DNA of 64,000 nucleotides, from contig NZ_MIHA01000007.1 of assembly GCF_001722335.1 (NCBI RefSeq), forward strand, positions 207,599 through 271,598. The letters run 5' to 3'. Source of the DNA: Mycolicibacterium flavescens. Lineage in GTDB: Bacteria; Actinomycetota; Actinomycetes; Mycobacteriales; Mycobacteriaceae. The first letter of the stretch is position 1. Every line of letters starts with the position of its first letter. The notes under the pieces are model-generated. The model had not been told where the DNA came from. It saw only the letters and a list, made by a program, of their open reading frames with translations, and ran no database searches. A program made the position numbers and the translations under genes. Shown piece by piece: positions 1 to 64,000 of the stretch.

Positions 1-814
1 CGGTGGTGTGCTGGGCCAGCGAGCACATCGACGCCATGATCGTCTCGGCCGGCCGGTGGCACTGGATGACCAGCGCGTCGGGATAGGTGTTGAACAGCGC
101 GTCGAGCGCGAACAGGTGGCTGGGGTTCTTGAGCACCCATCGCTTCTCGGGTTCGTTGAGCCCGATCAACTGCAGGTTCTTGCGGTGGCGCTGATACGGT
201 TTCGTCCAGTCCTGCCGAGCCAGCCACTGCGAGTACGTCGGGACGTGGGCCAGCGTCTCGTAGGACACCGAGTGCAGCGACTGGCGCAGCAACTGCCAGC
301 ATTCCTCGACCTCGTCGGCGGTCATGTAGTGCAGACCGGTGTAGTCCGGGTTCTCGTCGTGCGCCTTGCGAAACTGCGCGTCGAGCTGCGCGAAAACCGG
401 GTTGTCCGGCCAGGTTTCACGGGGCGGACGTGGTTGCGGGAATTCCGCCAGCCACAGCTCCAGACCCTGGTGTCGCGGGTCGGCGGCGAGGAGCCGGTGG
501 ATCGCGGTGGTACCGGTGCGGGGCAGCCCGGTCACGAAGATCGGCTTGGAGATCGCGACGTCGACGTGCTGCGGGTGCTGCTTCCACGCCGCCTCGCTGA
601 CCAGCCGGGCGACCAGCGCGTTGCGGACGAAGAAGCGCTGCATCTTGCTGCCGAGCTCGGTGAGATCGGCGTCGCGGCGGTACGACTCGAGCAGCACGCC
701 GAGGGCCTCGCGGTAGTTGTCGTCGTCGCTGCCGAAGTCGTCGAGACCGCACGCCTTCGTGGCCGACGCGTGCAGATCCTCGACGGTCCCGACGTCGGTG
801 CGCGGGGCACTCAC
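1..814 (-). CDS. Sulfotransferase family protein (Rv3529c-like), 3' end outside window
   Basis: About 271 residues of a PAPS-type sulfotransferase-fold protein are present; the C-terminus lies beyond base 1. I chose the GTG at 814 because it overlaps the stop of the upstream SDR gene (GTGA), the usual sign of translational coupling. The motif GLPRTGTT at about residues 96-103 matches the 5'-phosphosulfate loop of the family, followed by conserved blocks such as LKNPSHLFALD. It is the last gene of the operon DUF1214 - SDR - sulfotransferase, the same order as M. tuberculosis Rv3531c-Rv3529c, which lies in the cholesterol-catabolism region. The substrate is unknown; a steroid-related role is inference from position only. 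Confidence 0.85.
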   Translation of the reverse strand, partial: MSAPRTDVGTVEDLHASATKACGLDDFGSDDDNYREALGVLLESYRRDADLTELGSKMQRFFVRNALVARLVSEAAWKQHPQHVDVAISKPIFVTGLPRTGTTAIHRLLAADPRHQGLELWLAEFPQPRPPRETWPDNPVFAQLDAQFRKAHDENPDYTGLHYMTADEVEECWQLLRQSLHSVSYETLAHVPTYSQWLARQDWTKPYQRHRKNLQLIGLNEPEKRWVLKNPSHLFALDALFNTYPDALVIQCHRPAETIMASMCSLAQHTT

Positions 815-1596
815 GCCTTGTACTCCCCGCAGTTGACGTCCAGCGCCTGCCCGGTGATGCCGCTGGACAGGTCGCTGGCCATGAACAGGATCGCCGAGGC
901 CACCTCGTCCTCGGTGGGCAGCCGCTTGAGATCCGAGGCCGCCGCGGTGGCCCGGTAGATCTCGTCGACCGTCGTGCCGTACTTGCCGGCCTGATGGTTG
1001 AAGTAGCTTTCCAGGGTGCCGCCCCAGATGTAGCCGGGCAGAACGGAATTCACCCGGATCCCCTGCTCGCCGAGTTCGGTGGCCAGCGACTGTGACATCG
1101 CCAGCAGCGCCGACTTGGCCATCTTGTACGCGCCGTACTTGGCCTGCGAGTGGCGCACCACCATCGAGTTGACGTTGACGACCGACCCGTTGGCCTCCGC
1201 CAGCGCGGGGGTGAAGCCCTGGATCAGGCGCAGCGCCCCGAAGACCGTCAGCTCGATCGCGTCGCGCATGTGCTCGAACGTGGTGTCGGCCAACGGTTTC
1301 ATCGACGGCACCCGGAACGCGTTGTTGATCAGCACGTCGACCCGGCCGTAGGCCGTCATCGTCTCCTCGACGAGGTTGGCGACCTGCGCCTCGTCGGTGA
1401 TGTCCGTGCCGACCGACAGCGCGCGCCTGCCCAGGTCCGTGACCTGTTTGGCGACGTCCTCGAGCCGCTCGACGGTCCGGGCCGCCAGCACAAGGTCGGC
1501 GCCCTCCTGTGCGCAGCGCCGCGCGAGCGTGGTCCCGAGCGCGGGCCCGACCCCGCTGATGACGACCACCTTGCCGTCGAGCAGACCCGGCATCAA
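811..1596 (-). CDS. SDR-family NAD(P)-dependent oxidoreductase (Rv3530c-like)
   Basis: A classical short-chain dehydrogenase of 261 aa, the normal length. The N-terminal cofactor loop reads SGVGPALG (about residues 14-21), the NNA motif is at 91-93, and the catalytic residues S144, Y157 and K161 (YKMAK) are all present. The C-terminus ends in the common SDR form GQALDVNCG. It overlaps the DUF1214 gene upstream (ATGA) and the sulfotransferase gene downstream, so the three are one operon. By position it matches Rv3530c. It probably oxidises or reduces a hydroxyl/keto group on a steroid-derived or lipid intermediate, but the sequence alone does not give the substrate. Confidence 0.9.
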   Translation of the reverse strand: MMPGLLDGKVVVISGVGPALGTTLARRCAQEGADLVLAARTVERLEDVAKQVTDLGRRALSVGTDITDEAQVANLVEETMTAYGRVDVLINNAFRVPSMKPLADTTFEHMRDAIELTVFGALRLIQGFTPALAEANGSVVNVNSMVVRHSQAKYGAYKMAKSALLAMSQSLATELGEQGIRVNSVLPGYIWGGTLESYFNHQAGKYGTTVDEIYRATAAASDLKRLPTEDEVASAILFMASDLSSGITGQALDVNCGEYKA

Positions 1597-2720
1597 CCCA
1601 CCATCCTGTTCTGAATCTGCTGCTGGCGCAGCGCGATCCGCTCACGCCAGGCTTCGTCGGAGATCTTGTTCGCCTCGTAGTAGGGCAGTGCGGCGGCGAC
1701 TTTGTCGATGTCGAGGACCTCGACGGTGGGGCCGTCGCCCTCGGTCAGCTCCCGTGAGAGCCGCTGCCAGCGGAACTGCAGGTAACCCTTGCGGTGCCCC
1801 AGGGTCTCGCACCAGTTCGTCACGCCGGGGTTGGCGTCGGACACCACGATGCGGATCTTGTTGTCCGGATCCTGTTGCGCCTGAGTGCCGTTCAGCGATG
1901 TCTGGTGATTGATGTAGTCCAGTGAGATGTACCAGAGGCTGCCGAGCTGGAAGCCGAGATATGGTGCTTCACTGACCGGCAGCGTGATGATCATGGCCTG
2001 GTCCGGCGCCAGGTCGAAGTGACCGACCGACGAGTACTGCGTGGCCAGCCCGCCCGGCGTGAGGCGCGGCGCGACCATCGTGTTCACGGGCAACGTGTTG
2101 TAGAACCACTGCGGGAACTGCAACCACGTCTTGACCCGCTGCACCAGTTGCTTACCGGCGACCGCGTACCGCTTCTCGATCAGCTCGCGGGTCAGCGGCG
2201 GGGGCGAGGTGCCTGCGGTGTCGGTGCGTGCGATGGCGATGTGGCCGCGCTGCGCCGACCAGTCGTTGTAGACCTCGCGGATCACCAGTTGCGACGGGCT
2301 GCTCGGGGTGACCCGCCACTCGAACGTGCCGTCCTCGGCGATGTCGAGTTCGCGGTCGTCGAACGCGGCCTGACTGGGCGGGACGTTGTCGTCGGTGTAC
2401 TCACCACCGAGCAGTTGAAACGCCAGATCGGTGGTGGTGCCGCGCCGGCCGGTGACGACGTACTCGTGGCCCGCCTGGACCCGGGTGCCGAAGTACAGCG
2501 CATCGGGGTTGTCGAGGCCCATCTTGGTGAACGGTCCGGTGCCCGACTGCAGGAACGGATGGTCGCGGTCGTAGTCGAACGCCAGGTGCGTGCACGCCGA
2601 GATACATCCGGCGAGGTACTGCAGGCCCTCGAGCAGGTCGGCCTCGGACTCGATGAACGGTGCGGTGGCGACGAGGTGCTCGGCTTCGGCGATCGCGTCC
2701 GTCAGTGGCTGCGTGTACAC
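1593..2720 (-). CDS. DUF1214 domain protein (Rv3531c-like)
   Basis: Soluble protein of 375 aa with the DUF1214-type C-terminal half (tryptophan- and tyrosine-rich blocks such as YISLDYINHQTS and VTNWCETLGHRKGYLQFRWQ). It is the first gene of the operon that continues into the SDR and sulfotransferase genes. An ATG exists at 2756, but that start would put a perfect KstR-type box inside codons 4-9; the GTG at 2720 leaves the box just upstream and is my choice. The function of the family is unclear. Position and the operator suggest induction with steroid catabolism. The Rv3531c equivalence rests on gene order. Confidence 0.8.
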   Translation of the reverse strand: MYTQPLTDAIAEAEHLVATAPFIESEADLLEGLQYLAGCISACTHLAFDYDRDHPFLQSGTGPFTKMGLDNPDALYFGTRVQAGHEYVVTGRRGTTTDLAFQLLGGEYTDDNVPPSQAAFDDRELDIAEDGTFEWRVTPSSPSQLVIREVYNDWSAQRGHIAIARTDTAGTSPPPLTRELIEKRYAVAGKQLVQRVKTWLQFPQWFYNTLPVNTMVAPRLTPGGLATQYSSVGHFDLAPDQAMIITLPVSEAPYLGFQLGSLWYISLDYINHQTSLNGTQAQQDPDNKIRIVVSDANPGVTNWCETLGHRKGYLQFRWQRLSRELTEGDGPTVEVLDIDKVAAALPYYEANKISDEAWRERIALRQQQIQNRMVG

Positions 2721-2731
2721 CCTGCCGAAAC

Positions 2732-2745
2732 TAGAACCTGTTCCA
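2732..2745. promoter_or_regulatory. KstR-type operator upstream of the DUF1214 operon
   Basis: TAGAACCTGTTCCA fits the KstR box TnnAACnnGTTnnA at every fixed position. It lies 12 bp before the preferred GTG start at 2720. KstR is the TetR-family repressor of mycobacterial cholesterol genes, released by a cholesterol-derived CoA thioester. This ties the sulfotransferase/SDR/DUF1214 operon to that regulon. Confidence 0.75.
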
Positions 2746-2773
2746 AACAGAGTCAATATGCTGACCGCTCTGG

Positions 2774-2785
2774 TCCAAATATGGA
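2774..2785. promoter_or_regulatory. Inverted repeat before the IclR gene (possible operator)
   Basis: TCCA-AATA-TGGA is a short dyad 20 bp before the IclR start, in the gap shared with the divergent DUF1214 operon. IclR proteins often bind pseudo-palindromes with TGGAA/TTCCA half sites, and several TTCCA/TGGAA blocks occur in this gap. An autoregulatory site is inference. Confidence 0.35.
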
Positions 2786-2805
2786 ACGGGAGTTAGCCTA
2801 TCGCG

Positions 2806-3708
2806 GTGTCCCAAGAACCGTCGGGTCGCGCGTCGCCGCCGACCGAGCGCGTCGTCCGGATTCTGGATTTTCTGGCCCAGAATCCCGGCGAGCGCTTCGG
2901 GGTCTCGGAGTTGGCCCGCCGCGTGGGGCTGAGCAAGCCGACGTGCCTGGGTATCACCACCTCGCTCGTGGAGTCGGGTTATCTGGTGCGCGATCCCGCG
3001 GACAAGACCTACCGGCTCGGCCCGTCGCTGATCACGCTGGGACACCGCGCCCAGGAGTCGATGCGGGTGAGCCCCGCCGCGCGCGAGCACCTGCGCCGGT
3101 TGTCGTCGCGGTTCTCGGTCACCGCGGCGCTGTCCGGCGTCGTCGACGACCGCATCACCGTGCTCGACCTCGTCGCCCCGGCCGGCACCCGGACCGGCGT
3201 GGAGGTCGGCCAGAGCTACCCGTTCGCGCCGCCGGTGGGATTGATGTTCGTGTTGTGGGACGACGAGGCCGAACGCGACTGGCTGGCGAGGGAACCGACG
3301 CTTCCGCTGCGCACCGACACCGAACGCCTCACCCGGGTGATCAGCGCATGCCGGGCCGACGGTTACCTGGTCGAACGCATGACCCCGGCGGGGCGGCGGC
3401 TGTACTCGCTGATGGCGGGCATGTCCGCCGACCTGCCCGACGAACTGCGCGCCCTGCTCGGAGAGCTGGTGTCCGACATCGGCGAGCGTGTCTACCTGCG
3501 CGACGAGAGCCCCGGCGGTCGCACGCGCCACGACATCAGCGTCATCTCGGCGCCGGTGTTCGACCACTATCGACGGCAGGTGATGGTCACCTCACTGCAC
3601 ATCGGGAGCGCGCTGACCGACAGCGAGATCGCCGAACGGGCCCGCGCGCTGGTCGCCACCGCCGACGCCGTGACCGCGCAGCTCGGCGGGGTCAAACCCG
3701 ACAGTTAG
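2806..3708 (+). CDS. IclR-family transcriptional regulator
   Basis: 300 aa. An N-terminal winged helix-turn-helix (about residues 14-75, with FGVSELARRVGLSKPT as the recognition region) is followed by an IclR effector-binding domain of normal size. The GTG start gives a short N-terminal tail and full HTH. It is transcribed divergently from the DUF1214/SDR/sulfotransferase operon across an 85-bp gap that also holds a KstR box, so it may add a second input to that operon or control itself. The effector is not evident. Family call is firm; target is inferred from position. Confidence 0.9.
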   Translation: MSQEPSGRASPPTERVVRILDFLAQNPGERFGVSELARRVGLSKPTCLGITTSLVESGYLVRDPADKTYRLGPSLITLGHRAQESMRVSPAAREHLRRLSSRFSVTAALSGVVDDRITVLDLVAPAGTRTGVEVGQSYPFAPPVGLMFVLWDDEAERDWLAREPTLPLRTDTERLTRVISACRADGYLVERMTPAGRRLYSLMAGMSADLPDELRALLGELVSDIGERVYLRDESPGGRTRHDISVISAPVFDHYRRQVMVTSLHIGSALTDSEIAERARALVATADAVTAQLGGVKPDS

Positions 3709-3797
3709 CCGGGCACGGTTTTTCACCCGCGCGGCTCGGGTATCCGACGGCGCGGTTGGGGGGTCTTCCGAAGGAACCACTGCACAAGGAGTTCACA

Positions 3798-4196
3798 GTG
3801 AAGATCCGAACATTCGCAGCCGGCACGGCCATCGCCGGTGCGCTGGGACTGTCTGCAATAGGTCTGGGCACCGGATTGGCGACCGCCGATCCCAAACCCG
3901 GACCGAACCCGCCCGGGCACGACGACATCTGGTTGCCCGGCGATCCGCCGGGGCACAACCCGTTCGGCCCGCCGGGGCAGGTCAAGAAATGGGACCCGCT
4001 GCAGACCCCGCCGGGACACTGGGGCGATCCCGGCGAGCATTGGAACGACCCGGCCTACTTCGGGCTACCGGTGGTGTGGCTACCGCCGAACATCCCCGGG
4101 GTGACCGCGCCGCTGAACGTGGTGTGGAACCCGGGCTCGGCGGCCTGGGGTGTGTGGGTGAACCCGACGTGGTTCGTCCCGCTCCCGCCGGCGTAG
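3798..4196 (+). CDS. Small secreted protein with PPGH repeats
   Basis: 132 aa starting at GTG 3798, with an AAGGAG ribosome-binding site at 3786-3791. The N-terminus is a Sec signal peptide (KIRTFAAG, then an Ala/Gly/Leu core, cleavage probably near LATAD). The mature part is rich in Pro, Gly, Trp and His: PPGH occurs three times, PPGQ once, ending in NPTWFVPLPPA. I do not recognise a named family; similar small exported proteins occur in mycobacteria. Histidines in the repeats could bind metal, which is speculation. No neighbour explains its role. Confidence 0.8.
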   Translation: MKIRTFAAGTAIAGALGLSAIGLGTGLATADPKPGPNPPGHDDIWLPGDPPGHNPFGPPGQVKKWDPLQTPPGHWGDPGEHWNDPAYFGLPVVWLPPNIPGVTAPLNVVWNPGSAAWGVWVNPTWFVPLPPA

Positions 4197-4301
4197 ACGC
4201 GACGACGGCTCCTCCAGCGGGTGGCTGCTCCGACCGAGAACTGAACCCCGGAACGCCCGAGAACGTTACGCTGACCTGGTGAAAGTCGGCGGAGCGACGT
4301 C

Positions 4302-7300
4302 GTGAGCGTGGTGCCGGAATTCGGCGTCCTAGGTCCGCTCAGTGTCAGTCGCGACGGCGGCCAGCCGATAGATCTCGGTGGCCCGAAGCAGCGCGAACTG
4401 CTCGCCTTGCTGTTGCTTCACCCCAATCGGTGTCTGTCGGCGGACCGCATCGCAGACGCGATCTGGCATGGCGCACCGCCTGCCAGCGCGAACGTCACTC
4501 TGCGCGCTCACGTGTCGCGGCTTCGCGCTCGTCTGTCGGCAGAGGGCGTCCACGACGTTCCCGTCACTCAGAAGGCCGGATACGGGGTCTTCTTGAGCCG
4601 CGGCCAGATCGACAGCGCCCGGTTCGAGGACCTACTCGAAGCAGGGCAGGAGGCGCTGCGGAGCGGGAATCCCGAACGGGCCGCTGGAGTGCTGCGCGAA
4701 GCGCTGAGCCTGTGGCGCGGCGGGGTGCTCGAAGATCTGGGTCAACCAGCGTTCGCCGTAGCCGAGACAGCGCGCCTCGAGGAGCTCCGATTGGTGGCAC
4801 TTGATCACCGGATCGACGCCGACCTCGCATTGGGCCGACACCATGCATTGATCGCCGAGCTCGAAAGTCTCTCTGCAGCACATCCGTTCAGGGAGCGCCT
4901 GCACGCCCTGCTCATGCTGGCGCTGTATCGGTCGGGCCGCCAAGCCGAGGCGCTGCGGGTGGGCACGGAATTGCGGCGCCGACTCGACGCAGAACTCGGC
5001 GTCGACCCAAGCCCTGACCTGCGTGCCCTGGAAACCGCGATCCTGAAACAGGATTCCAGACTTCAGCTGCCAGACCGCGATGCGGAGCGGGCCACGGTAT
5101 CGATCAAGTACCGTCCGCCCACGTCAGCGCGTCGGCTCGTGTCCCGCGGACGACTGATCGAAAAGTTACGCGGCAGCGGTGGACGACGGCTGGTCATGAT
5201 CCGCGGACCCGCAGGCTCCGGTAAGACGACGCTGGCCGCGCAGTGGCGCACTGTTCTTGCCGACGAGGGCACGGCCGTCGCCTGGCTCACCGTCGATGAG
5301 GACGACAACAACGTCGTATGGTTCGTCACCGATCTCATCGAGGCCGTGCGAACGGTACGTCCCACACTGGCTCGACAACTGCGGCAGGTGCTGGAGGAGC
5401 GCGGGCCCACTGTGATCCGCCGGGTGCTGACCTCGTTTATCGACCAGATCGACGACGACGGCGCCTCCGTCGTCATCGTGATCGACGACTGGCACCGCAT
5501 CACCGAGGCGACCACGATCGAGGCACTGACTTACCTACTCGACCACTGCGGTGCGCACACACAGGTGATCGTCACCAGCCGGACCCGGTCGAACCTTCCG
5601 GTCAGCCGGATGCGGGCCCGCGACGAGCTTGTCGAAATCGACTCGCAGGACATGCGGTTCGATACCTCGGAATCGCGTGCATTTCTCTTGGGGACCTGCG
5701 GCCTGGCTCTGGACGACACGCACGTGGCGAGCTTGGAGCGGACTACCGACGGTTGGGTGGTCGGGCTGCAGCTCGCATCGCTGTCACTGCGCGTTTGTCG
5801 AGACCCCGGCATGGTGATCAGCCGAATGTCAGGCCGTGATCACGCCATTGGCGAATATCTGGCCGAGAACGTGCTCGATTCGTTACAACCCGAGTTGCGT
5901 GATTTCCTCATGGCCACATCGATCACCGAACGGATCAGCGGCGATCTGGCATCGACGCTGGCCGGCACCGCGCATGGACAGGGCCTGCTCGAAGAGGCCG
6001 AGAACCGCGACCTGTTCCTCCGTCGTCTTGACCCCGACGGTGAATGGTTCCGCTACCACCAATTGTTCGCCGAGTATCTGCGTCGCCGGCTCGAGCGCGA
6101 CCACCCCGACCGGGTTGCACCCTTGCACGCCGCGGCGTCCCGTTGGTTCGCCGAGCAGGGACTGCAGCGGGAAGCGGTGGACCACGCGATCGCGGCAGAC
6201 GACGCCGACCGTGCAGTCGAACTCATCGAACTCTTCGGCGTGGACCTGATCCGGACCGCCAAGGTGTCGACGTTTCGCGGGCTGGTGTCGAAGCTGCCGG
6301 CTCACATCATTGCGCACCGTCCGCGATTACAGCTCGCCGTAGGCTGGGCCAGCGCGATGCTGCAGCAGCCGGAAGGCGCCCGGTCCGCGCTGGAAGCATT
6401 TGAAACCGCGGTGTCGGCCTGCGGCTTGCCGGAGGCCGATCTTCATGGAGCACGACTCGAGGCCGACGTGCTGCGAGCCATGCTCGATAGCTGGGCCGAT
6501 CGCACTGCAGGCGTGGAAGAACTGCTGTCCGAATGCCTTTCGAGTCCCGAGGCGGCTCCACCGTTTCTTGTCAGTGTCGCCGCGAATGTGGCCGCGTTCA
6601 TGGCGCTTTGGCGGTTCGATTTCGACGCCGTGCGCGGTTGGCAGCAATGGGCTGCGCCCTACCAGGACCGGGACAATCCCTTCAGCCGGATCTATGGACT
6701 CTGCCTGTCCGGTATGGCCGCGCGCGAACAGCTCGACGACGCCGGCGCCGAACGCTGCCTCCGCGAAGCCCTTCAGCTGGCTGAGAGCTACGGGGGGATA
6801 AGGCATTCAGATGCGGAACTGCTCGCGGGCGCGCTTCTCGGCGAATTACTGTTCGAACGCGGCGAGGTCGATGAAGCAGAACGACTGCTCGATGACAGTT
6901 ACGAGTTCGGGTCATCGGGCGGAACGGTCGAATTCCTGATTCTGCGGCACGTCGTGAGTGCGCGAGTCAAGGCCGCACGCGGTGACCGCGACACCGCCGC
7001 TGTGCGTCTGAATGAAGGCGCGCGGGTCGCCGTGGCACTGGGATTGCCGCGGTTGCGCTCCCACGTCGATAACGAACTCACGCGGATGGGACTGCCGATC
7101 GTCGGCCGACGAGGGCGAGTCGACCAAGAGGCATTGCCCCATGGTGGGCTGGGCGAGGCCACGGCCCAGATCCGCGACGAGGCCGTCATCCGTGGCTTGT
7201 CCGCCGAACAACCCGACCTTGCCTGTCAGCTTGCCCGCGAGTGGGTGGAGCGCCTCGTTCCCCAGGGCCGCCCGCGTGCGTTGCTGCAGGCCAAGCGCCT

Positions 7301-7376
7301 GTTGGCGGAAGCTATGGCAGCGGCAGGCCGATCCGACGACACCGGGCAGGCGCTCGTCACAGGCGCCCCGGCCTGA
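4302..7376 (+). CDS. Large BTAD (SARP/AfsR-like) transcriptional regulator with ATPase domain
   Basis: 1024 aa. Domains in order: OmpR-type winged helix (about 7-95, FGVLGPLSV...LLLLHPNRCLS), BTAD helical repeat domain (about 100-250), a STAND/MalT-like ATPase with Walker A GPAGSGKTT near residue 301 and Walker B VVIVIDDW near 390, then a long TPR-like helical region. Such proteins are signal-integrating activators in which the ATPase acts as a switch. Unlike MalT/LAL regulators there is no C-terminal LuxR helix-turn-helix, so DNA binding must come from the N-terminal domain. It stands alone; no target is evident, although the next small exported protein at 7500 is a candidate. Confidence 0.88.
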   Translation: MSVVPEFGVLGPLSVSRDGGQPIDLGGPKQRELLALLLLHPNRCLSADRIADAIWHGAPPASANVTLRAHVSRLRARLSAEGVHDVPVTQKAGYGVFLSRGQIDSARFEDLLEAGQEALRSGNPERAAGVLREALSLWRGGVLEDLGQPAFAVAETARLEELRLVALDHRIDADLALGRHHALIAELESLSAAHPFRERLHALLMLALYRSGRQAEALRVGTELRRRLDAELGVDPSPDLRALETAILKQDSRLQLPDRDAERATVSIKYRPPTSARRLVSRGRLIEKLRGSGGRRLVMIRGPAGSGKTTLAAQWRTVLADEGTAVAWLTVDEDDNNVVWFVTDLIEAVRTVRPTLARQLRQVLEERGPTVIRRVLTSFIDQIDDDGASVVIVIDDWHRITEATTIEALTYLLDHCGAHTQVIVTSRTRSNLPVSRMRARDELVEIDSQDMRFDTSESRAFLLGTCGLALDDTHVASLERTTDGWVVGLQLASLSLRVCRDPGMVISRMSGRDHAIGEYLAENVLDSLQPELRDFLMATSITERISGDLASTLAGTAHGQGLLEEAENRDLFLRRLDPDGEWFRYHQLFAEYLRRRLERDHPDRVAPLHAAASRWFAEQGLQREAVDHAIAADDADRAVELIELFGVDLIRTAKVSTFRGLVSKLPAHIIAHRPRLQLAVGWASAMLQQPEGARSALEAFETAVSACGLPEADLHGARLEADVLRAMLDSWADRTAGVEELLSECLSSPEAAPPFLVSVAANVAAFMALWRFDFDAVRGWQQWAAPYQDRDNPFSRIYGLCLSGMAAREQLDDAGAERCLREALQLAESYGGIRHSDAELLAGALLGELLFERGEVDEAERLLDDSYEFGSSGGTVEFLILRHVVSARVKAARGDRDTAAVRLNEGARVAVALGLPRLRSHVDNELTRMGLPIVGRRGRVDQEALPHGGLGEATAQIRDEAVIRGLSAEQPDLACQLAREWVERLVPQGRPRALLQAKRLLAEAMAAAGRSDDTGQALVTGAPA

Positions 7377-7499
7377 AGGCCGTACACCGTGCTGCAACGC
7401 ATCTGCAACAGCGATTCGCGACGGTGGTCCCGTCATCTCATCACTGCATTCGCGGGGGAATCAGCCGATGAGCAACTGATCGACTGAAGGAGAACTCAA

Positions 7500-7907
7500 A
7501 TGAAGAAGAAGTACCCGTTGTGGGTGTTCGGCCCCGCTGCGCTCGCCACGGCGATCGGGGTGCTCGTGCCGCCCGGCGTCTCGCAGGCGCTGTGGGATAT
7601 CGGGGAGTGGGATACATGTGCGACGGCAGCGTCCGGTAGGAACGCAGCCGGGAAAACGACCACCGCACAGTTCCTCGAGGAGCTTCGGTTCTGCTGCGAC
7701 AGGTCCGGCGGCGAATGGGACACCTCTGAGCGGAAATGCGAGGCGCCGCCCGCAACGGCGCAGACCGCTCCGCAGAGCCCCGGCGAAGTCGTCCAGGCGC
7801 CCACGGCGGGCACGGCCGATCCGGGCCAGAACCCGGAGCGCACCGGCGACGGCACGTACGAGGTGGTGCCGATCGGCCCCGGCGGGCCGGTTCTCTTCAA
7901 CCCGTAG
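7500..7907 (+). CDS. Small exported protein with four cysteines, unknown function
   Basis: 135 aa with a clear ribosome-binding site (GAAGGAG) 8 bp before the ATG. MKKK is followed by a hydrophobic segment (residues 8-28) that serves as a signal peptide or anchor. The exported part has four cysteines in its first half (DTC, FCC, KC), enough for two disulfides, then a Pro/Ala-rich low-complexity tail. I do not recognise the family. It follows the large BTAD regulator by 123 bp in the same direction and ends before a strong hairpin, so it is a single-gene unit or the end of a regulator-target pair. Confidence 0.7.
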   Translation: MKKKYPLWVFGPAALATAIGVLVPPGVSQALWDIGEWDTCATAASGRNAAGKTTTAQFLEELRFCCDRSGGEWDTSERKCEAPPATAQTAPQSPGEVVQAPTAGTADPGQNPERTGDGTYEVVPIGPGGPVLFNP

Positions 7908-7921
7908 GCGCTGCGAACGCA

Positions 7922-7955
7922 CTTGTGGCGCCGGGGTCGGAACCGGCGCCACAAG
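7922..7955. terminator. Perfect 13-bp hairpin between convergent genes
   Basis: CTTGTGGCGCCGG (7922-7934), an 8-nt loop, then its exact complement (7943-7955). It sits 15 bp from each of the two convergent stop codons. There is no T tract, which is common for mycobacterial intrinsic-terminator-like hairpins. It probably ends transcription from both sides. Confidence 0.75.
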
Positions 7956-7969
7956 GTCGCACTATTGGG

Positions 7970-8374
7970 TTAGGCGTCAGTCAACGCCTCTGAAATCGGC
8001 GTCGGATTCACCTCGACGCCACACTGATTCGAGATTTCCGCTGCCGGCTGGTTGATCGCCTTCAGCTCCGATTCGACCTGCGGGTTCTGCTCGAAGTATG
8101 CGCTGAACGCCTGGGTCGGCTCGGCGGGCGACTGCGTCGTGATCTGTGTCAGCGCCTGGTTCGCCTCGGGGTTGGCGGCGAGGTAGGTGCTGGTCGACGC
8201 CGCCACCGTGCTCGAGGTGGTGGCAATCGCGCTCACGCTGCAGGTGGAGTCCTGCGTCGGAGCCGGCTGTGCGTTGACGACCGGCGTGACCATCGCGGCG
8301 GACCCGAAGGCGAACAGGCCGCCGGCGAACATGCCGTACAGGCCGCGTCGCACGGTCGTTGCGGACATCTTCAT
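7970..8374 (-). CDS. Secreted hemophore-like protein (mycobacterial heme-binding fold)
   Basis: 134 aa from ATG 8374, which has GGAG just upstream; longer in-frame starts lack a ribosome-binding site. The signal peptide runs to about NAQPAP. The mature domain is helical with two cysteines, one at its start (DSTCSV) and one near its end (SNQCGV), and a YLAANPEANQALTQI block, the pattern of the Rv0203-type haemophore family. Such proteins carry heme outside the cell. No heme-uptake gene lies nearby, and heme ligands cannot be confirmed by eye, so a non-heme paralogue is possible. Confidence 0.75.
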   Translation of the reverse strand: MKMSATTVRRGLYGMFAGGLFAFGSAAMVTPVVNAQPAPTQDSTCSVSAIATTSSTVAASTSTYLAANPEANQALTQITTQSPAEPTQAFSAYFEQNPQVESELKAINQPAAEISNQCGVEVNPTPISEALTDA

Positions 8375-8477
8375 CGAATCACTCCTCTGGTCTGCGGCCG
8401 GTTGGCCGCTCACCGAAGGCGTAACCAGGCCCCGGGGGAAGCTAAACAACCACAGCGCAGACGTGGTGCGCGCGCCG

Positions 8478-10556
8478 TCAGCTCACGCTGGCCAGCGCGA
8501 ACGGCAGCACGGCGGGCGCCCCAGCGGCCCTGACCACCCGCGACGCCATCGTCAACGTCCACCCGGTGTCGGTGACGTCGTCGACGAGCAGCACCGGACC
8601 CGTGTTCCCGCCCAGGTCCGGGGACTCCCACGCACCGTGCAGCGCGGCCACCCGGTAGGCCGAGTTCGCCGCGGTCACCGGCCGGCGTCCCGGCGCGTAG
8701 GGCAGCACGCCGAGGTCGGTCAGCCGGCCGAGACGGGCCAGCGCACCGGCCAGCGATGTGATCAACAGCGGATGGGTGTCCGAGTCGAGCGCCATCACCG
8801 CGGTCGGCCGGGTCTCCCAGTCCCACGAGGCCAGCACCTGCACCGCGGCGTCGACCACCTCGTCGGGCACTTCGGCGTCCGGTTCGTCGAGCAGACGCCG
8901 CAGCCGCGCGCCCCAGCCCAGGTCGGTCAGCCGCCCGATCACCCGGCCGGGTTCGGGGCCGTCGGTGATGCGGCCGCGCAGGTCCAGGCCGAGCGTGCCC
9001 AGCCCCGACGGCCACTGCCTGCGCGGGCTGATCTCGACGCCGGGCCGCATGAGCCGACGCCGGGTGTCCTCGACGGCGGTGGTGTCGACGTCGGCGTCGT
9101 AGCGCGCGCCGGCGCAGTTGTCGCAGCGCCCGCACCGTTCACCTTCGGTGAGGTCGGGATCGTCGAGTTGCGCTCGCAGAAAAGCCATTCGGCAGCTGTC
9201 GGTGGTCTGGTAGTCGAGCATCGCCTGCTGTTCGCGCTTACGGGCCTCGTCGAGCCTGCGGTAGCGGGCTTCGTCGTACTCCCACTCCTGACCCGTGCCG
9301 ACCCAGCCGCCCTTCACCCGCCGCACCGCGCCGTCGACGTCGAGCACCTTGAGCACCATCTCCAGCCGGGTGCGGTTGAGGTCGACAAGCGGCTCCAGCG
9401 CGGCCGTCGACTGCGGACGCTCCGGGTCGAGTTCGCGAATCACCTTGCGCACCAGAGTTTCCTGCGGGAAAGCGACCGAGGAGAAGTACCGCCAGACGTC
9501 CTGGTCTTCGCGGCCCGGCAGCAGGATCACCTCGGCGCTGTCCGTGGACCGGCCGGCGCGGCCGACCTGCTGGTAGTAGGCGATCGGCGAGGACGGGGCG
9601 CCGAGGTGCACGACGAACCCGAGGTCGGGTTTGTCGAAGCCCATGCCGAGCGCCGACGTCGCGATCAGCGCCTTGACCCGGTTGGCCAGCAGGTCCGCCT
9701 CGAGTTGCTCGCGTTCGGCGGCCTCGGTGCCGCCGGTGTACGCGGCGACGGTATGGCCCTGCTCGGTCAGCAAGGCGGCGATGTCACGCGCCTGCGCGAC
9801 GGTCAGCGTGTAGACGATTCCCGATCCCGGCAGCGAATCCAGATGTGCGGCAAGCCAAGCCGCGCGCTGGGCGGGGTTGCCGGCCTTGACCACCGACAGC
9901 CGCAGCGATTCGCGGTCCAGACCGCCGCGGAGCACCAGCGTGTCACCTCCGCCGACGCCCAACTGCGCGGCGACGTCGTCGACCACCCGGTCGTTGGCGG
10001 TGGCGGTGGTGGCCAGCACCGGGATGTCGGCGCCGAGTTCGGCGATCAGCGTGCGGATACGGCGGTAGTCCGGGCGGAAGTCGTGACCCCAGTCCGACAC
10101 GCAGTGCGCCTCGTCGACCACCACGAGCCCGGCGTCGCGCGCCAGCGCGGGCAGCACCGCGTCGCGGAAGTCGGGGTTGTTCAGCCGCTCCGGGCTGACC
10201 AGCAGCACGTCGAGTTCGCCGCCGCGGACCCGCTGGTGGATCTCGTCCCATTCGGTGACGTTGCTGGAGTTGATGGTGGCGGCGTGCACACCGGCACGGT
10301 CGGCGGCGGCGACCTGGTTGCGCATCAACGCCAGCAGCGGCGAGACGATCACCGTCGGGCCGTGTCCGGCGGCGCGCAGCAGCTTGGCGGCGATGAAGTA
10401 GACCGCGGATTTGCCCCAACCGGTGCGCTGCACGACCAGGGCGCGACGGCGGTGCACCACCAGCGCCTCGATCGCGGTCCACTGGTCGTCACGCAGCACG
10501 GCCCGTGGACCGGCCAGCTGCTCGAGGATCTCCTGGGCCTGCGCGCGGTCAGTCAC
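8478..10556 (-). CDS. recQ: RecQ-family DNA helicase with C-terminal phosphoribosyltransferase-like domain
   Basis: 692 aa from GTG 10556 (VTDRAQAQ); the longer frame upstream looks non-coding. Superfamily 2 motifs are present: Walker A QRTGWGKS at 43-50, DEAHCVSDWGHDFR, SALGMGFDKPDL and QVGRAGR. A zinc module (CGRCDNC, about 470-480) follows. The last part carries VLLVDDVTDTGWT near residue 655, the signature of a PRPP-binding loop in type I phosphoribosyltransferases, where classic RecQ has winged-helix and HRDC domains. It should unwind DNA 3'-5' in repair. The role of the C-terminal domain is unknown. Confidence 0.9.
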   Translation of the reverse strand: MTDRAQAQEILEQLAGPRAVLRDDQWTAIEALVVHRRRALVVQRTGWGKSAVYFIAAKLLRAAGHGPTVIVSPLLALMRNQVAAADRAGVHAATINSSNVTEWDEIHQRVRGGELDVLLVSPERLNNPDFRDAVLPALARDAGLVVVDEAHCVSDWGHDFRPDYRRIRTLIAELGADIPVLATTATANDRVVDDVAAQLGVGGGDTLVLRGGLDRESLRLSVVKAGNPAQRAAWLAAHLDSLPGSGIVYTLTVAQARDIAALLTEQGHTVAAYTGGTEAAEREQLEADLLANRVKALIATSALGMGFDKPDLGFVVHLGAPSSPIAYYQQVGRAGRSTDSAEVILLPGREDQDVWRYFSSVAFPQETLVRKVIRELDPERPQSTAALEPLVDLNRTRLEMVLKVLDVDGAVRRVKGGWVGTGQEWEYDEARYRRLDEARKREQQAMLDYQTTDSCRMAFLRAQLDDPDLTEGERCGRCDNCAGARYDADVDTTAVEDTRRRLMRPGVEISPRRQWPSGLGTLGLDLRGRITDGPEPGRVIGRLTDLGWGARLRRLLDEPDAEVPDEVVDAAVQVLASWDWETRPTAVMALDSDTHPLLITSLAGALARLGRLTDLGVLPYAPGRRPVTAANSAYRVAALHGAWESPDLGGNTGPVLLVDDVTDTGWTLTMASRVVRAAGAPAVLPFALASVS

Positions 10557-10670
10557 CGCCTCATCGTGCCCCGTGGGTGCGACAGTTTCGACCCGGTGTG
10601 TGCGCAGGGTTACATCCAGGTTTAAGGGGTATGCGACGAAGGTGTCCCTGGGTCGAGAACGGGTGTGACG

Positions 10671-10952
10671 ATGGTCCAGTACCACTATCGCTGCGAAAAG
10701 GGCTGCGGCACAACGCAACAATCGTATTCGATGCACAGCTGCCCGGCCGTCGTCAAATGCCCGCAATGTCACGGTGACGCCCGCAAGCTGATGTCGTCAC
10801 CGCACCTGGGCCGTACCGGTGTCGCGATGCGTCTTCACGATGCGACGCGCGCGACGGCAGAACGACCGAACGTCGTCGCCGCGCCCCCGCCTGCGGCCCG
10901 CCGGCAGAACGTCACCGCCAACCCGCTGCACCGCAAGCTCCCGCGAAACTGA
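10671..10952 (+). CDS. fmdB: FmdB-type zinc-ribbon protein
   Basis: 93 aa. The N-terminus MVQYHYRCEKGCG with a later CPQCHG gives a CxxxC...CxxC zinc ribbon as in FmdB regulators found beside formamidase/acetamidase genes. A GTG two codons upstream is an alternative start; I prefer the ATG because the family begins M-x-x-Y-x-Y-x-C. The rest is basic and probably disordered. It lies 10 bp before the formamidase gene, so the two are co-transcribed. Regulation or metal handling for the amidase is known only for the family, not shown here. Confidence 0.82.
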   Translation: MVQYHYRCEKGCGTTQQSYSMHSCPAVVKCPQCHGDARKLMSSPHLGRTGVAMRLHDATRATAERPNVVAAPPPAARRQNVTANPLHRKLPRN

Positions 10953-10962
10953 AGGAACCCCG

Positions 10963-12216
10963 ATGCCCGAACTCATATTTCCGCTCGATTCCAGCAAGAA
11001 GTTCCCCGACCAGCAGATCGTCGGGCACAACCGCTGGCACCCCGACATCCCCGCGGCGGTGTCGGTCAAGCAGGGTGATTCGTTCCGCGTGCACTGCCGC
11101 GAGTGGTTCGACGGCGACATCCACAACGACGACTCCGCCGAGGACATCCGCGATGCGCCGATGTCGAAGGTGCATGCCCTGTCGGGGCCGATCGCCGTCG
11201 AGGGGGCCCGCCCGGGTGACCTGTTGATCGTGGACATCCTCGACGTCGGGCCGCTGCCTCAGGAGGACTCCGGGCCGCTGGCCGGTCAGGGGTGGGGCTA
11301 CACCGGGATCTTCGCCAAGAGCAACGGAGGCAGCTTCCTGGTCGACCAGTTTCCGGACGCCTACAAGGCGGTCTGGGACTTCTCCGGGGAGAAGGCGACC
11401 TCGCGTCACGTGCCCGGCGTCGAGTTCACCGGCATCACCCATCCGGGGCTGATGGGTACCGCGCCGTCGGCCGAACTGCTCGGCAACTGGAACTCCCGCG
11501 AGGCCGCGTTGATCGCGACCGACCCGGATCGCGAACCGCCGTTGGCGCTGCCGCCGGAGCCCACCGACGCCGTCCTCGGCACCCTGACCGGCGACGCGTT
11601 CGACAAGGTCGCCGCCGAGGGGGCCCGCACCGCGCCGCCGCGCGAGAACGGCGGCAACATGGACATCAAGAACCTGACGCGGGGCACCCGGGTGTTCTAT
11701 CCGGTGTTCGTCGACGGCGCGAAGCTGTCGGTCGGCGACCTGCACTTCTCGCAGGGCGACGGCGAGATCACGTTCTGCGGCGGCATCGAGATGGGCGGGT
11801 TCATCGATCTGCGGGTCGACGTCATCTCCGGCGGGATGGAGACCTACGGCATCCGCGAGCACCCGGTCTTCCTGCCCGGCAACACCCAGCCGCAGTACTC
11901 GGAATGGTTGACGTTCTCGGGGACGTCGGTGACCCTCGACGGCGAGCAGCGGTATCTGGATTCCCAGCTCGCGTATCAGCGGGCCTGCCTGCACGCGATC
12001 GACTACCTGACCAACTTCGGCTACAGCCCGGAGCAGGCCTACCTGTTGCTCGGGGCCGCGCCGATCGAGGGACGGTTCTCCGGCGTGGTCGACATCCCGA
12101 ACTCGTGTGCGACGGTGTATCTGCCGACGGCGATCTTCGACTTCCCGATCGCCCCGACCGCGGGCAAGCCGGTGAAGATCGACCCCGGTATCGGCGCCCC
12201 CCGCGCCGCGTCGTAG
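10963..12216 (+). CDS. fmdA: Formamidase / acetamidase
   Basis: 417 aa, the usual length of FmdA_AmdA enzymes. The start at ATG 10963 follows GAAGG and begins MPELIFPLDSSKKF; upstream in-frame sequence belongs to another frame of fmdB. Typical blocks include HNRWHPDIP, WFDGDIHNDD, GWGYTGIFAKSNGG, HPGLMGTAPS and QGDGEITFCGGIEMGG. It hydrolyses formamide or short amides to ammonia and the acid in the cytoplasm, supplying nitrogen. It pairs with fmdB upstream. Substrate preference between formamide and acetamide cannot be read from sequence. Confidence 0.93.
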   Translation: MPELIFPLDSSKKFPDQQIVGHNRWHPDIPAAVSVKQGDSFRVHCREWFDGDIHNDDSAEDIRDAPMSKVHALSGPIAVEGARPGDLLIVDILDVGPLPQEDSGPLAGQGWGYTGIFAKSNGGSFLVDQFPDAYKAVWDFSGEKATSRHVPGVEFTGITHPGLMGTAPSAELLGNWNSREAALIATDPDREPPLALPPEPTDAVLGTLTGDAFDKVAAEGARTAPPRENGGNMDIKNLTRGTRVFYPVFVDGAKLSVGDLHFSQGDGEITFCGGIEMGGFIDLRVDVISGGMETYGIREHPVFLPGNTQPQYSEWLTFSGTSVTLDGEQRYLDSQLAYQRACLHAIDYLTNFGYSPEQAYLLLGAAPIEGRFSGVVDIPNSCATVYLPTAIFDFPIAPTAGKPVKIDPGIGAPRAAS

Positions 12217-12242
12217 GAGTCGTAGGAGCTGCCGAACGTGGA

Positions 12243-12280
12243 TTACCCGCACGCCAAATCGCGATCAGACGTGCGGGTAA
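12243..12280. repeat. 11-bp inverted repeat between fmdA and the DedA gene
   Basis: TTACCCGCACG (12243-12253) and CGTGCGGGTAA (12270-12280) are perfect complements 16 nt apart. It lies 26 bp after the fmdA stop and 32 bp before the DedA start. It could be a terminator without T tract or an operator for the DedA gene. Confidence 0.6.
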
Positions 12281-12311
12281 CGCACTTTCGCGCCAAGGAG
12301 GGGACCGCACC

Positions 12312-12941
12312 ATGACCGTTGATGCCGCCGCGACGGTCGGCGGTGTGGCCGGCTGGGCGGTGTCGCTGATGGAGCGCCTCGGTGGCATCGGCGCCGGCGC
12401 CGTCATCGCCGCGGAGAACGTCTTCCCGCCGCTGCCGAGCGAGATCATCCTGCCGTTGGCGGGTCTGTCCGCGGCGCGGGGCGAGATGCCGCTGTGGGAA
12501 GCCATCGTCGGGACCACAGTGGGTTCCGTGGTGGGCGCCATCGTCCTGTACCTGGTGGGCGCCCACCTCGGACGCGACCGGGTTCACCGGCTGGCGCAGC
12601 GATTGCCGTTCTTCTCCGACGACGACCTGACGAAAAGCGAAGCGTGGTTCCGTCGGCACGGGTCTTGGGCGGTGCTGTTCGGGCGGATGATCCCGGTGGT
12701 CCGGAGCCTGGTGTCGGTGCCCGCCGGGATCTACTGCATGCCGTTCGTCCGGTTCCTGGCACTGACGACGGCGGGAAGCGCGGCCTGGAACAGCCTGCTC
12801 GTGGTGGCCGGCTACCAGTTGGGCGACAACTGGGAAACCGTGTCCACCTGGACATCTCGCTACCAGTACGCGGTGCTGGCCGTCGCCGCCGCCCTGATCG
12901 CGGGGTGGCTGGTGCAGAAGCGGCGCAGCCGAACCGGCTAG
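12312..12941 (+). CDS. DedA-family membrane protein
   Basis: 209 aa, starting at ATG 12312 behind an AAGGAGG site. Four to five membrane segments and the DedA/VTT signatures are visible: ENVFPPLPSEIILP near the N-terminus, FGRMIPVVRSLVSVPAG in the middle with the conserved arginines. The family includes transporters that flip undecaprenyl phosphate or phospholipids and supports envelope homeostasis; which one applies is not readable here. It is separated from fmdA by an inverted repeat and probably transcribed alone. Confidence 0.9.
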   Translation: MTVDAAATVGGVAGWAVSLMERLGGIGAGAVIAAENVFPPLPSEIILPLAGLSAARGEMPLWEAIVGTTVGSVVGAIVLYLVGAHLGRDRVHRLAQRLPFFSDDDLTKSEAWFRRHGSWAVLFGRMIPVVRSLVSVPAGIYCMPFVRFLALTTAGSAAWNSLLVVAGYQLGDNWETVSTWTSRYQYAVLAVAAALIAGWLVQKRRSRTG

Positions 12942-12960
12942 GCCCGTCGCCGCAAAAGTC

Positions 12961-13644
12961 CTACTGGGCGACGACAAGCCAGATCGCGGCGAAGTGACAA
13001 GCCGCGGCGACGGCGGTGCACGAATGGAACAGCTCATGGTGACCGAACGTGTGCGGCCACGGGTTCGGCCACCGGGCGCCGTAGAACAGGGCGCCGACGT
13101 TGTAGAGCACCGCGCCGGCCACCAGCAGCGCCACCACCGCGAACCCGGCGCCGTGCAGCAGCACCTCGGCGAACCAGACCGCCACGTAGCCGAGCATCAG
13201 GTACAGCGGCAACCCGACCCATCGGGGCGTCGACGGCCACAGCATCTTGAGCACCACGCCCGCAACCGCCCCCGACCACGCGATGGTCAGCATGATCGCC
13301 CCACTGCGCGGCGGCATGGCGATCAGCGCGAGCGGTGTGTAGGTGGCCGCGATGAACACGAACACCGCCGAGTGGTCGAGGCGCATCATCCACTTCTCGG
13401 CCGCCGCGGACGCCCAGGTCACGCGGTGGTAGGTCGCACTGACACAGAACATGGCGACCATCGCGAGGACGTACACGAGCGCGGCCCCGCCCGCTCGCGG
13501 TGACGCGGCGGTCCATGCGACCGATACCAGCGCCGCGCCGGCCACCGCCGCCACGCCTGCCGCACCGAGATGGATCCAGCCCCGGGCGCGGGGCTTGAGA
13601 TCGGCGACGCGGGCCGCAGCGACTGCCGTCAGGGGGTCGCTCAG
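12961..13644 (-). CDS. TrhA/hemolysin-III family membrane protein, probable CTG start
   Basis: About 227 aa with seven hydrophobic segments and the family motifs SATYHRVTW, MRLDHSAVFVFIAATYTP and the terminal FGHHELFHSCT region (PAQR-like metal site). The first ATG/GTG/TTG in frame (GTG 13554) would remove the first membrane helix, whose usual start KPRARGWIHLGAAG is encoded upstream. No standard start codon exists between 13554 and the in-frame stop at 13740. CTG 13644 has GGAG 5 nt before it and restores the helix, so I place the start there with moderate confidence. Function: membrane homeostasis; pore activity is historical naming. Confidence 0.75.
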   Translation of the reverse strand: MSDPLTAVAAARVADLKPRARGWIHLGAAGVAAVAGAALVSVAWTAASPRAGGAALVYVLAMVAMFCVSATYHRVTWASAAAEKWMMRLDHSAVFVFIAATYTPLALIAMPPRSGAIMLTIAWSGAVAGVVLKMLWPSTPRWVGLPLYLMLGYVAVWFAEVLLHGAGFAVVALLVAGAVLYNVGALFYGARWPNPWPHTFGHHELFHSCTAVAAACHFAAIWLVVAQ

Positions 13645-13737
13645 GGCATCTCCGTCGTCAGAGGCGATCGAACCGGAAAGGACCGCGTGACTGTGAGCGT
13701 AGTGCAGCCCCGGATGCGGCGGCCGCAGGCGCGCTAG

Positions 13738-14793
13738 CTAGCCGGTCTTGGCGGCGTCCTGTTCGCGCTTGATCTCCAGCGCGATGTCGATCAGCTGGTC
13801 CTCCTGGCCGCCGATCAGCTTGCGCTGGCCCGCCCGGTGCAGCAGCTTGTGCGCGGGCACGCCGTAGCGCTCGGACTGGCGGATCGCGTGCTTGAGGAAG
13901 CTGGAGTACACCCCCGAGTAGCCCATGATCAGCGCGTTGCGGTCCAGCAGGCACTCGGCCGGCATCGCGGGTGCGACGACCTCCTCGGCCGCGTCGGCGA
14001 TGTCGAAGAAGTCGATTCCGGTCTTGACGCCGATCTTGTCGAACACCCCGATCAGCGCCTCCACCGGCGCGTTGCCCGCCCCGGCCCCGAACCGGCGGCA
14101 CGACCCGTCGATCTGTTTGGCGCCGGCGCGCACGGCCTCGATCGAGTTCGCGACGCCGAGCCCGAGGTTCTCGTGGCCGTGGAAGCCCACCTGCGCGTCG
14201 TCACCCAGTTCCGCGACCAGGGCCGCGACCCGGTCCCGCACCCCCTCGAGCACCAGGGCACCCGCCGAGTCGACGACGTAGACGCACTGGCAACCGGCGT
14301 CGGCCATGATCCGCGCCTGCTTGGCCAGCTTCTCCGGCGGAATCGTGTGGCTCATCATCAAAAAGCCCACGGTCTCCAGACCGAGTTCGCGGGCCAGCCC
14401 GAAGTGCTGGATCGACACGTCGGCCTCGGTGCAGTGGGTGGCGATCCGGCAGATCGAGCCGCCGTTGTTCTGCGCCTCCTTGATGTCCTCCTTGGTGCCC
14501 ACACCCGGCAGCATGAGGAACGCGATCTTGGATTCCTTGGCCGTCTCGGCGGCCAGCTTGATCAGCTCCTGCTCCGGGGTCTTGGAGAACCCGTAGTTGA
14601 AGCTGGACCCACCGAGTCCGTCGCCGTGGGTGACCTCGATGACCGGCACCCCGGCGGCGTCCAGCGCGGCGACGATCGCGTGCACCTCGTCCTTGGTGAA
14701 CTGGTGGCGCTTGTGGTGGCTGCCGTCGCGCAGCGACGTGTCCGTCATCCGGACGTCCCAGATCGGGTTGAAGTAGATCTCCTGGGTGCTCAT
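13738..14793 (-). CDS. hsaF: 4-hydroxy-2-oxovalerate/hexanoate aldolase HsaF
   Basis: 351 aa with the DRE-TIM metallolyase start [16 protein letters not shown] and later [21 protein letters not shown]. It cleaves 4-hydroxy-2-oxohexanoate, from steroid rings A/B degradation, to pyruvate and propionaldehyde, using a divalent metal. The aldehyde is channelled to HsaG in a heterotetrameric complex, as known for this family. The gene overlaps hsaG (ATGA at 14790-14793) and is the last of hsaE-hsaG-hsaF, matching Rv3534c. Control is likely from the KstR box at 16570. Confidence 0.95.
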
Positions 14794-15710
14794 GCCTGGC
14801 CTCCTGCCGAGCTTGTGGCGAGGGACTCCTTGGCGATTTCCTCGCCGACCTTGGCCGCCGCGGCGGTCATGATGTCCAGGTTTCCAGCGTAGGGCGGCAG
14901 GTAATCGCCCGCACCCTCCACTTCGATGAACGTGGTGACGAGGTGCTGACCACCGTTGACCACCGACGGCTCGTCGAACTGCGGTTCGTTGAGCAGCCGG
15001 TAACCGGGCACGTAGGTCTGCACCTCGGCGACCACATCCTTGATCGACTGCGTGATCGCGTCGTGGTCGGCGTCCTCGGGGATCGCGCAGAAGATGGTGT
15101 CGCGCATGATCATCGGCGGCTCGGCGGGGTTGAGGATGATGATCGCCTTGCCGCGCTGGGCGCCCCCGATGTTCTGCACACCGGCGCTGGTCGTCTTGGT
15201 GAACTCGTCGATGTTGGCGCGCGTGCCCGGTCCGGCCGACGCCGACGACACCGACGCGACGATCTCGGCGTAAGGCACCTCGACGGCGCGGCTGACCGCG
15301 TACACGATCGGGATGGTGGCCTGCCCGCCGCAGGTGACCATGTTGACGTTCGGCGCGTCGAGGTGCTCGCGCAGGTTGGCCGGCGGGATCACGCCCGGCC
15401 CGATCGCCGCGGGCGTCAGGTCGATCGCGCGGATCCCGGCGTCGGCATACTTCGGCGCCGCGTCACGGTGCACGTAGGCGCTGGTGGCTTCGAAGACCAT
15501 GTCGGGCTTCTCGCTTTGCGCCAGCAGCCAGTCGACCCCTTCGTGCGAGGTCTCCAGCCCCAGCTTGCGGGCGCGGGCCAGGCCCTCGCTCTCCGGGTCG
15601 ATGCCGATCATCCAGCGCGGTTCCAGCCACTCCGAACGCAGCAGCTTGTAGAGAAGATCGGTGCTGATGTTGCCCGATCCGACGATCGCGACGGACATTT
15701 TGTCCGGCAT
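14790..15710 (-). CDS. hsaG: Acylating aldehyde dehydrogenase HsaG
   Basis: 306 aa from ATG 15710, which has GAGGAG upstream (a longer start at MSEERV is possible). The N-terminal NAD loop reads [13 protein letters not shown] and the catalytic cysteine is C127 in [12 protein letters not shown]. It converts propionaldehyde plus CoA and NAD+ to propionyl-CoA and receives its substrate from HsaF through a protein tunnel. It lies between hsaE and hsaF in one operon and corresponds to Rv3535c. Confidence 0.95.
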
Positions 15711-15724
15711 AACTCGCTCCTCGC

Positions 15725-16510
15725 TCATTCGAAATTCAGCTGCACCGAGCCCAGCCCGGCGAAGTCTGCGACGTACTCGGCGCCGGGGGTGGCGTCGAAG
15801 GCCTTGGTGCACGACCCCGGCAACACGATGTCACCGGCCTTGAGCCGGACACCGAAGCTGTCGACCTTGCGGGCCAGCCAGGCCACCGCGGTGACCGGGT
15901 TGCCCAGCACCGCATCGCTGCGGCCCTTGGCCACCACCTCGCCGTTGCGGGTCAGCACGGCGTCGATCGCGGTGATATCTATGTCCTTGGGCGACACCCG
16001 ATTCTGGCCGAGCACCCAACCCGCCGACGACGCGTTGTCGGCGATCGTGTCGCACAGCTTGATCTTCCAGTCCGTGATGCGGGTGTCGATCAACTCGATG
16101 GCGGGCGCGAACGCGGCCGTCGCCGCCAGTACGTCGTCCTCGGTGCACCCCTCACCCGGCAGATCGTCGGCCAGGATGAACCCGACCTCCACCTCGACCC
16201 GCGGATACAGATAGTCCGCAGACTTGACCGGCCGGTCCTCGAAGACGGCCATCTCGTCGAGCAGGTGTCCGTAGTCGGGCTCGTCGACGTTCATCATCTG
16301 CTGCATCGCCTTGGACGACAGCCCGACCTTGTGGCCGATCACCTTCGCGCCCTCGGCGACGCGCCGGCGGATGTTGATCAGCTGGATCTCGTAGGCGTCG
16401 ACGACGTCGATGTCGGGATGGCCGTCGGTCAGCGGCGAGATCGGCACCCGGGTGCGTTCGGCCTCGGCGAGGTCGGCGGCCAGCTGTTCGCGCACGTCGG
16501 AACTGAGCAT
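15725..16510 (-). CDS. hsaE: 2-hydroxypenta/hexa-2,4-dienoate hydratase HsaE
   Basis: 261 aa, the normal length of the hydratase/fumarylacetoacetate-like family. Blocks such as [29 protein letters not shown] and the metal-site glutamates (VEVEVG) are present, with a C-terminal [16 protein letters not shown]. It adds water to 2-hydroxyhexa-2,4-dienoate from steroid ring cleavage to give the HsaF substrate. It is the first gene of hsaE-hsaG-hsaF and starts 60 bp from the KstR box shared with divergent kstD. It matches Rv3536c. Confidence 0.94.
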
Positions 16511-16569
16511 CGGCGGTGAAGTCCCCTCGTTTCGTCGACCGGCGCAGTTGTGGGTCGGCCGGGCAATTC

Positions 16570-16583
16570 TATAACGTGTTCTA
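16570..16583. promoter_or_regulatory. KstR operator between hsaE and kstD
   Basis: TATAACGTGTTCTA fits TnnAACnnGTTnnA exactly. It ends one base before the kstD ATG, so kstD mRNA is probably leaderless or nearly so and repression would block its promoter directly. It can also serve the divergent hsaE promoter. Confidence 0.85.
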
Positions 16584-16584
16584 C

Positions 16585-18267
16585 ATGACCGGACAGGTGT
16601 ACGACGTCGTCGTGGTGGGCAGCGGCGCGGCCGGCATGGTTGCCGCCCTCACCGCAGCTCACCAGGGTCTCTCGACGATAGTCGTTGAGAAGGCGCCGCA
16701 CTACGGAGGTTCCACTGCGCGGTCAGGTGGCGGCGTGTGGATCCCGAACAACGAGGTGCTCAAGCGCGACGGCGTCAAGGACACCCCCGATGCCGCCCGC
16801 ACGTACCTGCACCACATCATCGGCGACGTGGTGCCCGCCGAGAAGATCGACACCTACCTCGAACGCGGACCCGAGATGCTGTCGTTCGTGCTCAAGCACT
16901 CGCCGCTGAAGCTGTGCTGGGTGCCCGGCTACTCGGACTATTACCCGGAGACCCCGGGCGGAAAGCCCACCGGACGCTCGGTGGAGCCCAAGCCGTTCAA
17001 CGCCAAGAAGCTCGGCCCGGACCTGCCCGGGCTGGAACCGCCGTACGGCAAGGTGCCGATGAACATGGTGGTGATGCAGCAGGACTACGTGCGCCTGAAC
17101 CAGCTCAAGCGCCATCCCCGCGGCGTGCTGCGCAGCCTGAAGGTCGGCGTCCGCGCGACCTGGGGCAAGGTCGCGGGCAAGAACCTGGTCGGCATGGGCC
17201 GCGCGTTGATCGCGCCGTTGCGGATCGGGCTGCGCGAGGCCGGTGTTCCGGTGCGGCTCAACACCGCGCTGACCGACCTGTACGTCGAGGACGGCGTGGT
17301 GCGCGGCATCTATGTGCGCGACGTGAATGCACCGGAAACCGTTGAGCCCGAGTTGATCCGGGCCCGTCGCGGCGTGATCCTCGGGTCCGGCGGCTTCGAG
17401 CACAACGAGCAGATGCGGGTGAAATACCAGCGCGCCCCGATCACCACCGAGTGGACGGTGGGCGCGAAGGCCAACACCGGCGACGGCATCCTGGCGGCCG
17501 AGAAATTGGGCGCGGCGCTCGATGTCATGGAGGACGCGTGGTGGGGGCCGACGGTGCCGCTGCCCGGTGCGCCGTGGTTCGCGTTGTCCGAGCGGAATTC
17601 GCCCGGTTCGATCATCGTCAACATGGCCGGTAAGCGGTTCATGAACGAGTCGATGCCGTACGTCGAGGCGTGCCACCACATGTACGGCGGCAAATACGGA
17701 CAGGGTGCTGGCCCCGGCGAGAACATCCCGGCGTGGCTGGTGTTCGACCAGCAGTACCGCGACCGCTACATCTTCGCCGGACTGCAACCGGGACAGCGGA
17801 TTCCGAACAAGTGGCTGGAATCGGGCGTGATCGTCAAGGCTGCCACCCTCGACGAGCTGGCCGAGAAGACCGGGCTGCCGGTCGAGGCGTTCAAGGCGAC
17901 CGTCGAGCGGTTCAACGGCTTCGCCCGCACCGGCGTGGACGAGGACTTCAAGCGCGGCGAGAGCGCCTATGACCGCTACTACGGCGACCCGACCAACAAG
18001 CCGAACCCGAACCTCGGCGAGATCAGCCACGCGCCGTACTACGCGGCCAAGATGGTGCCCGGCGACCTGGGCACCAAGGGCGGCGTCGTCACCGACGTGC
18101 ACGGCCGCGCGCTGCGCGACGACGGCTCGGTGATCGAAGGGCTTTATGCCGCAGGTAATGTCAGTGCGCCGGTGATGGGTCACACCTACCCCGGTCCGGG
18201 CGGAACGATCGGCCCGGCGATGACTTTCGGCTACCTGGCAGCGCTTCACATTGCCGGAAAGGGTTGA
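16585..18267 (+). CDS. kstD: 3-ketosteroid delta-1-dehydrogenase KstD
   Basis: 560 aa FAD flavoprotein. The N-terminal dinucleotide loop is VVVGSGAAGMVAAL, followed by GGSTARSGGGVWIP; the C-terminal FAD-binding end is GHTYPGPGGTIGPAMTFGY. It introduces the C1-C2 double bond into ring A of androstenedione-type steroids, preparing ring B opening. The ATG at 16585 directly follows the KstR box; the longer in-frame start at 16516 would run through the box and is unlikely. hsd4B follows after 3 bp, so the two are one operon. Equivalent to Rv3537. Confidence 0.96.
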   Translation: MTGQVYDVVVVGSGAAGMVAALTAAHQGLSTIVVEKAPHYGGSTARSGGGVWIPNNEVLKRDGVKDTPDAARTYLHHIIGDVVPAEKIDTYLERGPEMLSFVLKHSPLKLCWVPGYSDYYPETPGGKPTGRSVEPKPFNAKKLGPDLPGLEPPYGKVPMNMVVMQQDYVRLNQLKRHPRGVLRSLKVGVRATWGKVAGKNLVGMGRALIAPLRIGLREAGVPVRLNTALTDLYVEDGVVRGIYVRDVNAPETVEPELIRARRGVILGSGGFEHNEQMRVKYQRAPITTEWTVGAKANTGDGILAAEKLGAALDVMEDAWWGPTVPLPGAPWFALSERNSPGSIIVNMAGKRFMNESMPYVEACHHMYGGKYGQGAGPGENIPAWLVFDQQYRDRYIFAGLQPGQRIPNKWLESGVIVKAATLDELAEKTGLPVEAFKATVERFNGFARTGVDEDFKRGESAYDRYYGDPTNKPNPNLGEISHAPYYAAKMVPGDLGTKGGVVTDVHGRALRDDGSVIEGLYAAGNVSAPVMGHTYPGPGGTIGPAMTFGYLAALHIAGKG

Positions 18268-18270
18268 CGC

Positions 18271-19131
18271 ATGCCCATCAATCTCGACGAGGCTCTCGGC
18301 GCGGAACTTCCCGCCGCCGAGTTCTCGTGGACCAGCAGCGATATCCAGCTCTACCACCTCGGGCTCGGTGCGGGCACCGACCCGATGGACAAGCGCGAGC
18401 TGCGGTATCTGACCGACGACACCCCGCAGGTGCTGCCGACGTTCGGCAATGTGGCGCAGAGCTTTCATATGACCGAGCCGCCGACGGTGAAGTTCCCGGG
18501 TATCGACATCGAGCTGTCGAAGGTGCTGCACGCCAGCGAGGCGGTGTCCGCGCCGGCCCCGATCCCCCCGTCGGGCACCGGAATCGCGGTCACCCGCTTC
18601 ACCGACATCTGGGACAAGGGCAAGGCCGCGGTGATCTGGTCGGAGACGACGGTGACCGATCCGGACGGCACGCTGCTGTGGACGCAGCGACGTTCGATCT
18701 TCGCCCGCGGTGAGGGCGGATTCGGCGGTGAGCGCGGCCCGTCGACGTCGTCGGAGCCGCCGGCCCGCGCACCCGATCACGAACTGTCGATCCCGGTCTC
18801 ACCGCAGCAGGCGCTGCTGTACCGGATGTGCGGTGACCGCAATCCGCTGCACTCCGATCCCGATTTCGCGGCGGCGGCCGGTTTTCCGCGCCCGATCCTG
18901 CACGGCCTGTGCACCTACGGCATGACGTGCAAGGCGATGGTGGACCTGTTGCTCGACGCGGACACCGGCCGGTTGGCGAGCTACGGCGCCCGCTTCGCCG
19001 GTGTGGTGTTCCCCGGCGAGACGCTCAGAGTCCGCACCTGGGCCGACGGCGACGGATACGTCGCGACGGTGACCGTTCCCGAACGCGACGACGCCGTCGC
19101 GCTGGCCGGTGTGGAGTTCGTACCCGCCTGA
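18271..19131 (+). CDS. hsd4B: Double hot-dog enoyl-CoA hydratase (Hsd4B / Rv3538-like)
   Basis: 286 aa MaoC-like hydratase-2. The second hot-dog domain holds the motif GDRNPLHSDPDFAAAAGF...ILHG (about residues 188-212) with catalytic Asp and His. The N-terminal half is the substrate-binding hot-dog repeat. It hydrates the enoyl-CoA formed in cholesterol side-chain beta-oxidation. It is coupled to kstD (3-bp gap). The fused dehydrogenase suggested by the historical name is absent; only the hydratase is here. In M. tuberculosis the next steroid gene, ltp2, is close; here about 35 kb intervene. Confidence 0.9.
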   Translation: MPINLDEALGAELPAAEFSWTSSDIQLYHLGLGAGTDPMDKRELRYLTDDTPQVLPTFGNVAQSFHMTEPPTVKFPGIDIELSKVLHASEAVSAPAPIPPSGTGIAVTRFTDIWDKGKAAVIWSETTVTDPDGTLLWTQRRSIFARGEGGFGGERGPSTSSEPPARAPDHELSIPVSPQQALLYRMCGDRNPLHSDPDFAAAAGFPRPILHGLCTYGMTCKAMVDLLLDADTGRLASYGARFAGVVFPGETLRVRTWADGDGYVATVTVPERDDAVALAGVEFVPA

Positions 19132-19160
19132 GCCGCGCGATCAGCCCGGCAATCGAGTTT

Positions 19161-19173
19161 GCCCGTAACGGGC
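19161..19173. terminator. Weak hairpin after hsd4B
   Basis: GCCC-GTAAC-GGGC flanked by TTT on one side and GAAAA on the other. It lies 30 bp after the hsd4B stop. The stem is only 4 to 6 bp, so this is a tentative terminator. Confidence 0.35.
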
Positions 19174-19356
19174 GAAAATACAAGAACAGCAACGCCAGGC
19201 GGCTTGCGTGAGTGAAGGTAAAATTGCCCGCGGCTGTCCCGCAGGTGCCGATTGCCAACGGCCGCAATCGATCCGCGGTCCACAAACGCCACCTGACCTG
19301 ATAGTTTCGCTTCCAGTGGTGACCATCCCTGTAATCGGACGAGTCTGGAGCACATC

Positions 19357-20295
19357 GTGAAGATCAGCAAGTTCACCAGCATGTTGGCCGCAACAGCGAC
19401 CGCGGGAATGATCGCGGCGCCGCTGGCCGGGGCCGAGGCCGAACCCGTCGCCGTGGAGACGACGACGCTGGGCAGTCAGGGCAAGTTGGTCGACGGCACC
19501 GTGATTCAAGGCTGGACCGTCACCGACCTCAAGCAGAGCAGCGACACGATTCCGCATCCGGTGGCCGGCACGTTGTGGGAGGTCACCGCGACCGATCAGG
19601 CCATCCAGGGCTCGGTGACGCCGATCGTGTCGAACTTCAACGTCAGGGCGAGCGACGGGACCACCTACCGCGCGCTGTGGGGTGCGGCCACTCCGCAGGG
19701 GGTGAACCCGGCGACGATCGCGCAGGGCCAGGAGACCTCCGGCAAGATCTACTTCGACGTCACCGGTCCCGCGCCGGACACCGTCGTCTACAACGCCGGC
19801 GGACAGGATCTGCTGGTGTGGACGGAGCCGCCGGCCTCGAGTTCGACCGGTTCGTCGCCATCCACCTACCGCAGCTATCCCGCGCAGAGCCCGGCGAGCG
19901 CCGCGCCTGCCGAGGCCGCGACCGAGACACCGGAGGGCACCGCCACTCCGGCCGCGACCGAGACACTGCCCGAGGGCAGCCAGGGCACTCCGCTGCCGGA
20001 AGGCAGCCAGGGCACCCCACTTCCGGAAGGCAGCCAGGGCACCCCGATCGTTGAGGGTGCGCCGGCTCCGGCGGCGTCTGGCGCTCCCGTCCCGGCCGCC
20101 GCAGGCACGCCGGTCCCGCCCGCCCAGGGCACTCCGGTCCCGCCCGCTCAGGGCGCTCCCGTCCCGCCCGCCCAGGGCGCTCCGGCGCCTGCCGCCGGTA
20201 CCGAAGGCGCACCGCTGCCCGCGGGCAGCCAGGGCACCCCGGTCCCCGCGGGTGACGAGGTGCCGACGCCGGTGATCTACGCCCCCGCTCCCTGA
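19357..20295 (+). CDS. Secreted MPT63-like (DUF1942) protein with repetitive Pro-rich tail
   Basis: 312 aa. A signal peptide (MKISKFTSMLAATATAGMIA, cleavage near AGAEAEP) leads into an Ig-like MPT63/DUF1942 domain (about 30-155: GWTVTDLKQSSD...GTLWEVTATDQA...YNAGGQDLLVWTEPP). MPT63 proteins are abundant mycobacterial culture-filtrate proteins of unknown function. The C-terminal half is unusual for the family: PEGSQGTPL units followed by PPAQGTPV units. GTG 19357 is the start. The gene ends facing the next gene across a 27-bp gap. Confidence 0.85.
   Translation: MKISKFTSMLAATATAGMIAAPLAGAEAEPVAVETTTLGSQGKLVDGTVIQGWTVTDLKQSSDTIPHPVAGTLWEVTATDQAIQGSVTPIVSNFNVRASDGTTYRALWGAATPQGVNPATIAQGQETSGKIYFDVTGPAPDTVVYNAGGQDLLVWTEPPASSSTGSSPSTYRSYPAQSPASAAPAEAATETPEGTATPAATETLPEGSQGTPLPEGSQGTPLPEGSQGTPIVEGAPAPAASGAPVPAAAGTPVPPAQGTPVPPAQGAPVPPAQGAPAPAAGTEGAPLPAGSQGTPVPAGDEVPTPVIYAPAP
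19969..20049 (+). repeat. Three 27-bp tandem repeats encoding PEGSQGTP(L/I)
   Basis: Three head-to-tail 27-bp units in frame within the MPT63-like gene, nearly identical at the DNA level. A related unit, PAGSQGTPV, follows near 20217. Such repeats can change copy number by slippage. Confidence 0.85.
20107..20178 (+). repeat. Three 24-bp tandem repeats encoding (T/A)PVPPAQG
   Basis: Three in-frame 24-bp units in the same gene, separate from the 27-bp repeats, with a fourth degenerate unit after them. They make a Pro-rich extended tail. Confidence 0.8.
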
Positions 20296-20325
20296 CGGAA
20301 CGCGCTCAACCGGTCAGCGCCGTCA
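20293..20325. terminator. Imperfect hairpin overlapping two convergent stop codons
   Basis: TGACGG-aac-GCGCT pairs with AGCGC-CGTCA across a 9-nt loop. It covers the stop of the MPT63-like gene and the stop of the facing gene, so it may serve as a bidirectional terminator. Confidence 0.45.
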
Positions 20326-21132
20326 CGAGTGAGATGACCACCACGCGTACAGCTGTGGGAAGGTCGGGCCTTCGGGCCCCGCTCGGACGGCGCTGACCGT
20401 CATCTTGACGTCGTCCGTCCAGACGACGACGGGCTGACCGTCCTGCAGCCCGCAGAACAACTGGCCGCTGATCCTGTCGGGCGTCGCATTGCGCCGCCAC
20501 GGACCGGGTGACTGGATGTTTCCCGGGCAGTTGACCCGCGTTGCCCCGGCCATCGCCGCGCCGAATCCGGCGTCGAGCGCGGACCGGTCGCCGACCAGCG
20601 TGTAGGTCGCTGACACGGGCCCGCCGGGATCGGTGTTGCGTTCGCAAACCACTTGTGCCAGAGCGTCTTCCGAGGGGTCAACCGGTTCACACGAGCCCGC
20701 GGGATAGCCCTTCGGCACCTGCCTGAGCAGTTGCGCCGACTCCTCGGCGTTCTCGGGCTCCGGCGTCGCCGACGTCGAGGGTTGCGCGGTGAGCGGTTCG
20801 GGGTCCTGTGACGGCGGTCGCGTCGTCCACCAGAAGACAAGGCCACCGACCAGGGCCACGACACCGACGACGGCCGCGCCGATCACGAACGGCTTCGGAT
20901 CGCGCTGGCGCTGCACGGTGCGCGGGCTGATGGTCAGCGGCGCCTCGAACCGCTCCGCCCAGGTGCTCTGCGCAGGCGCCGGGTCGTCCCACTGCGGTCC
21001 CCAGCCGTCCGGGTCGGGTTCCGCCGCGGCCGTCTCGACCGGGCCGGTGTCCGCGTCATCCGGTTCCAGCGGAGGAGCGTCCTCATCGGGCGCCGGTGAC
21101 CCAGGCTGCTCGGGTGGCAGTGCGGAACTCAC
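20323..21132 (-). CDS. Membrane-anchored protein with acidic cytoplasmic N-terminus, unknown function
   Basis: 269 aa from GTG 21132, which has GGAGG 7 nt upstream; a longer start at 21168 lacks one. Residues 1-75 are Pro/Asp/Glu-rich and probably disordered. One membrane helix follows (FVIGAAVVGVVALVGGLVFWW), then a Thr/Pro linker and an extracytoplasmic domain of about 130 aa with four cysteines (GSCEPV, VVCERN, VNCPGN, LFCGLQ). The layout resembles the sensor half of mycobacterial Ser/Thr kinases without a kinase. I do not recognise a specific function. Confidence 0.78.
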   Translation of the reverse strand: MSSALPPEQPGSPAPDEDAPPLEPDDADTGPVETAAAEPDPDGWGPQWDDPAPAQSTWAERFEAPLTISPRTVQRQRDPKPFVIGAAVVGVVALVGGLVFWWTTRPPSQDPEPLTAQPSTSATPEPENAEESAQLLRQVPKGYPAGSCEPVDPSEDALAQVVCERNTDPGGPVSATYTLVGDRSALDAGFGAAMAGATRVNCPGNIQSPGPWRRNATPDRISGQLFCGLQDGQPVVVWTDDVKMTVSAVRAGPEGPTFPQLYAWWSSHS

Positions 21133-21395
21133 GCCGTTACCTCCGTGCGCGTATTTTTCACGTCTCAACCCTATGAAGTCTCAAGGGTAGTAGGTGACAG
21201 AGGCCGAAGCCCGGAAGAAGTCCGACCGGTCGCATCACCCTGGTCGTCGCGGCTGCCGACGCATGTGCGACTGCCACGTCGCGTCGACCGCATCTGCCGG
21301 AACATCTGCAGCTCAGGCAATCAGGTTGCTGCGTAATCTGTTTCGAGAACAGAAGCGCTGGCGAACCCCAGCCATGGCTCCACAGCGGTTCGCTG

Positions 21396-22109
21396 TCAGT
21401 AACCGGTCGCCGTAAAGCCGGAGAATCCGTAGCCCGACGGTGGCCCGCCGTGGGCGTCCTTGTAGAACCCCATGCCGGGATCACCGGTAGGAAACGTCGG
21501 GTCGGTCGCCTGGACGAGCAATTCGTCGTTGAGATACAGCGTGATGACATCACCGACAGCCGTGGCTCTGAGGATGTCGCCATCCTGCGGAACCCTCACC
21601 GCATCGACGTGCGCCAAGGAGGTGAAGTCGCCGAAGCCGCCGTTCCAGCGAACAATCTTCGCGAACATACCATTGGTATGCATGAAGGCCTCATAGCCCT
21701 TCGCGCTGGTTGAGGTATCGCTCCATCGGAGCAGAACTTCCACCTCTCCGTAACCGCCGGAAGAGTCTTTGTGGATCACCGCGCAGGCCTGCTGGTCCGG
21801 GGGAAATCCGGACAAGCGTGCATAGGAATCGTCAAAACCACCCTGGCCGGTCTGCGTGCCGTGCGCGACCCCGTTCTGTGTCTGGACGGGAGTCCAGGAA
21901 GCACCCGCGCGAGACCAGGCGCCGCCCTCGGAAATCGGGAGTTCATCGACGGGGAAACCGGTGGAGTAGAAGGGTTCGCGCGCCGCCTCGTTGTCGCATG
22001 GAGGTCCGCCCCCGGGGGGACCCGGGCCCTCGGCCCGAATGACGGTCTCGCATCCGAGGGGCACGGCTACGACGCAGGTAGCGATGATGCCGGCGAGCGT
22101 TCTTCGCAT
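21396..22109 (-). CDS. Secreted concanavalin-like (LamG-type) protein, possible glycan binder
   Basis: 237 aa from ATG 22109 behind GAGGAG. The signal sequence MRRTLAGIIATCVVAVPLGC may be a lipoprotein signal, although the lipobox (VPLGC) is poor. The mature part has beta-sandwich-like blocks (EVEVLLRWSDTS, YEAFMHTNG, DILRATAVGDVITLYLNDELL, PGMGFY) typical of laminarinase/concanavalin-like domains that bind or cut glycans; no clear catalytic ExDxxE motif is visible. It diverges from the first polysaccharide operon, so it may bind the exported polymer. That role is inference. Confidence 0.65.
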   Translation of the reverse strand: MRRTLAGIIATCVVAVPLGCETVIRAEGPGPPGGGPPCDNEAAREPFYSTGFPVDELPISEGGAWSRAGASWTPVQTQNGVAHGTQTGQGGFDDSYARLSGFPPDQQACAVIHKDSSGGYGEVEVLLRWSDTSTSAKGYEAFMHTNGMFAKIVRWNGGFGDFTSLAHVDAVRVPQDGDILRATAVGDVITLYLNDELLVQATDPTFPTGDPGMGFYKDAHGGPPSGYGFSGFTATGY

Positions 22110-22543
22110 TTCAACTCCTCGGAAGACCTCGATTCAAGCGACCATAGACTTCCGACTGAGGCACAAAGGCCTGTCAGCAACTATTCGTCAATAACGCAAA
22201 TTTCCACAAAATGGTTGCTATAACGGCTAGGCTACGTCGTCTGAGTCCGCCCACAGTTGTGAACTATCGGCCGCCTTCAGTCGCGCAGCCGTACCCACCG
22301 CTGCCGCCGAGCGTTGGCCGATAACGCACCGATTTGCCAGCTCTGAACTGGTCATTCAATGTAGCGTTCGTGCCGCTGCTGTCCTCAGCATCAGAGAATT
22401 TGGAGCTGCCCGCGGGATCGCGTGTGACAACCGCTCGAGCCACCTAAGGAGCGAACCGGAAACCTCGACAATCTCGGGCGAACTTCGCCTTAAATTCATT
22501 TGTGTCGCTTGACTACATATTTAGCAAACAATAGACTAGCGCC
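22110..22543. other. Divergent intergenic region upstream of the polysaccharide operon
   Basis: Visibly AT-richer than its surroundings; no convincing coding frame on either strand. It contains the promoter at 22509-22537 and presumably the promoter of the LamG-like gene on the other strand. I see no repeat family or mobile-element end in it. Confidence 0.6.
22509..22537 (+). promoter_or_regulatory. Sigma-A-like promoter of the polysaccharide operon
   Basis: TTGACT, 17-nt spacer, TAGACT. The -35 and -10 elements are close to the housekeeping consensus and the spacing is optimal. Transcription would start near 22544, about 215 nt before the first start codon. Confidence 0.6.
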
Positions 22544-22759
22544 ATCTGCATCATGGGTGCAGGGAATGGCAAACCGTAGGGAGGACGGGTGCCGGCACGG
22601 TGTGCGAAACATCGACTCGGGTGGAGACGGGCTGAGAGGCCCGGTGCAGGGTCCGCATGACGGAACTCGCAGTCGGGTCTGGGCTCTTCCTGTTCGGAAC
22701 GTCCGAGTCAATCGGTCGGTGAGTGTTCGCGAAGTTGCGAACACTGACCTGGGGGACAT
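22544..22759 (+). promoter_or_regulatory. Long structured 5' leader of the polysaccharide operon
   Basis: About 215 nt without a credible ORF. Short hairpins follow each other: GTGCCGGCAC (22589-22598), GGGC-tgagag-GCCC (22630-22643), TCCG-catga-CGGA (22652-22664), CCGA-gtcaa-TCGG (22703-22715) and the large stem at 22718-22749. A 9-bp direct repeat GGTGCAGGG occurs at 22556-22564 and 22643-22651. It does not match a riboswitch class I can recall (TPP, c-di-GMP and c-di-AMP considered). A cis-acting RNA or a set of operators would fit. Confidence 0.5.
22718..22749. repeat. Strong inverted repeat directly before the ribosome-binding site
   Basis: AGTGTTCGC-gaagtt-GCGAACACT is a perfect 9-bp dyad (22722-22745). 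Allowing one mismatch, GGT/ACC extends it to 12 pairs. It ends one base before the GGGGG ribosome-binding site of the first gene, so as RNA it could affect translation, and as DNA it could be an operator. Confidence 0.7.
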
Positions 22760-24112
22760 ATGGAAATCCAGGAACTCTGTCGCGTCCTACGCCAACGTTG
22801 GCGAATCGTGGCAATCGCGACGTTGGTCTGCGTCTCACTCTCGCTCGGCTGGTCGTTGGCGGGCCCGGTCTCGTACAAGGCGGAGGGCAGGGTCATCATC
22901 TCGACCTCCGGCAGCCTGAGCACCGGCACCGACGCATTCCATGGCGAGCAGGTGTCCGTAGAACGGGCCCCGACATACGCGCAGCTGCTGAAGGGCCCGG
23001 AAGTTGCTGCGCGGGCGTCGAAGCGACTCCACGGCGACATCTCCGCTGCAACCATTCAGGACTCCGTCGACGCGCGGATCTCCTCCCGGCTCCCGATGGT
23101 GATCGTCAGTGCTCAATCACCGAACGCCAACGACGCGGTTCAGATGGTCTTCGCCGCCGAACAGGGTCTGCAGGAGTATGTCACCGAGATCGAGCGACGC
23201 GGTCGCGACGGATCACTGTCCTCGATAACGCTCAGCGGCGACCCCCCGACGGTTGCGCGGGTGGGCAACCCTGCGCTGAACGCGACGCTGGCGGCACTGC
23301 TGGGGCTTGTCCTGGGGACGATGCTCGCTGTCTACCGCGATCGAACGGATCCGGTTGTCAAGAGCGCAAACCAGATTGGACGCCTTGGCCTCAGATACTG
23401 CGGGTCGATCACGGCTACGGAAAATGCCTCGGCGCTGGACGACGCTTTCCGCCGACTCGCCGTCGGATGTGTGGTCTCCAACCAGCTCGACACGAAAAGG
23501 GTGCTGGTTGTGGGCGTCGACCGTGGATTCGAGACTTGTTTCATTGCAAGAGGTCTGGCCGGAGGGCTGGCGGCATGTGGACGTCGGACCACACTGGTCA
23601 ATGCAATCACCGGGAACCGGCGCGAAACCGGATTCGGATTGTCCGATGTGCTCAACGGATCGCGCACGTGGACAGAATGCATCCACCGGACCGGTACCGA
23701 TCACCTGTTGGAGATGGGCGTCGGTACCGAAAGCACCTCCCTTGACGCCCTGCTCATCGACAGCAGGAACGAGAACGGCCGCGTCCCGCGTGGCGATCGC
23801 GATGAGCACCTCGTCATCGGCGGACCGTCGATCGCTCACTCATCGACTGCGGTCGCCTTGACCGCAATCGCCGATTCGGCGCTGATCGTTGTCACCGAAG
23901 GTGAATCGCTCGTGTCGGACGTCCTTGAAGCCAAGTTGATCCTCGAAGCAATGGACACTCCGATAATCGGAATGGTCTACGTGATCGGTGCGCCGCTGCA
24001 TGACCGTGACGACAGCAATGTTCTCGCCGAGGTCGTACACGGTGCTTCGGGTCCGCATACCACGTCGAACAGCTCTCATCCCCGGCCCGTATCACCATCG
24101 GATGCGTCATGA
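22760..24112 (+). CDS. Wzz-type polysaccharide co-polymerase with degenerate kinase domain
   Basis: 450 aa. The first membrane helix is at about 16-35, the second at about 173-192 (NATLAALLGLVLGTMLAVY), enclosing a periplasmic domain with a Wzz-like start (SYKAEGRVIIS). The cytoplasmic part has the length and strand pattern of a BY-kinase ATPase (RVLVVGVDRGFETCFIARGLAGGLAACGRRTTLVNA) but the Walker A GKT motif and the Walker A' aspartates are missing, and there is no Tyr-rich tail. It should control chain length of the Wzy product without own kinase activity. First gene of the operon; its stop overlaps the next start. Confidence 0.8.
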   Translation: MEIQELCRVLRQRWRIVAIATLVCVSLSLGWSLAGPVSYKAEGRVIISTSGSLSTGTDAFHGEQVSVERAPTYAQLLKGPEVAARASKRLHGDISAATIQDSVDARISSRLPMVIVSAQSPNANDAVQMVFAAEQGLQEYVTEIERRGRDGSLSSITLSGDPPTVARVGNPALNATLAALLGLVLGTMLAVYRDRTDPVVKSANQIGRLGLRYCGSITATENASALDDAFRRLAVGCVVSNQLDTKRVLVVGVDRGFETCFIARGLAGGLAACGRRTTLVNAITGNRRETGFGLSDVLNGSRTWTECIHRTGTDHLLEMGVGTESTSLDALLIDSRNENGRVPRGDRDEHLVIGGPSIAHSSTAVALTAIADSALIVVTEGESLVSDVLEAKLILEAMDTPIIGMVYVIGAPLHDRDDSNVLAEVVHGASGPHTTSNSSHPRPVSPSDAS

Positions 24113-24900
24113 CGATGCGCGCAACAGGACGGTTGAGAAAAGCGGGAAGCCGGCTGAGCACGAGCAGGTTTGCCACCGTCGTGGTGGTGGTGCTGGCGGT
24201 GACGGTCACGCTACTGGCCAGTCAAGTGACCGACAAGATGCGTGAGACAGCGGTATCCGCACAAGCCATTGAACGACCGTCGGCGGCGACGCCGGTGTCC
24301 GAATCGCCGTCGGCGAAGGAGTTGGCGGTGTTCATCGGGGACTTGACCGACGGGTCAGCCGAAGGCGGTGTGGGGGAAAAGAACTGGACCTCAATCCTCT
24401 CCGCGAACCTTGAGAAGACTATTCCGCTGAGGACTGTGGTGGACAGCAGCGGCGGAGGTTCGGGGTACGTGGTCCGCGGGCCGAGTCCGACATTCGCTGA
24501 GCAAGTACGACGCCTCGTCACACCGGATGCGCGGGTGGTCTCGATATCTGGAAGCAGGAACGATGTGGTCGCAGAACCGAATCAGGTCACGGCGGACGCG
24601 CTCGAGACCTACACCCTTGTCGAATCGCTGGCGCCTCAAGCGCAACTGATCATCATCGGTCCCACCTGGGGTAACAGTGAGCCGAACGAAAGCATCCTCA
24701 AGACGCGGGATGCTGTCCGCGACGCCGCCGCCAAAGTGGACGCCCTCTTCGTCGACCCGATCCAAGACAGGTGGTTCACGAATGGCGAGCCAGGACTGGT
24801 CGGAGCAGACAACATGCACCCGACCGACCTCGCGAACGCGCGGATCGCCGAGCATCTGTATCCGGTCTTTCTCCAGGCACTGAGCGCGAACACCACCTAG
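24109..24900 (+). CDS. Membrane-anchored SGNH-hydrolase-like protein lacking the catalytic serine
   Basis: 263 aa; ATG overlaps the preceding stop (ATGA). One N-terminal membrane helix (about 21-40) is followed by an extracytoplasmic SGNH fold. The block I motif reads GDLTDGS instead of GDS(Y/L); the paralogue at 27521 has GDSYTEG at the same place. Block III (SRND) and the block V Asp/His (DNMHP) remain. SGNH proteins in polysaccharide clusters usually remove or transfer O-acetyl groups; this copy should be inactive by the usual mechanism and may act as binding or scaffold protein. Confidence 0.78.
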   Translation: MTMRATGRLRKAGSRLSTSRFATVVVVVLAVTVTLLASQVTDKMRETAVSAQAIERPSAATPVSESPSAKELAVFIGDLTDGSAEGGVGEKNWTSILSANLEKTIPLRTVVDSSGGGSGYVVRGPSPTFAEQVRRLVTPDARVVSISGSRNDVVAEPNQVTADALETYTLVESLAPQAQLIIIGPTWGNSEPNESILKTRDAVRDAAAKVDALFVDPIQDRWFTNGEPGLVGADNMHPTDLANARIAEHLYPVFLQALSANTT

Positions 24901-24955
24901 CCGGCATTGATGACCGGGTGGGGCGAGTCCAGCTCGACAAGACAGGGGTATCGAC

Positions 24956-26155
24956 GTGACCAATAGCATGAATTGGCTTACCCGCAAGCGCTGGCCACTC
25001 GTTGCGGTAGCGGCGGTGTGTGGAGCTCTGGTCGGCTACTTCATCGCCTTCGCCGCAGACCCTACCTACACCTCGAAGGCGACCCTGTATGTCGCGCCGC
25101 CGATCAGTAGCAGCCCTACGGACGCGGTGATGGGCGACCAGTACGCCGACAACCGCACGCAGTTATACCTTCAGCTCATCAAGAGTGACGAACTCGCCGG
25201 ACTCGTGGCTAAGGAGCTGAAAAGCTCTGAACCCGCGGCCGCGCTGGTCAAAAGCATTGACGCCATCCGCGTCCATCAGGCACCTCTCCTCGAGATCGAG
25301 GCACGAGGTTCTTCCCCGGAGGCAGCGCACTCGCTGGCCAAGGCCTACGTTGACCAGCTTCCGGAATTTGCGCGGTCGGTAGAGCAGAACAGCGGCCTGC
25401 GAGAGGGCTCTGCTCTGGTTTCGGTCGCCGGGCCGACCGAAATCACGCAAGGCTCCGGCGGTTTGCAGCCCTGGCTGACGTTGATCTTCTGCACCGTCCT
25501 GTTCGCCGGTGCCGCGTCGGCATATGTCATCAGAAGGAGCTCCCGAAATCCCACCGCACGCAACATCGGAGCTCTCCGCAGAGCAATGCCGACATCCTTC
25601 ATCGCAGAGGTAGGGCACGACCCCGCGGATATCCTGAAGTTCGGAGCCATGCTCTTCGCGGCACCCCATTCAACACGGCAGGTCATCTTCGCCGGCGCCA
25701 GGCGGGCAGATGCTCTTGAGGAATTCACCAGCGAGCTGACGCGGTCCCTGCGGGGCGCCGGGATAGCGTGCACACGTGTGAAATCCGGTGATCCGGTCGG
25801 GTCGAACGGGGGTGACGACGATCCGCACACCATTACGGTGTTCGACGCTCCTGGGCTCCTCGACGACAGCCACCGGATCGCCGCTCTGGCATTGCGTTCA
25901 AGAACTGCGGTGATCGTTGCGCGTCGGACGACCCTGGTCGAAGACGTCGTTCAGCTGCAGAAGCTGCTGAATTTGAACGGAATTGCCGTCAAGGGCGTCA
26001 TCAGCGCCCGTCGCACAAGCGCGAAGGACGCCAGGAGACATGATGAAGTCATCGGTGTTGCCTCTGACGGTGCCCCCGGAGACACTCATCCAACGCCCGA
26101 GTTGTTAGAGGCCGGCACCGGTCCGCGTCGCGAGAGCCCTACCCGCGATGAGTAA
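24956..26155 (+). CDS. Second Wzz-type co-polymerase with degenerate kinase domain
   Basis: 399 aa from GTG 24956 (AGGGG upstream). Membrane helices at about 13-34 and 170-192 flank a periplasmic domain beginning TYTSKATLYVAPP, the typical Wzz/Wzc opening. The C-terminal cytoplasmic half is again related to BY-kinases in pattern (QVIFAGARRADALEEFTSELTRSLRGAGI...TITVFDAPGLLDD) but has no Walker A lysine. It is unlike the first copy in detail, so the pair may form a hetero-oligomer controlling chain length. It overlaps the polymerase gene that follows. Confidence 0.8.
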   Translation: MTNSMNWLTRKRWPLVAVAAVCGALVGYFIAFAADPTYTSKATLYVAPPISSSPTDAVMGDQYADNRTQLYLQLIKSDELAGLVAKELKSSEPAAALVKSIDAIRVHQAPLLEIEARGSSPEAAHSLAKAYVDQLPEFARSVEQNSGLREGSALVSVAGPTEITQGSGGLQPWLTLIFCTVLFAGAASAYVIRRSSRNPTARNIGALRRAMPTSFIAEVGHDPADILKFGAMLFAAPHSTRQVIFAGARRADALEEFTSELTRSLRGAGIACTRVKSGDPVGSNGGDDDPHTITVFDAPGLLDDSHRIAALALRSRTAVIVARRTTLVEDVVQLQKLLNLNGIAVKGVISARRTSAKDARRHDEVIGVASDGAPGDTHPTPELLEAGTGPRRESPTRDE

Positions 26156-27524
26156 CCTCCAACTCCTGGTGCTGGCATTGATTTCGGTTGCCGCAGCGGT
26201 GTACTGGAGTGTCAAGTGGACGAGTGCGGCGTGGGCCCCGACGGTCTTGGCGTTGATCATGCTGCTCATGGCTTTCGGTGGCCCGGTCTGGGATTGGTCC
26301 AAGTGGAGCGGTGGCTCAGGTCTGAGCCCCACCGTGAGGTCGGCCTCGTTCGCCGAGTCGCAAGCGGTGACCGCGTTCCTGTGGGCCACCATCGGGGCGG
26401 CGTTGTCATCGCTGGCGGTCCCGCGAACGCAGGAGATCGTGCGCACCGGCGATACTTGGTCTCCATCGAGGAAAATCTCGATTGCGATTGTCACCACCGC
26501 GACGATCAGCCTGATCGGGTTTCTACTCGGACAGGGCCCGAGCATCGTCAGAAAACCAGTCTATGGCGAGTTCGACGGGAATGCGTTCATCCTGCGCGTG
26601 TTCTGGCCTAGCGGCCTGATAGTCGGTTTGATCTGCCTGGCATTGATCGCTGTCGAGAAAAATCGAAGGCTGCGCTTGCTCATGCTGGCAGTCGCCGCAT
26701 TGTGGTTCCTCGCGACGACCGTGGAGGGCAGTCGGACCGCGGTGGCTTTCCCGATCGTGGGCGCGATGTTGATAATTCACCACGAGATTTCTCGACGACG
26801 ACTGCATCTACCCATGATCGCGGCGGCGTTCACGCTTCTTGCTACCGCTGTTGTTGTGTTCAGTATCAGCTTGCTATCTCGCTCGATACCGCACGGCATT
26901 CTCAATCTTCCGAATGTCGTGGGAGTGACACTTGCAGACGCACGCGCGTCGACCGATTCGTACTTGTACCCGCTCAAGCAGCTAGCATCCTCGGTCTTCG
27001 TCTCGTTTCCCATCGCCGAGCAGTCCGCAACCTATGAGGTGGGATTGGACGTGCTGGTGGCGAATGCCAATGCCCTGCCCGGAACCGCGCAACCGGCCGA
27101 ACTCGAACGCTATTGGCCCTATGAATGGGTGCCGCTCTCTTTCGCCGGAACCTGGTTCGATGCAGCCGGCTGGATCGGCCAATTCCTCCTGTTCGGCGCC
27201 ATTGGCTGGATGTCCGGCAAGACCGCACACAACCTTCAGCGAAGCCAGTTTCAAACACTTTGGTTCGTGCCAATTTATACCGCCGCCATGATCGGTGCAC
27301 TGTCGGCCCAGTACTCGTCTCGTATGGTCTGGAGACTCGTTTCCATCGCGGCTTTTCTCTTCTTCGTGTCTTTTCTGCTCCGGCGTACGCGGCAGTGGGA
27401 GGGACTACACAACGGCGATCAAGGGAAAGGGCCGCCGGAAGTGCCCGACGACGGAGCCAGAAGCGGTCATTCGGGGAGGCTGACTAGCTCTCGGCGCCAA
27501 TTGGCGGGAGTTGACCGAACATGA
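26148..27524 (+). CDS. Wzy-like polysaccharide polymerase
   Basis: 458 aa with about 12 hydrophobic segments and a sizeable extracytoplasmic loop late in the protein (about 270-330, between PHGILNLPNVV and FAGTWFDAAGWIGQ), as in O-antigen/EPS polymerases. The residues SRTAV before a membrane helix resemble the conserved SR(T/G) region of oligosaccharide repeat unit polymerases. Polymerase families have little sequence conservation, so the call rests on topology plus the co-polymerase genes on one side and SGNH, flippase and transferase genes around it. Overlaps both neighbours (8 bp and ATGA). Confidence 0.75.
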   Translation: MSNLQLLVLALISVAAAVYWSVKWTSAAWAPTVLALIMLLMAFGGPVWDWSKWSGGSGLSPTVRSASFAESQAVTAFLWATIGAALSSLAVPRTQEIVRTGDTWSPSRKISIAIVTTATISLIGFLLGQGPSIVRKPVYGEFDGNAFILRVFWPSGLIVGLICLALIAVEKNRRLRLLMLAVAALWFLATTVEGSRTAVAFPIVGAMLIIHHEISRRRLHLPMIAAAFTLLATAVVVFSISLLSRSIPHGILNLPNVVGVTLADARASTDSYLYPLKQLASSVFVSFPIAEQSATYEVGLDVLVANANALPGTAQPAELERYWPYEWVPLSFAGTWFDAAGWIGQFLLFGAIGWMSGKTAHNLQRSQFQTLWFVPIYTAAMIGALSAQYSSRMVWRLVSIAAFLFFVSFLLRRTRQWEGLHNGDQGKGPPEVPDDGARSGHSGRLTSSRRQLAGVDRT

Positions 27525-28336
27525 GTCACAAAGCCAAAGCACCAACAGACAGGCATTGGAACAAGACCGGGATAGGCGCTCTGATTCTCGCCGTCGTCGT
27601 AATCGTGGGCGCTGCCGGCATCGCAGCTACGCGCGCAGATCAACCGCTCCCGACCGTAACCAAGGCGCCGATCACAGCCCAGAACCCGAGAGAGATGCTG
27701 GTAATCGGAGACTCCTACACAGAAGGGACCCCTCTGGGCGGCGAGGGAGACAAGAACTGGACCCAATTGGCGCTGCGCCAACTTCGCAGAGAAGGTGTCG
27801 ACATCACGGCAACTGTGTCGGCTGCCGGGGGGTCGGGCTATGTGACACGCGGCCTGTCCGGAACGGTTTTCGGGCAGGCGTTGCAGAGCGCGATATCGGC
27901 AGACGGGGGAAGCGAAGCTCCAGAAGATATCGTGCTGATCTTCGGAGGGACGAACGACCAGATCGCGCCGCGAGACACCGAGGCCGTCGCTGTCCGCGAT
28001 GTGCTGAAGTCCGCACGGGCGCGAGCACCCCGGGCGAAACTGATCGTCGTGGGCCCCGTATGGCCCGATTCTGAGCCCTCACCGGCGGTCCTCCAGATTC
28101 GTGACATCGTGCGGGCCGAAGCCGCAAGAGCGGGAGCCACATTCGTAGATCCGATAGCCGACAGGTGGTTCTCGGCTGAGCCACAACTGATCGGCGACGA
28201 CGGCGTACATCCCACCGACATGGGCCATGTGTATATGTCGGAAAGGCTGTTGCCGGTCATTCGTTCCGAGCTGACGCGGGCGCAACAGGAACGGGAAGCG
28301 GCGGCCGAGCAGCCCGTGCGCGCCGGCGGCCGATGA
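27521..28336 (+). CDS. Membrane-anchored SGNH hydrolase (probable O-acyl esterase/transferase)
   Basis: 271 aa. A single N-terminal membrane helix (about 18-38) anchors an extracytoplasmic SGNH domain. All blocks are intact: GDSYTEG (catalytic Ser), GSGY (block II), GGTND (block III) and DGVHPTD (block V Asp/His). It is a paralogue of the protein at 24109 in the same operon. It probably removes or moves acetyl groups on the exported polysaccharide, matching the acetyltransferase genes at 31114 and 34612. ATGA overlap with the polymerase gene. Confidence 0.85.
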   Translation: MSHKAKAPTDRHWNKTGIGALILAVVVIVGAAGIAATRADQPLPTVTKAPITAQNPREMLVIGDSYTEGTPLGGEGDKNWTQLALRQLRREGVDITATVSAAGGSGYVTRGLSGTVFGQALQSAISADGGSEAPEDIVLIFGGTNDQIAPRDTEAVAVRDVLKSARARAPRAKLIVVGPVWPDSEPSPAVLQIRDIVRAEAARAGATFVDPIADRWFSAEPQLIGDDGVHPTDMGHVYMSERLLPVIRSELTRAQQEREAAAEQPVRAGGR

Positions 28337-28399
28337 AGGTGGATACGTCTATGGTGTGCACCGACGTAGGTTCACCGGCCATCCAGGAGTGGTGCAGCG

Positions 28400-29632
28400 G
28401 TGACACGTAACTCGGACATATCTCGCCGCCATCTGATGGTCTCGGGATTGACAGTCGCCGCCGTCGTCGGCGGCTCGAGTTGCACCACCAATTCCCCGCC
28501 GCCGCCGACAGTGCAGGACTACTTCCAGTGCGATCCGCCGCGCGACTACCCCACCATCGACTATGCGGTCGTGACGGACGCCGCTTTCGACGGAGGCGCC
28601 GACCCTTCTGGCCGACGTGACTGTTCGAATGCCGTGCGCGCCGCGGTGGCGACCGGAAAACCGGTCTACATTCCGCCGGGCAGTTATACCTACCACGGCC
28701 CCGGCATCGACCACCCAGCGCCCTTCATCGTCGGCGCCGGCCAAGGCCGAACCACTGTCACGCTCGGGCCGGAGACCACGTTCATCGATTCAGACCAGGT
28801 GTGGTTGAGCCTGACGCTTCGCGGAATCAGATTCAACGGCGGAGTTGGCCACGTCAAGAATCGCTTCCACGGCATCAACGTGACCGACTTCCATACGGTG
28901 AGCGATTGCGCGTTCATCAACTACAGCGGTGCCAGCATCTCGACAAACAGCGTGGATCACCCCTACTGGAAGATAGAGGGAAACATCTTCAGGGGATCGA
29001 ACTACCTGACGTCTATGGGCATCGCCCTGTCAGGTCTGACTGACGGCACCACGATCGCGAACAACGCATTCCTCGCCAACCGCGTACACATCAAGGTCGG
29101 CCGCGGGGGTAACAACACCTACATTCACAACTGCGATTTTCTCCGGTTCGGAGGGCAGCAGGGCGTTCCGCGAATCGATGTGTGGTTCACCCTGTCTGTG
29201 GACGAAATAAACTGCGGCGCTGGAATGGTCATCACGCGATGCAAGTTCGGGAATGAATTCCTCGACGAGCGGGACCTCCGAATCGTGTATGCAGACGAGA
29301 CGGACGGGCGCATGAACGACGAGAGGTGGCCGCTGCTCGACAAGCCGTCCACGAACTGGATAGGCGGGCACACGGTCACGGCGGTATTCGCCAACGGCAT
29401 CGGTGATCGCGCGCCGATCCCCTTGGTCCGGTCCACCACATCGAACGTCGTCGGGTCCACATACGGGCCGGTCACCATGGCCGGTAACTCGGGGGCGCCG
29501 ATCCTGTCGACGATCATGCCACTGCGGAACGGAGGACACAGCAACTACGTCGGGCCGCTGCTACGCGCCACGGGATATACCGGTCCGCTACCGCGACTTC
29601 TGGTGAGCGACCACCCGCCGGCGGGACGGTGA
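28400..29632 (+). CDS. Tat-exported right-handed beta-helix lipoprotein (lyase-like)
   Basis: 410 aa from GTG 28400. The N-terminus has a twin-arginine signal (SRRHLMVSG) and ends in GGSSC, a plausible lipobox, so the protein is probably a surface lipoprotein. The body has pectate-lyase-3-like opening features (DGGADPSGRRDCSNAVRAAVATGKPVYIPPGSYTY) and repeated beta-helix turns with NNAF, NCDF, RCKF blocks. Such proteins in polysaccharide operons cut the cognate polymer or bind it. It is the sixth gene of the operon; catalytic residues cannot be assigned by eye. Confidence 0.8.
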   Translation: MTRNSDISRRHLMVSGLTVAAVVGGSSCTTNSPPPPTVQDYFQCDPPRDYPTIDYAVVTDAAFDGGADPSGRRDCSNAVRAAVATGKPVYIPPGSYTYHGPGIDHPAPFIVGAGQGRTTVTLGPETTFIDSDQVWLSLTLRGIRFNGGVGHVKNRFHGINVTDFHTVSDCAFINYSGASISTNSVDHPYWKIEGNIFRGSNYLTSMGIALSGLTDGTTIANNAFLANRVHIKVGRGGNNTYIHNCDFLRFGGQQGVPRIDVWFTLSVDEINCGAGMVITRCKFGNEFLDERDLRIVYADETDGRMNDERWPLLDKPSTNWIGGHTVTAVFANGIGDRAPIPLVRSTTSNVVGSTYGPVTMAGNSGAPILSTIMPLRNGGHSNYVGPLLRATGYTGPLPRLLVSDHPPAGR

Positions 29633-29735
29633 AGAGTCCCGACCGCGCTCTGCGGCCGATGAGTCAAGGTGACAATGCCTGATGTGGTTGATCACGCGCG
29701 GCGGCGTTTCGACTCACCGGGTCGGAGTCCGAGGC

Positions 29736-30950
29736 ATGAGCGTGATGAGCGTTGTCGCGCAGAAGCTCTCGACACAACCGCTCTTTGTTGCACAAGTATG
29801 CGCCAGCGGTGCCGGTGCCCTCGCGATGGTGATGGCGGCGTCAGCGATGCCGCCGGACAGTTTCACCACCTTCGCACTGTTGATACTGATCACCTTCATC
29901 TCCACCGGAGCCATCCGGTCGTTCCTGTTTCTGCCGGCATTGCTCGAGACACGCAACAATCCAGGTGCGCACGTTCACATCCGAGCGGCGTCGGTCGGCG
30001 CTGGAGCCGCCGCGGTCAGTTTCGTAGTGCCCGCCGCCGTGCTCGGCGTCGCCAAACCGGGATGGCTGGCACTGCTCGCTCTCGCGAGCACATTGCCCGT
30101 GATGTCCGAGTGGCTGCGGATGCGCGGGATGGCGCTGGACGAACGATGGGCAGTAGCCCGCAGCGACGTGTTGCGTTTGGCGGCAACCATTTTGGGTGTC
30201 CCAGTGCTGTGGTGGACTCAGGCGCCCGAATCGTTCTTCCTCTTCGTCAACATCACATATCTGACGAACGTGCTCTACTTGATGGTCCGGTTGCCCGCCG
30301 TCTCCGCGCACCTGTCGCCGGTGCGGTTCTGGCGGCCGGCCGCTTCGATACTTACTGATTTCCTGATCGGGCAGCTTGTCTCGTCGATACCGATGATCGT
30401 CCTGGGCGGCGTCGGGAGTTCGCAGTACATCGGCGGCGTGCGCATTGCACAGACGCTGCTGGGTCCCCTGAATCTGATCATGGCGGCAACCTGGACCAAC
30501 CTGATGGCGGACGGCGCGACCCGCGAGTCCCATTCTCAGGCAGCGAGTTTGATCCGGCACGGACGCAGAAGTGCGATACGTCTGACCGTCCTCTCGCTGG
30601 CGGTGGTGCCTCTCGTCGTTGTCATTCTGGTTTTCACGGGGTTCAGTTTCCGCGGTGCGGACAATCATTCGCTGATCGTGGGTACCGTTCTGGTCGGCGC
30701 ATTGGCGCTGACGTCCGGATTCGCCGGCGTGGACAGCATGGTGCTGAGATTGCTCGGCCACCACACCACCGCTACGGTGGGCCGCGCGTTCCTTGTGGCC
30801 GCAACTGGGGCGGGATATGCGCTCGGGTACGTCGCCGGCGGCGTGGACGGAAGCTTGATCCTCGGATTCGTCTGTGCAGCAGTTGCCAATCCACTTGCGT
30901 TCGTAGTGCCTGCGGTCATCATCTACCGGCGCCATTACTCGCAGGAGTAG
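29736..30950 (+). CDS. Wzx-like polysaccharide flippase
   Basis: 404 aa with about 12 membrane helices in the MATE/Wzx pattern (FTTFALLILITFISTGAIRSF, SILTDFLIGQLVSSIPMIVLGG, YIGGVRIAQTLLGPLN). ATG 29736 has GGAG 9 nt upstream and is preferred to ATG 29682. It would flip the lipid-linked repeat unit across the membrane. A second flippase-like protein, fused to a Wzz-like domain, is encoded at 31854, so the locus may export two units or one protein is accessory. Last convincing member of the first plus-strand operon. Confidence 0.8.
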   Translation: MSVMSVVAQKLSTQPLFVAQVCASGAGALAMVMAASAMPPDSFTTFALLILITFISTGAIRSFLFLPALLETRNNPGAHVHIRAASVGAGAAAVSFVVPAAVLGVAKPGWLALLALASTLPVMSEWLRMRGMALDERWAVARSDVLRLAATILGVPVLWWTQAPESFFLFVNITYLTNVLYLMVRLPAVSAHLSPVRFWRPAASILTDFLIGQLVSSIPMIVLGGVGSSQYIGGVRIAQTLLGPLNLIMAATWTNLMADGATRESHSQAASLIRHGRRSAIRLTVLSLAVVPLVVVILVFTGFSFRGADNHSLIVGTVLVGALALTSGFAGVDSMVLRLLGHHTTATVGRAFLVAATGAGYALGYVAGGVDGSLILGFVCAAVANPLAFVVPAVIIYRRHYSQE

Positions 30951-31113
30951 GAGTGGCCCGCGCGTGAGACGGTGTGCGGGGAGGCCCCCGTGGGCGGTCG
31001 CGGGAGAATTCGGCAGAGCGCCATATCGGGGGCCCATTTGCTGCTATTGTTCGGTTCACTGGTCCGTCGGAAGAACCAGTTTTCTGAGTGACGCAACCAC
31101 CGGGGGGTTGAGC

Positions 31114-31836
31114 GTGTCCTCTACTACATCAACAAGGCCGAGCGCCTTTCTGTCCTTGGTGGTCTGGTTGCTGCCGAGCAACGGGTTCAAGATGTGGGCC
31201 CTGCGGCGCCTGGGAAACAACATAGGTCGCGACGTCAGTATCGGGCCGACCCTGGTGCTCAGCTGCGGCCGATTCTCGATCGACGACGGGGCGGTGATCT
31301 CACCGTTCAACGTCTTTCGGCACCTGGCGAAGGTGAAGATCGGCAAGAAGTGCTTCCTGGGATCGTGGAACCAGATCACCGCCGCCCGCGAATACCAGCA
31401 ATACAGCGACTTGGTGGGCCTGTTGTTGTTGGAGGAGCAGGCGGCCATGACCAACCGCCATTACCTGGACTGCTCCGGCCAGATCATTTTGAAGGCTTAC
31501 GCCGGAATCGGCGGCATCAGAAGCATCTTTCAGAGTCACGAGATAGACCTGGCCAACAACCGGACCACCGTCGGGCGAATCGTGCTCGGCGAAGGCGCCA
31601 TGACGGGTACCGCCGTCATCATGCTGAAAGATTCACACCTTCCCGACCGGTCGGTGCTGGCCGCCGGCTCGATCGTGGTCAAGGCCAAGGGCGGCACCGA
31701 GTTACCGTCCGCCAACCTCTACGGTGGAGTCCCGGCGAAACCGATCAGGCCGGTCAGCGAATTCGCCTGGTGGCACCGTGACTCCTACCTGACACCGGTG
31801 ACGGCCTTCGACGACGCGATGTTTCGGCTCAACTGA
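31114..31836 (+). CDS. Hexapeptide-repeat (left-handed beta-helix) acetyltransferase
   Basis: 240 aa from GTG 31114 (GGGGGG upstream). A membrane-associated N-terminus (SAFLSLVVWLLPSNGFKMWALRRLG) leads into hexapeptide turns (IGRDVSIGPTLVLSCGRFSI, VKIGKKCFLGS, GAMTGTAVIMLKDSHLPDRSVLAAGSIV) and a typical end GVPAKPI. Proteins of this kind O-acetylate sugars in EPS pathways. The usual catalytic His is not obvious; SHEIDL at about 183 is a candidate. It stands 163 bp after the flippase gene and faces the minus-strand block. Confidence 0.82.
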   Translation: MSSTTSTRPSAFLSLVVWLLPSNGFKMWALRRLGNNIGRDVSIGPTLVLSCGRFSIDDGAVISPFNVFRHLAKVKIGKKCFLGSWNQITAAREYQQYSDLVGLLLLEEQAAMTNRHYLDCSGQIILKAYAGIGGIRSIFQSHEIDLANNRTTVGRIVLGEGAMTGTAVIMLKDSHLPDRSVLAAGSIVVKAKGGTELPSANLYGGVPAKPIRPVSEFAWWHRDSYLTPVTAFDDAMFRLN

Positions 31837-31853
31837 CCGGGTCCTGCGGCCCG

Positions 31854-33803
31854 TCAGCGGATCCTGATGTCCGCCGCCCCCGAACGTCTCACGCCACTGA
31901 CACCCCTCCGCCGCAAGCGATCCCGACGGTCGGTGATCCGCGCCAGAATCACTCCGACCGCCAACGCGGCGGCCAAACCGATTGCCGCCGGCTCCCATAT
32001 CGAAGGCCCGTCATTCGCGGCGTCGTCGGCACGCGCAGCTCTCACCACCGTGACCAACGGCGCTGGATTCGGGCCCGTCCCGGCAGCGGCGGCGCCGGCG
32101 GCGAAGTCGTCGAAGACCGCGCCATACGCATTCGCTATGTTCGCCGCACGATGGGCGTCGTCCTCGACGGACACGGTGACCAGGAGGGCATGGCCGTCGG
32201 CATTGGCCGTCACCCGCTCGACGAGTTCTGGTGGGCTCTCGGCCAATCCCAGCCAGTCGATGACGTTCTGCGCCAGATCCTCCCGCGCGAACAGGTCCAG
32301 GTACGCACGGGCGCGCTGGTCGCGATCCGCACCCATGGACGTCGGAGTACCGGGTACGTCGACGGTCCAGATCGCGGTGGCCGAGTACCCGCGCGGTTGA
32401 GCAGCGGTGAACAACCCGGCCACGACGAGCGCCGCGGCCAGGCTGGCCAGCACGACGGGCCAGCGCGCACCGAGCTGGCTTTCAGATCCCGTAGCTGTCG
32501 ACTCTGCGTGGCCGCCACCCATGGGCTCCACTCTCGGTTCCTGGCCGTTGACCGGTACGGCGATCGCAGCGATGTCCACCGACGCCGCGCGGGTGCGTGA
32601 CCGCGATGGCGCCAGGAGCGCGAAGGCGACTCCCGCCACCAGCACCCCCCCGATTGCGAGTCCGCAGGCAACCCCGACCGCGTTGTGGAAGATCACCGCG
32701 GTCGTTATCGCGCCGGAGATCGCCGCGACCGTCATAGCGATCCGTAGGCTCAGCGCGTCCGCACTCCGATTGAAGGTCCGGAGGTAGATCGCTAGCGCGA
32801 CCGCGAAACACGTCGCGACATACTCCAGCACGGTCACGGGAAGGATCTGCCGCGAGATATCCCAGGTCTCGCCCAGTAGCAGGAACCCGATCCTGCTCGG
32901 CAACATCACTAGGATTGCGCCACTGACGGAGAGGACCAGAGCAGAGACGATAGCGATACGCATCATCACCCGCCAGACCACGACTGGTTGCGCTGATCTG
33001 CGGGTACTCTCCGGTATCACGACGAGCTGAATAGCATTGCCGAACAGACCTATTGGTGCCAGCAATGCTGTGGCGCCACGGAGAGCAGCAGCGATTGTCG
33101 TCGTCGTGAGCGCCGCGATCAGCGCCAGGACGACGAAGACGGTGACCTGTTCGAGCCCCGCGTCAACTCCATATCGGATGCGGTGCCTCAAGCCCGCTTT
33201 CAACCATGCGATCGACCCGGTCAGTCGCGGCGCGATGGACAGTTTCGCCAGGAGGCCGATACATGCGATGACGGCGAACAGCCCCCATCCCGCGAGCAGC
33301 ACCGAGATGGTCGCGAACTCGGGATGCACCCAGGTGAGAATCAGCAAGGCGATGCTGCCCGCACACCACACGCCGTCCCACACTGCGGCGACGTATGGCC
33401 GCCCCTCGGCGATCGCGACATACCTCAACACGTCCTGGGCGAGCACGAACGGCGAAGCGACGCCCAGATATACCGCCGCCGCGCCGAGATCTGCACCGAA
33501 GGCGACGATCGCCACGGCCAGCAAGGGTCCGACGACGAGCGCCGACGCGAGAGCGTAGGACCCCTCACTGCGGATGCGATCCCGGCTTTGATCCGCCTTG
33601 AGCAGCAACGGCGTGCCCAGCGCGCCGCGTAGGCAACCCACCACCGCAACCAGCGCGGTCATGAGGATCGCTATGTGACCGAAATCCTGGGGCGAAGAGA
33701 CCACGGCTACCGCGAAGATGATCACGCCGTTGCCGATGCTGGAGAACACCTGGTCAAGCGCACCGGAGACTGCGCGCGAGCGGGCCAACGACATCGACGG
33801 CAT
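31854..33803 (-). CDS. Fusion of Wzx-like flippase and Wzz-like chain-length domain
   Basis: 649 aa from ATG 33803 (TGATG overlap with the upstream gene). Residues about 1-425 are a 12-helix flippase-like region (SSIGNGVIIFAVAVVSS, GALGTPLLLKADQSRDRI, VLEYVATCFAVALAIYL). After a polar linker a separate module follows (about 480-649): membrane helix (WPVVLASLAAALVVAGLFTA), a periplasmic part starting GYSATAIWTVDVPGTPTSMG, and a last helix (WEPAAIGLAAALAVGVIL), the two-helix layout of Wzz. I know of no common protein combining the two. No frameshift joins them artificially; the frame is continuous. Confidence 0.78.
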   Translation of the reverse strand: MPSMSLARSRAVSGALDQVFSSIGNGVIIFAVAVVSSPQDFGHIAILMTALVAVVGCLRGALGTPLLLKADQSRDRIRSEGSYALASALVVGPLLAVAIVAFGADLGAAAVYLGVASPFVLAQDVLRYVAIAEGRPYVAAVWDGVWCAGSIALLILTWVHPEFATISVLLAGWGLFAVIACIGLLAKLSIAPRLTGSIAWLKAGLRHRIRYGVDAGLEQVTVFVVLALIAALTTTTIAAALRGATALLAPIGLFGNAIQLVVIPESTRRSAQPVVVWRVMMRIAIVSALVLSVSGAILVMLPSRIGFLLLGETWDISRQILPVTVLEYVATCFAVALAIYLRTFNRSADALSLRIAMTVAAISGAITTAVIFHNAVGVACGLAIGGVLVAGVAFALLAPSRSRTRAASVDIAAIAVPVNGQEPRVEPMGGGHAESTATGSESQLGARWPVVLASLAAALVVAGLFTAAQPRGYSATAIWTVDVPGTPTSMGADRDQRARAYLDLFAREDLAQNVIDWLGLAESPPELVERVTANADGHALLVTVSVEDDAHRAANIANAYGAVFDDFAAGAAAAGTGPNPAPLVTVVRAARADDAANDGPSIWEPAAIGLAAALAVGVILARITDRRDRLRRRGVSGVRRSGAADIRIR

Positions 33804-34615
33804 CAGTGCTTCCCCGTCGAGTCCGCCCACACCCGCTCGAATCCCCCGAGCGAGTCGGTCAGCCCGTGGTTCGAGTACACCTCGAAAGTCGCGTAGTCGC
33901 CGCGCCATTCCGCGATACGGGGGTCCATCACAGTCGTTCTTCCACCATCAGGCAGGTCGATCGTCACTTCGTCGCCGTTGATGTGAATCGAGACGGCGTA
34001 CGCGGTGGCGCCGTCCTCCCGCAGCGGAGCTGTGAAGTCGCCGGCGGCGATGGTCTCCAGCGGAGTGTTTTCGTCCTTTGCGACGCCGAGCGTCCAGTTC
34101 AGCGCTGTGGCCACGAAGTGCACTGGGACTGGCGGAGTAATCGGGGGCATGGCATCGCGGAGGCCCCGCGATACAAGCAGCGCGATCGCTCCGAGGGTTC
34201 CTTTCCTCGGCGAGAAGACCCAACTGGCACCCAAGGAGGTCAACGGCGCCCCCATATCCAGCGTGCTGAAGTACGCCGCCGACACCTCGTTGGTCGTCGG
34301 CTGGTAGGTGAGGCGACCGTTGCGCACCACGAAGTTCGATCCCGGGTCCTGCGGCGACTTCGACGACGACGCGGGTTGTCCGGTGTCGAACCGAGTGGGC
34401 GGCGGTCCGTCGGCGATCCTGGTGAAGTCCAGGCTCGCACGGGTGCCTGCCGGATCGGGGGAGCTGCCGCGAAGAAGTCCCCACCACAGCCCTGAGGCCA
34501 GCACCGCGGTCAGGGCCACCGCGAGGAGAACCGGCGCAATACTCAACCCGGGGCTAAACCCGGGCCCGCGACTGTTCTTGCGCGCGCTCCGCGTCCGGCT
34601 CTGCAGCATGCTCAC
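33803..34615 (-). CDS. Membrane-anchored extracytoplasmic protein, unknown
   Basis: 270 aa. One N-terminal helix (about 27-46, IAPVLLAVALTAVLASGLWW) then an exported domain rich in beta strands (LDFTRIADGPPPTRFDTGQ, ASWVFSPRKGTLGAIALLVS, TIDLPDGGRTTVMDPRIAEWRGDYATFEVYSN). The fold looks like a jelly-roll/lectin-like sheet, but I do not recognise a family. It is coupled on both sides (TGATG with the fusion flippase, ATGA with the acetyltransferase), so it works with the exported polysaccharide, perhaps as a binding or assembly factor. Confidence 0.75.
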   Translation of the reverse strand: MSMLQSRTRSARKNSRGPGFSPGLSIAPVLLAVALTAVLASGLWWGLLRGSSPDPAGTRASLDFTRIADGPPPTRFDTGQPASSSKSPQDPGSNFVVRNGRLTYQPTTNEVSAAYFSTLDMGAPLTSLGASWVFSPRKGTLGAIALLVSRGLRDAMPPITPPVPVHFVATALNWTLGVAKDENTPLETIAAGDFTAPLREDGATAYAVSIHINGDEVTIDLPDGGRTTVMDPRIAEWRGDYATFEVYSNHGLTDSLGGFERVWADSTGKH

Positions 34616-35190
34616 GGACGATCTAGCGGTCCAGAAGGAGGGGCGACCACCATCTCGTCGCCTGGCACGTCACGGGCCACCACAGCCGCCGCCCCGACCG
34701 TCGCACCGTCACCGATGCGCACGCCCCGCAGGACCGTTGCCCTCGTAGCGATCCAGACCGAGTCACCGATCGCGATCGGCGCGTTGTCGAATTCGAATGT
34801 CGGGCTGCGGCGGTCGTGGCTACCGGTGCAGATGAAAGCGGCCTGTGAAATACAGGTGTTGGCTCCGATGGTGACCGGTTCCAGGTTCAGAATCCAGACC
34901 TGCTCCCCGATCCACGTGTGCGAGCCGACCGTGAGCTTCCACGGCCAGTGGATCTTCACGTCAGCGCGAATGATCGTGCCCTCGCCGATCTGGGCTCCGA
35001 AGATCCGCAGGAGCTGTACCCGCATGGGGCCGGGGCACCACCACTGCATCACGATCATCCGGGACGCCATCAACCACAGCAGTTGCATCAACCGGGGGCG
35101 TCCCTTGTGGTATCCGCTGCCTTGGAAGCCGGCAAGGTCGAACCGAGTGCCTGCATTAGAGTTCTCCTGTGCAACAGTGTGATTCGCCAT
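34612..35190 (-). CDS. WcaF-like colanic-acid-type O-acetyltransferase
   Basis: 192 aa from ATG 35190, chosen because GGAG lies 6 nt upstream; a GTG at 35214 abuts the fcl stop. Hexapeptide repeats (IGEGTIIRADVKI, VGSHTWIGEQVWI, IGANTCISQAAFICTGSHD, IGDSVWIATRATVLRGVRIGDGATVGAAAVV) and the residues CTGSHD with the catalytic His are as in WcaF/NodL-like enzymes. It O-acetylates a sugar, plausibly fucose or the lipid-linked repeat unit, given fcl next to it. Confidence 0.88.
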   Translation of the reverse strand: MANHTVAQENSNAGTRFDLAGFQGSGYHKGRPRLMQLLWLMASRMIVMQWWCPGPMRVQLLRIFGAQIGEGTIIRADVKIHWPWKLTVGSHTWIGEQVWILNLEPVTIGANTCISQAAFICTGSHDRRSPTFEFDNAPIAIGDSVWIATRATVLRGVRIGDGATVGAAAVVARDVPGDEMVVAPPSGPLDRP

Positions 35191-35214
35191 CGTGGCCTCC
35201 AGCAACGGATTCAC

Positions 35215-36195
35215 TTAAACTCTGGCCGACTGGTTGTGACAACGGAACCATTCGACCGTGTCCTTGATGCCGTCGGCGAGTGGGATCGACGGGGTCCAAC
35301 CGCTGCGCTGCAAGGTGGTCACGTCCAGCAACTTGCGCGGCGTACCATCGGGTTTTGTCGTATCCCAACGGGTTTCCCCTTTGAACCCGACCACTTCTGC
35401 GACCATCTCGGCCAGTTCCTCGATCGTCAGATCCTCACCTGTGCCGACGTTGACCTGCTGCGGAGCGTCGAACGTCTCCAGCAGGTGCAGGCAGGCGGAC
35501 GCCATGTCGTCGACATGCAGGAACTCGCGCCTGACTGTTCCGCTGCCCCAGTTCGTGACAACCGGCTCACCGCTGGCGCGCGCCTCGTCGTATCGGCGGA
35601 TCAGTGCGGGCAGAACATGCGACGTGGTCGGGGTGAAGTTGTCCTCCGGCCCGTAGAGATTGGTGGGCATCGCCGAGATCCACGGCAGTCCATACTGTCT
35701 GCGTACGGCCTGCACCTGCATGATTCCGGCGATCTTGGCGATCGCATATGCGTCATTGGTGCGTTCGAGCGGTCCGGTCAGCAGAGCGTCCTCTTTGATC
35801 GGCTGCGGGGCGTACTTCGGATAGATGCAGGACGAGCCCAAAAACAACAACCGTTCCACCCCGTGCTCGAGCGCTGCATCCATCACATTGACCTGGATCT
35901 GGAGATTCTCCGACAGGAAGTCGACCGGACGCTCACTGTTGGCCAGTATTCCGCCGACGCGGGCGGCCGCGATGATCACCAGCTGCGGCCGGGCCCGCTC
36001 GAAGAAGTGGAAAGTCGCGCCCCGGTCGGTGAGGTCGAGCTCTCCGTGCGAGCGGAGCAGCAGATCCGTGAATCCTTCCCTGTTCAGTTTTCGCCGGATC
36101 GCCGACCCGACCATGCCGCGGTGACCGGCGATGTACGTCGGCGCAGACCGATCCAGCCGCGTCGGCACGAACTCACCTGACCTTGTCGCTGTCAT
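35215..36195 (-). CDS. fcl: GDP-L-fucose synthase
   Basis: 326 aa, the usual length. NADP loop AGHRGMVGSAI, SSCIYPK, and the catalytic YAIAK (Tyr/Lys) are present, with the family's NLYGPEDNF. It epimerises and reduces GDP-4-keto-6-deoxymannose to GDP-L-fucose. Its partner gmd lies at 48243 in the same locus. Start ATG 36195 overlaps the stop of the glycosyltransferase gene upstream (ATGA). Other GDP-deoxyhexose products cannot be excluded, but this family member usually makes fucose. Confidence 0.92.
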   Translation of the reverse strand: MTATRSGEFVPTRLDRSAPTYIAGHRGMVGSAIRRKLNREGFTDLLLRSHGELDLTDRGATFHFFERARPQLVIIAAARVGGILANSERPVDFLSENLQIQVNVMDAALEHGVERLLFLGSSCIYPKYAPQPIKEDALLTGPLERTNDAYAIAKIAGIMQVQAVRRQYGLPWISAMPTNLYGPEDNFTPTTSHVLPALIRRYDEARASGEPVVTNWGSGTVRREFLHVDDMASACLHLLETFDAPQQVNVGTGEDLTIEELAEMVAEVVGFKGETRWDTTKPDGTPRKLLDVTTLQRSGWTPSIPLADGIKDTVEWFRCHNQSARV

Positions 36196-37385
36196 TTCGG
36201 CGCCACCAATGTGTTTCGCTCGATGGTTACCGCGAGTTCTTCTAGATCCCGCCTGCGGCGTTCCATAGCCGCAGTTTCTTCCAGGCCGGCGATGGAAAGG
36301 ATTTCGCCCCACCGGTACAGGTGATCGTGCCGTCGAAGGGAATTGATCACGTTGGTGGCGCTGATGCGTTCGAGGCGACGCGGGTCGGCCTCCAGTTCGG
36401 CGATGATATCGGCGATATCCCGATCCGGTGGCAGTGGGATGACCGCGTCCGGCCATCCGAAGTGCTCGGTAGACGACTCGTTCTCCGGCATGTCGCCGAT
36501 GAGGACCGCACCGCCGGCGGCACCTTCGAAGTATCGGTATCCCAATTCCTGTTGGCCACCGGTGCGTTGGAGTTCGGTGTACGCGGCGGTATTCACCAGG
36601 AAGAACCGCGAACGCTGGATGTTCTCCGCCAACCGAATACGATGCTCGGCGTGGCTCGATACGGGACAGTTCGTCACCGTGTCGTACACGTAATATCGGC
36701 CGTCCCTGTCCGCCAGACGAAGCAGCGCTTCGTGCGTCGCAGGCGGGGGTCGTCGACCCAGAGCGTAGAAATCGATCACCCGGTCCGGGACACCCGGGTA
36801 GGGACAGAATTTGAGCGCGTCAACCGACGGAATCAGCTGATAGCACGGGCGTCCGGTGGCCTCGGCGAGCGGCTCGACAGTACCGCGGTTGCTGACGGTG
36901 ATGTAGTCGAAGCGTGCGAGGATCTGCAGGAGTCCGCCAAGCGAGGCGATGTCAGGGGCATAGAGCTCCTGAATGTGACAGATCGAAACGTCGGCCGTCG
37001 AACGCCACATCTCGCACGGACCGAGGTTGTAAAGGTCCAGTGCTGTTTCTGTGTAGACGAACAGCATGTCGTAATGCGGTGCGAGGCCCGCGGGAGGGCG
37101 CCGCCGGCCGGTTACCGGTGCCGCGGCCTCAAGGTTCAACGCCAATCGCCGGCCCGCCTTCGCCGCAAGCCGCCTCAAGGTACGAAAACCCTTCTGCGCA
37201 GGGGTGACCCCTTCAGTCGGGGCGGGTGTATCGGCAGGCGCAACGACGTCCACTGCGTCGATCCCCCCGATGAGATCCTCGAATTCATACTGCGAGCATC
37301 GTGAGATGACGGGTGCGATGTCGCGATTGGTCACGCAGAGAACGCGTGGATCCGACGCCTTGGAACTGAAGCGGTACTTCCTCAT
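36192..37385 (-). CDS. Glycosyltransferase with GT-B-like C-terminal domain
   Basis: 397 aa. The C-terminal half has the pattern of the Glyco_trans_1_2 family: GYRYFEGAAGGAVLIGDMPENE...FGWPDAVIPLPPDRDIADIIAELEADPRRLERISATN...RRHDHLYRW. The N-terminal half is a Rossmann-like donor/acceptor domain. It is the first gene of the minus-strand operon GT - fcl - wcaF-like - unknown - Wzx/Wzz fusion, so it may add the fucose made by Fcl. Linkage specificity is not readable. Confidence 0.8.
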   Translation of the reverse strand: MRKYRFSSKASDPRVLCVTNRDIAPVISRCSQYEFEDLIGGIDAVDVVAPADTPAPTEGVTPAQKGFRTLRRLAAKAGRRLALNLEAAAPVTGRRRPPAGLAPHYDMLFVYTETALDLYNLGPCEMWRSTADVSICHIQELYAPDIASLGGLLQILARFDYITVSNRGTVEPLAEATGRPCYQLIPSVDALKFCPYPGVPDRVIDFYALGRRPPPATHEALLRLADRDGRYYVYDTVTNCPVSSHAEHRIRLAENIQRSRFFLVNTAAYTELQRTGGQQELGYRYFEGAAGGAVLIGDMPENESSTEHFGWPDAVIPLPPDRDIADIIAELEADPRRLERISATNVINSLRRHDHLYRWGEILSIAGLEETAAMERRRRDLEELAVTIERNTLVAPK

Positions 37386-37760
37386 CTCCCCATGCCTCCC
37401 CGATGGCCGGGCCCGGTCAGGGTCGGCGCCCAGCGTGAAATCGGCGCCACGAAATTCTCGCAGTGAAATGAATGCATTTGCTCCCCCAGTCCCCAGTGAA
37501 TCGCTGCGCCGAAGCTCGCCGGTCGAGACCGCAAAACTGAAGATCCGGTGCGGCTCATATTCTATCCGGAGCCCCGCTCATCCGCACCCATGTATGGAGT
37601 TAAAATACGCAGTCCCATGGTGTTTCCTCTCAATCTCCTGTGAGCCGCGACATCACCGACATCACCCGTCCCAGCCGACCGATCAGCAACGAGCAGGTCT
37701 CGCCGAAACATTGACAGTCGCTCTCGCAATGTTGCGATACTTCGCCAGATCCGCGTTAGC
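37386..37760. other. Divergent promoter region inside the polysaccharide locus
   Basis: 375 bp between two divergent operons, AT-richer than the genes, with no credible ORF. It contains the palindrome AATGCATT (37471-37478) and a TAAAAT -10-like element on the plus strand (37601-37606) without a good -35. Promoters for both directions must lie here. Confidence 0.5.
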
Positions 37761-39080
37761 ATGAGGACTGTGGGAGTTCCGCTGACGAATCCCGTCACGA
37801 CGAATTGCCGCGCATGTGGCGCCGGCCCGATCGAGCGGATCCTGGATCTCGGCGAACAGCCGATCTCGACCCACTTTCCGGAGCCGACCGCGCCGCAGGA
37901 TGACACCTGGCCGCTGCGGGTCGGCGTATGCCCGGCTTGCCTGCTCCTCCAACTCGAGCGGACCGGGGCGCCGGAAGAGGCGGACGATACGGCACTGCTG
38001 GGCTTGGCAGCACAATCGAAATCCCTCGACACATACGCGCGCCAAAGTGTCCGTCATCTTCGAGATACGCTCGGACTCAGTGCCGATTCGCGCATCGTCG
38101 AGTTGGGCAGTCACGGCAATCACCTGCGCGCGGCCTTCGCCGAACTAGGCCTCGCGACCACGATCGTGGAGCCCGACGCCGACATCGCCGCCCGCATGGG
38201 CGGGGTGGCCGCCGATGTGATCGCCTGGCGTCCCGGCGATCCGCTCGGTTCCCGTACGTCGGTTCTCTGCGGCGCCGACCTCGTAGTGGACGATTTTCTC
38301 CTCGCCCATCTCGATGATGTCGACTCGGCAATCGAGGGTTTGGCAGGTCTTCTCGCGGCCGAGGGCACTTTGGCGCTCACCGTCGACCATGCACTCCCCG
38401 TGTTGACCGGCGTGCAACTCGACGCGCTGCGTCATGGGCACCACGCAGTGTTCTCGTTGCTCGCTCTCGAGCCGCTGCTGGCCCGCCACGGACTGACAGT
38501 TGTTGACGCAGAGTTGCTTCCGATGTACGGGGGCTCGCTGCGAGTCCTTGCTCAGCCGAGTACTGTCGCACGACGGCCCCGACCGGACGTGGCGCGGATA
38601 CGTTATGCCGAACGTGCCGCCGGCCTGCACCGGCTCGACGCCTACCGCCACTTCGGCAAGTCGTCCGCGGATGCTGCTGTCGCGCTTCACCGGCACGTCA
38701 CGGCTTCGCGTGCGGCCGGCCGCGTAGTCGTCGGCTATGGGGCGCCCTCGCGGGCGGCGACGCTGCTCACCGCGGCCGGGATCGGCCCCGACCTGCTGCC
38801 GTTCACGGTTGATCGGGCGCCGGCCAAGCACGGTCGCACCATTCCTGGCACGCGGGTGCCCATCTGCGCTCCCGACGCGATCACTGCGACCCGCCCAGAC
38901 GAGATCGTGCTTCTGGCCTGGCCGATGGCCGAAGAAATAGTCGCCTCGCTGCCCGAAGTCCAGACGTGGGGCGGACGGTTCGTCATCCCACTTCCGTCAC
39001 CATCGGTCATCGAGACGGACCCTAGCCCCGACCGCCACGCTTCGCCTCAGCTCAGGTGCCCGCGAGACGCGCGACGATAG
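37761..39080 (+). CDS. C-methyltransferase-like protein with altered active site
   Basis: 439 aa with the three-part layout of TDP/CDP-sugar C-methyltransferases: N-terminal zinc module (CRACG...CPACLL), central SAM domain and C-terminal Methyltransf_14 domain (VVGYGAPSRAATLLTAAGI). Compared with the paralogue at 42595, the SAM loop EVGSNDGYLL reads ELGSHGNHLR and the catalytic YHEHFQYY reads RHGHHAVF. It may therefore bind a sugar nucleotide without methylating it, or use other residues. It is transcribed alone and its end overlaps the convergent oxidoreductase gene by 29 bp. Confidence 0.78.
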   Translation: MRTVGVPLTNPVTTNCRACGAGPIERILDLGEQPISTHFPEPTAPQDDTWPLRVGVCPACLLLQLERTGAPEEADDTALLGLAAQSKSLDTYARQSVRHLRDTLGLSADSRIVELGSHGNHLRAAFAELGLATTIVEPDADIAARMGGVAADVIAWRPGDPLGSRTSVLCGADLVVDDFLLAHLDDVDSAIEGLAGLLAAEGTLALTVDHALPVLTGVQLDALRHGHHAVFSLLALEPLLARHGLTVVDAELLPMYGGSLRVLAQPSTVARRPRPDVARIRYAERAAGLHRLDAYRHFGKSSADAAVALHRHVTASRAAGRVVVGYGAPSRAATLLTAAGIGPDLLPFTVDRAPAKHGRTIPGTRVPICAPDAITATRPDEIVLLAWPMAEEIVASLPEVQTWGGRFVIPLPSPSVIETDPSPDRHASPQLRCPRDARR

Positions 39081-40071
39081 GCGCCACCATGTCGACATCG
39101 CCTCCAAGGCTGAAGTAGCTGAAGCCGAACCGCTCTCGCCGCTCCAGCAGCCGCTCCACGCAACCCTCGATGCTGCCCACGAGGACCGCTGGCGAATCAG
39201 CCATCGCGGCCTCATCCGCTGCCAGCGAGTCGGCAAAGCTCGAAACGGACCTGCTCGCCGCGCGCGGCGAGTCGGTGACATGCACCAGATACGCCGAGTG
39301 TTGCAGCTCAGGGCCATCGCACGGCCGACCCGCGGCCTGCCACGCTCCCCGCACCCACTCCACCTTCTCGGCGATCCGGTCGGCGCGGAGGTCGGCGGCA
39401 GCGTCCGCGTCCGGCCGAGCGCCTCGGAGGCGCGCATGAACGCCGACGATGTCGGCTACCCGACCCGCCAACTCCAGGGCACGCCGGCCGCCGCCGCCGA
39501 GCATCATCGGTGGCCGGGGCTGCTGGACTGGGGCGGGCAACCCGACGAGCGCACTGATTTGATAATGGCTTCCGTTGAATTCCAGCGGCTCCGGACGAAA
39601 CAACCCGTCAATGACGGTCACCGCTTCTTCGAGGCGGGCGAGACGGACCGACGCAGGATCGAACGGGTAGCCGGCAGCCTGGTAGTCAGATTCCATCCAA
39701 CCGGCCCCGAGCCCGATCTCCACCCTGCCGCCGCTCAGTACATCGAGCGTCGCGAACGCCTTGTGGAGAGGAACAGGGTGTCGGAAATCGTTGCCCAAGA
39801 CCAGAGTCAGCAAGCGGATGTGGCTGGTCACCTCTGCCGCGGCAGTCAGTGCGGTGAGCGGATCCATGACCCAGCCGGCGGTGAGGTGGTCCGAGATCGA
39901 TAAGGTCGAGAATCCCAGGTCCTCGATGCGCCGGATCGAATCACGCCATGTGCTCACCGAACCTTCGAGCCGGGGCATCGGCGCGATGAATCGGAATGGT
40001 CGCAGCCCGGTCGCCAACCGAGGTAGCTCGAAAGACTCATACGTGTACTGCGATTCGGCGCATCGAGTCAT
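39052..40071 (-). CDS. LLM-class (luciferase-like) flavin/F420-dependent oxidoreductase
   Basis: 339 aa from ATG 40071. The TIM-barrel pattern of F420-dependent luciferase-like enzymes is clear: RFIAPMPRLE, WRDSIRRIEDLGFSTLSISDHL, LTALTAAAEVTSHIRLLTLVLGNDFRHPVPLHKAFATLDVLSGGRVEIGLGAGW. It resembles the MSMEG_2516-type group from memory. The start overlaps the upstream epimerase gene by 35 bp, so it is translated with the sugar genes. An F420- or FMN-linked redox step on a sugar nucleotide or lipid carrier is possible; a passenger gene is the alternative. Confidence 0.85.
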   Translation of the reverse strand: MTRCAESQYTYESFELPRLATGLRPFRFIAPMPRLEGSVSTWRDSIRRIEDLGFSTLSISDHLTAGWVMDPLTALTAAAEVTSHIRLLTLVLGNDFRHPVPLHKAFATLDVLSGGRVEIGLGAGWMESDYQAAGYPFDPASVRLARLEEAVTVIDGLFRPEPLEFNGSHYQISALVGLPAPVQQPRPPMMLGGGGRRALELAGRVADIVGVHARLRGARPDADAAADLRADRIAEKVEWVRGAWQAAGRPCDGPELQHSAYLVHVTDSPRAASRSVSSFADSLAADEAAMADSPAVLVGSIEGCVERLLERRERFGFSYFSLGGDVDMVAPIVARLAGT

Positions 40072-41077
40072 CGACAACGCCCTCCTCCCGTAGCCCTTCC
40101 AGGTACGCCAGCCGGGTGAAGCGGTTGAAGAAGTCGTCGGCGATGAGCCCGTTCCTGTTGTACTCCGTGTACAGTTCGGCCGCACCGGCCTGGACGGACC
40201 ACTCGGCATTGAAGCCGAGTTCCGCGCGTGCCCGGGAGAAATCAACTCGGTAGGAGCGGGGATCTGCACCTCGTTCGCCCGTGATGACGAGCCTTGATCC
40301 GGGCACGACATCCACCACCGCTTGTGCGATTTCCGCCACCGTCAGGTTGTTGCACTCGGTGCCGACGTTGTAGGCCCTGCAGTAAATCACCTCCACTGGC
40401 GCGACCAGACAGGTCGCAAATGCCGAGGCGATGTCACGCGCATGAACCAGGGGCCGCCAGGGAGTACCGTCGGAAAGCACTCGCACTTCGCCGGTGAGTA
40501 CTGCCCGACCGACGAGATCGTTGAGCACGATATCTGCCCGTAGCCGCGGTGAGAATCCGAACGCCGTTGCGTTGCGCAAGAACACCGGCGCGAAGCCGCC
40601 ATCAGCGATAGCCGCGACATCCGCCTCAACGCGGACCTTGCTCTCTGCGTACGGGGTGAGCGGCCGAAGCGGCGCATCCTCGGAGACCAGATGTTCGCCG
40701 GCCGCACCATAGACCGAGCATGTCGACGCATAGAGGAAGCGAGCCACCCCGGCTTCCTTGGCCAGTCGGGCCAACCGAACCGACGCGTGATGATTGATCT
40801 CGTAGGTGGTTTCCGGTGCCAGCGCCCCCAGTGGATCGTTCGACAGCGCGGCAAGATGGATCACGGCGTCGAATCCGATCAGCTGATCGACCGTCACGTC
40901 CCGGAGGTCGAGGGAACGCCCGTCACCAACTCCGGGGGGGTCATCGGGTACGGCACCCAAGATACACGCGGCAAAGTAGCCGGAATCGAGACCGAAGACC
41001 TCGTGACCGGATTCGCGAAGTATCGGCGCCATGACAGTGCCTAGGTAACCTTGGTGTCCGGTCACGAGTACGCGCAT
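40037..41077 (-). CDS. Extended SDR sugar-nucleotide epimerase/dehydratase
   Basis: 346 aa. NAD loop VTGHQGYLGTVM, STCSVYGAAGE with the catalytic Ser/Thr, and PYAESK with Tyr and Lys are all present, so it should be active. It has AGGAG before the ATG. In many EPS clusters this SDR type accompanies a glucose-1-phosphate cytidylyltransferase, a C-methyltransferase and a PIG-L deacetylase, and all three are in this operon. It probably acts on a CDP- or TDP-linked keto-deoxy sugar. The exact reaction (epimerase, reductase or dehydratase) is not readable. Confidence 0.85.
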   Translation of the reverse strand: MRVLVTGHQGYLGTVMAPILRESGHEVFGLDSGYFAACILGAVPDDPPGVGDGRSLDLRDVTVDQLIGFDAVIHLAALSNDPLGALAPETTYEINHHASVRLARLAKEAGVARFLYASTCSVYGAAGEHLVSEDAPLRPLTPYAESKVRVEADVAAIADGGFAPVFLRNATAFGFSPRLRADIVLNDLVGRAVLTGEVRVLSDGTPWRPLVHARDIASAFATCLVAPVEVIYCRAYNVGTECNNLTVAEIAQAVVDVVPGSRLVITGERGADPRSYRVDFSRARAELGFNAEWSVQAGAAELYTEYNRNGLIADDFFNRFTRLAYLEGLREEGVVDDSMRRIAVHV

Positions 41078-41124
41078 GTGATGAAACTCCTGATCCTCTT
41101 AAAACGTTGTCGGCGTACGCTGTC

Positions 41125-42498
41125 TCAAGCCTGGCCCGCGGACTCCAGGTACGGGATCCTTGGCTGTCGAGCGGTCCTGGCCTCGCCGAGCGCCGCCTCG
41201 GCAGCGCGTTCGCCGCTCAGGAAGGATTCGTCGGTCCAGAGGTGGTTCCACTCTCCATAGCGGCCGCACCTGTGAATACCGATCTGGTCGAGGAATTCCT
41301 CGATCGTGGCGAGGGCCGCCGTCCGGTCGTGGTCATAGATTACGTTCGCATATCGGGCGACCACCGCCTCTGACGCCAGGACCATGTCGCCGCCCTTCAG
41401 GATGCCCATCGAGCGCAGATGCGCCACAGTCGGCGCGATGAGGGCCTCAGGACATGTGGTCAGCGGTCGGTATTTGTCCGAGAAGTACCATTCGACTTGA
41501 ATCGCACTCGCACCGTCGGGCACGACCCGGGGTGAAAGGCGGTGAGGGAAGCTGATGCGCGAGAAGGGAATATCCGCGTCGTAAACGTAGCGGATATGCG
41601 TTTGGCCGCCGATGCCGGGCCGATCGATGCCGAGGTTGACGAGTACAACCGATGAGAACGCGAGCCGCCTCGAAGCATCGAGCACCTCGTCGGGCACGCC
41701 GTCGATCCGTGGTATCAGCTCAGGCAGCGGAATGGAAGAGATCAACTCTGCATATGCAGCGGTGTGGCCGTTCGCAAAACGGAGTGTCCTGGCACGCGGG
41801 TCTATCCGGACGACTTCGTGATCGAGACGCACATCCGCACGCTTGACCCAGGATGTCAGGTAGGACTGATAACCGCCGTACGTCGGATACCGGAAGTGAG
41901 TGACGTAGTGCAGGTTACGGATAGGAGCCGTCGAAACCGCGCCGCGCAGTGCCTCCTCGAGTGAAGGCCGGTACATGCGAGGGCCCAACCAGTCGGTCGT
42001 CAGGTTGGCCATCGAGGTCGTGTGATACTTCTGCCCGTAGGTGATGGGAAATGTCTCGGCGAAGGTGTCCCCGTACGACCGGCGCAGCCATGACTCGTAG
42101 TCCCGGGGCGGCGACTCATCCGAAACCTCGGTGGACACGGCCACCATGTCCAAGAGAATCCGCACGATCAACTCAGGCGGCAACCCGTGGAGATTCACCT
42201 GAAGCGGATGTGTCAGAATCCGCCCCTGCCAATAGCTGTCGAGTGCGATCCCGACATCCTCGTAGTGGCCGTCGACCGCGTCGGCAAGAATCCGCTGGAC
42301 CCTCTCGTCCGTGGCGAATGACACATGGGGCCCTTGATCAAAGATGAAGCCCCCGGCCAGAACATGGCTCGCGGTGTGGCCACCGAAGTGGGCGTTCCGG
42401 TCGTACACCACATAGGGTTCACCCGAACTTTCAAGAAAGTGGCCGGCTCCGAACCCGCCGAATCCAGTGCCGATCACAGTTATCGGTGCATCAGTCAT
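41125..42498 (-). CDS. FAD-dependent oxidoreductase/mutase, UDP-galactopyranose-mutase-like
   Basis: 457 aa with an FAD/NAD(P) loop VIGTGFGGFGAGHFLE, the second motif NAHFGGHTASHVLAGGFIFDQGPHVSF, and a C-terminal FAD contact region. This is the amine-oxidase/UDP-galactopyranose mutase/protoporphyrinogen oxidase superfamily; members in polysaccharide loci often isomerise or oxidise sugar nucleotides. A galactofuranose-like role is a guess, since the true Glf signature cannot be confirmed by eye. It lies between the SDR gene and a methyltransferase gene in the same direction. Confidence 0.8.
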   Translation of the reverse strand: MTDAPITVIGTGFGGFGAGHFLESSGEPYVVYDRNAHFGGHTASHVLAGGFIFDQGPHVSFATDERVQRILADAVDGHYEDVGIALDSYWQGRILTHPLQVNLHGLPPELIVRILLDMVAVSTEVSDESPPRDYESWLRRSYGDTFAETFPITYGQKYHTTSMANLTTDWLGPRMYRPSLEEALRGAVSTAPIRNLHYVTHFRYPTYGGYQSYLTSWVKRADVRLDHEVVRIDPRARTLRFANGHTAAYAELISSIPLPELIPRIDGVPDEVLDASRRLAFSSVVLVNLGIDRPGIGGQTHIRYVYDADIPFSRISFPHRLSPRVVPDGASAIQVEWYFSDKYRPLTTCPEALIAPTVAHLRSMGILKGGDMVLASEAVVARYANVIYDHDRTAALATIEEFLDQIGIHRCGRYGEWNHLWTDESFLSGERAAEAALGEARTARQPRIPYLESAGQA

Positions 42499-42594
42499 GA
42501 GGTCTCCGTCCCCTTGTCAGCAGAATTGCTGTCCCCCGCTTTGTGATTTTCACCTGAACGGGCCTCGCGACGCCCCAGCGGAGGTTTCTTGTTG

Positions 42595-43875
42595 TCAGAC
42601 ACGATCGATCACCCGCATGGTCGAGTTGTGAACCGGCAACTCCGCAGAATGCAGAGTGGGCAGCGGGAAGACGATTTCGCCACCCCAGGTGGCGATATGG
42701 GCGAGCTGTTCGGAAAGCTCGACTTCGAGGTTCCACGGCAGGACCAACACCACATCCGGCCGATCCCTGTCGAGTCGCGCTGGGTGGTGTATCGGAATAC
42801 GCGTGCCCGGTGTGAACCGACCGTGCTTATACGGGTTTCGGTCCACCGTGTACTCGAGGAGGTCGGTCCGGATGCCGCAGTAGTTCAGTAGAGTGTTGCC
42901 TTTGCCTGGGGCTCCGTACCCCACGACCCGTCTACCTTCGGCGCGACAGTCGAGCAGAAACCGCAGAAGATCGTGACGTATGGATTCACACTTGGGCCGC
43001 ATCTTCAGGTAACCGTCGACTTTGTGTAACCCGGCAGCTGCCTCCATCGCCAGCACGTCGGCGACACGAGAGCATGTCGGCGCGTCACATTCCTTGGGCC
43101 GAGCCCAGACTCGAATGGAACCGCCGTGAGTCGGCAGCATCTCGACATCGACGACCTTCAAACCCGCCGTCGCCAATGCCCGCATCGCGGACAGCACTGT
43201 GTAGTACTGGAAATGCTCGTGGTAAATCGTGTCGAACTGGCCGAGCTTGACGAGGTTCAACGCGTGGTGCACCTCGATGCTCAACAGCCCGTCATCGGCC
43301 AGCAGGGTACGCAGCGATCGAGTGAAACCCAGCAGATCCGGTATGTGCGCGTAGACGTTGTTGGCGACGACGAGGTCTGCGGGACCGTGTTGTTTTCGCA
43401 CGGCGGCGGCGAACAGCGGTTCCAGGAAAGCGGTTTCCGTTGGGACGCCCCGTGCGCGAGCGGCCGCACCCACATTGGCCGACGGCTCGATGCCAAGGCA
43501 GCGGATTCCCGCTCCGAGTACGTGCTGCAGGAGATACCCGTCGTTGCTGCCCACCTCGACCACGAATGACCGGTCGCCGAGGGCGAGCCTGCGCACGGCA
43601 CCGTCGACGAAGTTTTTGGCGTGCCGCACCCAGCTGTCCGAGTACGACGAGAAGTACGCGTACTCCCTGAACGTCTCCTCCGGGGTGATCAGCGCGGGAA
43701 GCTGAAGCAGCAGACACTTTTCACAGAGTCGGAGATGCAACGGGAACGTCAGTTCGGGGGCATCCAGTTCGTCGGGGGCAAGGAAGCTCTCGCAGGGCGG
43801 CGTGGCCCCGAGATCGAGGATGCTCAAAAGACTTTCGGAATCGCAGAGTCGGCAACGCACAGGTCCTCTTTTCAC
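42595..43875 (-). CDS. Sugar-nucleotide C-methyltransferase (zinc-type, active-site intact)
   Basis: 426 aa. N-terminal zinc module CRLCDSE...CEKCLLLQL, SAM loop VVEVGSNDGYLL, catalytic segment IYHEHFQYYT and C-terminal YGAPGKGNTLLNYCG are all canonical for C-3 methyltransferases of deoxysugar pathways (TylC3/TcaB9 type). It adds a methyl branch to a keto-deoxysugar nucleotide. The start may be GTG 43875 or GTG 43860; the latter has a better ribosome-binding site (AGAGGA). It lies 19 bp after the next gene upstream's region in the same operon as the cytidylyltransferase. Confidence 0.9.
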   Translation of the reverse strand: MKRGPVRCRLCDSESLLSILDLGATPPCESFLAPDELDAPELTFPLHLRLCEKCLLLQLPALITPEETFREYAYFSSYSDSWVRHAKNFVDGAVRRLALGDRSFVVEVGSNDGYLLQHVLGAGIRCLGIEPSANVGAAARARGVPTETAFLEPLFAAAVRKQHGPADLVVANNVYAHIPDLLGFTRSLRTLLADDGLLSIEVHHALNLVKLGQFDTIYHEHFQYYTVLSAMRALATAGLKVVDVEMLPTHGGSIRVWARPKECDAPTCSRVADVLAMEAAAGLHKVDGYLKMRPKCESIRHDLLRFLLDCRAEGRRVVGYGAPGKGNTLLNYCGIRTDLLEYTVDRNPYKHGRFTPGTRIPIHHPARLDRDRPDVVLVLPWNLEVELSEQLAHIATWGGEIVFPLPTLHSAELPVHNSTMRVIDRV

Positions 43876-43894
43876 GAGTTCTTGAAGGAGTGAT

Positions 43895-45487
43895 TCAGTA
43901 GGCGCCGGTGCGTCCGAATACGGCTCTGACCGTCTTGGCGATGATCAGGATGTCCCCAACCATCGACCAGTTGTCGACGTACGAGAGGTCCAGCCGAACC
44001 GCTTCGTCCCACCTGAGGTCGGACCTGCCACTGACCTGCCACAGACCAGTGATCCCCGGCTTCACGAGCAATCTCCTGAGTCCGTCGCAGTCGTAGGTCC
44101 CGACCTCCCGCCTCAGCGGTGGACGCGGTCCCACCACACTCATCTCCTGGCGCAACACGTTGATGAACTGCGGCAGCTCGTCGATGCTGAACCGCCGCAG
44201 GATTCGGCCCACCGGTGTGACTCTGGGATCGTTGCGGATCTTGAACAGGGGTCCGTCCGATTCGTTCTTGTCGAGTAGGTAGGTCAACTGTTGGTCGGCG
44301 TTCTGGACCATCGTGCGCAGCTTCAACATCAAGAACGGTTTGCCGTCGATTCCGATGCGCTCTGCGGCATAGAAGACCGGGCCCCTGCTCGTGAGCTTGA
44401 TGGCGATCACCGCGACGATGAAGACCGGAAGTGTCACGGCAAGTGCTACCAGCGCAAAGCAGGTGTCGAAGGCCCTCTTCTGGATTCGTTTGGCCCCGAG
44501 ATACTGCGGTTTCTCGATATGCAGCATCGGGAGGCCGGCGATCGGTCGCATCACGAGGCGTGACAGCGCGACATCCATTGCACCGGTGGACATCACGAGG
44601 TCGACGCCCATCGGCTCGAGGTCCCAGATCAGCCGTCGGATCCCGCGTACCCCGAAGTGCTCCGTGCCGGCGATCGCCACCGTGTCGGCACCGCACGTAT
44701 GGATCGCTTCCATCATGCAGGCTTCATCACCGATGATCGGTACGTGACGACCGCGGACCGCGATGTGCTCGTTCTGCGGAGGCCCGTATCCGGGAATTCC
44801 GATACCGACCACTTCCAGGCCGTCAGCGGGGTTCCTGCTCAACTCGGTGGCGAGATGTTCTGCCGCATCACGTTCGCCGAAAACCAGCGCGGCTGTCTGA
44901 TATCGGCCCTGTGCTCGACGCCGCGTCAGATGCTTCCGCCACAGTTGGCGGCTGAGCACCAAACCCAACGTACCCGCCGGCAGGGCCACTGCGAGATAAC
45001 CGCGCGCGATGTCGACGTGAAACAGCAGTGCCACCAACGCAATGACACCGAAGGTCCAGAACGACGCGGCGATCACGCGTCGATACTCCTCGATTCCGCT
45101 ACCCACCAATCGTGGTGACCGGGTACGAAACGCGGCCAAGGCCGACAACCACAAGATCACGAAGACGATCGAGAAGGTCGGAACGTAGTACTCCACGTCA
45201 CCGGGCGGCGGGAGAATCGCTCCAAATCGGACGTATTGGGCCAATGCCACCGCGGCACACACCACGATGGTGTCGGTAGTCCGCAGCCGACTCGCGAATC
45301 TTCGCTGCCACACTGTTCGTTCGAACACCCGGCTCGGTAGTAGGCCGGCCACCGGTGGTATGGGTCTCGCTGTGACCGGTTGCCCGCCAGGTGGGTCGGC
45401 GAGATTGCTAACGGCCGCTGTCATGTGCCACTGACCACCGTTGGTCTGCGGCTCTATGAGGTTGGGTTCGGTTTTGATCTGTGGCAT
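43895..45487 (-). CDS. Polyprenyl-phosphate hexose-1-phosphate transferase (initiating enzyme)
   Basis: 530 aa. Four N-terminal membrane helices, a CoA-binding-like middle domain, a fifth helix (CFALVALAVTLPVFIVAVIAI) and a C-terminal sugar transferase domain with ERIGIDGKPFLMLKLRTM, RRFSIDELPQFINVL, SVVGPRPP and KPGITGLWQVSGRS. It transfers a hexose-1-phosphate (WbaP/CpsE type) to undecaprenyl- or decaprenyl-phosphate, starting the repeat unit at the inner membrane face. ATG 45487 has GGGGG upstream. This gene is the strongest single sign of Wzy-dependent polymer synthesis. Confidence 0.93.
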   Translation of the reverse strand: MPQIKTEPNLIEPQTNGGQWHMTAAVSNLADPPGGQPVTARPIPPVAGLLPSRVFERTVWQRRFASRLRTTDTIVVCAAVALAQYVRFGAILPPPGDVEYYVPTFSIVFVILWLSALAAFRTRSPRLVGSGIEEYRRVIAASFWTFGVIALVALLFHVDIARGYLAVALPAGTLGLVLSRQLWRKHLTRRRAQGRYQTAALVFGERDAAEHLATELSRNPADGLEVVGIGIPGYGPPQNEHIAVRGRHVPIIGDEACMMEAIHTCGADTVAIAGTEHFGVRGIRRLIWDLEPMGVDLVMSTGAMDVALSRLVMRPIAGLPMLHIEKPQYLGAKRIQKRAFDTCFALVALAVTLPVFIVAVIAIKLTSRGPVFYAAERIGIDGKPFLMLKLRTMVQNADQQLTYLLDKNESDGPLFKIRNDPRVTPVGRILRRFSIDELPQFINVLRQEMSVVGPRPPLRREVGTYDCDGLRRLLVKPGITGLWQVSGRSDLRWDEAVRLDLSYVDNWSMVGDILIIAKTVRAVFGRTGAY

Positions 45488-45523
45488 GGTTCCCCCGCAA
45501 CGTTTGAACTGGAAGTTGACTGA

Positions 45524-46174
45524 TCAGCTGTGGTGCAACCGGACCAGGGCCTTTTCGGCTACGAAGGCTTCGGCATAGTACTGATGGCACTGAACCCCCC
45601 GGACACGCATCAACCCGAGGAAGGCGTCACTGTCGAACCAGGGCTTCTCGGCCTGACTCGGATAACAACTCTCGATCACTGTCACCTTGAGTGCGGCGGT
45701 ATCCCGGTCTACCGGCAGGTAGACGTCCGGATTGGGGAGGTCCGACTCCCACTTGAGGACCTCATAGCCGAGTGTCAAGTGGTCACGGAACTCCGTTGGC
45801 ACGAGCTCGGCGAGCAAGCGGTGATCCTGGTGGTGATCTCCGCGTTGCGGCGCGATCACCAGGTTCGGGTCGCACCCGGCGCGGAACCTGCCCAGGTGCT
45901 CTTTGACTTCGCCCCAGTGCTGCGGAAGCCGGCCGTCGGGAAGGTCCGACACCGTCATCCTGACCTCGGCTGTACCGCACAGAGCGGCGAGGGCTTCCTT
46001 TTCTTCGACTTCACGTTGTGTGCCACCACCGGTCAGCACCAGGACATTGACCACGATGCCCGGGTTCTCGCGAACCAGTTGCAAAAGCGTGGCGCCGGCG
46101 CCGATAGCGATGTCATCGCAGTGAGCCCCCACAAGTGCCACACTGTCGACCGTCCCCGGCGCGAGCCCGATCAT
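45524..46174 (-). CDS. PIG-L/LmbE-family deacetylase
   Basis: 216 aa. The zinc motif AHCDD near residue 17 (usual AHPDD, Pro replaced by Cys) and the later HHQDH supply metal ligands. Family members remove N-acetyl groups from GlcNAc-type sugars or related conjugates. ATG overlaps the stop of the cytidylyltransferase gene (ATGA). It may de-N-acetylate an amino sugar in the repeat unit. A mycothiol (MshB) role is unlikely given the context and length. Confidence 0.85.
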   Translation of the reverse strand: MIGLAPGTVDSVALVGAHCDDIAIGAGATLLQLVRENPGIVVNVLVLTGGGTQREVEEKEALAALCGTAEVRMTVSDLPDGRLPQHWGEVKEHLGRFRAGCDPNLVIAPQRGDHHQDHRLLAELVPTEFRDHLTLGYEVLKWESDLPNPDVYLPVDRDTAALKVTVIESCYPSQAEKPWFDSDAFLGLMRVRGVQCHQYYAEAFVAEKALVRLHHS

Positions 46175-46971
46175 CGCCCTACCCCGGCAGACTCATGCTC
46201 AGATTCCCAGACCGCCCACGGCCGAATCCCCTTGTTGTAGTCGGCGTCCAGCTCAGCACGCTCCTTGAATGTGTCGGCTGGTCTCCAGAACCCGTCGTGT
46301 CGGTAGCCGATGAGGCGGCCAGTTCCGGCCAGCGAGAAGCAAGCGTCACCGACGAGATCTCCGTTCTCCGGTATAAGGTCGATGACATCCTGATTCAAAA
46401 CGAAGTATCCGCCGTTGACACCGACCGGGAACGCCGTGATCGGCAGCACTTCCTTGACCTCGCCCGTCGAAGCGACGTCGACGCAATGAAACGAGGCGTT
46501 GGGCGGAACGATCAACATGGTGGCAGTAGCGGCGACGTTCAGCGCCTTGTCGATCATCTTGTCGAGCGGCGCGTCGGTCAGCACATCCGAATAGTTGGCC
46601 AAAAAGTACGGGTCCTGGCCGAGGTGCTCACGCACTCTGCGCAGACGCTCACCGATCGGCGACTCGAGTCCTGTGTCGACGAAAGTGATCGTCCAGTCCG
46701 AAATGTCGGACCTGAGTAACTCGACTTGTCCGTCGTGCAGCACGAAGTCGTTGGACTGGGTCTCGCTGTAGCGGAGGAAGAAGTCCTTGATCTTCTCGGC
46801 ACCGTAGCCCAGGCACAGGATGAACTCCTTGTGACCGTAGTGCGCGTAGTACCGCATCACATGCCACAGCAATGGGCGCGGGCCGACCATTTGAAGTGGT
46901 TTGGGGATGATGTCGCTCTCTGCGGTACGCATCCGCATGCCATAGCCGCCACAAAACAGAACCACCTTCAT
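46171..46971 (-). CDS. rfbF: Glucose-1-phosphate cytidylyltransferase-like nucleotidyltransferase
   Basis: 266 aa, matching RfbF. The nucleotide-binding start is VVLFCGGYGMRMRTAESDIIPKPLQMVG and further blocks include GYGAEKIKDFFLRY, TFVDTGLES and GVNGGYFVLNQDV. It joins glucose-1-phosphate to CTP giving CDP-glucose, the entry to CDP-deoxy sugars. A clear CDP-glucose 4,6-dehydratase is not present in the locus, unless one of the SDR proteins at 40037 or 50623 takes that role. ATG 46971 has GAGGAG upstream. Confidence 0.87.
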   Translation of the reverse strand: MKVVLFCGGYGMRMRTAESDIIPKPLQMVGPRPLLWHVMRYYAHYGHKEFILCLGYGAEKIKDFFLRYSETQSNDFVLHDGQVELLRSDISDWTITFVDTGLESPIGERLRRVREHLGQDPYFLANYSDVLTDAPLDKMIDKALNVAATATMLIVPPNASFHCVDVASTGEVKEVLPITAFPVGVNGGYFVLNQDVIDLIPENGDLVGDACFSLAGTGRLIGYRHDGFWRPADTFKERAELDADYNKGIRPWAVWESEHESAGVGR

Positions 46972-47049
46972 AGCGGTCTCCTCTCGACATCTGTGTTCAT
47001 GGGAAAGTTGTGGGCGTTCGACGTCGCACGTTCGACGCGGGCTTTCTGA

Positions 47050-48243
47050 TCACGCCGACCGCCTCGGGCGAAGGGCGGCCTCCAGGTACGACTCCGCCAA
47101 CCGCTGTCCGACGGGAGTCATACCCAGGTCGTTGATGACCGCTGCTCGGCCTCGGGCACCCATTGTGCGGGCGATCCCGGGATCGTTGATCAGGGTGCGG
47201 ATGGCACGCGCAAGGCTGCGTGGTCCGGGTTCGATAATTATGCCGCAGCGGTGTTTTCGAATCAGAGCGGCAAGTCCGCATTGCTCGGTGGCGACAATTG
47301 GAAGACCAACTGACATCGCCTCGAGAACCGCCATCGGGTACGGTTCCGGTCCGATCGACGGAAGGATGTACATCGCTGCGCGACGCATTCGAGCGGGCGC
47401 TTCTCCTGCCCCGACCGGGCCCTCCCATCGGACATTATCGGCCTTCGAAGCAGCTGACTGCACCTTCTTGCCTTCACCTTCATCGGGTCCGACCAGGGTG
47501 TATTTCGCCCTGACGCCCTCTGAGTTGAGAATGTGTGCCGCCTCCACAAAGTCGATGGGGCGCTTGCGCGGATGAAGACGCGCGAGGAACAGCACCTCTG
47601 GAACATCGCCGACCGCCGAAGCCGGCTCATAGAGCGGCACGCCGTTTCCGAGCGGCGAGAGGCGGGCCTCGCCACGCGCCACCTCGTCCAGGGCATCACT
47701 TTCTTCGCTGGTGAGATAGAACACCTCGTGCGCTGCGCGCAACAGTCTGCGGACGAGTAGCCCGTCGACCAGTGGCGCAAGTGGATGCGCCCCAGGGAGG
47801 ATCATGCCGTGCGGTTGCAGCACGAAGGGGATCCGCATCCGCATGAGAAGCGTTGTCAACGGTAACAGCACGAGGTCCCGTCCCAGATGCACATGTGCTA
47901 CGTCGAATTCGTCGCGAGCGCCGATGAGCCACTTGACCAAGCCGGGCGCCCATAGCCCGGCGAAACCCGTACGCGGCACCAGTCGTCGTGCGGGTCGAAG
48001 AACCAGCGGTATCCCATCTTGACGAGTGGGAACGACTTCGTAGTCACGCTGCGCCGCAGCCACCACGACCGAGTGTCCGCGGTCACGCAGCGCGACAGCT
48101 TGATTCAGCGCGACCCTGACGGGACCGCCGTAAGCGCCATCCGGACTGAGCATGGTGACCGCTTGAAGTATCCGCACACCATCTTTCGGTGATCGCGGTG
48201 GGACTCTGCGGTCATCTCGATTCGCCTGCACGGCGGTGGTCAT
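47050..48243 (-). CDS. GT4-family glycosyltransferase
   Basis: 397 aa from ATG 48243 (TGATG overlap with gmd); a longer frame to 48297 runs into gmd. GT-B fold: N-terminal LSPDGAYGGPVRVALNQAVALRDRGHSV, donor-side domain with EVLFLARLHPRKRPIDFVEAA and the EX7E-like segment PEPYPMAVLEAMSVGLPIVATE. It transfers a sugar from a nucleotide donor, retaining configuration. Donor is unknown; GDP-fucose or GDP-mannose is plausible from gmd next to it. Confidence 0.9.
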   Translation of the reverse strand: MTTAVQANRDDRRVPPRSPKDGVRILQAVTMLSPDGAYGGPVRVALNQAVALRDRGHSVVVAAAQRDYEVVPTRQDGIPLVLRPARRLVPRTGFAGLWAPGLVKWLIGARDEFDVAHVHLGRDLVLLPLTTLLMRMRIPFVLQPHGMILPGAHPLAPLVDGLLVRRLLRAAHEVFYLTSEESDALDEVARGEARLSPLGNGVPLYEPASAVGDVPEVLFLARLHPRKRPIDFVEAAHILNSEGVRAKYTLVGPDEGEGKKVQSAASKADNVRWEGPVGAGEAPARMRRAAMYILPSIGPEPYPMAVLEAMSVGLPIVATEQCGLAALIRKHRCGIIIEPGPRSLARAIRTLINDPGIARTMGARGRAAVINDLGMTPVGQRLAESYLEAALRPRRSA

Positions 48244-49271
48244 CAGCTGGCCCAACTCATGAGCGCCGGCTTGTCGATCCACGGTGTGCCCGAGCATCCG
48301 AGCGCCTCGATATCGGCGTCGACCATGATGGCGGCCAGTTCCGGTGCTCGGACGTCGGCCTTCCAGTCGAGTAACTGGTGTGCCTTCGTAGGATCACCGA
48401 TGAGCGAATCGACTTCGGTAGGGCGCACGTATCCCTCGTCGAACCGGACGTAATCCTGCCAGTTCAACCCCGCGTGCTCGAAAGCGAACCCCGCGAAGTC
48501 GGCGACTGAATAGCCTTGACCCGTCGCCAAGACGTAGTCGTCCGGTTCGTCAACCTGCAGCATTCGCCACATGCCCTCGACATACTCGGGCGCATAACCC
48601 CAATCCCGCACGGCATCAAGATTCCCCAGGAAGAGCTCGCTCTCGAGGCCGGCCTTGATGCGGGCGACGCTCCTGGCGATCTTCCTCGTCACGAAAGTTT
48701 CGCCCCGCCGCGGTGATTCGTGGTTGAACAGGATCCCGTTCACAGCGAACATCCCGTACGCCTCGCGATAGTTCCTGGTGATCCAGTACGAATACACTTT
48801 CGCAACGCCGTACGGCGACCTGGGGTAGAACGGCGTCAGTTCATTCTGAGGCGGCGGCGAAGCGCCGAACATCTCGGAGCTGGAAGCCTGATAGTACCGG
48901 CACGAAACACCCGCGAGCCGCACCGCCTCCAGCAGGCGGACACTGCCGACACCTGTCGTGGTACCGGTGTACTCCGGCTCCTCGAATGACACGCGCACAT
49001 GCGATTGGGCAGCGAGGTTGTAGACCTCGTCCGGGTTGATCTTGCTCAACAGCATCGCTAGCCGACCGCCATCGCAGAGGTCACCATAGTGAAGGAACAG
49101 CCGGGTGTCGGGACAATGCGGGTCCTGGTAGATGTGCTCGATCCGGGTGGTGTTGAACGTCGAAGCACGCCGGATCAGGCCGTGGACCTCATACCCTTTG
49201 GCCAACAGCAGTTCGGCCAGGTAGGAACCGTCCTGCCCGGTGATTCCGGTTACCAAGGCGACCTTTTTCAT
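48243..49271 (-). CDS. gmd: GDP-mannose 4,6-dehydratase
   Basis: 342 aa, normal length. NADP loop [37 protein letters not shown], the catalytic YGVAK, and the late [11 protein letters not shown] and [10 protein letters not shown] are all in place. It turns GDP-mannose into GDP-4-keto-6-deoxymannose, which Fcl (35215) reduces to GDP-fucose. It is coupled to glycosyltransferase genes on both sides by start/stop overlaps. Confidence 0.94.
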
Positions 49272-50626
49272 CGCATACTCTTTCGGTGTCGGTCAGCGGT
49301 CAAGGTCCTGCGACCCGCCGCCAGTTGCCTTATCCATTCGTCGAGCCGGCCAAGGGCAGCCGGTTCACCCATGGCATCCGCGGCATATCGGATTCCGTTT
49401 GCTCCGAGACGCTGCCGAAGCTGTGAATTACCGCCCAGTGATATCGCGGCTTCTACGAGCAGGTCGGGCTTGCCGCAGTCGATCACAATGCCGGCTCCTG
49501 ACTTCCTGACTTCCTGTGCGGCGTTGCTTTCCGGGCTGGTCGCAGCCAGTATCGACGTCCCGCTTTGGAAGTAGCTGGTGAGCTTGCTCGGTATCGACAT
49601 CTCTGCCACGCCAGGCTTCTCGTTGAGTAGAAGGACGTCCGCCGCCTGCAATGCGGCAGGGAAGTCATGTTCGGGAAGTGGGTCGCGGATCTCGAGATGA
49701 GCCGACTGCCCGGCCAGGCGTTCCAACGCTCGACGTTGGTTACCGTCGCCGACGAGGACGAAACGGAGCTTCAGTTTCCTCCGATCTGCCAGTTGTGCAG
49801 CCTGAACAACGTTCTCGAGACCCTGTTTCACCCCCATACTCCCGGCGTGCAGAACGACTGTCTCGTCTTCTGGCCACCCGAGTCGCCTACGCATGACAGC
49901 GGAATCGTGAGTGTTGTCGGACCTGACGTGTGTCCAGTTCGGCACCGTCTCGATCCGGTTCGGGTCTACACCGAGGTTGCCGACCAGGTGGGAGCGGAAT
50001 CGGTTGTGGGCTACCACAACAGAATCGGCCTGGCGTAGAACCCACCCCTCGACTCGCCGCGCCGCTTCGGCGGCCGGCGATCCCGCGCCCTGAAGTTCCC
50101 TCACGCCGAGCGAGTACAGATCTTGGACCCAGATGCCGAGTGCTGGACGGGGCGCGGCAGTGCGATCTCGCAGACACACCGCGGCGGTGGCGATCAGCGC
50201 CGGAGTCGTGCAGATGATCACATCTGGACGGCGCCATCGCGATGACACCGCACGCAGTCCGAAGGTGGTCTCCATGACGAGTCTGCGTGAATTGGAGACT
50301 CCTTTCGGAACCGTGTGTCTCACTCTCTTGACGGGCACGCCGCCGAGCACCTCGGTCGCCGTCCACTTCCACCGGTACTCGGGCGCCAGCCTCCACTCGG
50401 GGTAGTGCGGCATGCCGGTGATCACATTGACGCGGTAGCCGCGTTCACTCAGTCCATGACACAGCCCGGAGGCGTACGGGGCGATCCCCAGCGGTTCGGG
50501 GTTGAAGTTGATTCCGATGTAGGTGACCGATATCTGCTTGTCCAGGCATGAACCCCCACCGGGTTCGGTGCCGGCGGTCGCCGACGGGCGAATCAGGCCA
50601 GATCTGAGCGGAACCGCTGCGTTCAT
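49268..50626 (-). CDS. WcaI/WbuB-like GT4 glycosyltransferase
   Basis: 452 aa from ATG 50626 (ATGA overlap with the upstream SDR gene). N-terminal signature [45 protein letters not shown] is that of the colanic-acid WcaI group; the donor domain includes [23 protein letters not shown] and [20 protein letters not shown]. WcaI-type enzymes often add fucose to the lipid-linked sugar, which would fit gmd directly downstream. Acceptor and linkage are not readable. Confidence 0.9.
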
Positions 50627-51591
50627 CCCGCCACCGCCAGCTGGTCTTCGCCCACCGCGCCGTAAGCCTCGGCAGGAGAGCGACGTTGGCTCTCGTCGAG
50701 CCACCGGACGGTTCGTGCGATTCCCTCGGCAAGATCGACGTTGGGCCGCCAACCGAGCTCACGTGCATCACCGTTGGGTGGTATCGCCCCGGTGTCTCGG
50801 ACAGCTCCTCGGATCGACTCGTCCACTTCGGAGGCATCGGTGAGCCGCCCGGAACCGACGCTGTATGTCCCGGTCACATCGAGCGGTGCCGCGCCGGCGC
50901 AGACGAAGGCATCGACGGCGTCATCGATGTACACGTAGTCGAGCGTGAGCTCCTGGTGCGGGGCCGATATGCGTTGGCTACCGTTGATCATGGCGCTGGC
51001 CACGGCCGCGATCGAGGCTCCCGGCTCCGCCTGGCGTTGACGAGGTCCATAGATATTCGCCAACCTCAAGGAGATCGGCGCCAGCCCGTACATGGCTCCA
51101 TAGGCATGCAGGTAAAGCTCCGCAGCGAGCTTGGCCGCTACGTGCGGTGAATGCAGCGCATACGCCACATCCCCACGGGATTGCGGTCGAGTCGTTGCAG
51201 TACCGCTCAGCCCGTACGCGGCATAGACGATCCTTCGCACGCCGGTGCTGCGACTCGCTTCACACAGGTTGATCGTGCCGAGAATGTTGCTGCGAGCGTC
51301 GAACTCGGGATTCGACAACGACGCCGACAAACTCGTCTGTGCTGCAAGGTGATAGATGACTTGCGGCCTTGTCCCGTCAACGATGTCTACGAGCTCGGGC
51401 GCCTGGATGTCGAGTGAGATGAGCGTGAACCTTTTCTCGCCCAGTCCGTTGCCGGCGATGGCCGCATCGAGATTGCCGGCATGCCCCGTGCTCAGGTTGT
51501 CCACTCCGATCACCTGATGCCCATCCGACAGCAGACGGTCAACCAGAGTGGCGCCGATGAACCCGGCGGCGCCGGTGATCAGGACACGCAT
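50623..51591 (-). CDS. Extended SDR (UDP-glucose-4-epimerase-like) with substituted catalytic Tyr
   Basis: 322 aa. The NAD loop ITGAAGFIGATL and HLAAQTSLSASL are normal, as are the late blocks NIYGPRQ and DYVYIDDAVDAF. The usual SxY...PYxxSK signature instead reads SPHVAAK: the catalytic tyrosine position is His, and the upstream SSxxVYG reads AAYGLSG. The enzyme is therefore probably inactive as an epimerase or has another activity. It overlaps the WcaI-like gene and, by 13 bp, the GT2-like gene. Confidence 0.82.
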   Translation of the reverse strand: MRVLITGAAGFIGATLVDRLLSDGHQVIGVDNLSTGHAGNLDAAIAGNGLGEKRFTLISLDIQAPELVDIVDGTRPQVIYHLAAQTSLSASLSNPEFDARSNILGTINLCEASRSTGVRRIVYAAYGLSGTATTRPQSRGDVAYALHSPHVAAKLAAELYLHAYGAMYGLAPISLRLANIYGPRQRQAEPGASIAAVASAMINGSQRISAPHQELTLDYVYIDDAVDAFVCAGAAPLDVTGTYSVGSGRLTDASEVDESIRGAVRDTGAIPPNGDARELGWRPNVDLAEGIARTVRWLDESQRRSPAEAYGAVGEDQLAVAG

Positions 51592-52601
51592 GATCGGTAC
51601 TCCACGATGTCGTCTCGCCGCCTGCGTGGGTGTTTTCTCAGCGCAGAGAACCTGCCTTGAAGGGAGCTCCAGAAGCAGTTCACCTCACCGACGAGACGGT
51701 CCCCTGTGGACACCTCCCACACGGGGTCATCGGTCAGTCGCCGGGCAATCCGGATTCGGTTGGCGAGTCGGTCCCGCATCGCAGCCCTACGGTGGAACGC
51801 CTCGCATGTATGCGTTTCAGTCACGAGGGTGTCCGGCATTCCGACGAAGTCACCGAACCGAAGAAGCCGTGTCCAGAGATCGAGGGCCTGCCATTCGGCC
51901 TCCTGCTTCCGCAGGTCACGACAACGTTCGAACGCGGCGCGTCGAAACATCACTCCCGCAACGGGTCCGATCGGATCGCATCCGCTACGGACAATGGTTC
52001 GCACTGTGCACTGTCCCGATCGCACGCCAACGATCCGCCTGCTACCGCAACGGTGTTCAGGGCGCGCGATGCCGTGCTGTGCGTCGCGGGTTCCGGCGGC
52101 CACGAGGGCGATCCCCCGGTCGCTTTTGAGCACACGCAATTGGGCAGCGATGCAATCGGGGTGGAGGGTGGCGCCGGCGCCCAACAGTTTGATGAAACGT
52201 CCCCGACTGTTATCGAGCACGACGTTGAACCCGGCGGCGACCGAAACGGCTGCCGCGGTTTGCACCCTTCGGATTCGAGGGGCGGCTGCGGTACCGATGC
52301 CCGTGTGGACAAGTTCGGCTGCCGCCCCCACGATCACGATCTCGATCTCGCTGATGCTCTGCGCAAGAATGCTGTTGATCGTGGCCCGCAGCGGCGACCC
52401 AGCCTCGTTGGCGATGACACCCACCGAAACGTCGGGGCTCCACCTCTGGGCCTGTCCCACCACCGGCCGGTACGCCTCCGCGATGTCGGCCCAACCTGTG
52501 ACGGTTTCGCGGACTCCCGGCATGCAGTGCCCACCGGTTCGTTCGTCCGGTCGGGGCCGTGCCGGCGGCTGATCCTCGATGAGCGGCAACGACGGACTCA
52601 T
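51579..52601 (-). CDS. GT2-like glycosyltransferase with altered metal-binding motif
   Basis: 340 aa. The GT-A opening is visible (VSVGVIANEAGSPLRATINSILAQSISEIEIVIVG) and also the VAAGFNVVLDNSRGRFIKLLGAGATLHPD segment, where active GT2 enzymes have a D-D/DxD motif (lDaDD); here it reads GAGATL. It may not use a metal-bound donor in the normal way. First gene of the large minus-strand operon; no ribosome-binding site stands out at ATG 52601, and M at residue 27 is an alternative start. Confidence 0.75.
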   Translation of the reverse strand: MSPSLPLIEDQPPARPRPDERTGGHCMPGVRETVTGWADIAEAYRPVVGQAQRWSPDVSVGVIANEAGSPLRATINSILAQSISEIEIVIVGAAAELVHTGIGTAAAPRIRRVQTAAAVSVAAGFNVVLDNSRGRFIKLLGAGATLHPDCIAAQLRVLKSDRGIALVAAGTRDAQHGIARPEHRCGSRRIVGVRSGQCTVRTIVRSGCDPIGPVAGVMFRRAAFERCRDLRKQEAEWQALDLWTRLLRFGDFVGMPDTLVTETHTCEAFHRRAAMRDRLANRIRIARRLTDDPVWEVSTGDRLVGEVNCFWSSLQGRFSALRKHPRRRRDDIVEYRSCVS

Positions 52602-52906
52602 ACCGTCACTGCCAGATGAACTTTGGTAATCAACGTTGTCCCCCCGGAGCGCTTTCGACTACCCCACAGTGAGCTTCATGTGGAGGTTTTCGAAAGTTAG
52701 AGTTTCGACATGGAGGTTCGCAAGACCGCCTCGCCGTGGTTCACGTCAGCTACTGCAGGCATTGGAAGCAACAACGTTGTCAGCGACCAAGGGACTGATC
52801 CGCCAGTGAACTCGATAACCACTCGTACACTATGGATTCCGCGACATGGGTTCGTACATGGACCATCCGATCGAAGTTTCTACTAGTTCCCGGTCTAGAT
52901 CCTCGC
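52602..52906. promoter_or_regulatory. Intergenic region with two sets of direct repeats upstream of the minus-strand polysaccharide operon
   Basis: 305 bp without a credible ORF. CAACGTTGTC occurs at 52631-52640 and 52772-52781 (core CAACGTTG is a palindrome). TGGAGGTT occurs at 52681-52688 and 52711-52718, start to start 30 bp, about three helix turns. This is the promoter region of the GT2-to-oxidoreductase operon and lies just downstream of the NarL-type regulator gene, a likely controller. Confidence 0.55.
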
Positions 52907-53632
52907 TCAAGCCTCGCGGCGGGGGATCGTCCGCGAAATCGCTGCCGCCTGAGCCCGCGAACTCACGCCGAGTTTGGTTAAAAGGTTGTGTACATGGTTC
53001 TTTACGGTGTGCACAGCAATGCATAGCGTCTCTGCGATCTCCCGGTTCGAAGCACCTGCCTCGAGCATTCTCAAGATCTGGGTCTCGCGAGATGTGAGAA
53101 CTAGTTCCTCCGCTCCCCCCTGACGCTGTGCAGCGAGTGCAGACAGCCGCCGAAGGAGGATCGCAGAAACAGCAGGCGAACAGGCGGATTCGCCCGCAGC
53201 AACCTTGCGGATCAGAATAAGTAGGTCCTCCAGCGACTCGTTCCGCAGGTGGTAGCCCGCCACACCGGCCTCGGCGCACGCGACGATTTCGGGTTCATCG
53301 TCCTCGGACATGCCCATTGCGATCACCTGCGCGCCCGGCGCACTGGAGAACATCCGACGCAGCAGCACCGCACTGTTGCGTGTCGCGACGTTCAGCAAGA
53401 TGACCATGGGTGCCGAATCATGCAGTGCCGCAGTCAAAGAATCGAGATCCCACGCCATGGTCGGACGAGCTGCAGCGTTTGCAGCGATGACTCCAGCGAG
53501 ATACTCGCGGTACAGCTTGCTGTCGTCGACGACCAGCACGGTCATCTCGGGGGCAGTGAGCACGCCGCGCGCCGCGGGGAACATCCGAGTATCTTGGAGA
53601 ACTCGCTGACCATTCTCTGCCTGGCTGACCAC
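52907..53632 (-). CDS. NarL/LuxR-type response regulator with atypical receiver domain
   Basis: 241 aa from GTG 53632, 5 nt after GGGGGAGG; a longer start at 53683 lacks such a site. The receiver has the acidic pair (LVVDDSK) but the phosphoacceptor Asp is Asn (ILLNVATRN, usually LLDVxMP) and the conserved Lys is Arg (GYHLRNE). The C-terminal LuxR helix-turn-helix is intact (LTSRETQILRMLEAGASNREIAETLCIAVHTVKNHVHNLLTKLGV). No histidine kinase lies nearby. It is the likely transcription factor of the polysaccharide locus, working without phosphorylation. Confidence 0.85.
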   Translation of the reverse strand: MVSQAENGQRVLQDTRMFPAARGVLTAPEMTVLVVDDSKLYREYLAGVIAANAAARPTMAWDLDSLTAALHDSAPMVILLNVATRNSAVLLRRMFSSAPGAQVIAMGMSEDDEPEIVACAEAGVAGYHLRNESLEDLLILIRKVAAGESACSPAVSAILLRRLSALAAQRQGGAEELVLTSRETQILRMLEAGASNREIAETLCIAVHTVKNHVHNLLTKLGVSSRAQAAAISRTIPRREA

Positions 53633-54367
53633 CAGTGCCTCCCCCCTAGCGCCTGTTAGAGCAGCACTTCGCAATCGGCGCAAGTCGACTCGTCAACACC
53701 ACAGCGGAGTCGCTTCGGGACTGGAACCCACCCCATATCGGTCTGAGTTGCTGTCCGACCAGCGGTGGCCGGATGCCGGTCCGGAAGCCCTTTGCGCCTC
53801 TGGGTTGCGTATCAGTCCAGATTCGGACTGTCTCCGGTTGAGCGTGGCGCCCTGTGCGACCGTCGCGGCCTTACCGCATCCCCGTTCGGACGTCACGTCC
53901 GCCGCCCCCGTCGAGCAACCGATTCCTCCGTTCTGTTGCTGACCCGATGTCGAATGCTAAGTGTTTGCCGTGGAGCACTCAAGCGAGGCAAAGCGCCGCT
54001 CGCCGCTATCGTTGCATAAACAAACTTCTCGAGCCGCACGTAAGTTGCCCGACGGACCAGCCCTGTCTACTTTGATGCAGCTTGCGGGTCTATTTACATA
54101 CTATTGGTCTGATTGCTGCTTCGTTTACGGTCGTGTTGAATTCGTTTTCTGACCATTACCAGGTGGATTGACTCGGAAGAGCCATCTGCCGATGACAGTA
54201 CGGTGCCTGAGCTCGGCGGAATCGGCGCCTACCGGCGGAATACTGTCATCGGTCCAGAAACCGCCATCTTCGGAAATGTCCCGACGCGCTCAGCAACCAT
54301 GAAGCGACACCGGCGCATATTCGCTGAATCTGCACAGCGGCGCACAGTATCGCGGGCTGACGTGTGC
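53633..54367. other. Non-coding gap between the regulator and ltp2
   Basis: 735 bp, visibly less GC-rich around 53940-54150. Short frames exist but none has coding character or a ribosome-binding site. It should hold the promoter of the minus-strand regulator. On the plus strand a promoter-like pair TTGATG-N17-TACATA lies at 54072-54100 with no gene after it. Confidence 0.5.
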
Positions 54368-55534
54368 TCAGCCGAGAATCAGACCTGAGGTCGGCACACC
54401 GGTGCCCGCGGTGACGAGAACGTGTTCGACGTTGGGCACCGGATTGACCGACGTGCCCCGCAGTTGCCGAACGCCTTCGGCGATCCCGTTCATCCCGTGG
54501 ATGTAGGCCTCACCCAGCTGGCCGCCGTGAGTGTTGATCGGCAGCCGGCCGCCGACCTCGATCGCGCCGTCGGCGATGAAGTCCTTGGCGTCGCCGCGAT
54601 CGCAGAAACCGAGCTCTTCCAACTGGATCAACGTGAACGGCGTGAAGTGGTCGTAGAGGACCGCGGTCTGAATGTCCTGCGGCGTCAACCCCGACTGCGC
54701 CCACAGCTGTCTGCCCACCAGGCCCATCTCGGGCAGGCCGAGTTCGGCCCGGTAGTAGCTGGTCATCGAGTACTGGTCGGGGCTCGACCCCTGCGACGCC
54801 GCCTCGATGATCGCCGGCCGGTGCTTGAGGTCCTTCGCCCGTTCCGCGGACGTCACCACCAACGCCACCCCGCCGTCGGTCTCCTGGCAGCAGTCCAGCA
54901 ACCGCAGAGGCTCGGCGATCCACCGCGAATTCTGGTGGTCGTCAATGGTAATCGGCTTCTCGTAGAAGTAGGCCTTCGGATTCTTGGCCGCGTGCTTGCG
55001 GTCGGCGACCGAGATGGCGCCGAAATCCCGGCTGGTCGCGCCGGACTGGTGCATGTAGCGCCGAGCGATCATCGCGACCTGTGCAGCGGGGGTGGACAAC
55101 CCGTGCGGATAGGAGAACGAGTTGTCCACACCGGTCGAGTCGGCGTTCTCCACCAGCCGCATCTGGACCTGTCCGAACCGCACGCCCGAGCGCTCGTTGA
55201 AAGCCCGGTACGCCACAACGCATTCGGCGACACCGGTGGCCACCGCGATCGCGGCCTGCTGGATCGTCGCGCACGCCGCGCCACCGCCGTGGTGGATCTT
55301 GGAGAAGAACTTCAGGTCGCCGATGCCGGTCGCGCGGGCGATCGCGACTTCGGTGTTGGAGTCCATCGTGAACGTCACCATGCCGTCGACGTCGGCGGGT
55401 GTCAGCCCAGCGTCGTCGAGCGCGTCGAGCACAGCCTCCGAGGCGAGCCGCAGCTCGCTGCGGCCGGAGTCCTTGGAGAAGTCGGTGGCGCCGATCCCGA
55501 CGATCGCAGCCTTACCGGAGAACTCGCCCGCCAT
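54368..55534 (-). CDS. ltp2: Steroid side-chain aldolase Ltp2 (thiolase-like)
   Basis: 388 aa SCP-x/thiolase-fold protein: AAIVGIGATDFSKDSGRSELRLASEAVLDALDDAGL, HHGGGAACATIQQA, INTHGGQLGEAYIHGM. Where thiolases have the nucleophilic Cys, this family differs, consistent with its known role: with the DUF35 part of ChsH2 it performs the retro-aldol cleavage that releases propionyl-CoA and leaves a 17-keto steroid. Last gene of the operon cyp125 - chsE1 - chsE2 - chsH2 - chsH1 - ltp2; its ATG overlaps the chsH1 stop (TGATG). Equivalent to Rv3540c. Confidence 0.94.
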   Translation of the reverse strand: MAGEFSGKAAIVGIGATDFSKDSGRSELRLASEAVLDALDDAGLTPADVDGMVTFTMDSNTEVAIARATGIGDLKFFSKIHHGGGAACATIQQAAIAVATGVAECVVAYRAFNERSGVRFGQVQMRLVENADSTGVDNSFSYPHGLSTPAAQVAMIARRYMHQSGATSRDFGAISVADRKHAAKNPKAYFYEKPITIDDHQNSRWIAEPLRLLDCCQETDGGVALVVTSAERAKDLKHRPAIIEAASQGSSPDQYSMTSYYRAELGLPEMGLVGRQLWAQSGLTPQDIQTAVLYDHFTPFTLIQLEELGFCDRGDAKDFIADGAIEVGGRLPINTHGGQLGEAYIHGMNGIAEGVRQLRGTSVNPVPNVEHVLVTAGTGVPTSGLILG

Positions 55535-55938
55535 CAGGAACCTCCACCGATCGTGAGTGTGGCGGTGGCGATCACGTGGTCGCCGAGACTGTTGCTGCCA
55601 ACGATTTTCAGGGTGATCACCTCGCCGTCGATCGCGGTCACCTCACCGGTGAATGTCACGGTGTCGTAGGCATACCACGGCACACCCAGTCGCAGCGAGA
55701 TCGACTTGATCAGCGCGGTCGGGCCCGCCCAGTCGGTGATGTAGCGCTGCACCAGACCGGTGTCGGTGAGGATGTTGACGAAGATGTCCTTGGATCCCTT
55801 GGCGTGCGCCTTGTCCCGGTCGTGGTGCACGTCCTGGTAGTCGCGGGTGGCGATGGCCGTCGACACGATGAACGTCGGATCGCCGTACAGCGCCAGTTCG
55901 GGCAGCTTCGTGCCCACTTCGACAGTCGGTGTGCTCAC
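55534..55938 (-). CDS. chsH1: MaoC-like enoyl-CoA hydratase subunit ChsH1
   Basis: 134 aa from GTG 55938 (GTGA overlap with chsH2). Single hot-dog domain with the hydratase motif RDYQDVHHD; by alignment to GDxNPxHxD the catalytic pair is D33 and H38. With the N-terminal half of ChsH2 it forms a heterotetrameric hydratase for the steroid enoyl-CoA with a three-carbon side chain. Equivalent to Rv3541c. Confidence 0.93.
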   Translation of the reverse strand: MSTPTVEVGTKLPELALYGDPTFIVSTAIATRDYQDVHHDRDKAHAKGSKDIFVNILTDTGLVQRYITDWAGPTALIKSISLRLGVPWYAYDTVTFTGEVTAIDGEVITLKIVGSNSLGDHVIATATLTIGGGS

Positions 55939-56900
55939 GCGGCCGGCTCCCATGCATACAGTGTCCAGGCCGGGCCTGAATCGCCTTCCGGAAAGTCGAT
56001 AAACGTTGCGCGGACCGGCATTCCGATCTCCACCGCCTCGGGGTCGACGTTGCGGAGCTCACCGAGCATCCGGACGCCCTCCTCGAGTTCGACGAGCGCG
56101 ATGACGAACGGCAGCGTGCGGCCGGGAACCTTTGGCGCGTGATGCACGACGAAGCTGAACACGGTGCCCTCGCCGCTGGCCACCACGTAGTCGGTCGGCT
56201 GGTCCTTGTCCAACCACAGTGCGGGCACCGGCGGGTGCACCAGCGTGCCGTCGGAGCGCTTCTGGATGCGCAGCTCGTGGGCGTTGACACCGTCCCAGAA
56301 GAACTTGGTGTCGCGCGACGACGCAGGCCGCATCATCTTCTCGGCGTCCAGGTCCTCGGGTACCGCGGCACCCGCGGACTTCTCGGCGGGCTTGAACTTC
56401 ATGATGCGCCAGAGCATTTCGGCGACCGGCTCTTTGCCGTCATCACCGCTGTACCAGGTGATCTTCTGCGTGATGAAGAACCCCTCGCCGAGTGCGGTGC
56501 TCTTCGGGCCGACGACGTCGGTCAGTTCGGCGGTGACGCTGACCTGCTCGCCGGTGCGCAGATACCGGTGGTAGGTCTGCTCGCAGTTGGTTGCGACCAC
56601 GCCGATGTAGCCCGCCTCGTCGAACAGGTCGAGGATCTTGCCGAGTGGGTCGTCATCGGGTCGCACCCCGCCGAGGCCCATCATCGTCCAGACCTGGATC
56701 ATCGCCGGCGGTGCGACGGCGCCGGGATGCCCGGCGGCCTTCGCGGCGGCGTCGTCGACGTAGATCGGGTTCTTGTCGCCCATCGCGTCGAGCCAGTGGT
56801 CGATCATCGGCTGGTTGACCGGATGCCTGCCGACGCGCGGCTTGCTCTTACCCTCGGACTTGACCCGTTCGGCCGCGGCCTTGATGTCGTCGACCGTCAC
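55935..56900 (-). CDS. chsH2: ChsH2: MaoC-like domain fused to DUF35 OB-fold
   Basis: 321 aa. The N-terminal half (about 20-160) is a hot-dog domain that shapes the acyl-CoA site with ChsH1; the C-terminal half (about 200-321) is a DUF35 OB-fold (DGVNAHELRIQKRSDGTLVHPPVPALW) which pairs with Ltp2 to form the aldolase. The usual DUF35 zinc cysteines are absent, as far as I can see. Overlaps chsE2 upstream (ATGA) and chsH1 downstream. Equivalent to Rv3542c. Confidence 0.93.
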   Translation of the reverse strand: MTVDDIKAAAERVKSEGKSKPRVGRHPVNQPMIDHWLDAMGDKNPIYVDDAAAKAAGHPGAVAPPAMIQVWTMMGLGGVRPDDDPLGKILDLFDEAGYIGVVATNCEQTYHRYLRTGEQVSVTAELTDVVGPKSTALGEGFFITQKITWYSGDDGKEPVAEMLWRIMKFKPAEKSAGAAVPEDLDAEKMMRPASSRDTKFFWDGVNAHELRIQKRSDGTLVHPPVPALWLDKDQPTDYVVASGEGTVFSFVVHHAPKVPGRTLPFVIALVELEEGVRMLGELRNVDPEAVEIGMPVRATFIDFPEGDSGPAWTLYAWEPAA

Positions 56901-58060
56901 CGCGGAACCCTCGGCACCTTCAGCCCCGCGGCCGCGATCATCTCCCGCATCACCTCGTTGACACCTCCGCCGAACGTGATCACCAGGTTGCGCTTGGTCT
57001 GCGCGTCAAGCCATTCCAGCAGTTCGGCGGTTTCAGGTTCGGCGGGGTTGCCGTACTTGCCGACGATCTCCTCGGCCAGGCGCCCGGCGTACTGGATGCG
57101 TTCGGTGCCGAACACCTTGGTAGCGGCCGCATCCGCGACGTCGATGGTCTCCCCCGCCGCGGCGACCTGCCAATTGAGCAACTCGTTGATCCGCCACATC
57201 GCCTTGAGCTCACCGAGCGAGCGCTTGACGTCGGGGTGCTCCAGCGGAGTGTCGCCGTTGCCGCCCGGCTTTGATGCCCATTCGTGCACCCGATCGTAGA
57301 GGCTGGCGAACCGGCCTGCGGGTCCGAGCATCACGCGCTCGTTGTTGAGTTGGGTGGTGATCAGTTTCCAGCCACCGTTCTCCTCACCGACGAGCATGTC
57401 GGCGGGTACCCGGACGTCGTTGTAGTAGGTGGCGTTGGTGTGGTGGGCACCGTCGGACAGGATCATCGGCGTCCACGAGTAGCCGGGATCCTTGGTGTCG
57501 ACGATGAGAATCGAAATGCCCTTGTGCTTGACCGCTTCGGGATCCGTGCGGCAGGCCAGCCAGATGTAGTCGGCGTCGTGGCCGCCCGTGGTGAACACCT
57601 TCTGCCCGTTGACTATGTACTCGTCACCCTGGCGCACGGCGGTGGTCCGCAGCGACGCAAGGTCGGTGCCGGCCTCCGGTTCGGTGTAGCCGATCGCGAA
57701 ATGCACGTCACCGGAGAGGATCGCGGGCAGGAACTTCTCCTTCTGCGCCTCGGTTCCGTACTGCTGCAGCGTCGGCCCGACGGTCTGCAGCGTGACGGCC
57801 GGCAGCGGTACGTCGGCGCGCTGGGCTTCGTTGACGAAGATCGACTGCTCGATCGGGCCGAACCCGAGGCCGCCGAACTCCTTCGGCCAGCCCACGCCCA
57901 GCTTTCCGTCCGAGCCCATCCGCTTGATGACCGCGCGGTACGCCTCGTTGTGACGGTCCTTCTCCATCGCCTTGGCCTCTTCGGGCGAGATGAGATTGGA
58001 GAAGTACTCCCGCAGTTCAGCCTGCAGCTGCTTCTGCTCGGGGGTCAAATCGATGAACAT
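56897..58060 (-). CDS. chsE2: Acyl-CoA dehydrogenase ChsE2 (FadE29-like)
   Basis: 387 aa acyl-CoA dehydrogenase fold: helical N-terminus FIDLTPEQKQLQAELREYFSN, FAD segment FAIGYTEPEAGTDLASLRTTAV and NGQKVFTTGGHDADYIWLACRT, C-terminal ITFGGGVNEVMREMIAAAGL. With ChsE1 it forms an alpha2beta2 enzyme that desaturates the three-carbon side chain of the cholesterol intermediate. It follows chsE1 after 2 bp and overlaps chsH2. Equivalent to Rv3543c. Confidence 0.93.
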   Translation of the reverse strand: MFIDLTPEQKQLQAELREYFSNLISPEEAKAMEKDRHNEAYRAVIKRMGSDGKLGVGWPKEFGGLGFGPIEQSIFVNEAQRADVPLPAVTLQTVGPTLQQYGTEAQKEKFLPAILSGDVHFAIGYTEPEAGTDLASLRTTAVRQGDEYIVNGQKVFTTGGHDADYIWLACRTDPEAVKHKGISILIVDTKDPGYSWTPMILSDGAHHTNATYYNDVRVPADMLVGEENGGWKLITTQLNNERVMLGPAGRFASLYDRVHEWASKPGGNGDTPLEHPDVKRSLGELKAMWRINELLNWQVAAAGETIDVADAAATKVFGTERIQYAGRLAEEIVGKYGNPAEPETAELLEWLDAQTKRNLVITFGGGVNEVMREMIAAAGLKVPRVPR

Positions 58061-58062
58061 CC

Positions 58063-59124
58063 CTATCTCCCGTCGTCCCCTGGCCTCCGGCCATGGCCCC
58101 GTCGCTCGCCCGATGCCGCTCCCACCAAGTCGAGTCGGTGCGACGGACCGCCGACCAGGCGGGCCAGGTCTTTGATCGATGAGTAGTAGCGGTCCATCGG
58201 GTAGGTGATGTCCATGCCCATGCCGCCGTGCAGATGATGGCAGAGCTGCATCACCGGCGGGGCCTGCGAGGTCAGCCAGTAGCCGAGGATGTCGATGTCG
58301 TCCTGGGTCTGCGGGTCCGCATCCCGGCCCTCCGCCAACCGCCAGGTGACCGAGTTGGAGGCCAGCGTCAGTGTGCGAGAAGCGATATAGACCTCGGCGA
58401 GCTGCGCGGCGACCGTCTGGAACGTCGACAGCGGCTTACCGAACTGTTCGCGGTTCGCCACGTAATCAGCGGTGAGGCGTAGGGCGCCGGCGACCAGGCC
58501 GGCCGCGAACGCGCCGATCGCCGCGAGCGCCAGCTGATTCACCCGGCCGGCAGAGGCACCGTCGAGCACCCCGTCGACCTCGGCGTCGGCGAACGTCACC
58601 GTGTACTCGTCGCCGTGGTTGGACGTCGGCGTCTTGGTCACCGATACCCCGTCGGCCTTCGGTGAGATCACGACGACCGCGGAGTCGGTCGTGACTACCA
58701 GCCAATCGGCTTGTCCGGCATAGGGAACCGCGACCTTCGTCCCGCTGATCCGACCGCCGGCGAACGTGGTCGCCGGCCGGTCCGGCAGCGGTGCGCCCGG
58801 CTCGTTGAGCGCCGCGGAGAGCACCGCGCCCTTCGCCACCTGGGCGAGGTAGCGGTCCTGCTGCTCGTCGGACGCCGACTCCAGGATCGGAAGCAATCCG
58901 AGTCCCAGCGTCGCCAACGCGGGGCTGACGGTGCCGTGCCTGCCGATCTCCGTGAGCGCCGTGGCCACCTCGGCCAGCCCGACGCCGTCACCGCCGAGCC
59001 GCTCCGGAACCGCCAGTGCGGTCACACCACCGGAAACCAGGGCATCCCAGCTGTTGTCCCGGCCGAGCACCGAAGTGACCACGTCGGCGACAGCCAGCTG
59101 CCCTTCGTCTGGACTGAAGTCCAC
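58063..59124 (-). CDS. chsE1: Acyl-CoA dehydrogenase ChsE1 (FadE28-like)
   Basis: 353 aa from GTG 59124 (GGAGGA upstream; protein starts VDFSPDEGQLAVADVV). The longer frame to 59250 overlaps the cyp125 end and is not supported. It is shorter than standard acyl-CoA dehydrogenases, as usual for this subunit. Visible blocks: TALAVPERLGGDGVGLAEVATALTEIGRHG, ANREQFGKPLSTFQTVAAQLAEVYI. Partner of ChsE2. Equivalent to Rv3544c. Confidence 0.92.
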   Translation of the reverse strand: MDFSPDEGQLAVADVVTSVLGRDNSWDALVSGGVTALAVPERLGGDGVGLAEVATALTEIGRHGTVSPALATLGLGLLPILESASDEQQDRYLAQVAKGAVLSAALNEPGAPLPDRPATTFAGGRISGTKVAVPYAGQADWLVVTTDSAVVVISPKADGVSVTKTPTSNHGDEYTVTFADAEVDGVLDGASAGRVNQLALAAIGAFAAGLVAGALRLTADYVANREQFGKPLSTFQTVAAQLAEVYIASRTLTLASNSVTWRLAEGRDADPQTQDDIDILGYWLTSQAPPVMQLCHHLHGGMGMDITYPMDRYYSSIKDLARLVGGPSHRLDLVGAASGERRGHGRRPGDDGR

Positions 59125-59170
59125 CCGAATCCTCCTCGATTCGATTGCGCTGCGCGAGCGACGGTCCGGA

Positions 59171-60409
59171 CTACGCGCCCTTGCCGGTGTAGTCCACCTG
59201 CCAGTGCTTGATGCCGTTGAGCCAACCAGACTTGAGCCTCTCGGGTTCACCGATCGGCTTGATGTCGGGCATGTTGTCGGCGACCGCGTTGAAGATCAGG
59301 TTGATGGTCATCCGCGCCAGGTTCGCGCCGATGCAGTAGTGCGCCCCGGTGCCGCCGAAGCCGACGTGCGGGTTCGGGTCGCGCAGGATGTTGAAGCTGT
59401 GTGGGTCATCGAAGACCTCTTCGTCGAAGTTGGCCGACCGGTAGCTCATCACCACCCGCTCGCCCTTCTTGATCTTCACCCCGGACAGTTCGGTGTCCTC
59501 GAGTGCGGTGCGCTGGAAGGCCGAAACCGGTGTGGCCCAGCGGATGATCTCATCCGCAGCGGTGGTCGGACGCTCCCGCTTGTAGAGCTCCCACTGATCC
59601 GGGTTCTGGGTGAACGCGATCATGCCGTGGGTGATCGAGTTGCGGGTGGTCTCGTTGCCCGCGACGGCGAGCATGATGACGAAGAAGCCGAACTCGTCGT
59701 CGGAGAGCTTCTCACCGTCGATGTCCGCTTCGATCAGCGTCGTGACGATGTCCTCGGTGGGGTTCTTGGCCCGCTCCTCGGCCATCTTCATGGCGTACTG
59801 GATCAGCTCGAACGACGACATCGCGGGGTCGACGTCCGCGTACTCCGGATCCTCGCCCGCCGTCATCTCGTTGGACCAGCGGAAGATCTTGTCGCGGTCC
59901 TCCTGCGGCACGCCGAGCAGTTCGGCAATCGCCTGCAGCGGCAGTTCGCACGACACCTGCTCGACGAAGTCGCCGGAGCCCTCGGCCGCGGCCGTCTCGG
60001 CGATCCGCTGCGCACGGGCGCGCAGCTCGTCCTCGAGCCGTCCGATGGCGCGCGGGGTGAAGCCGCGCGAGATGATCTTGCGAAGTCGGGTGTGCTGCGG
60101 CGCATCCATGTTCAGCAGGACCGCGCGCTGCAGGTCGATGGCGTCGCGGGTCATGTCCTGCGGCCAGACCGGGATCGCGCCGTCGGGTGAACTGCCGAAG
60201 ATGTCGTTGCGCTTGGACACCTCCTTGACGTCGGCGTGCTTGGTGACCAGCCAGTAGCCCTTATCGCCGAAGCCGCCGGTACCGCCGGGCACATCGACCC
60301 AGTGGATAGGCTCCGACTTGCGCAGCTCGGCGAGTTCGGCAACCGGAAGACGCTCGAGGTTAAGGGTCGCGTCGAGGAAGTCGAAGTCAGCTGGAATCAG
60401 GCTAGGCAT
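59171..60409 (-). CDS. cyp125: Cytochrome P450 CYP125 (cholesterol C26/C27 oxidase)
   Basis: 412 aa P450. Heme loop FGGTGAHYCIG with the Cys at about residue 359; I-helix AGNETTRN (about 250-257) and the ExxR-type segment ADEIIRW are present. CYP125 oxidises the terminal methyl of the cholesterol side chain to the carboxylic acid, the first step of side-chain degradation. First gene of the operon that runs to ltp2; its promoter region holds KstR boxes. Equivalent to Rv3545c, slightly shorter at the N-terminus. Confidence 0.95.
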   Translation of the reverse strand: MPSLIPADFDFLDATLNLERLPVAELAELRKSEPIHWVDVPGGTGGFGDKGYWLVTKHADVKEVSKRNDIFGSSPDGAIPVWPQDMTRDAIDLQRAVLLNMDAPQHTRLRKIISRGFTPRAIGRLEDELRARAQRIAETAAAEGSGDFVEQVSCELPLQAIAELLGVPQEDRDKIFRWSNEMTAGEDPEYADVDPAMSSFELIQYAMKMAEERAKNPTEDIVTTLIEADIDGEKLSDDEFGFFVIMLAVAGNETTRNSITHGMIAFTQNPDQWELYKRERPTTAADEIIRWATPVSAFQRTALEDTELSGVKIKKGERVVMSYRSANFDEEVFDDPHSFNILRDPNPHVGFGGTGAHYCIGANLARMTINLIFNAVADNMPDIKPIGEPERLKSGWLNGIKHWQVDYTGKGA

Positions 60410-60427
60410 GTGTATGAACTCCTCAAT

Positions 60428-60441
60428 TGCAACGTGTTCTA
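60428..60441. promoter_or_regulatory. KstR operator near cyp125
   Basis: TGCAACGTGTTCTA matches TnnAACnnGTTnnA. It lies 18 bp before the cyp125 ATG and would repress the cyp125-to-ltp2 operon. Confidence 0.85.
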
Positions 60442-60506
60442 GTGCCAGTAAAACATGCCTTCTGCGCAGATAAAAGGCAGGTCATCATCCTCGCTTGTCA
60501 GAGTAA

Positions 60507-60520
60507 TGAAACGTGTTCTA
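60507..60520. promoter_or_regulatory. KstR operator near fadA5
   Basis: TGAAACGTGTTCTA matches TnnAACnnGTTnnA. It lies 10 bp before the fadA5 ATG, one box per divergent promoter; the two share ACGTGTTCTA and are 79 bp apart start to start. Confidence 0.85.
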
Positions 60521-60521
60521 G

Positions 60522-61694
<1,173 letters not shown>

Positions 61695-61711
61695 TTCCCA
61701 ACCCCGGCGCT

Positions 61712-62116
61712 CTACCCTTCGCGGCGCAGGGTCGGGCTGAACCGCGCGCGGATGTGGTGGATCCGGCCGTCGTCCGCCGGAATGAGGAACGTTTCGCGGA
61801 CCGGGGCGACAACCCGGCGCCCGGCGAACCTCGCCTTGGTGACGACGGTGAACGTGGCGTGCACGTGGTCGCCGTCGATGGTGAACGTCCGGTCGGTCGT
61901 GGCCTCGATGATGCGGTACTGAGGGCCGTTGTTGAGGCTGCGCCTCAGATGCTCACCGGAGAAACCCGTCTTCACGCCCTGTTCGACACGCACGCAGCCG
62001 GGCGCGAACGGCACCGCGTCGGCCCGATGGCTGGCGAGTGCGTCGATGTAGGCGTCGGCGGCCGCGATGCGCTCGTCGTCGGAGGCGCCGGATCTCGGTT
62101 CGGGTGTCGATGGCAC
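61712..62116 (-). CDS. SnoaL/NTF2-like small protein
   Basis: 134 aa from GTG 62116; a longer frame to 62209 has no coding character upstream. Pattern of a nuclear-transport-factor-2 fold: DERIAAADAYIDALASHRADAVPFAPGCVRVEQG, IIEATTDRTFTIDGDHVHATFTVVTK, ETFLIPADDGRIHHIRARF. Many such proteins are steroid isomerase-like or hydratase-like, but no function can be assigned. It converges on fadA5 with a 17-bp gap, so it is next to but not in the KstR operons. Confidence 0.75.
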   Translation of the reverse strand: MPSTPEPRSGASDDERIAAADAYIDALASHRADAVPFAPGCVRVEQGVKTGFSGEHLRRSLNNGPQYRIIEATTDRTFTIDGDHVHATFTVVTKARFAGRRVVAPVRETFLIPADDGRIHHIRARFSPTLRREG

Positions 62117-63261
62117 CGCCCGAGCATATGCGGCCACCCCGGGGATCGGTCCGGCGGTGCACGGCGGAGCGTTTGCTGAAACAACGACCGTGTCAAATAG
62201 CGGCGGCATATTCGACGGTCACGCAGAAATGAGTGGTGATCGAATTACGCTTTCTTTGAACGGTCAAAAAGCCATTCGCAGCTTCCCGCGACGATCACAG
62301 TGGACCGTGAAAACGCGGGCAAGCCGTTCAACCCCGGCCTGATCATGAATTCGGCCACCCCGGCCAGAAAGCTGACCTGCACGTCAATTAGAACTTGCAC
62401 TTGCAACCGGAATTGCCATTCGCCAGACACTCCGTCGCACTGCCGCGCGTAATCGCATGGAGAGTCGAATCGTGCCGGACCAGCACCGCGAGGACAAGCG
62501 CGTACACTCCCAGCGAAGGCACAATCAGATCCCGGCAGTGAATGCGCGACTTTGATGCGACTCTACTCACGCCTCACGGAGGGCTGAAGTCGCTTCAATA
62601 GCAAATATAATATCGCCCGCAATGCTTGATCTTGCAACGTTGCTACAACGCGCTACGTACCGCTTCTGCTACCCCGCCTCCCTTCGGACGAAGGCCGTCG
62701 AACGACGTTGCCGGCGGGCCGCGCAGCCCAGTGCGACGGCTGGGCCCATCGCTGATCTGCTTGCAGCTTCAAGCTTCTGAACTGGGGGCATAACCGTTCG
62801 AACGTGCAGTTCACGCTTCCGCCAACCCTGGTACGCGAACGCAGAGCAGCCGCCAACTCGCGATTGGATCGACAGCATCCCGCCCCTCATAGGGTTGCTC
62901 CACCTGCTGCGAGAAATTCGCCTAGCCCTAAACAGGGAAATGCTTGACGGCCATCTCAGCAAAGTCTTACAGTTACCGCGCCACTGCTCGCAAATACGCA
63001 TCGTCGCGTCAGGCAGTGGGGGGAGGCTGCGAAACAGTGTCGAGCCAGCGAATTATCGGCGACCCGCCGGGGGACGGGGAGTATCGCCCGACGACAGTTC
63101 GGGTGACGAGTCCACGCGGCCGATTCGACGCGACGAAATCTCTCGCGCTCCGCCGGCGCATGGGCAGCGAAACCGACCGTGCCACTAGGCGATGTCCGTT
63201 TCACCTCAGTCGATAAGCGATCGGATGACAGCGCACTGAAAAAAGGGGGTTCGGGGAGCAG
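62117..63261. other. Long stretch without a clear gene
   Basis: About 1.1 kb in which frames are short and of mixed composition, with AT-rich patches. A TATAAT (62606-62611) with a weak -35 (CTGAAG at 62584-62589) faces the plus strand. CAACGTTG occurs at 62635-62642, the palindrome also found twice near 52.6-52.8 kb. Remnants of a decayed gene or a long promoter region for the PGRS-like gene are both possible; I see no transposase or tRNA. Confidence 0.5.
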
Positions 63262-63330
63262 GTCACTGCACACAGTGACGTCCGGCAAAAAACTTTTGCC
63301 ATCAACTATTCCAGGGACGCATCGGCGTCC
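63262..63330 (+). promoter_or_regulatory. Three consecutive perfect hairpins before the PGRS-like gene
   Basis: GTCACTG-caca-CAGTGAC (63262-63279), GGCAAAA-aac-TTTTGCC (63284-63300) and GGACGC-atcg-GCGTCC (63315-63330). Spacings are 4 and 14 nt and the gene starts 22 nt later. The second could act as a terminator on its own; together they look like a structured 5' leader. Confidence 0.7.
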
Positions 63331-63352
63331 TTCACCAGTAAGGAAAACAGGG

Positions 63353-64000
63353 ATGGAACGCAAGACAACATCACCGACGGCCAAGCGCGCCGTGGCAGCG
63401 GCGTTTGCCGGTGCGCTGGCGCTGTCGTTCGGTGGCCTCACCGTGGTGCCCGACGACGCTGCCTCGCAGCTGCTGGCCGCCCCGTCGAGCGTCAGCGGCG
63501 CCTGGGGCGACCTGCCCCTGCAGGGCGGCGACGGCGGAGACAACGGCAACAACAGCGGCGGCGGCGGCGGCACCGGCGGCAGCAGCGGGAACGGCGGATC
63601 GGGTACCGGCACCGGAACCGGTGCGTCCGGCTCCGGTGGCACCGGTAGCGGCGGCGCTGGCGTCGGCGGCGGCGGCATCGGCGGCGGCGGCGTCAGCGGT
63701 GCCGCCGGCGGCGGAGGCGCGACCGGCGGAGCCGCTGTCGGCGGCGCGGGTGGTAGCAGCGGGTCGAGCACCGGCGGCAGCAGCGGAAATGCCAACGGCG
63801 GCACCGGCGGCAGCGCCGGCAATGCCAACGGCGGCGCCGGGGGCGCCGGCGGCAACAGCGGTGTGGCGGCCAGCGGGCCCGGCGTCAGCAGCGGCGGCGT
63901 CGGCTTCGGTGGAGCCGGCGGCGCGAGCATCGGCGGTAATGGCGGCGGCGCCGCGGGCGGAGCGGGTGGCAGCACCGGTTCCGGCGGACCGGGCGGCGCC
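63353..64000 (+). CDS. Secreted glycine-rich PGRS-like protein, 3' end outside window
   Basis: 216 residues are visible. ATG 63353 opens a signal sequence (MERKTTSPTAKRAV, then AAFAGALALSFGGL), a short spacer (SSVSGAWGDLPLQGG), and then a Gly/Ser/Ala/Asn-rich repeat region (GGxGG, GNANGG, GSGGTGSGG) that runs off the window. The composition is that of PE_PGRS repeats, but no PE domain (about 100 aa) precedes it; instead there is a plain signal peptide. It is probably a surface or secreted structural protein. The ORF is open to the window edge. Confidence 0.8.
   Translation, partial: MERKTTSPTAKRAVAAAFAGALALSFGGLTVVPDDAASQLLAAPSSVSGAWGDLPLQGGDGGDNGNNSGGGGGTGGSSGNGGSGTGTGTGASGSGGTGSGGAGVGGGGIGGGGVSGAAGGGGATGGAAVGGAGGSSGSSTGGSSGNANGGTGGSAGNANGGAGGAGGNSGVAASGPGVSSGGVGFGGAGGASIGGNGGGAAGGAGGSTGSGGPGGA

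Follow-up and report, generated by a model that had tools for sequence, protein, structure and literature searches.

A probable exchangeable Wzx/Wzy-type polysaccharide locus between two convergent cholesterol-catabolism operons of Mycolicibacterium flavescens

We consider it likely that the window (the whole 64-kb stretch of M. flavescens DNA analysed here) carries an exchangeable Wzx/Wzy-type surface-polysaccharide locus, lodged at a conserved position where two cholesterol-catabolism operons converge and behaving much as capsule and O-antigen serotype loci do. The island (21064..54365, no strand assigned; approximately 33.3 kb and 28 genes) was delimited by alignment with G018, the nearest relative in our sample by its Ltp2 (98% identity), in which the aligned blocks correspond to window positions 17116-21063 (86%) and 54366-56365 (90.6%), and the site holds about 74 bp. 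The initial annotation had described a Wzx/Wzy-type locus between hsd4B and ltp2; this was borne out by the gene content, with one PHPT, one Wzy-like protein, two flippase-like proteins and three Wzz-like modules. The locus is absent from G018.

Gene content and borders of the island

The left flank comprises kstD of cholesterol catabolism (16516..18267, plus strand; NF005882 986.7 bits, above cut-off); a gene with MaoC and MFE-2 hydratase domains (18271..19131, plus; top survey match 93% identity, in G018), which we take to be hsd4B from its position; a DUF1942 gene (19357..20295, plus; PF09167 180.5 bits), presumably MPT63-like; and finally the hypothetical gene hyp281 (20323..21168, minus; 77% in G018). 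The last two are also present in empty-site relatives, and the DUF1942 gene thus belongs to the empty-site arrangement. The right flank begins with ltp2 (54368..55534, minus; NF005892 718.3 bits, above cut-off). The island lies between the ends of the two operons and splits neither.

Within the island, a gene for a secreted lipoprotein-like protein (21396..22109, minus; lipobox by eye, no match in Pfam or NCBIfam) precedes a plus-strand block consisting of wzzA (22760..24112), a Wzz with a kinase-like tail (PF02706 24 bits, cut-off 25.5; weak autokinase models); a GDSL/SGNH hydrolase (24109..24900; PF13472 35.9 bits, above cut-off); wzzB (24956..26155; PF02706 39.4 bits, cut-off 25.5); the polymerase-like gene wzy (26148..27524); another GDSL/SGNH hydrolase (27521..28336; PF13472 80.8 bits); a beta-helix, pectate-lyase-like protein (28400..29632; PF12708 22.2 bits, below cut-off); wzxA (29682..30950), a flippase-like membrane protein with 69 homologs, putative from sequence; and a left-handed beta-helix acyltransferase-like protein (30964..31836; Hexapep 19.5 bits, below cut-off). 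The names wzy and wzxA are weak: Wzy matched TIGR04370 at 17.7 bits, below cut-off, gave a weak WaaL/SEDS-like match by VIA and is weak by fold also, with no Foldseek match at E ≤0.001.

The remaining genes are on the minus strand with one exception. They begin with wzxB-wzz (31854..33803), which encodes a flippase and a Wzz co-polymerase module as a single polypeptide, and an adjoining gene without a Pfam match (33803..34615) that recurs in sister loci (48-49% identity in G144 and G125). Nucleotide-sugar functions are represented by fcl, GDP-L-fucose synthase (35215..36195; PDB GDP-L-fucose synthase, E 3.2e-110); gmd, GDP-mannose 4,6-dehydratase (48243..49271; PF16363 447.2 bits, PDB match); two epimerase/dehydratases (40037..41077 and 50623..51591; PF01370 145.5 and 152.7 bits); a UDP-galactopyranose-mutase-like flavoprotein (41125..42498; PDB UGM, E 2.2e-24); a sugar-1-phosphate cytidylyltransferase-like protein (46171..46971; TIGR02623 185.7 bits, under cut-off; PDB glucose-1-phosphate cytidylyltransferase, E 2.1e-47); and two C-methyltransferases, one on the plus strand (37761..39080; PF08484/PF08421; PDB mycarose 3-C-methyltransferase, E 5.5e-55) and one specified as a sugar 3-C-methyltransferase (42595..43875; the same PDB enzyme, E 4.7e-83; TcaB9, E 1.4e-67). 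The PHPT initiating transferase (43895..45487; TIGR03025 417.4 bits, above cut-off; PDB WbaP, E 1.4e-47) is accompanied by a glycosyltransferase (36192..37385; PF13524 30.9 bits), two GT4 enzymes (47050..48243, PF00534 91.3 bits; 49268..50626, PF13579 72.1 bits) and a GT2-like enzyme (51579..52601; PF00535 23.3 bits, at cut-off). Also encoded are a hexapeptide acyltransferase-like protein (34612..35214; PF00132 43.4 bits), a PIG-L deacetylase (45524..46174; PF02585 56.4 bits), an F420-dependent LLM-class oxidoreductase whose real start is probably internal (39052..40311; TIGR03621 265.3 bits, above cut-off) and a LuxR-type regulator (52907..53683; GerE 65.4 bits) with a degenerate receiver, in which Asn replaces the presumed acceptor Asp. 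Assignment of a flippase of the island to the MOP superfamily was supported, and the PHPT and Wzz/PCP assignments likewise held.

An integrase-borne genomic island was considered and rejected: no integrase, transposase or other mobility domain was detected in the 30 island ORFs of at least 150 aa (Pfam, E 0.001), nor was any tRNA found in the 64-kb window. The same ORF scan gave no cell-wall ligase or exporter domains. An Rfam scan of the window gave no matches, a repeat search found none marking the island ends, and a terminator and promoter scan of 52500-55000 gave no signal above shuffles, a result compatible with either presence or absence of read-through from the ltp2 operon. As neither a 10-base direct repeat nor an 11-base inverted repeat is common to the two junction zones, the recombination route is one that we infer.

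Occupancy of the site and exchange of its cargo

We surveyed 148 genomes of the genus, one per species and of unstated completeness, such that the variation seen is between species. Each flank gene was found in 135 genomes and the hsd4B-ltp2 interval was measured in 122, leaving out genomes with ltp2 but no hsd4B (n = 2), with hsd4B but no parsed ltp2 (n = 3) or with the two on different contigs (n = 10), and the ltp2 row of G117. The interval was shorter than 10 kb in 94 of the 122 and spanned 10-57 kb in 28, so the singular insertion implied by the initial annotation did not hold. At least one glycosyltransferase gene was recognised in 22 of the 28 large intervals and a PHPT-type match in 10, with differing cargo, compared with none of eight examined among the 94 short intervals; these counts come from iteratively constructed profiles and could be too high or too low. 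The six large intervals with no recognised glycosyltransferase suggest that the site accepts other cargo too. Across the genus, the gene set was not core-conserved. PHPT (PF02397) enzymes were nevertheless present in 112 of the 148 genomes, indicating that Wzx/Wzy-type initiation is common in the genus. The initial annotation had called Wzy-dependent polymers rarely described in mycobacterial envelopes; the frequency of these enzymes does not support this as stated, although among the titles and abstract openings listed (subscription papers being mostly outside reach) none dealt with a mycobacterial Wzx/Wzy polymer.

Phylogenies of cargo and flank conflicted strongly, suggesting that glycan genes are exchanged at this site in the manner of a serotype locus. 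Trees were built for 12 loci with near full-length PHPT (G072, G093 and G115 were omitted for partial matches). G002, G003, G005 and G007 were picked because their PHPT adjoins ltp2, and lie outside the 28 large intervals. The Ltp2 tree resolved two clades at 100/100 support, one of which was rejected by PHPT (p-AU 2.4e-5); conversely, G144 and G125 were joined by PHPT at 100/99, a pair rejected by Ltp2 (p-AU 6e-13). The tested clades were chosen after identities had been seen, and G026 is a long branch in these trees. G144 and G125 share 78% identity in Hsd4B yet 90% in the cargo protein Gmd and 85% in one GT4. The window cargo is itself a mosaic: gmd, one GT4, the flippase and its neighbour resemble G144 and G125, and the C-methyl-sugar genes resemble G001, G002, G003, G005, G083 and G115. 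A search of 40 intervals and three other loci gave nothing above 80 bits and 60% coverage for wzzB, wzy, wzxA or the lyase-like gene. A literature search for horizontal transfer at hsd4B/ltp2 found none.

Decay of a locus ancestral to the genus and lost in most lineages could also generate a variable site, and it would fit the recurrence of large intervals in distant members of the genus and the 46-gene gap that M. smegmatis tags leave at the same site (PMC4881515). We regard this as improbable: five close relatives (G018, G108, G110, G113 and G128) lack the island and share a neat, short arrangement of one pair of genes, the phylogenies of cargo and flanks disagree, and the cargo is mosaic and differs in GC (62.7% for the island). 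Exchange is the reading we prefer, and since the close relatives G071, G074 and G144 (Ltp2 95-97%) also carry large intervals, gain and loss are both frequent.

Flippase fusions

The fusion of flippase and Wzz is the most unusual part of the locus and was absent from the initial annotation. WzxB is covalently joined to its Wzz module, an architecture shared by three database relatives; in two sister loci, a member of the same flippase family is instead fused to a Wzy-like domain and the nearest Wzz is free. The flippase-Wzy-like fusion occurred in 76 of 120 relatives among the matches listed. The family appears to be rare in isolates, being present in seven of 148 genus genomes and five of 249 order-level genomes.

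Assignment of the second domain was approached with several profiles. Among 48 full-length flippase-plus-second-domain proteins, TIGR04370 was found in two (best E 0.0063) and PF14296 in one (E 0.062), while the unrelated PF12555 was found in three (E 0.002); scanned singly, these proteins gave almost no matches, and the second-domain half from G144, scanned alone, had none in NCBIfam. Comparison by hhalign of the flippase-plus-polymerase-like family with the window Wzy (E 0.058, probability 0.95%), and of wzxA with wzxB (E 0.043, probability 1.2%), fell below significance. The structure comparison of P0057, a flippase with a polymerase-like half, spans residues 1-403 only.

This partner swap, with related flippases joined either to Wzz or to a Wzy-like domain, supports a Wzx-Wzy-Wzz complex, and we lean towards a single physical machine in these actinobacterial pathways, made up of flippase, polymerase and co-polymerase. 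Such a complex has been proposed from mutant complementation, and a WzyE-WzzE complex is also described (PMC10030265); the three functional parts are the same, the coupling in the island being by gene fusion. Our literature search for Wzx-Wzy fusions found none. If correct, this natural exchange of fusion partners would give direct evidence from genomes for the complex and provide single-chain proteins for structural studies, making the old one-complex question testable on single polypeptides.

Predicted product and relation to cholesterol catabolism

In the proposed pathway, the PHPT would load a sugar-1-phosphate on polyprenyl phosphate, which in mycobacteria is decaprenyl phosphate, and glycosyltransferases would assemble a repeat unit including L-fucose, supplied through gmd/fcl, alongside a probable 3-C-methyl sugar, perhaps in furanose form, made by the cytidylyltransferase, C-methyltransferases, epimerases and UGM-like enzyme. 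Hexapeptide acyltransferases may decorate the unit, which would be exported by the MOP flippase and polymerised by the Wzy-like protein, with chain length set by Wzz modules, one physically tied to the flippase. A polymer containing fucose, a 3-C-methyl sugar and acetyl is thus a plausible product as predicted from the genes, presumably at the cell surface; the loci would be swapped and shuffled between species, probably via their conserved flanks.

Mycobacteria are known for glycolipids of the lipooligosaccharide and glycopeptidolipid types, which C-methyl and deoxy sugars would suit, and the weak Wzy name leaves room for such a product. We nonetheless think a glycolipid very unlikely, as the scanned island ORFs contain no polyketide synthase, NRPS, PapA or MmpL domain, and the presence of a PHPT and of three Wzz modules favours a polymer. 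It is possible, though doubtful, that the island specifies two glycans, one from the plus-strand set (two wzz, wzy and wzxA) and one from the minus-strand set (wzxB-wzz, PHPT and sugar genes). Two flippase-like proteins in two convergent blocks would be accounted for in this way, as would the four genes unmatched at other loci; homologs of wzy and wzxA also share four longest-contig values (33395, 39096, 36576 and 17656), from which these two genes seem to have travelled together. The single PHPT and single recognised polymerase argue instead for one product.

Among known systems, the island is close to the Wzx/Wzy-dependent pathway of O-antigen, ECA, capsule and EPS, with which it shares PHPT initiation, a MOP flippase, a putative Wzy-like polymerase, Wzz and nucleotide-sugar genes; unlike that pathway, it has a mycobacterial host and unites flippase and Wzz in one polypeptide, as two sister loci unite flippase and polymerase-like domain. 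Pneumococcal cps is a serotype locus at a fixed site between dexB and aliA, and fixed flanks, variable cargo and cargo-flank tree conflict are common to both, whereas the island is flanked by cholesterol-catabolism operons and the variation observed is between species. Current models of the mycobacterial envelope centre on arabinogalactan, mannans and glycolipids. The fixed site with its variable glycan genes (glycosyltransferases in 22 of 122 measured genomes) and the common PHPTs predict surface polymers that vary from species to species in the way capsules do, which could bear on phage adsorption, aggregation and environmental survival. Among actinomycetes, putative exopolysaccharide clusters of Actinoplanes missouriensis are comparable by their description (PMC13390465).

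The initial annotation had placed the island within the cholesterol regulon, which is correct by position only: the island sits between convergent operon ends, splits no operon and has no exact KstR-type motif. Exact matches to a KstR-type consensus numbered four in the window against 0.17 expected and none in the island; they include one at the start of kstD (16570..16583, plus) and two beside a P450 gene (60428-60441 and 60507-60520, plus). A literature search for a polysaccharide role of the MSMEG_596-598 genes found none. M. smegmatis MSMEG_5953-5966, within the same interval, are listed in PMC4881515 as induced by cholesterol relative to androstenedione, which makes it less likely that the site has no connection with cholesterol.

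Gene content of the island

The proteins flanking the island identify the window as mycobacterial: Hsd4B (18271–19131) and Ltp2 (54368–55534) are 93% and 98% identical, respectively, to those of G018, the closest sampled relative and a member of the genus sample that also includes M. agri (G001). Reading from hsd4B to ltp2, a DUF1942 gene comes first, followed by a hypothetical gene and a run of 28 genes, most of which were assigned to polysaccharide synthesis by Pfam, NCBIfam and PDB comparisons; the polysaccharide locus reported here by the initial annotation stands. The initiating sugar-phosphate transferase (PHPT; 43895–45487, minus strand) exceeded the curated NCBIfam cut-off for TIGR03025 and scored under those of the narrower WbaP and WcaJ models; the cytidylyltransferase scored under its curated NCBIfam cut-off. 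PDB comparison gave clear assignments for Gmd and Fcl and matched the two C-methyltransferases to mycarose 3-C-methyltransferase and TcaB9. The minus-strand sugar block also holds a UGM-like flavoprotein, a PIG-L deacetylase and an F420-dependent oxidoreductase. The chemistry proposed for the polymer is a prediction from gene content.

WzzA (22760–24112) has a tyrosine-autokinase-like tail with a weak TIGR03018 match. Because no Walker A lysine was seen on inspection by eye, this tail may be a pseudokinase, for which EcpK in Myxococcus provides a comparison case (PMC12004946). The DUF1942 secreted-type protein (19357–20295), which adjoins the variable site, carries GSQGTP and PPAQG repeats at its C-terminus.

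The hsd4B–ltp2 interval across the genus

Ltp2 and Hsd4B were each found in 135 of 148 genus genomes at the set thresholds, and the 122 genomes with both genes on a single contig formed the measured set. The genes were convergent as parsed in 121 of these, the exception (G083) wrapping the record start. The gap was below 0.5 kb in 10 genomes, 0.5–2 kb in 52, 2–5 kb in 30, 5–10 kb in two and 10–57 kb in 28 (G083 included). Locally built profiles, applied to all 28 large intervals and eight of the 94 smaller ones, detected at least one glycosyltransferase in 22 of the large intervals and a PHPT-type match in 10, and neither in any of the eight small ones; no glycosyltransferase was recognised by these profiles in six large intervals (G016, G071, G080, G101, G139 and G148). 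PHPT lies close to ltp2 in M. agri, M. neglectum and M. frederiksbergense, among others.

Close relatives display the site without the island. G018 has hsd4B, the DUF1942 gene, the hypothetical gene and ltp2 in succession and no further match; its DNA aligns with 17116–21063 at 86% and with 54366–56365 at 90.6%, these blocks being separated by approximately 74 bp compared with 33.3 kb in the window. The same short arrangement occurs in four more close relatives (G108, G110, G113 and G128) and, with approximately 2 kb extra, in G046 and G120, while G071, G074 and G144, also close relatives, have large intervals. GC content is 62.7% in the island versus 68.1% and 66.3% outside. A Pfam scan of island ORFs of 150 aa or more found no integrase domain, and the two junction zones had no direct repeat of 10 or inverted repeat of 11 bases in common.

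The site is shared and exchangeable, and the island is one of its occupants. The initial annotation was correct in describing a mycobacterial Wzx/Wzy-type locus but not in treating it as a one-off insertion; the novelty lies in the exchangeable site and in the flippase fusions.

Three PHPT relatives (60–64% identity) are located outside this interval, in G123, G106 and G149, and the first is accompanied by the same C-methyl-sugar genes as the island, so the module occurs at more than one chromosomal location.

Probable exchange and mosaic cargo

PHPT and Ltp2 trees were compared for the 12 loci, including that of the window, in which the PHPT is nearly full-length. The Ltp2 tree showed two clades (support 100/100); with clades chosen for testing after identities had been seen, and G026 being a long branch, the eight-member Ltp2 clade was rejected by the PHPT tree (p-AU 2.4e-5), and the pairing of G144 with G125 in the PHPT tree (support 100/99) was rejected by Ltp2 (p-AU 6e-13). 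Between G125 and G144 the flanks are only 83% (Ltp2) and 78% (Hsd4B) identical, compared with 90% for Gmd, 85% for a GT4 glycosyltransferase and 80% for PHPT in the cargo. Conversely, G125 and G083 share 94% identity in Ltp2 but 68% in PHPT, and their remaining cargo differs. G026, G091, G043 and others match the window in Ltp2 at the 83–84% level of one group and in Hsd4B at 84%, well above other members of that group, which would fit separate histories of the two flanks.

The cargo of the window island is, judged from sequence identities, itself a mosaic. Its gmd is 81–83% identical in G144, G125 and G026; in G144 and G125 one GT4 reaches 63–64%, the flippase 44–46% and the flippase neighbour 48–49%. 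fcl is nearer to G003 and G007 (57–60%). Matches to cmetB (75–79%), cyt (64–68%), pigL (54–59%) and, in part, sdrA (73–76%) fall among G001, G002, G003, G005, G083 and G115, taken as a set rather than each gene in each genome. For the plus-strand genes wzzB, wzy, wzxA and the lyase-like gene, the 40 intervals and three other loci gave no match, and for the others of that strand they gave distant matches only. The polymerase-like domain lies inside longer open frames of 790, 1047 and 1519 residues in class-level genomes G435, G523 and G633, respectively, which are perhaps further fusions.

KstR motifs and the LuxR-type gene

Using TNNAACNNGTTNNA, a consensus that we take to be the KstR-type motif, four exact matches were found in the window versus 0.17 expected: at 2732–2745 near the left window end, at the start of kstD, and two beside the P450 gene. 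None lies inside the island, which by this measure would be flanked by KstR operons but not be part of the regulon; the proposed insertion into the cholesterol regulon holds by position only. In M. smegmatis, the two cholesterol clusters given in PMC4881515 are MSMEG_5903–5943 (KstD at 5941) and MSMEG_5990–6017 (CYP125 at 5995), ranges that leave 46 tags between them; a table in the same paper lists MSMEG_5953–5966 as induced by cholesterol versus androstenedione, which calls for caution over the island's independence from the regulon.

The LuxR-type gene beside ltp2 (52907–53683) has relatives in many large intervals. The receiver of the window protein seems to lack the phospho-acceptor Asp, and so do 27 of the 29 sequences, aligned from intervals of this kind, that have a residue in the presumed column (18 Asn, six Ser, two Thr and one Arg; two have Asp). 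Some intervals contain two to four LuxR-type matches, partly fragments.
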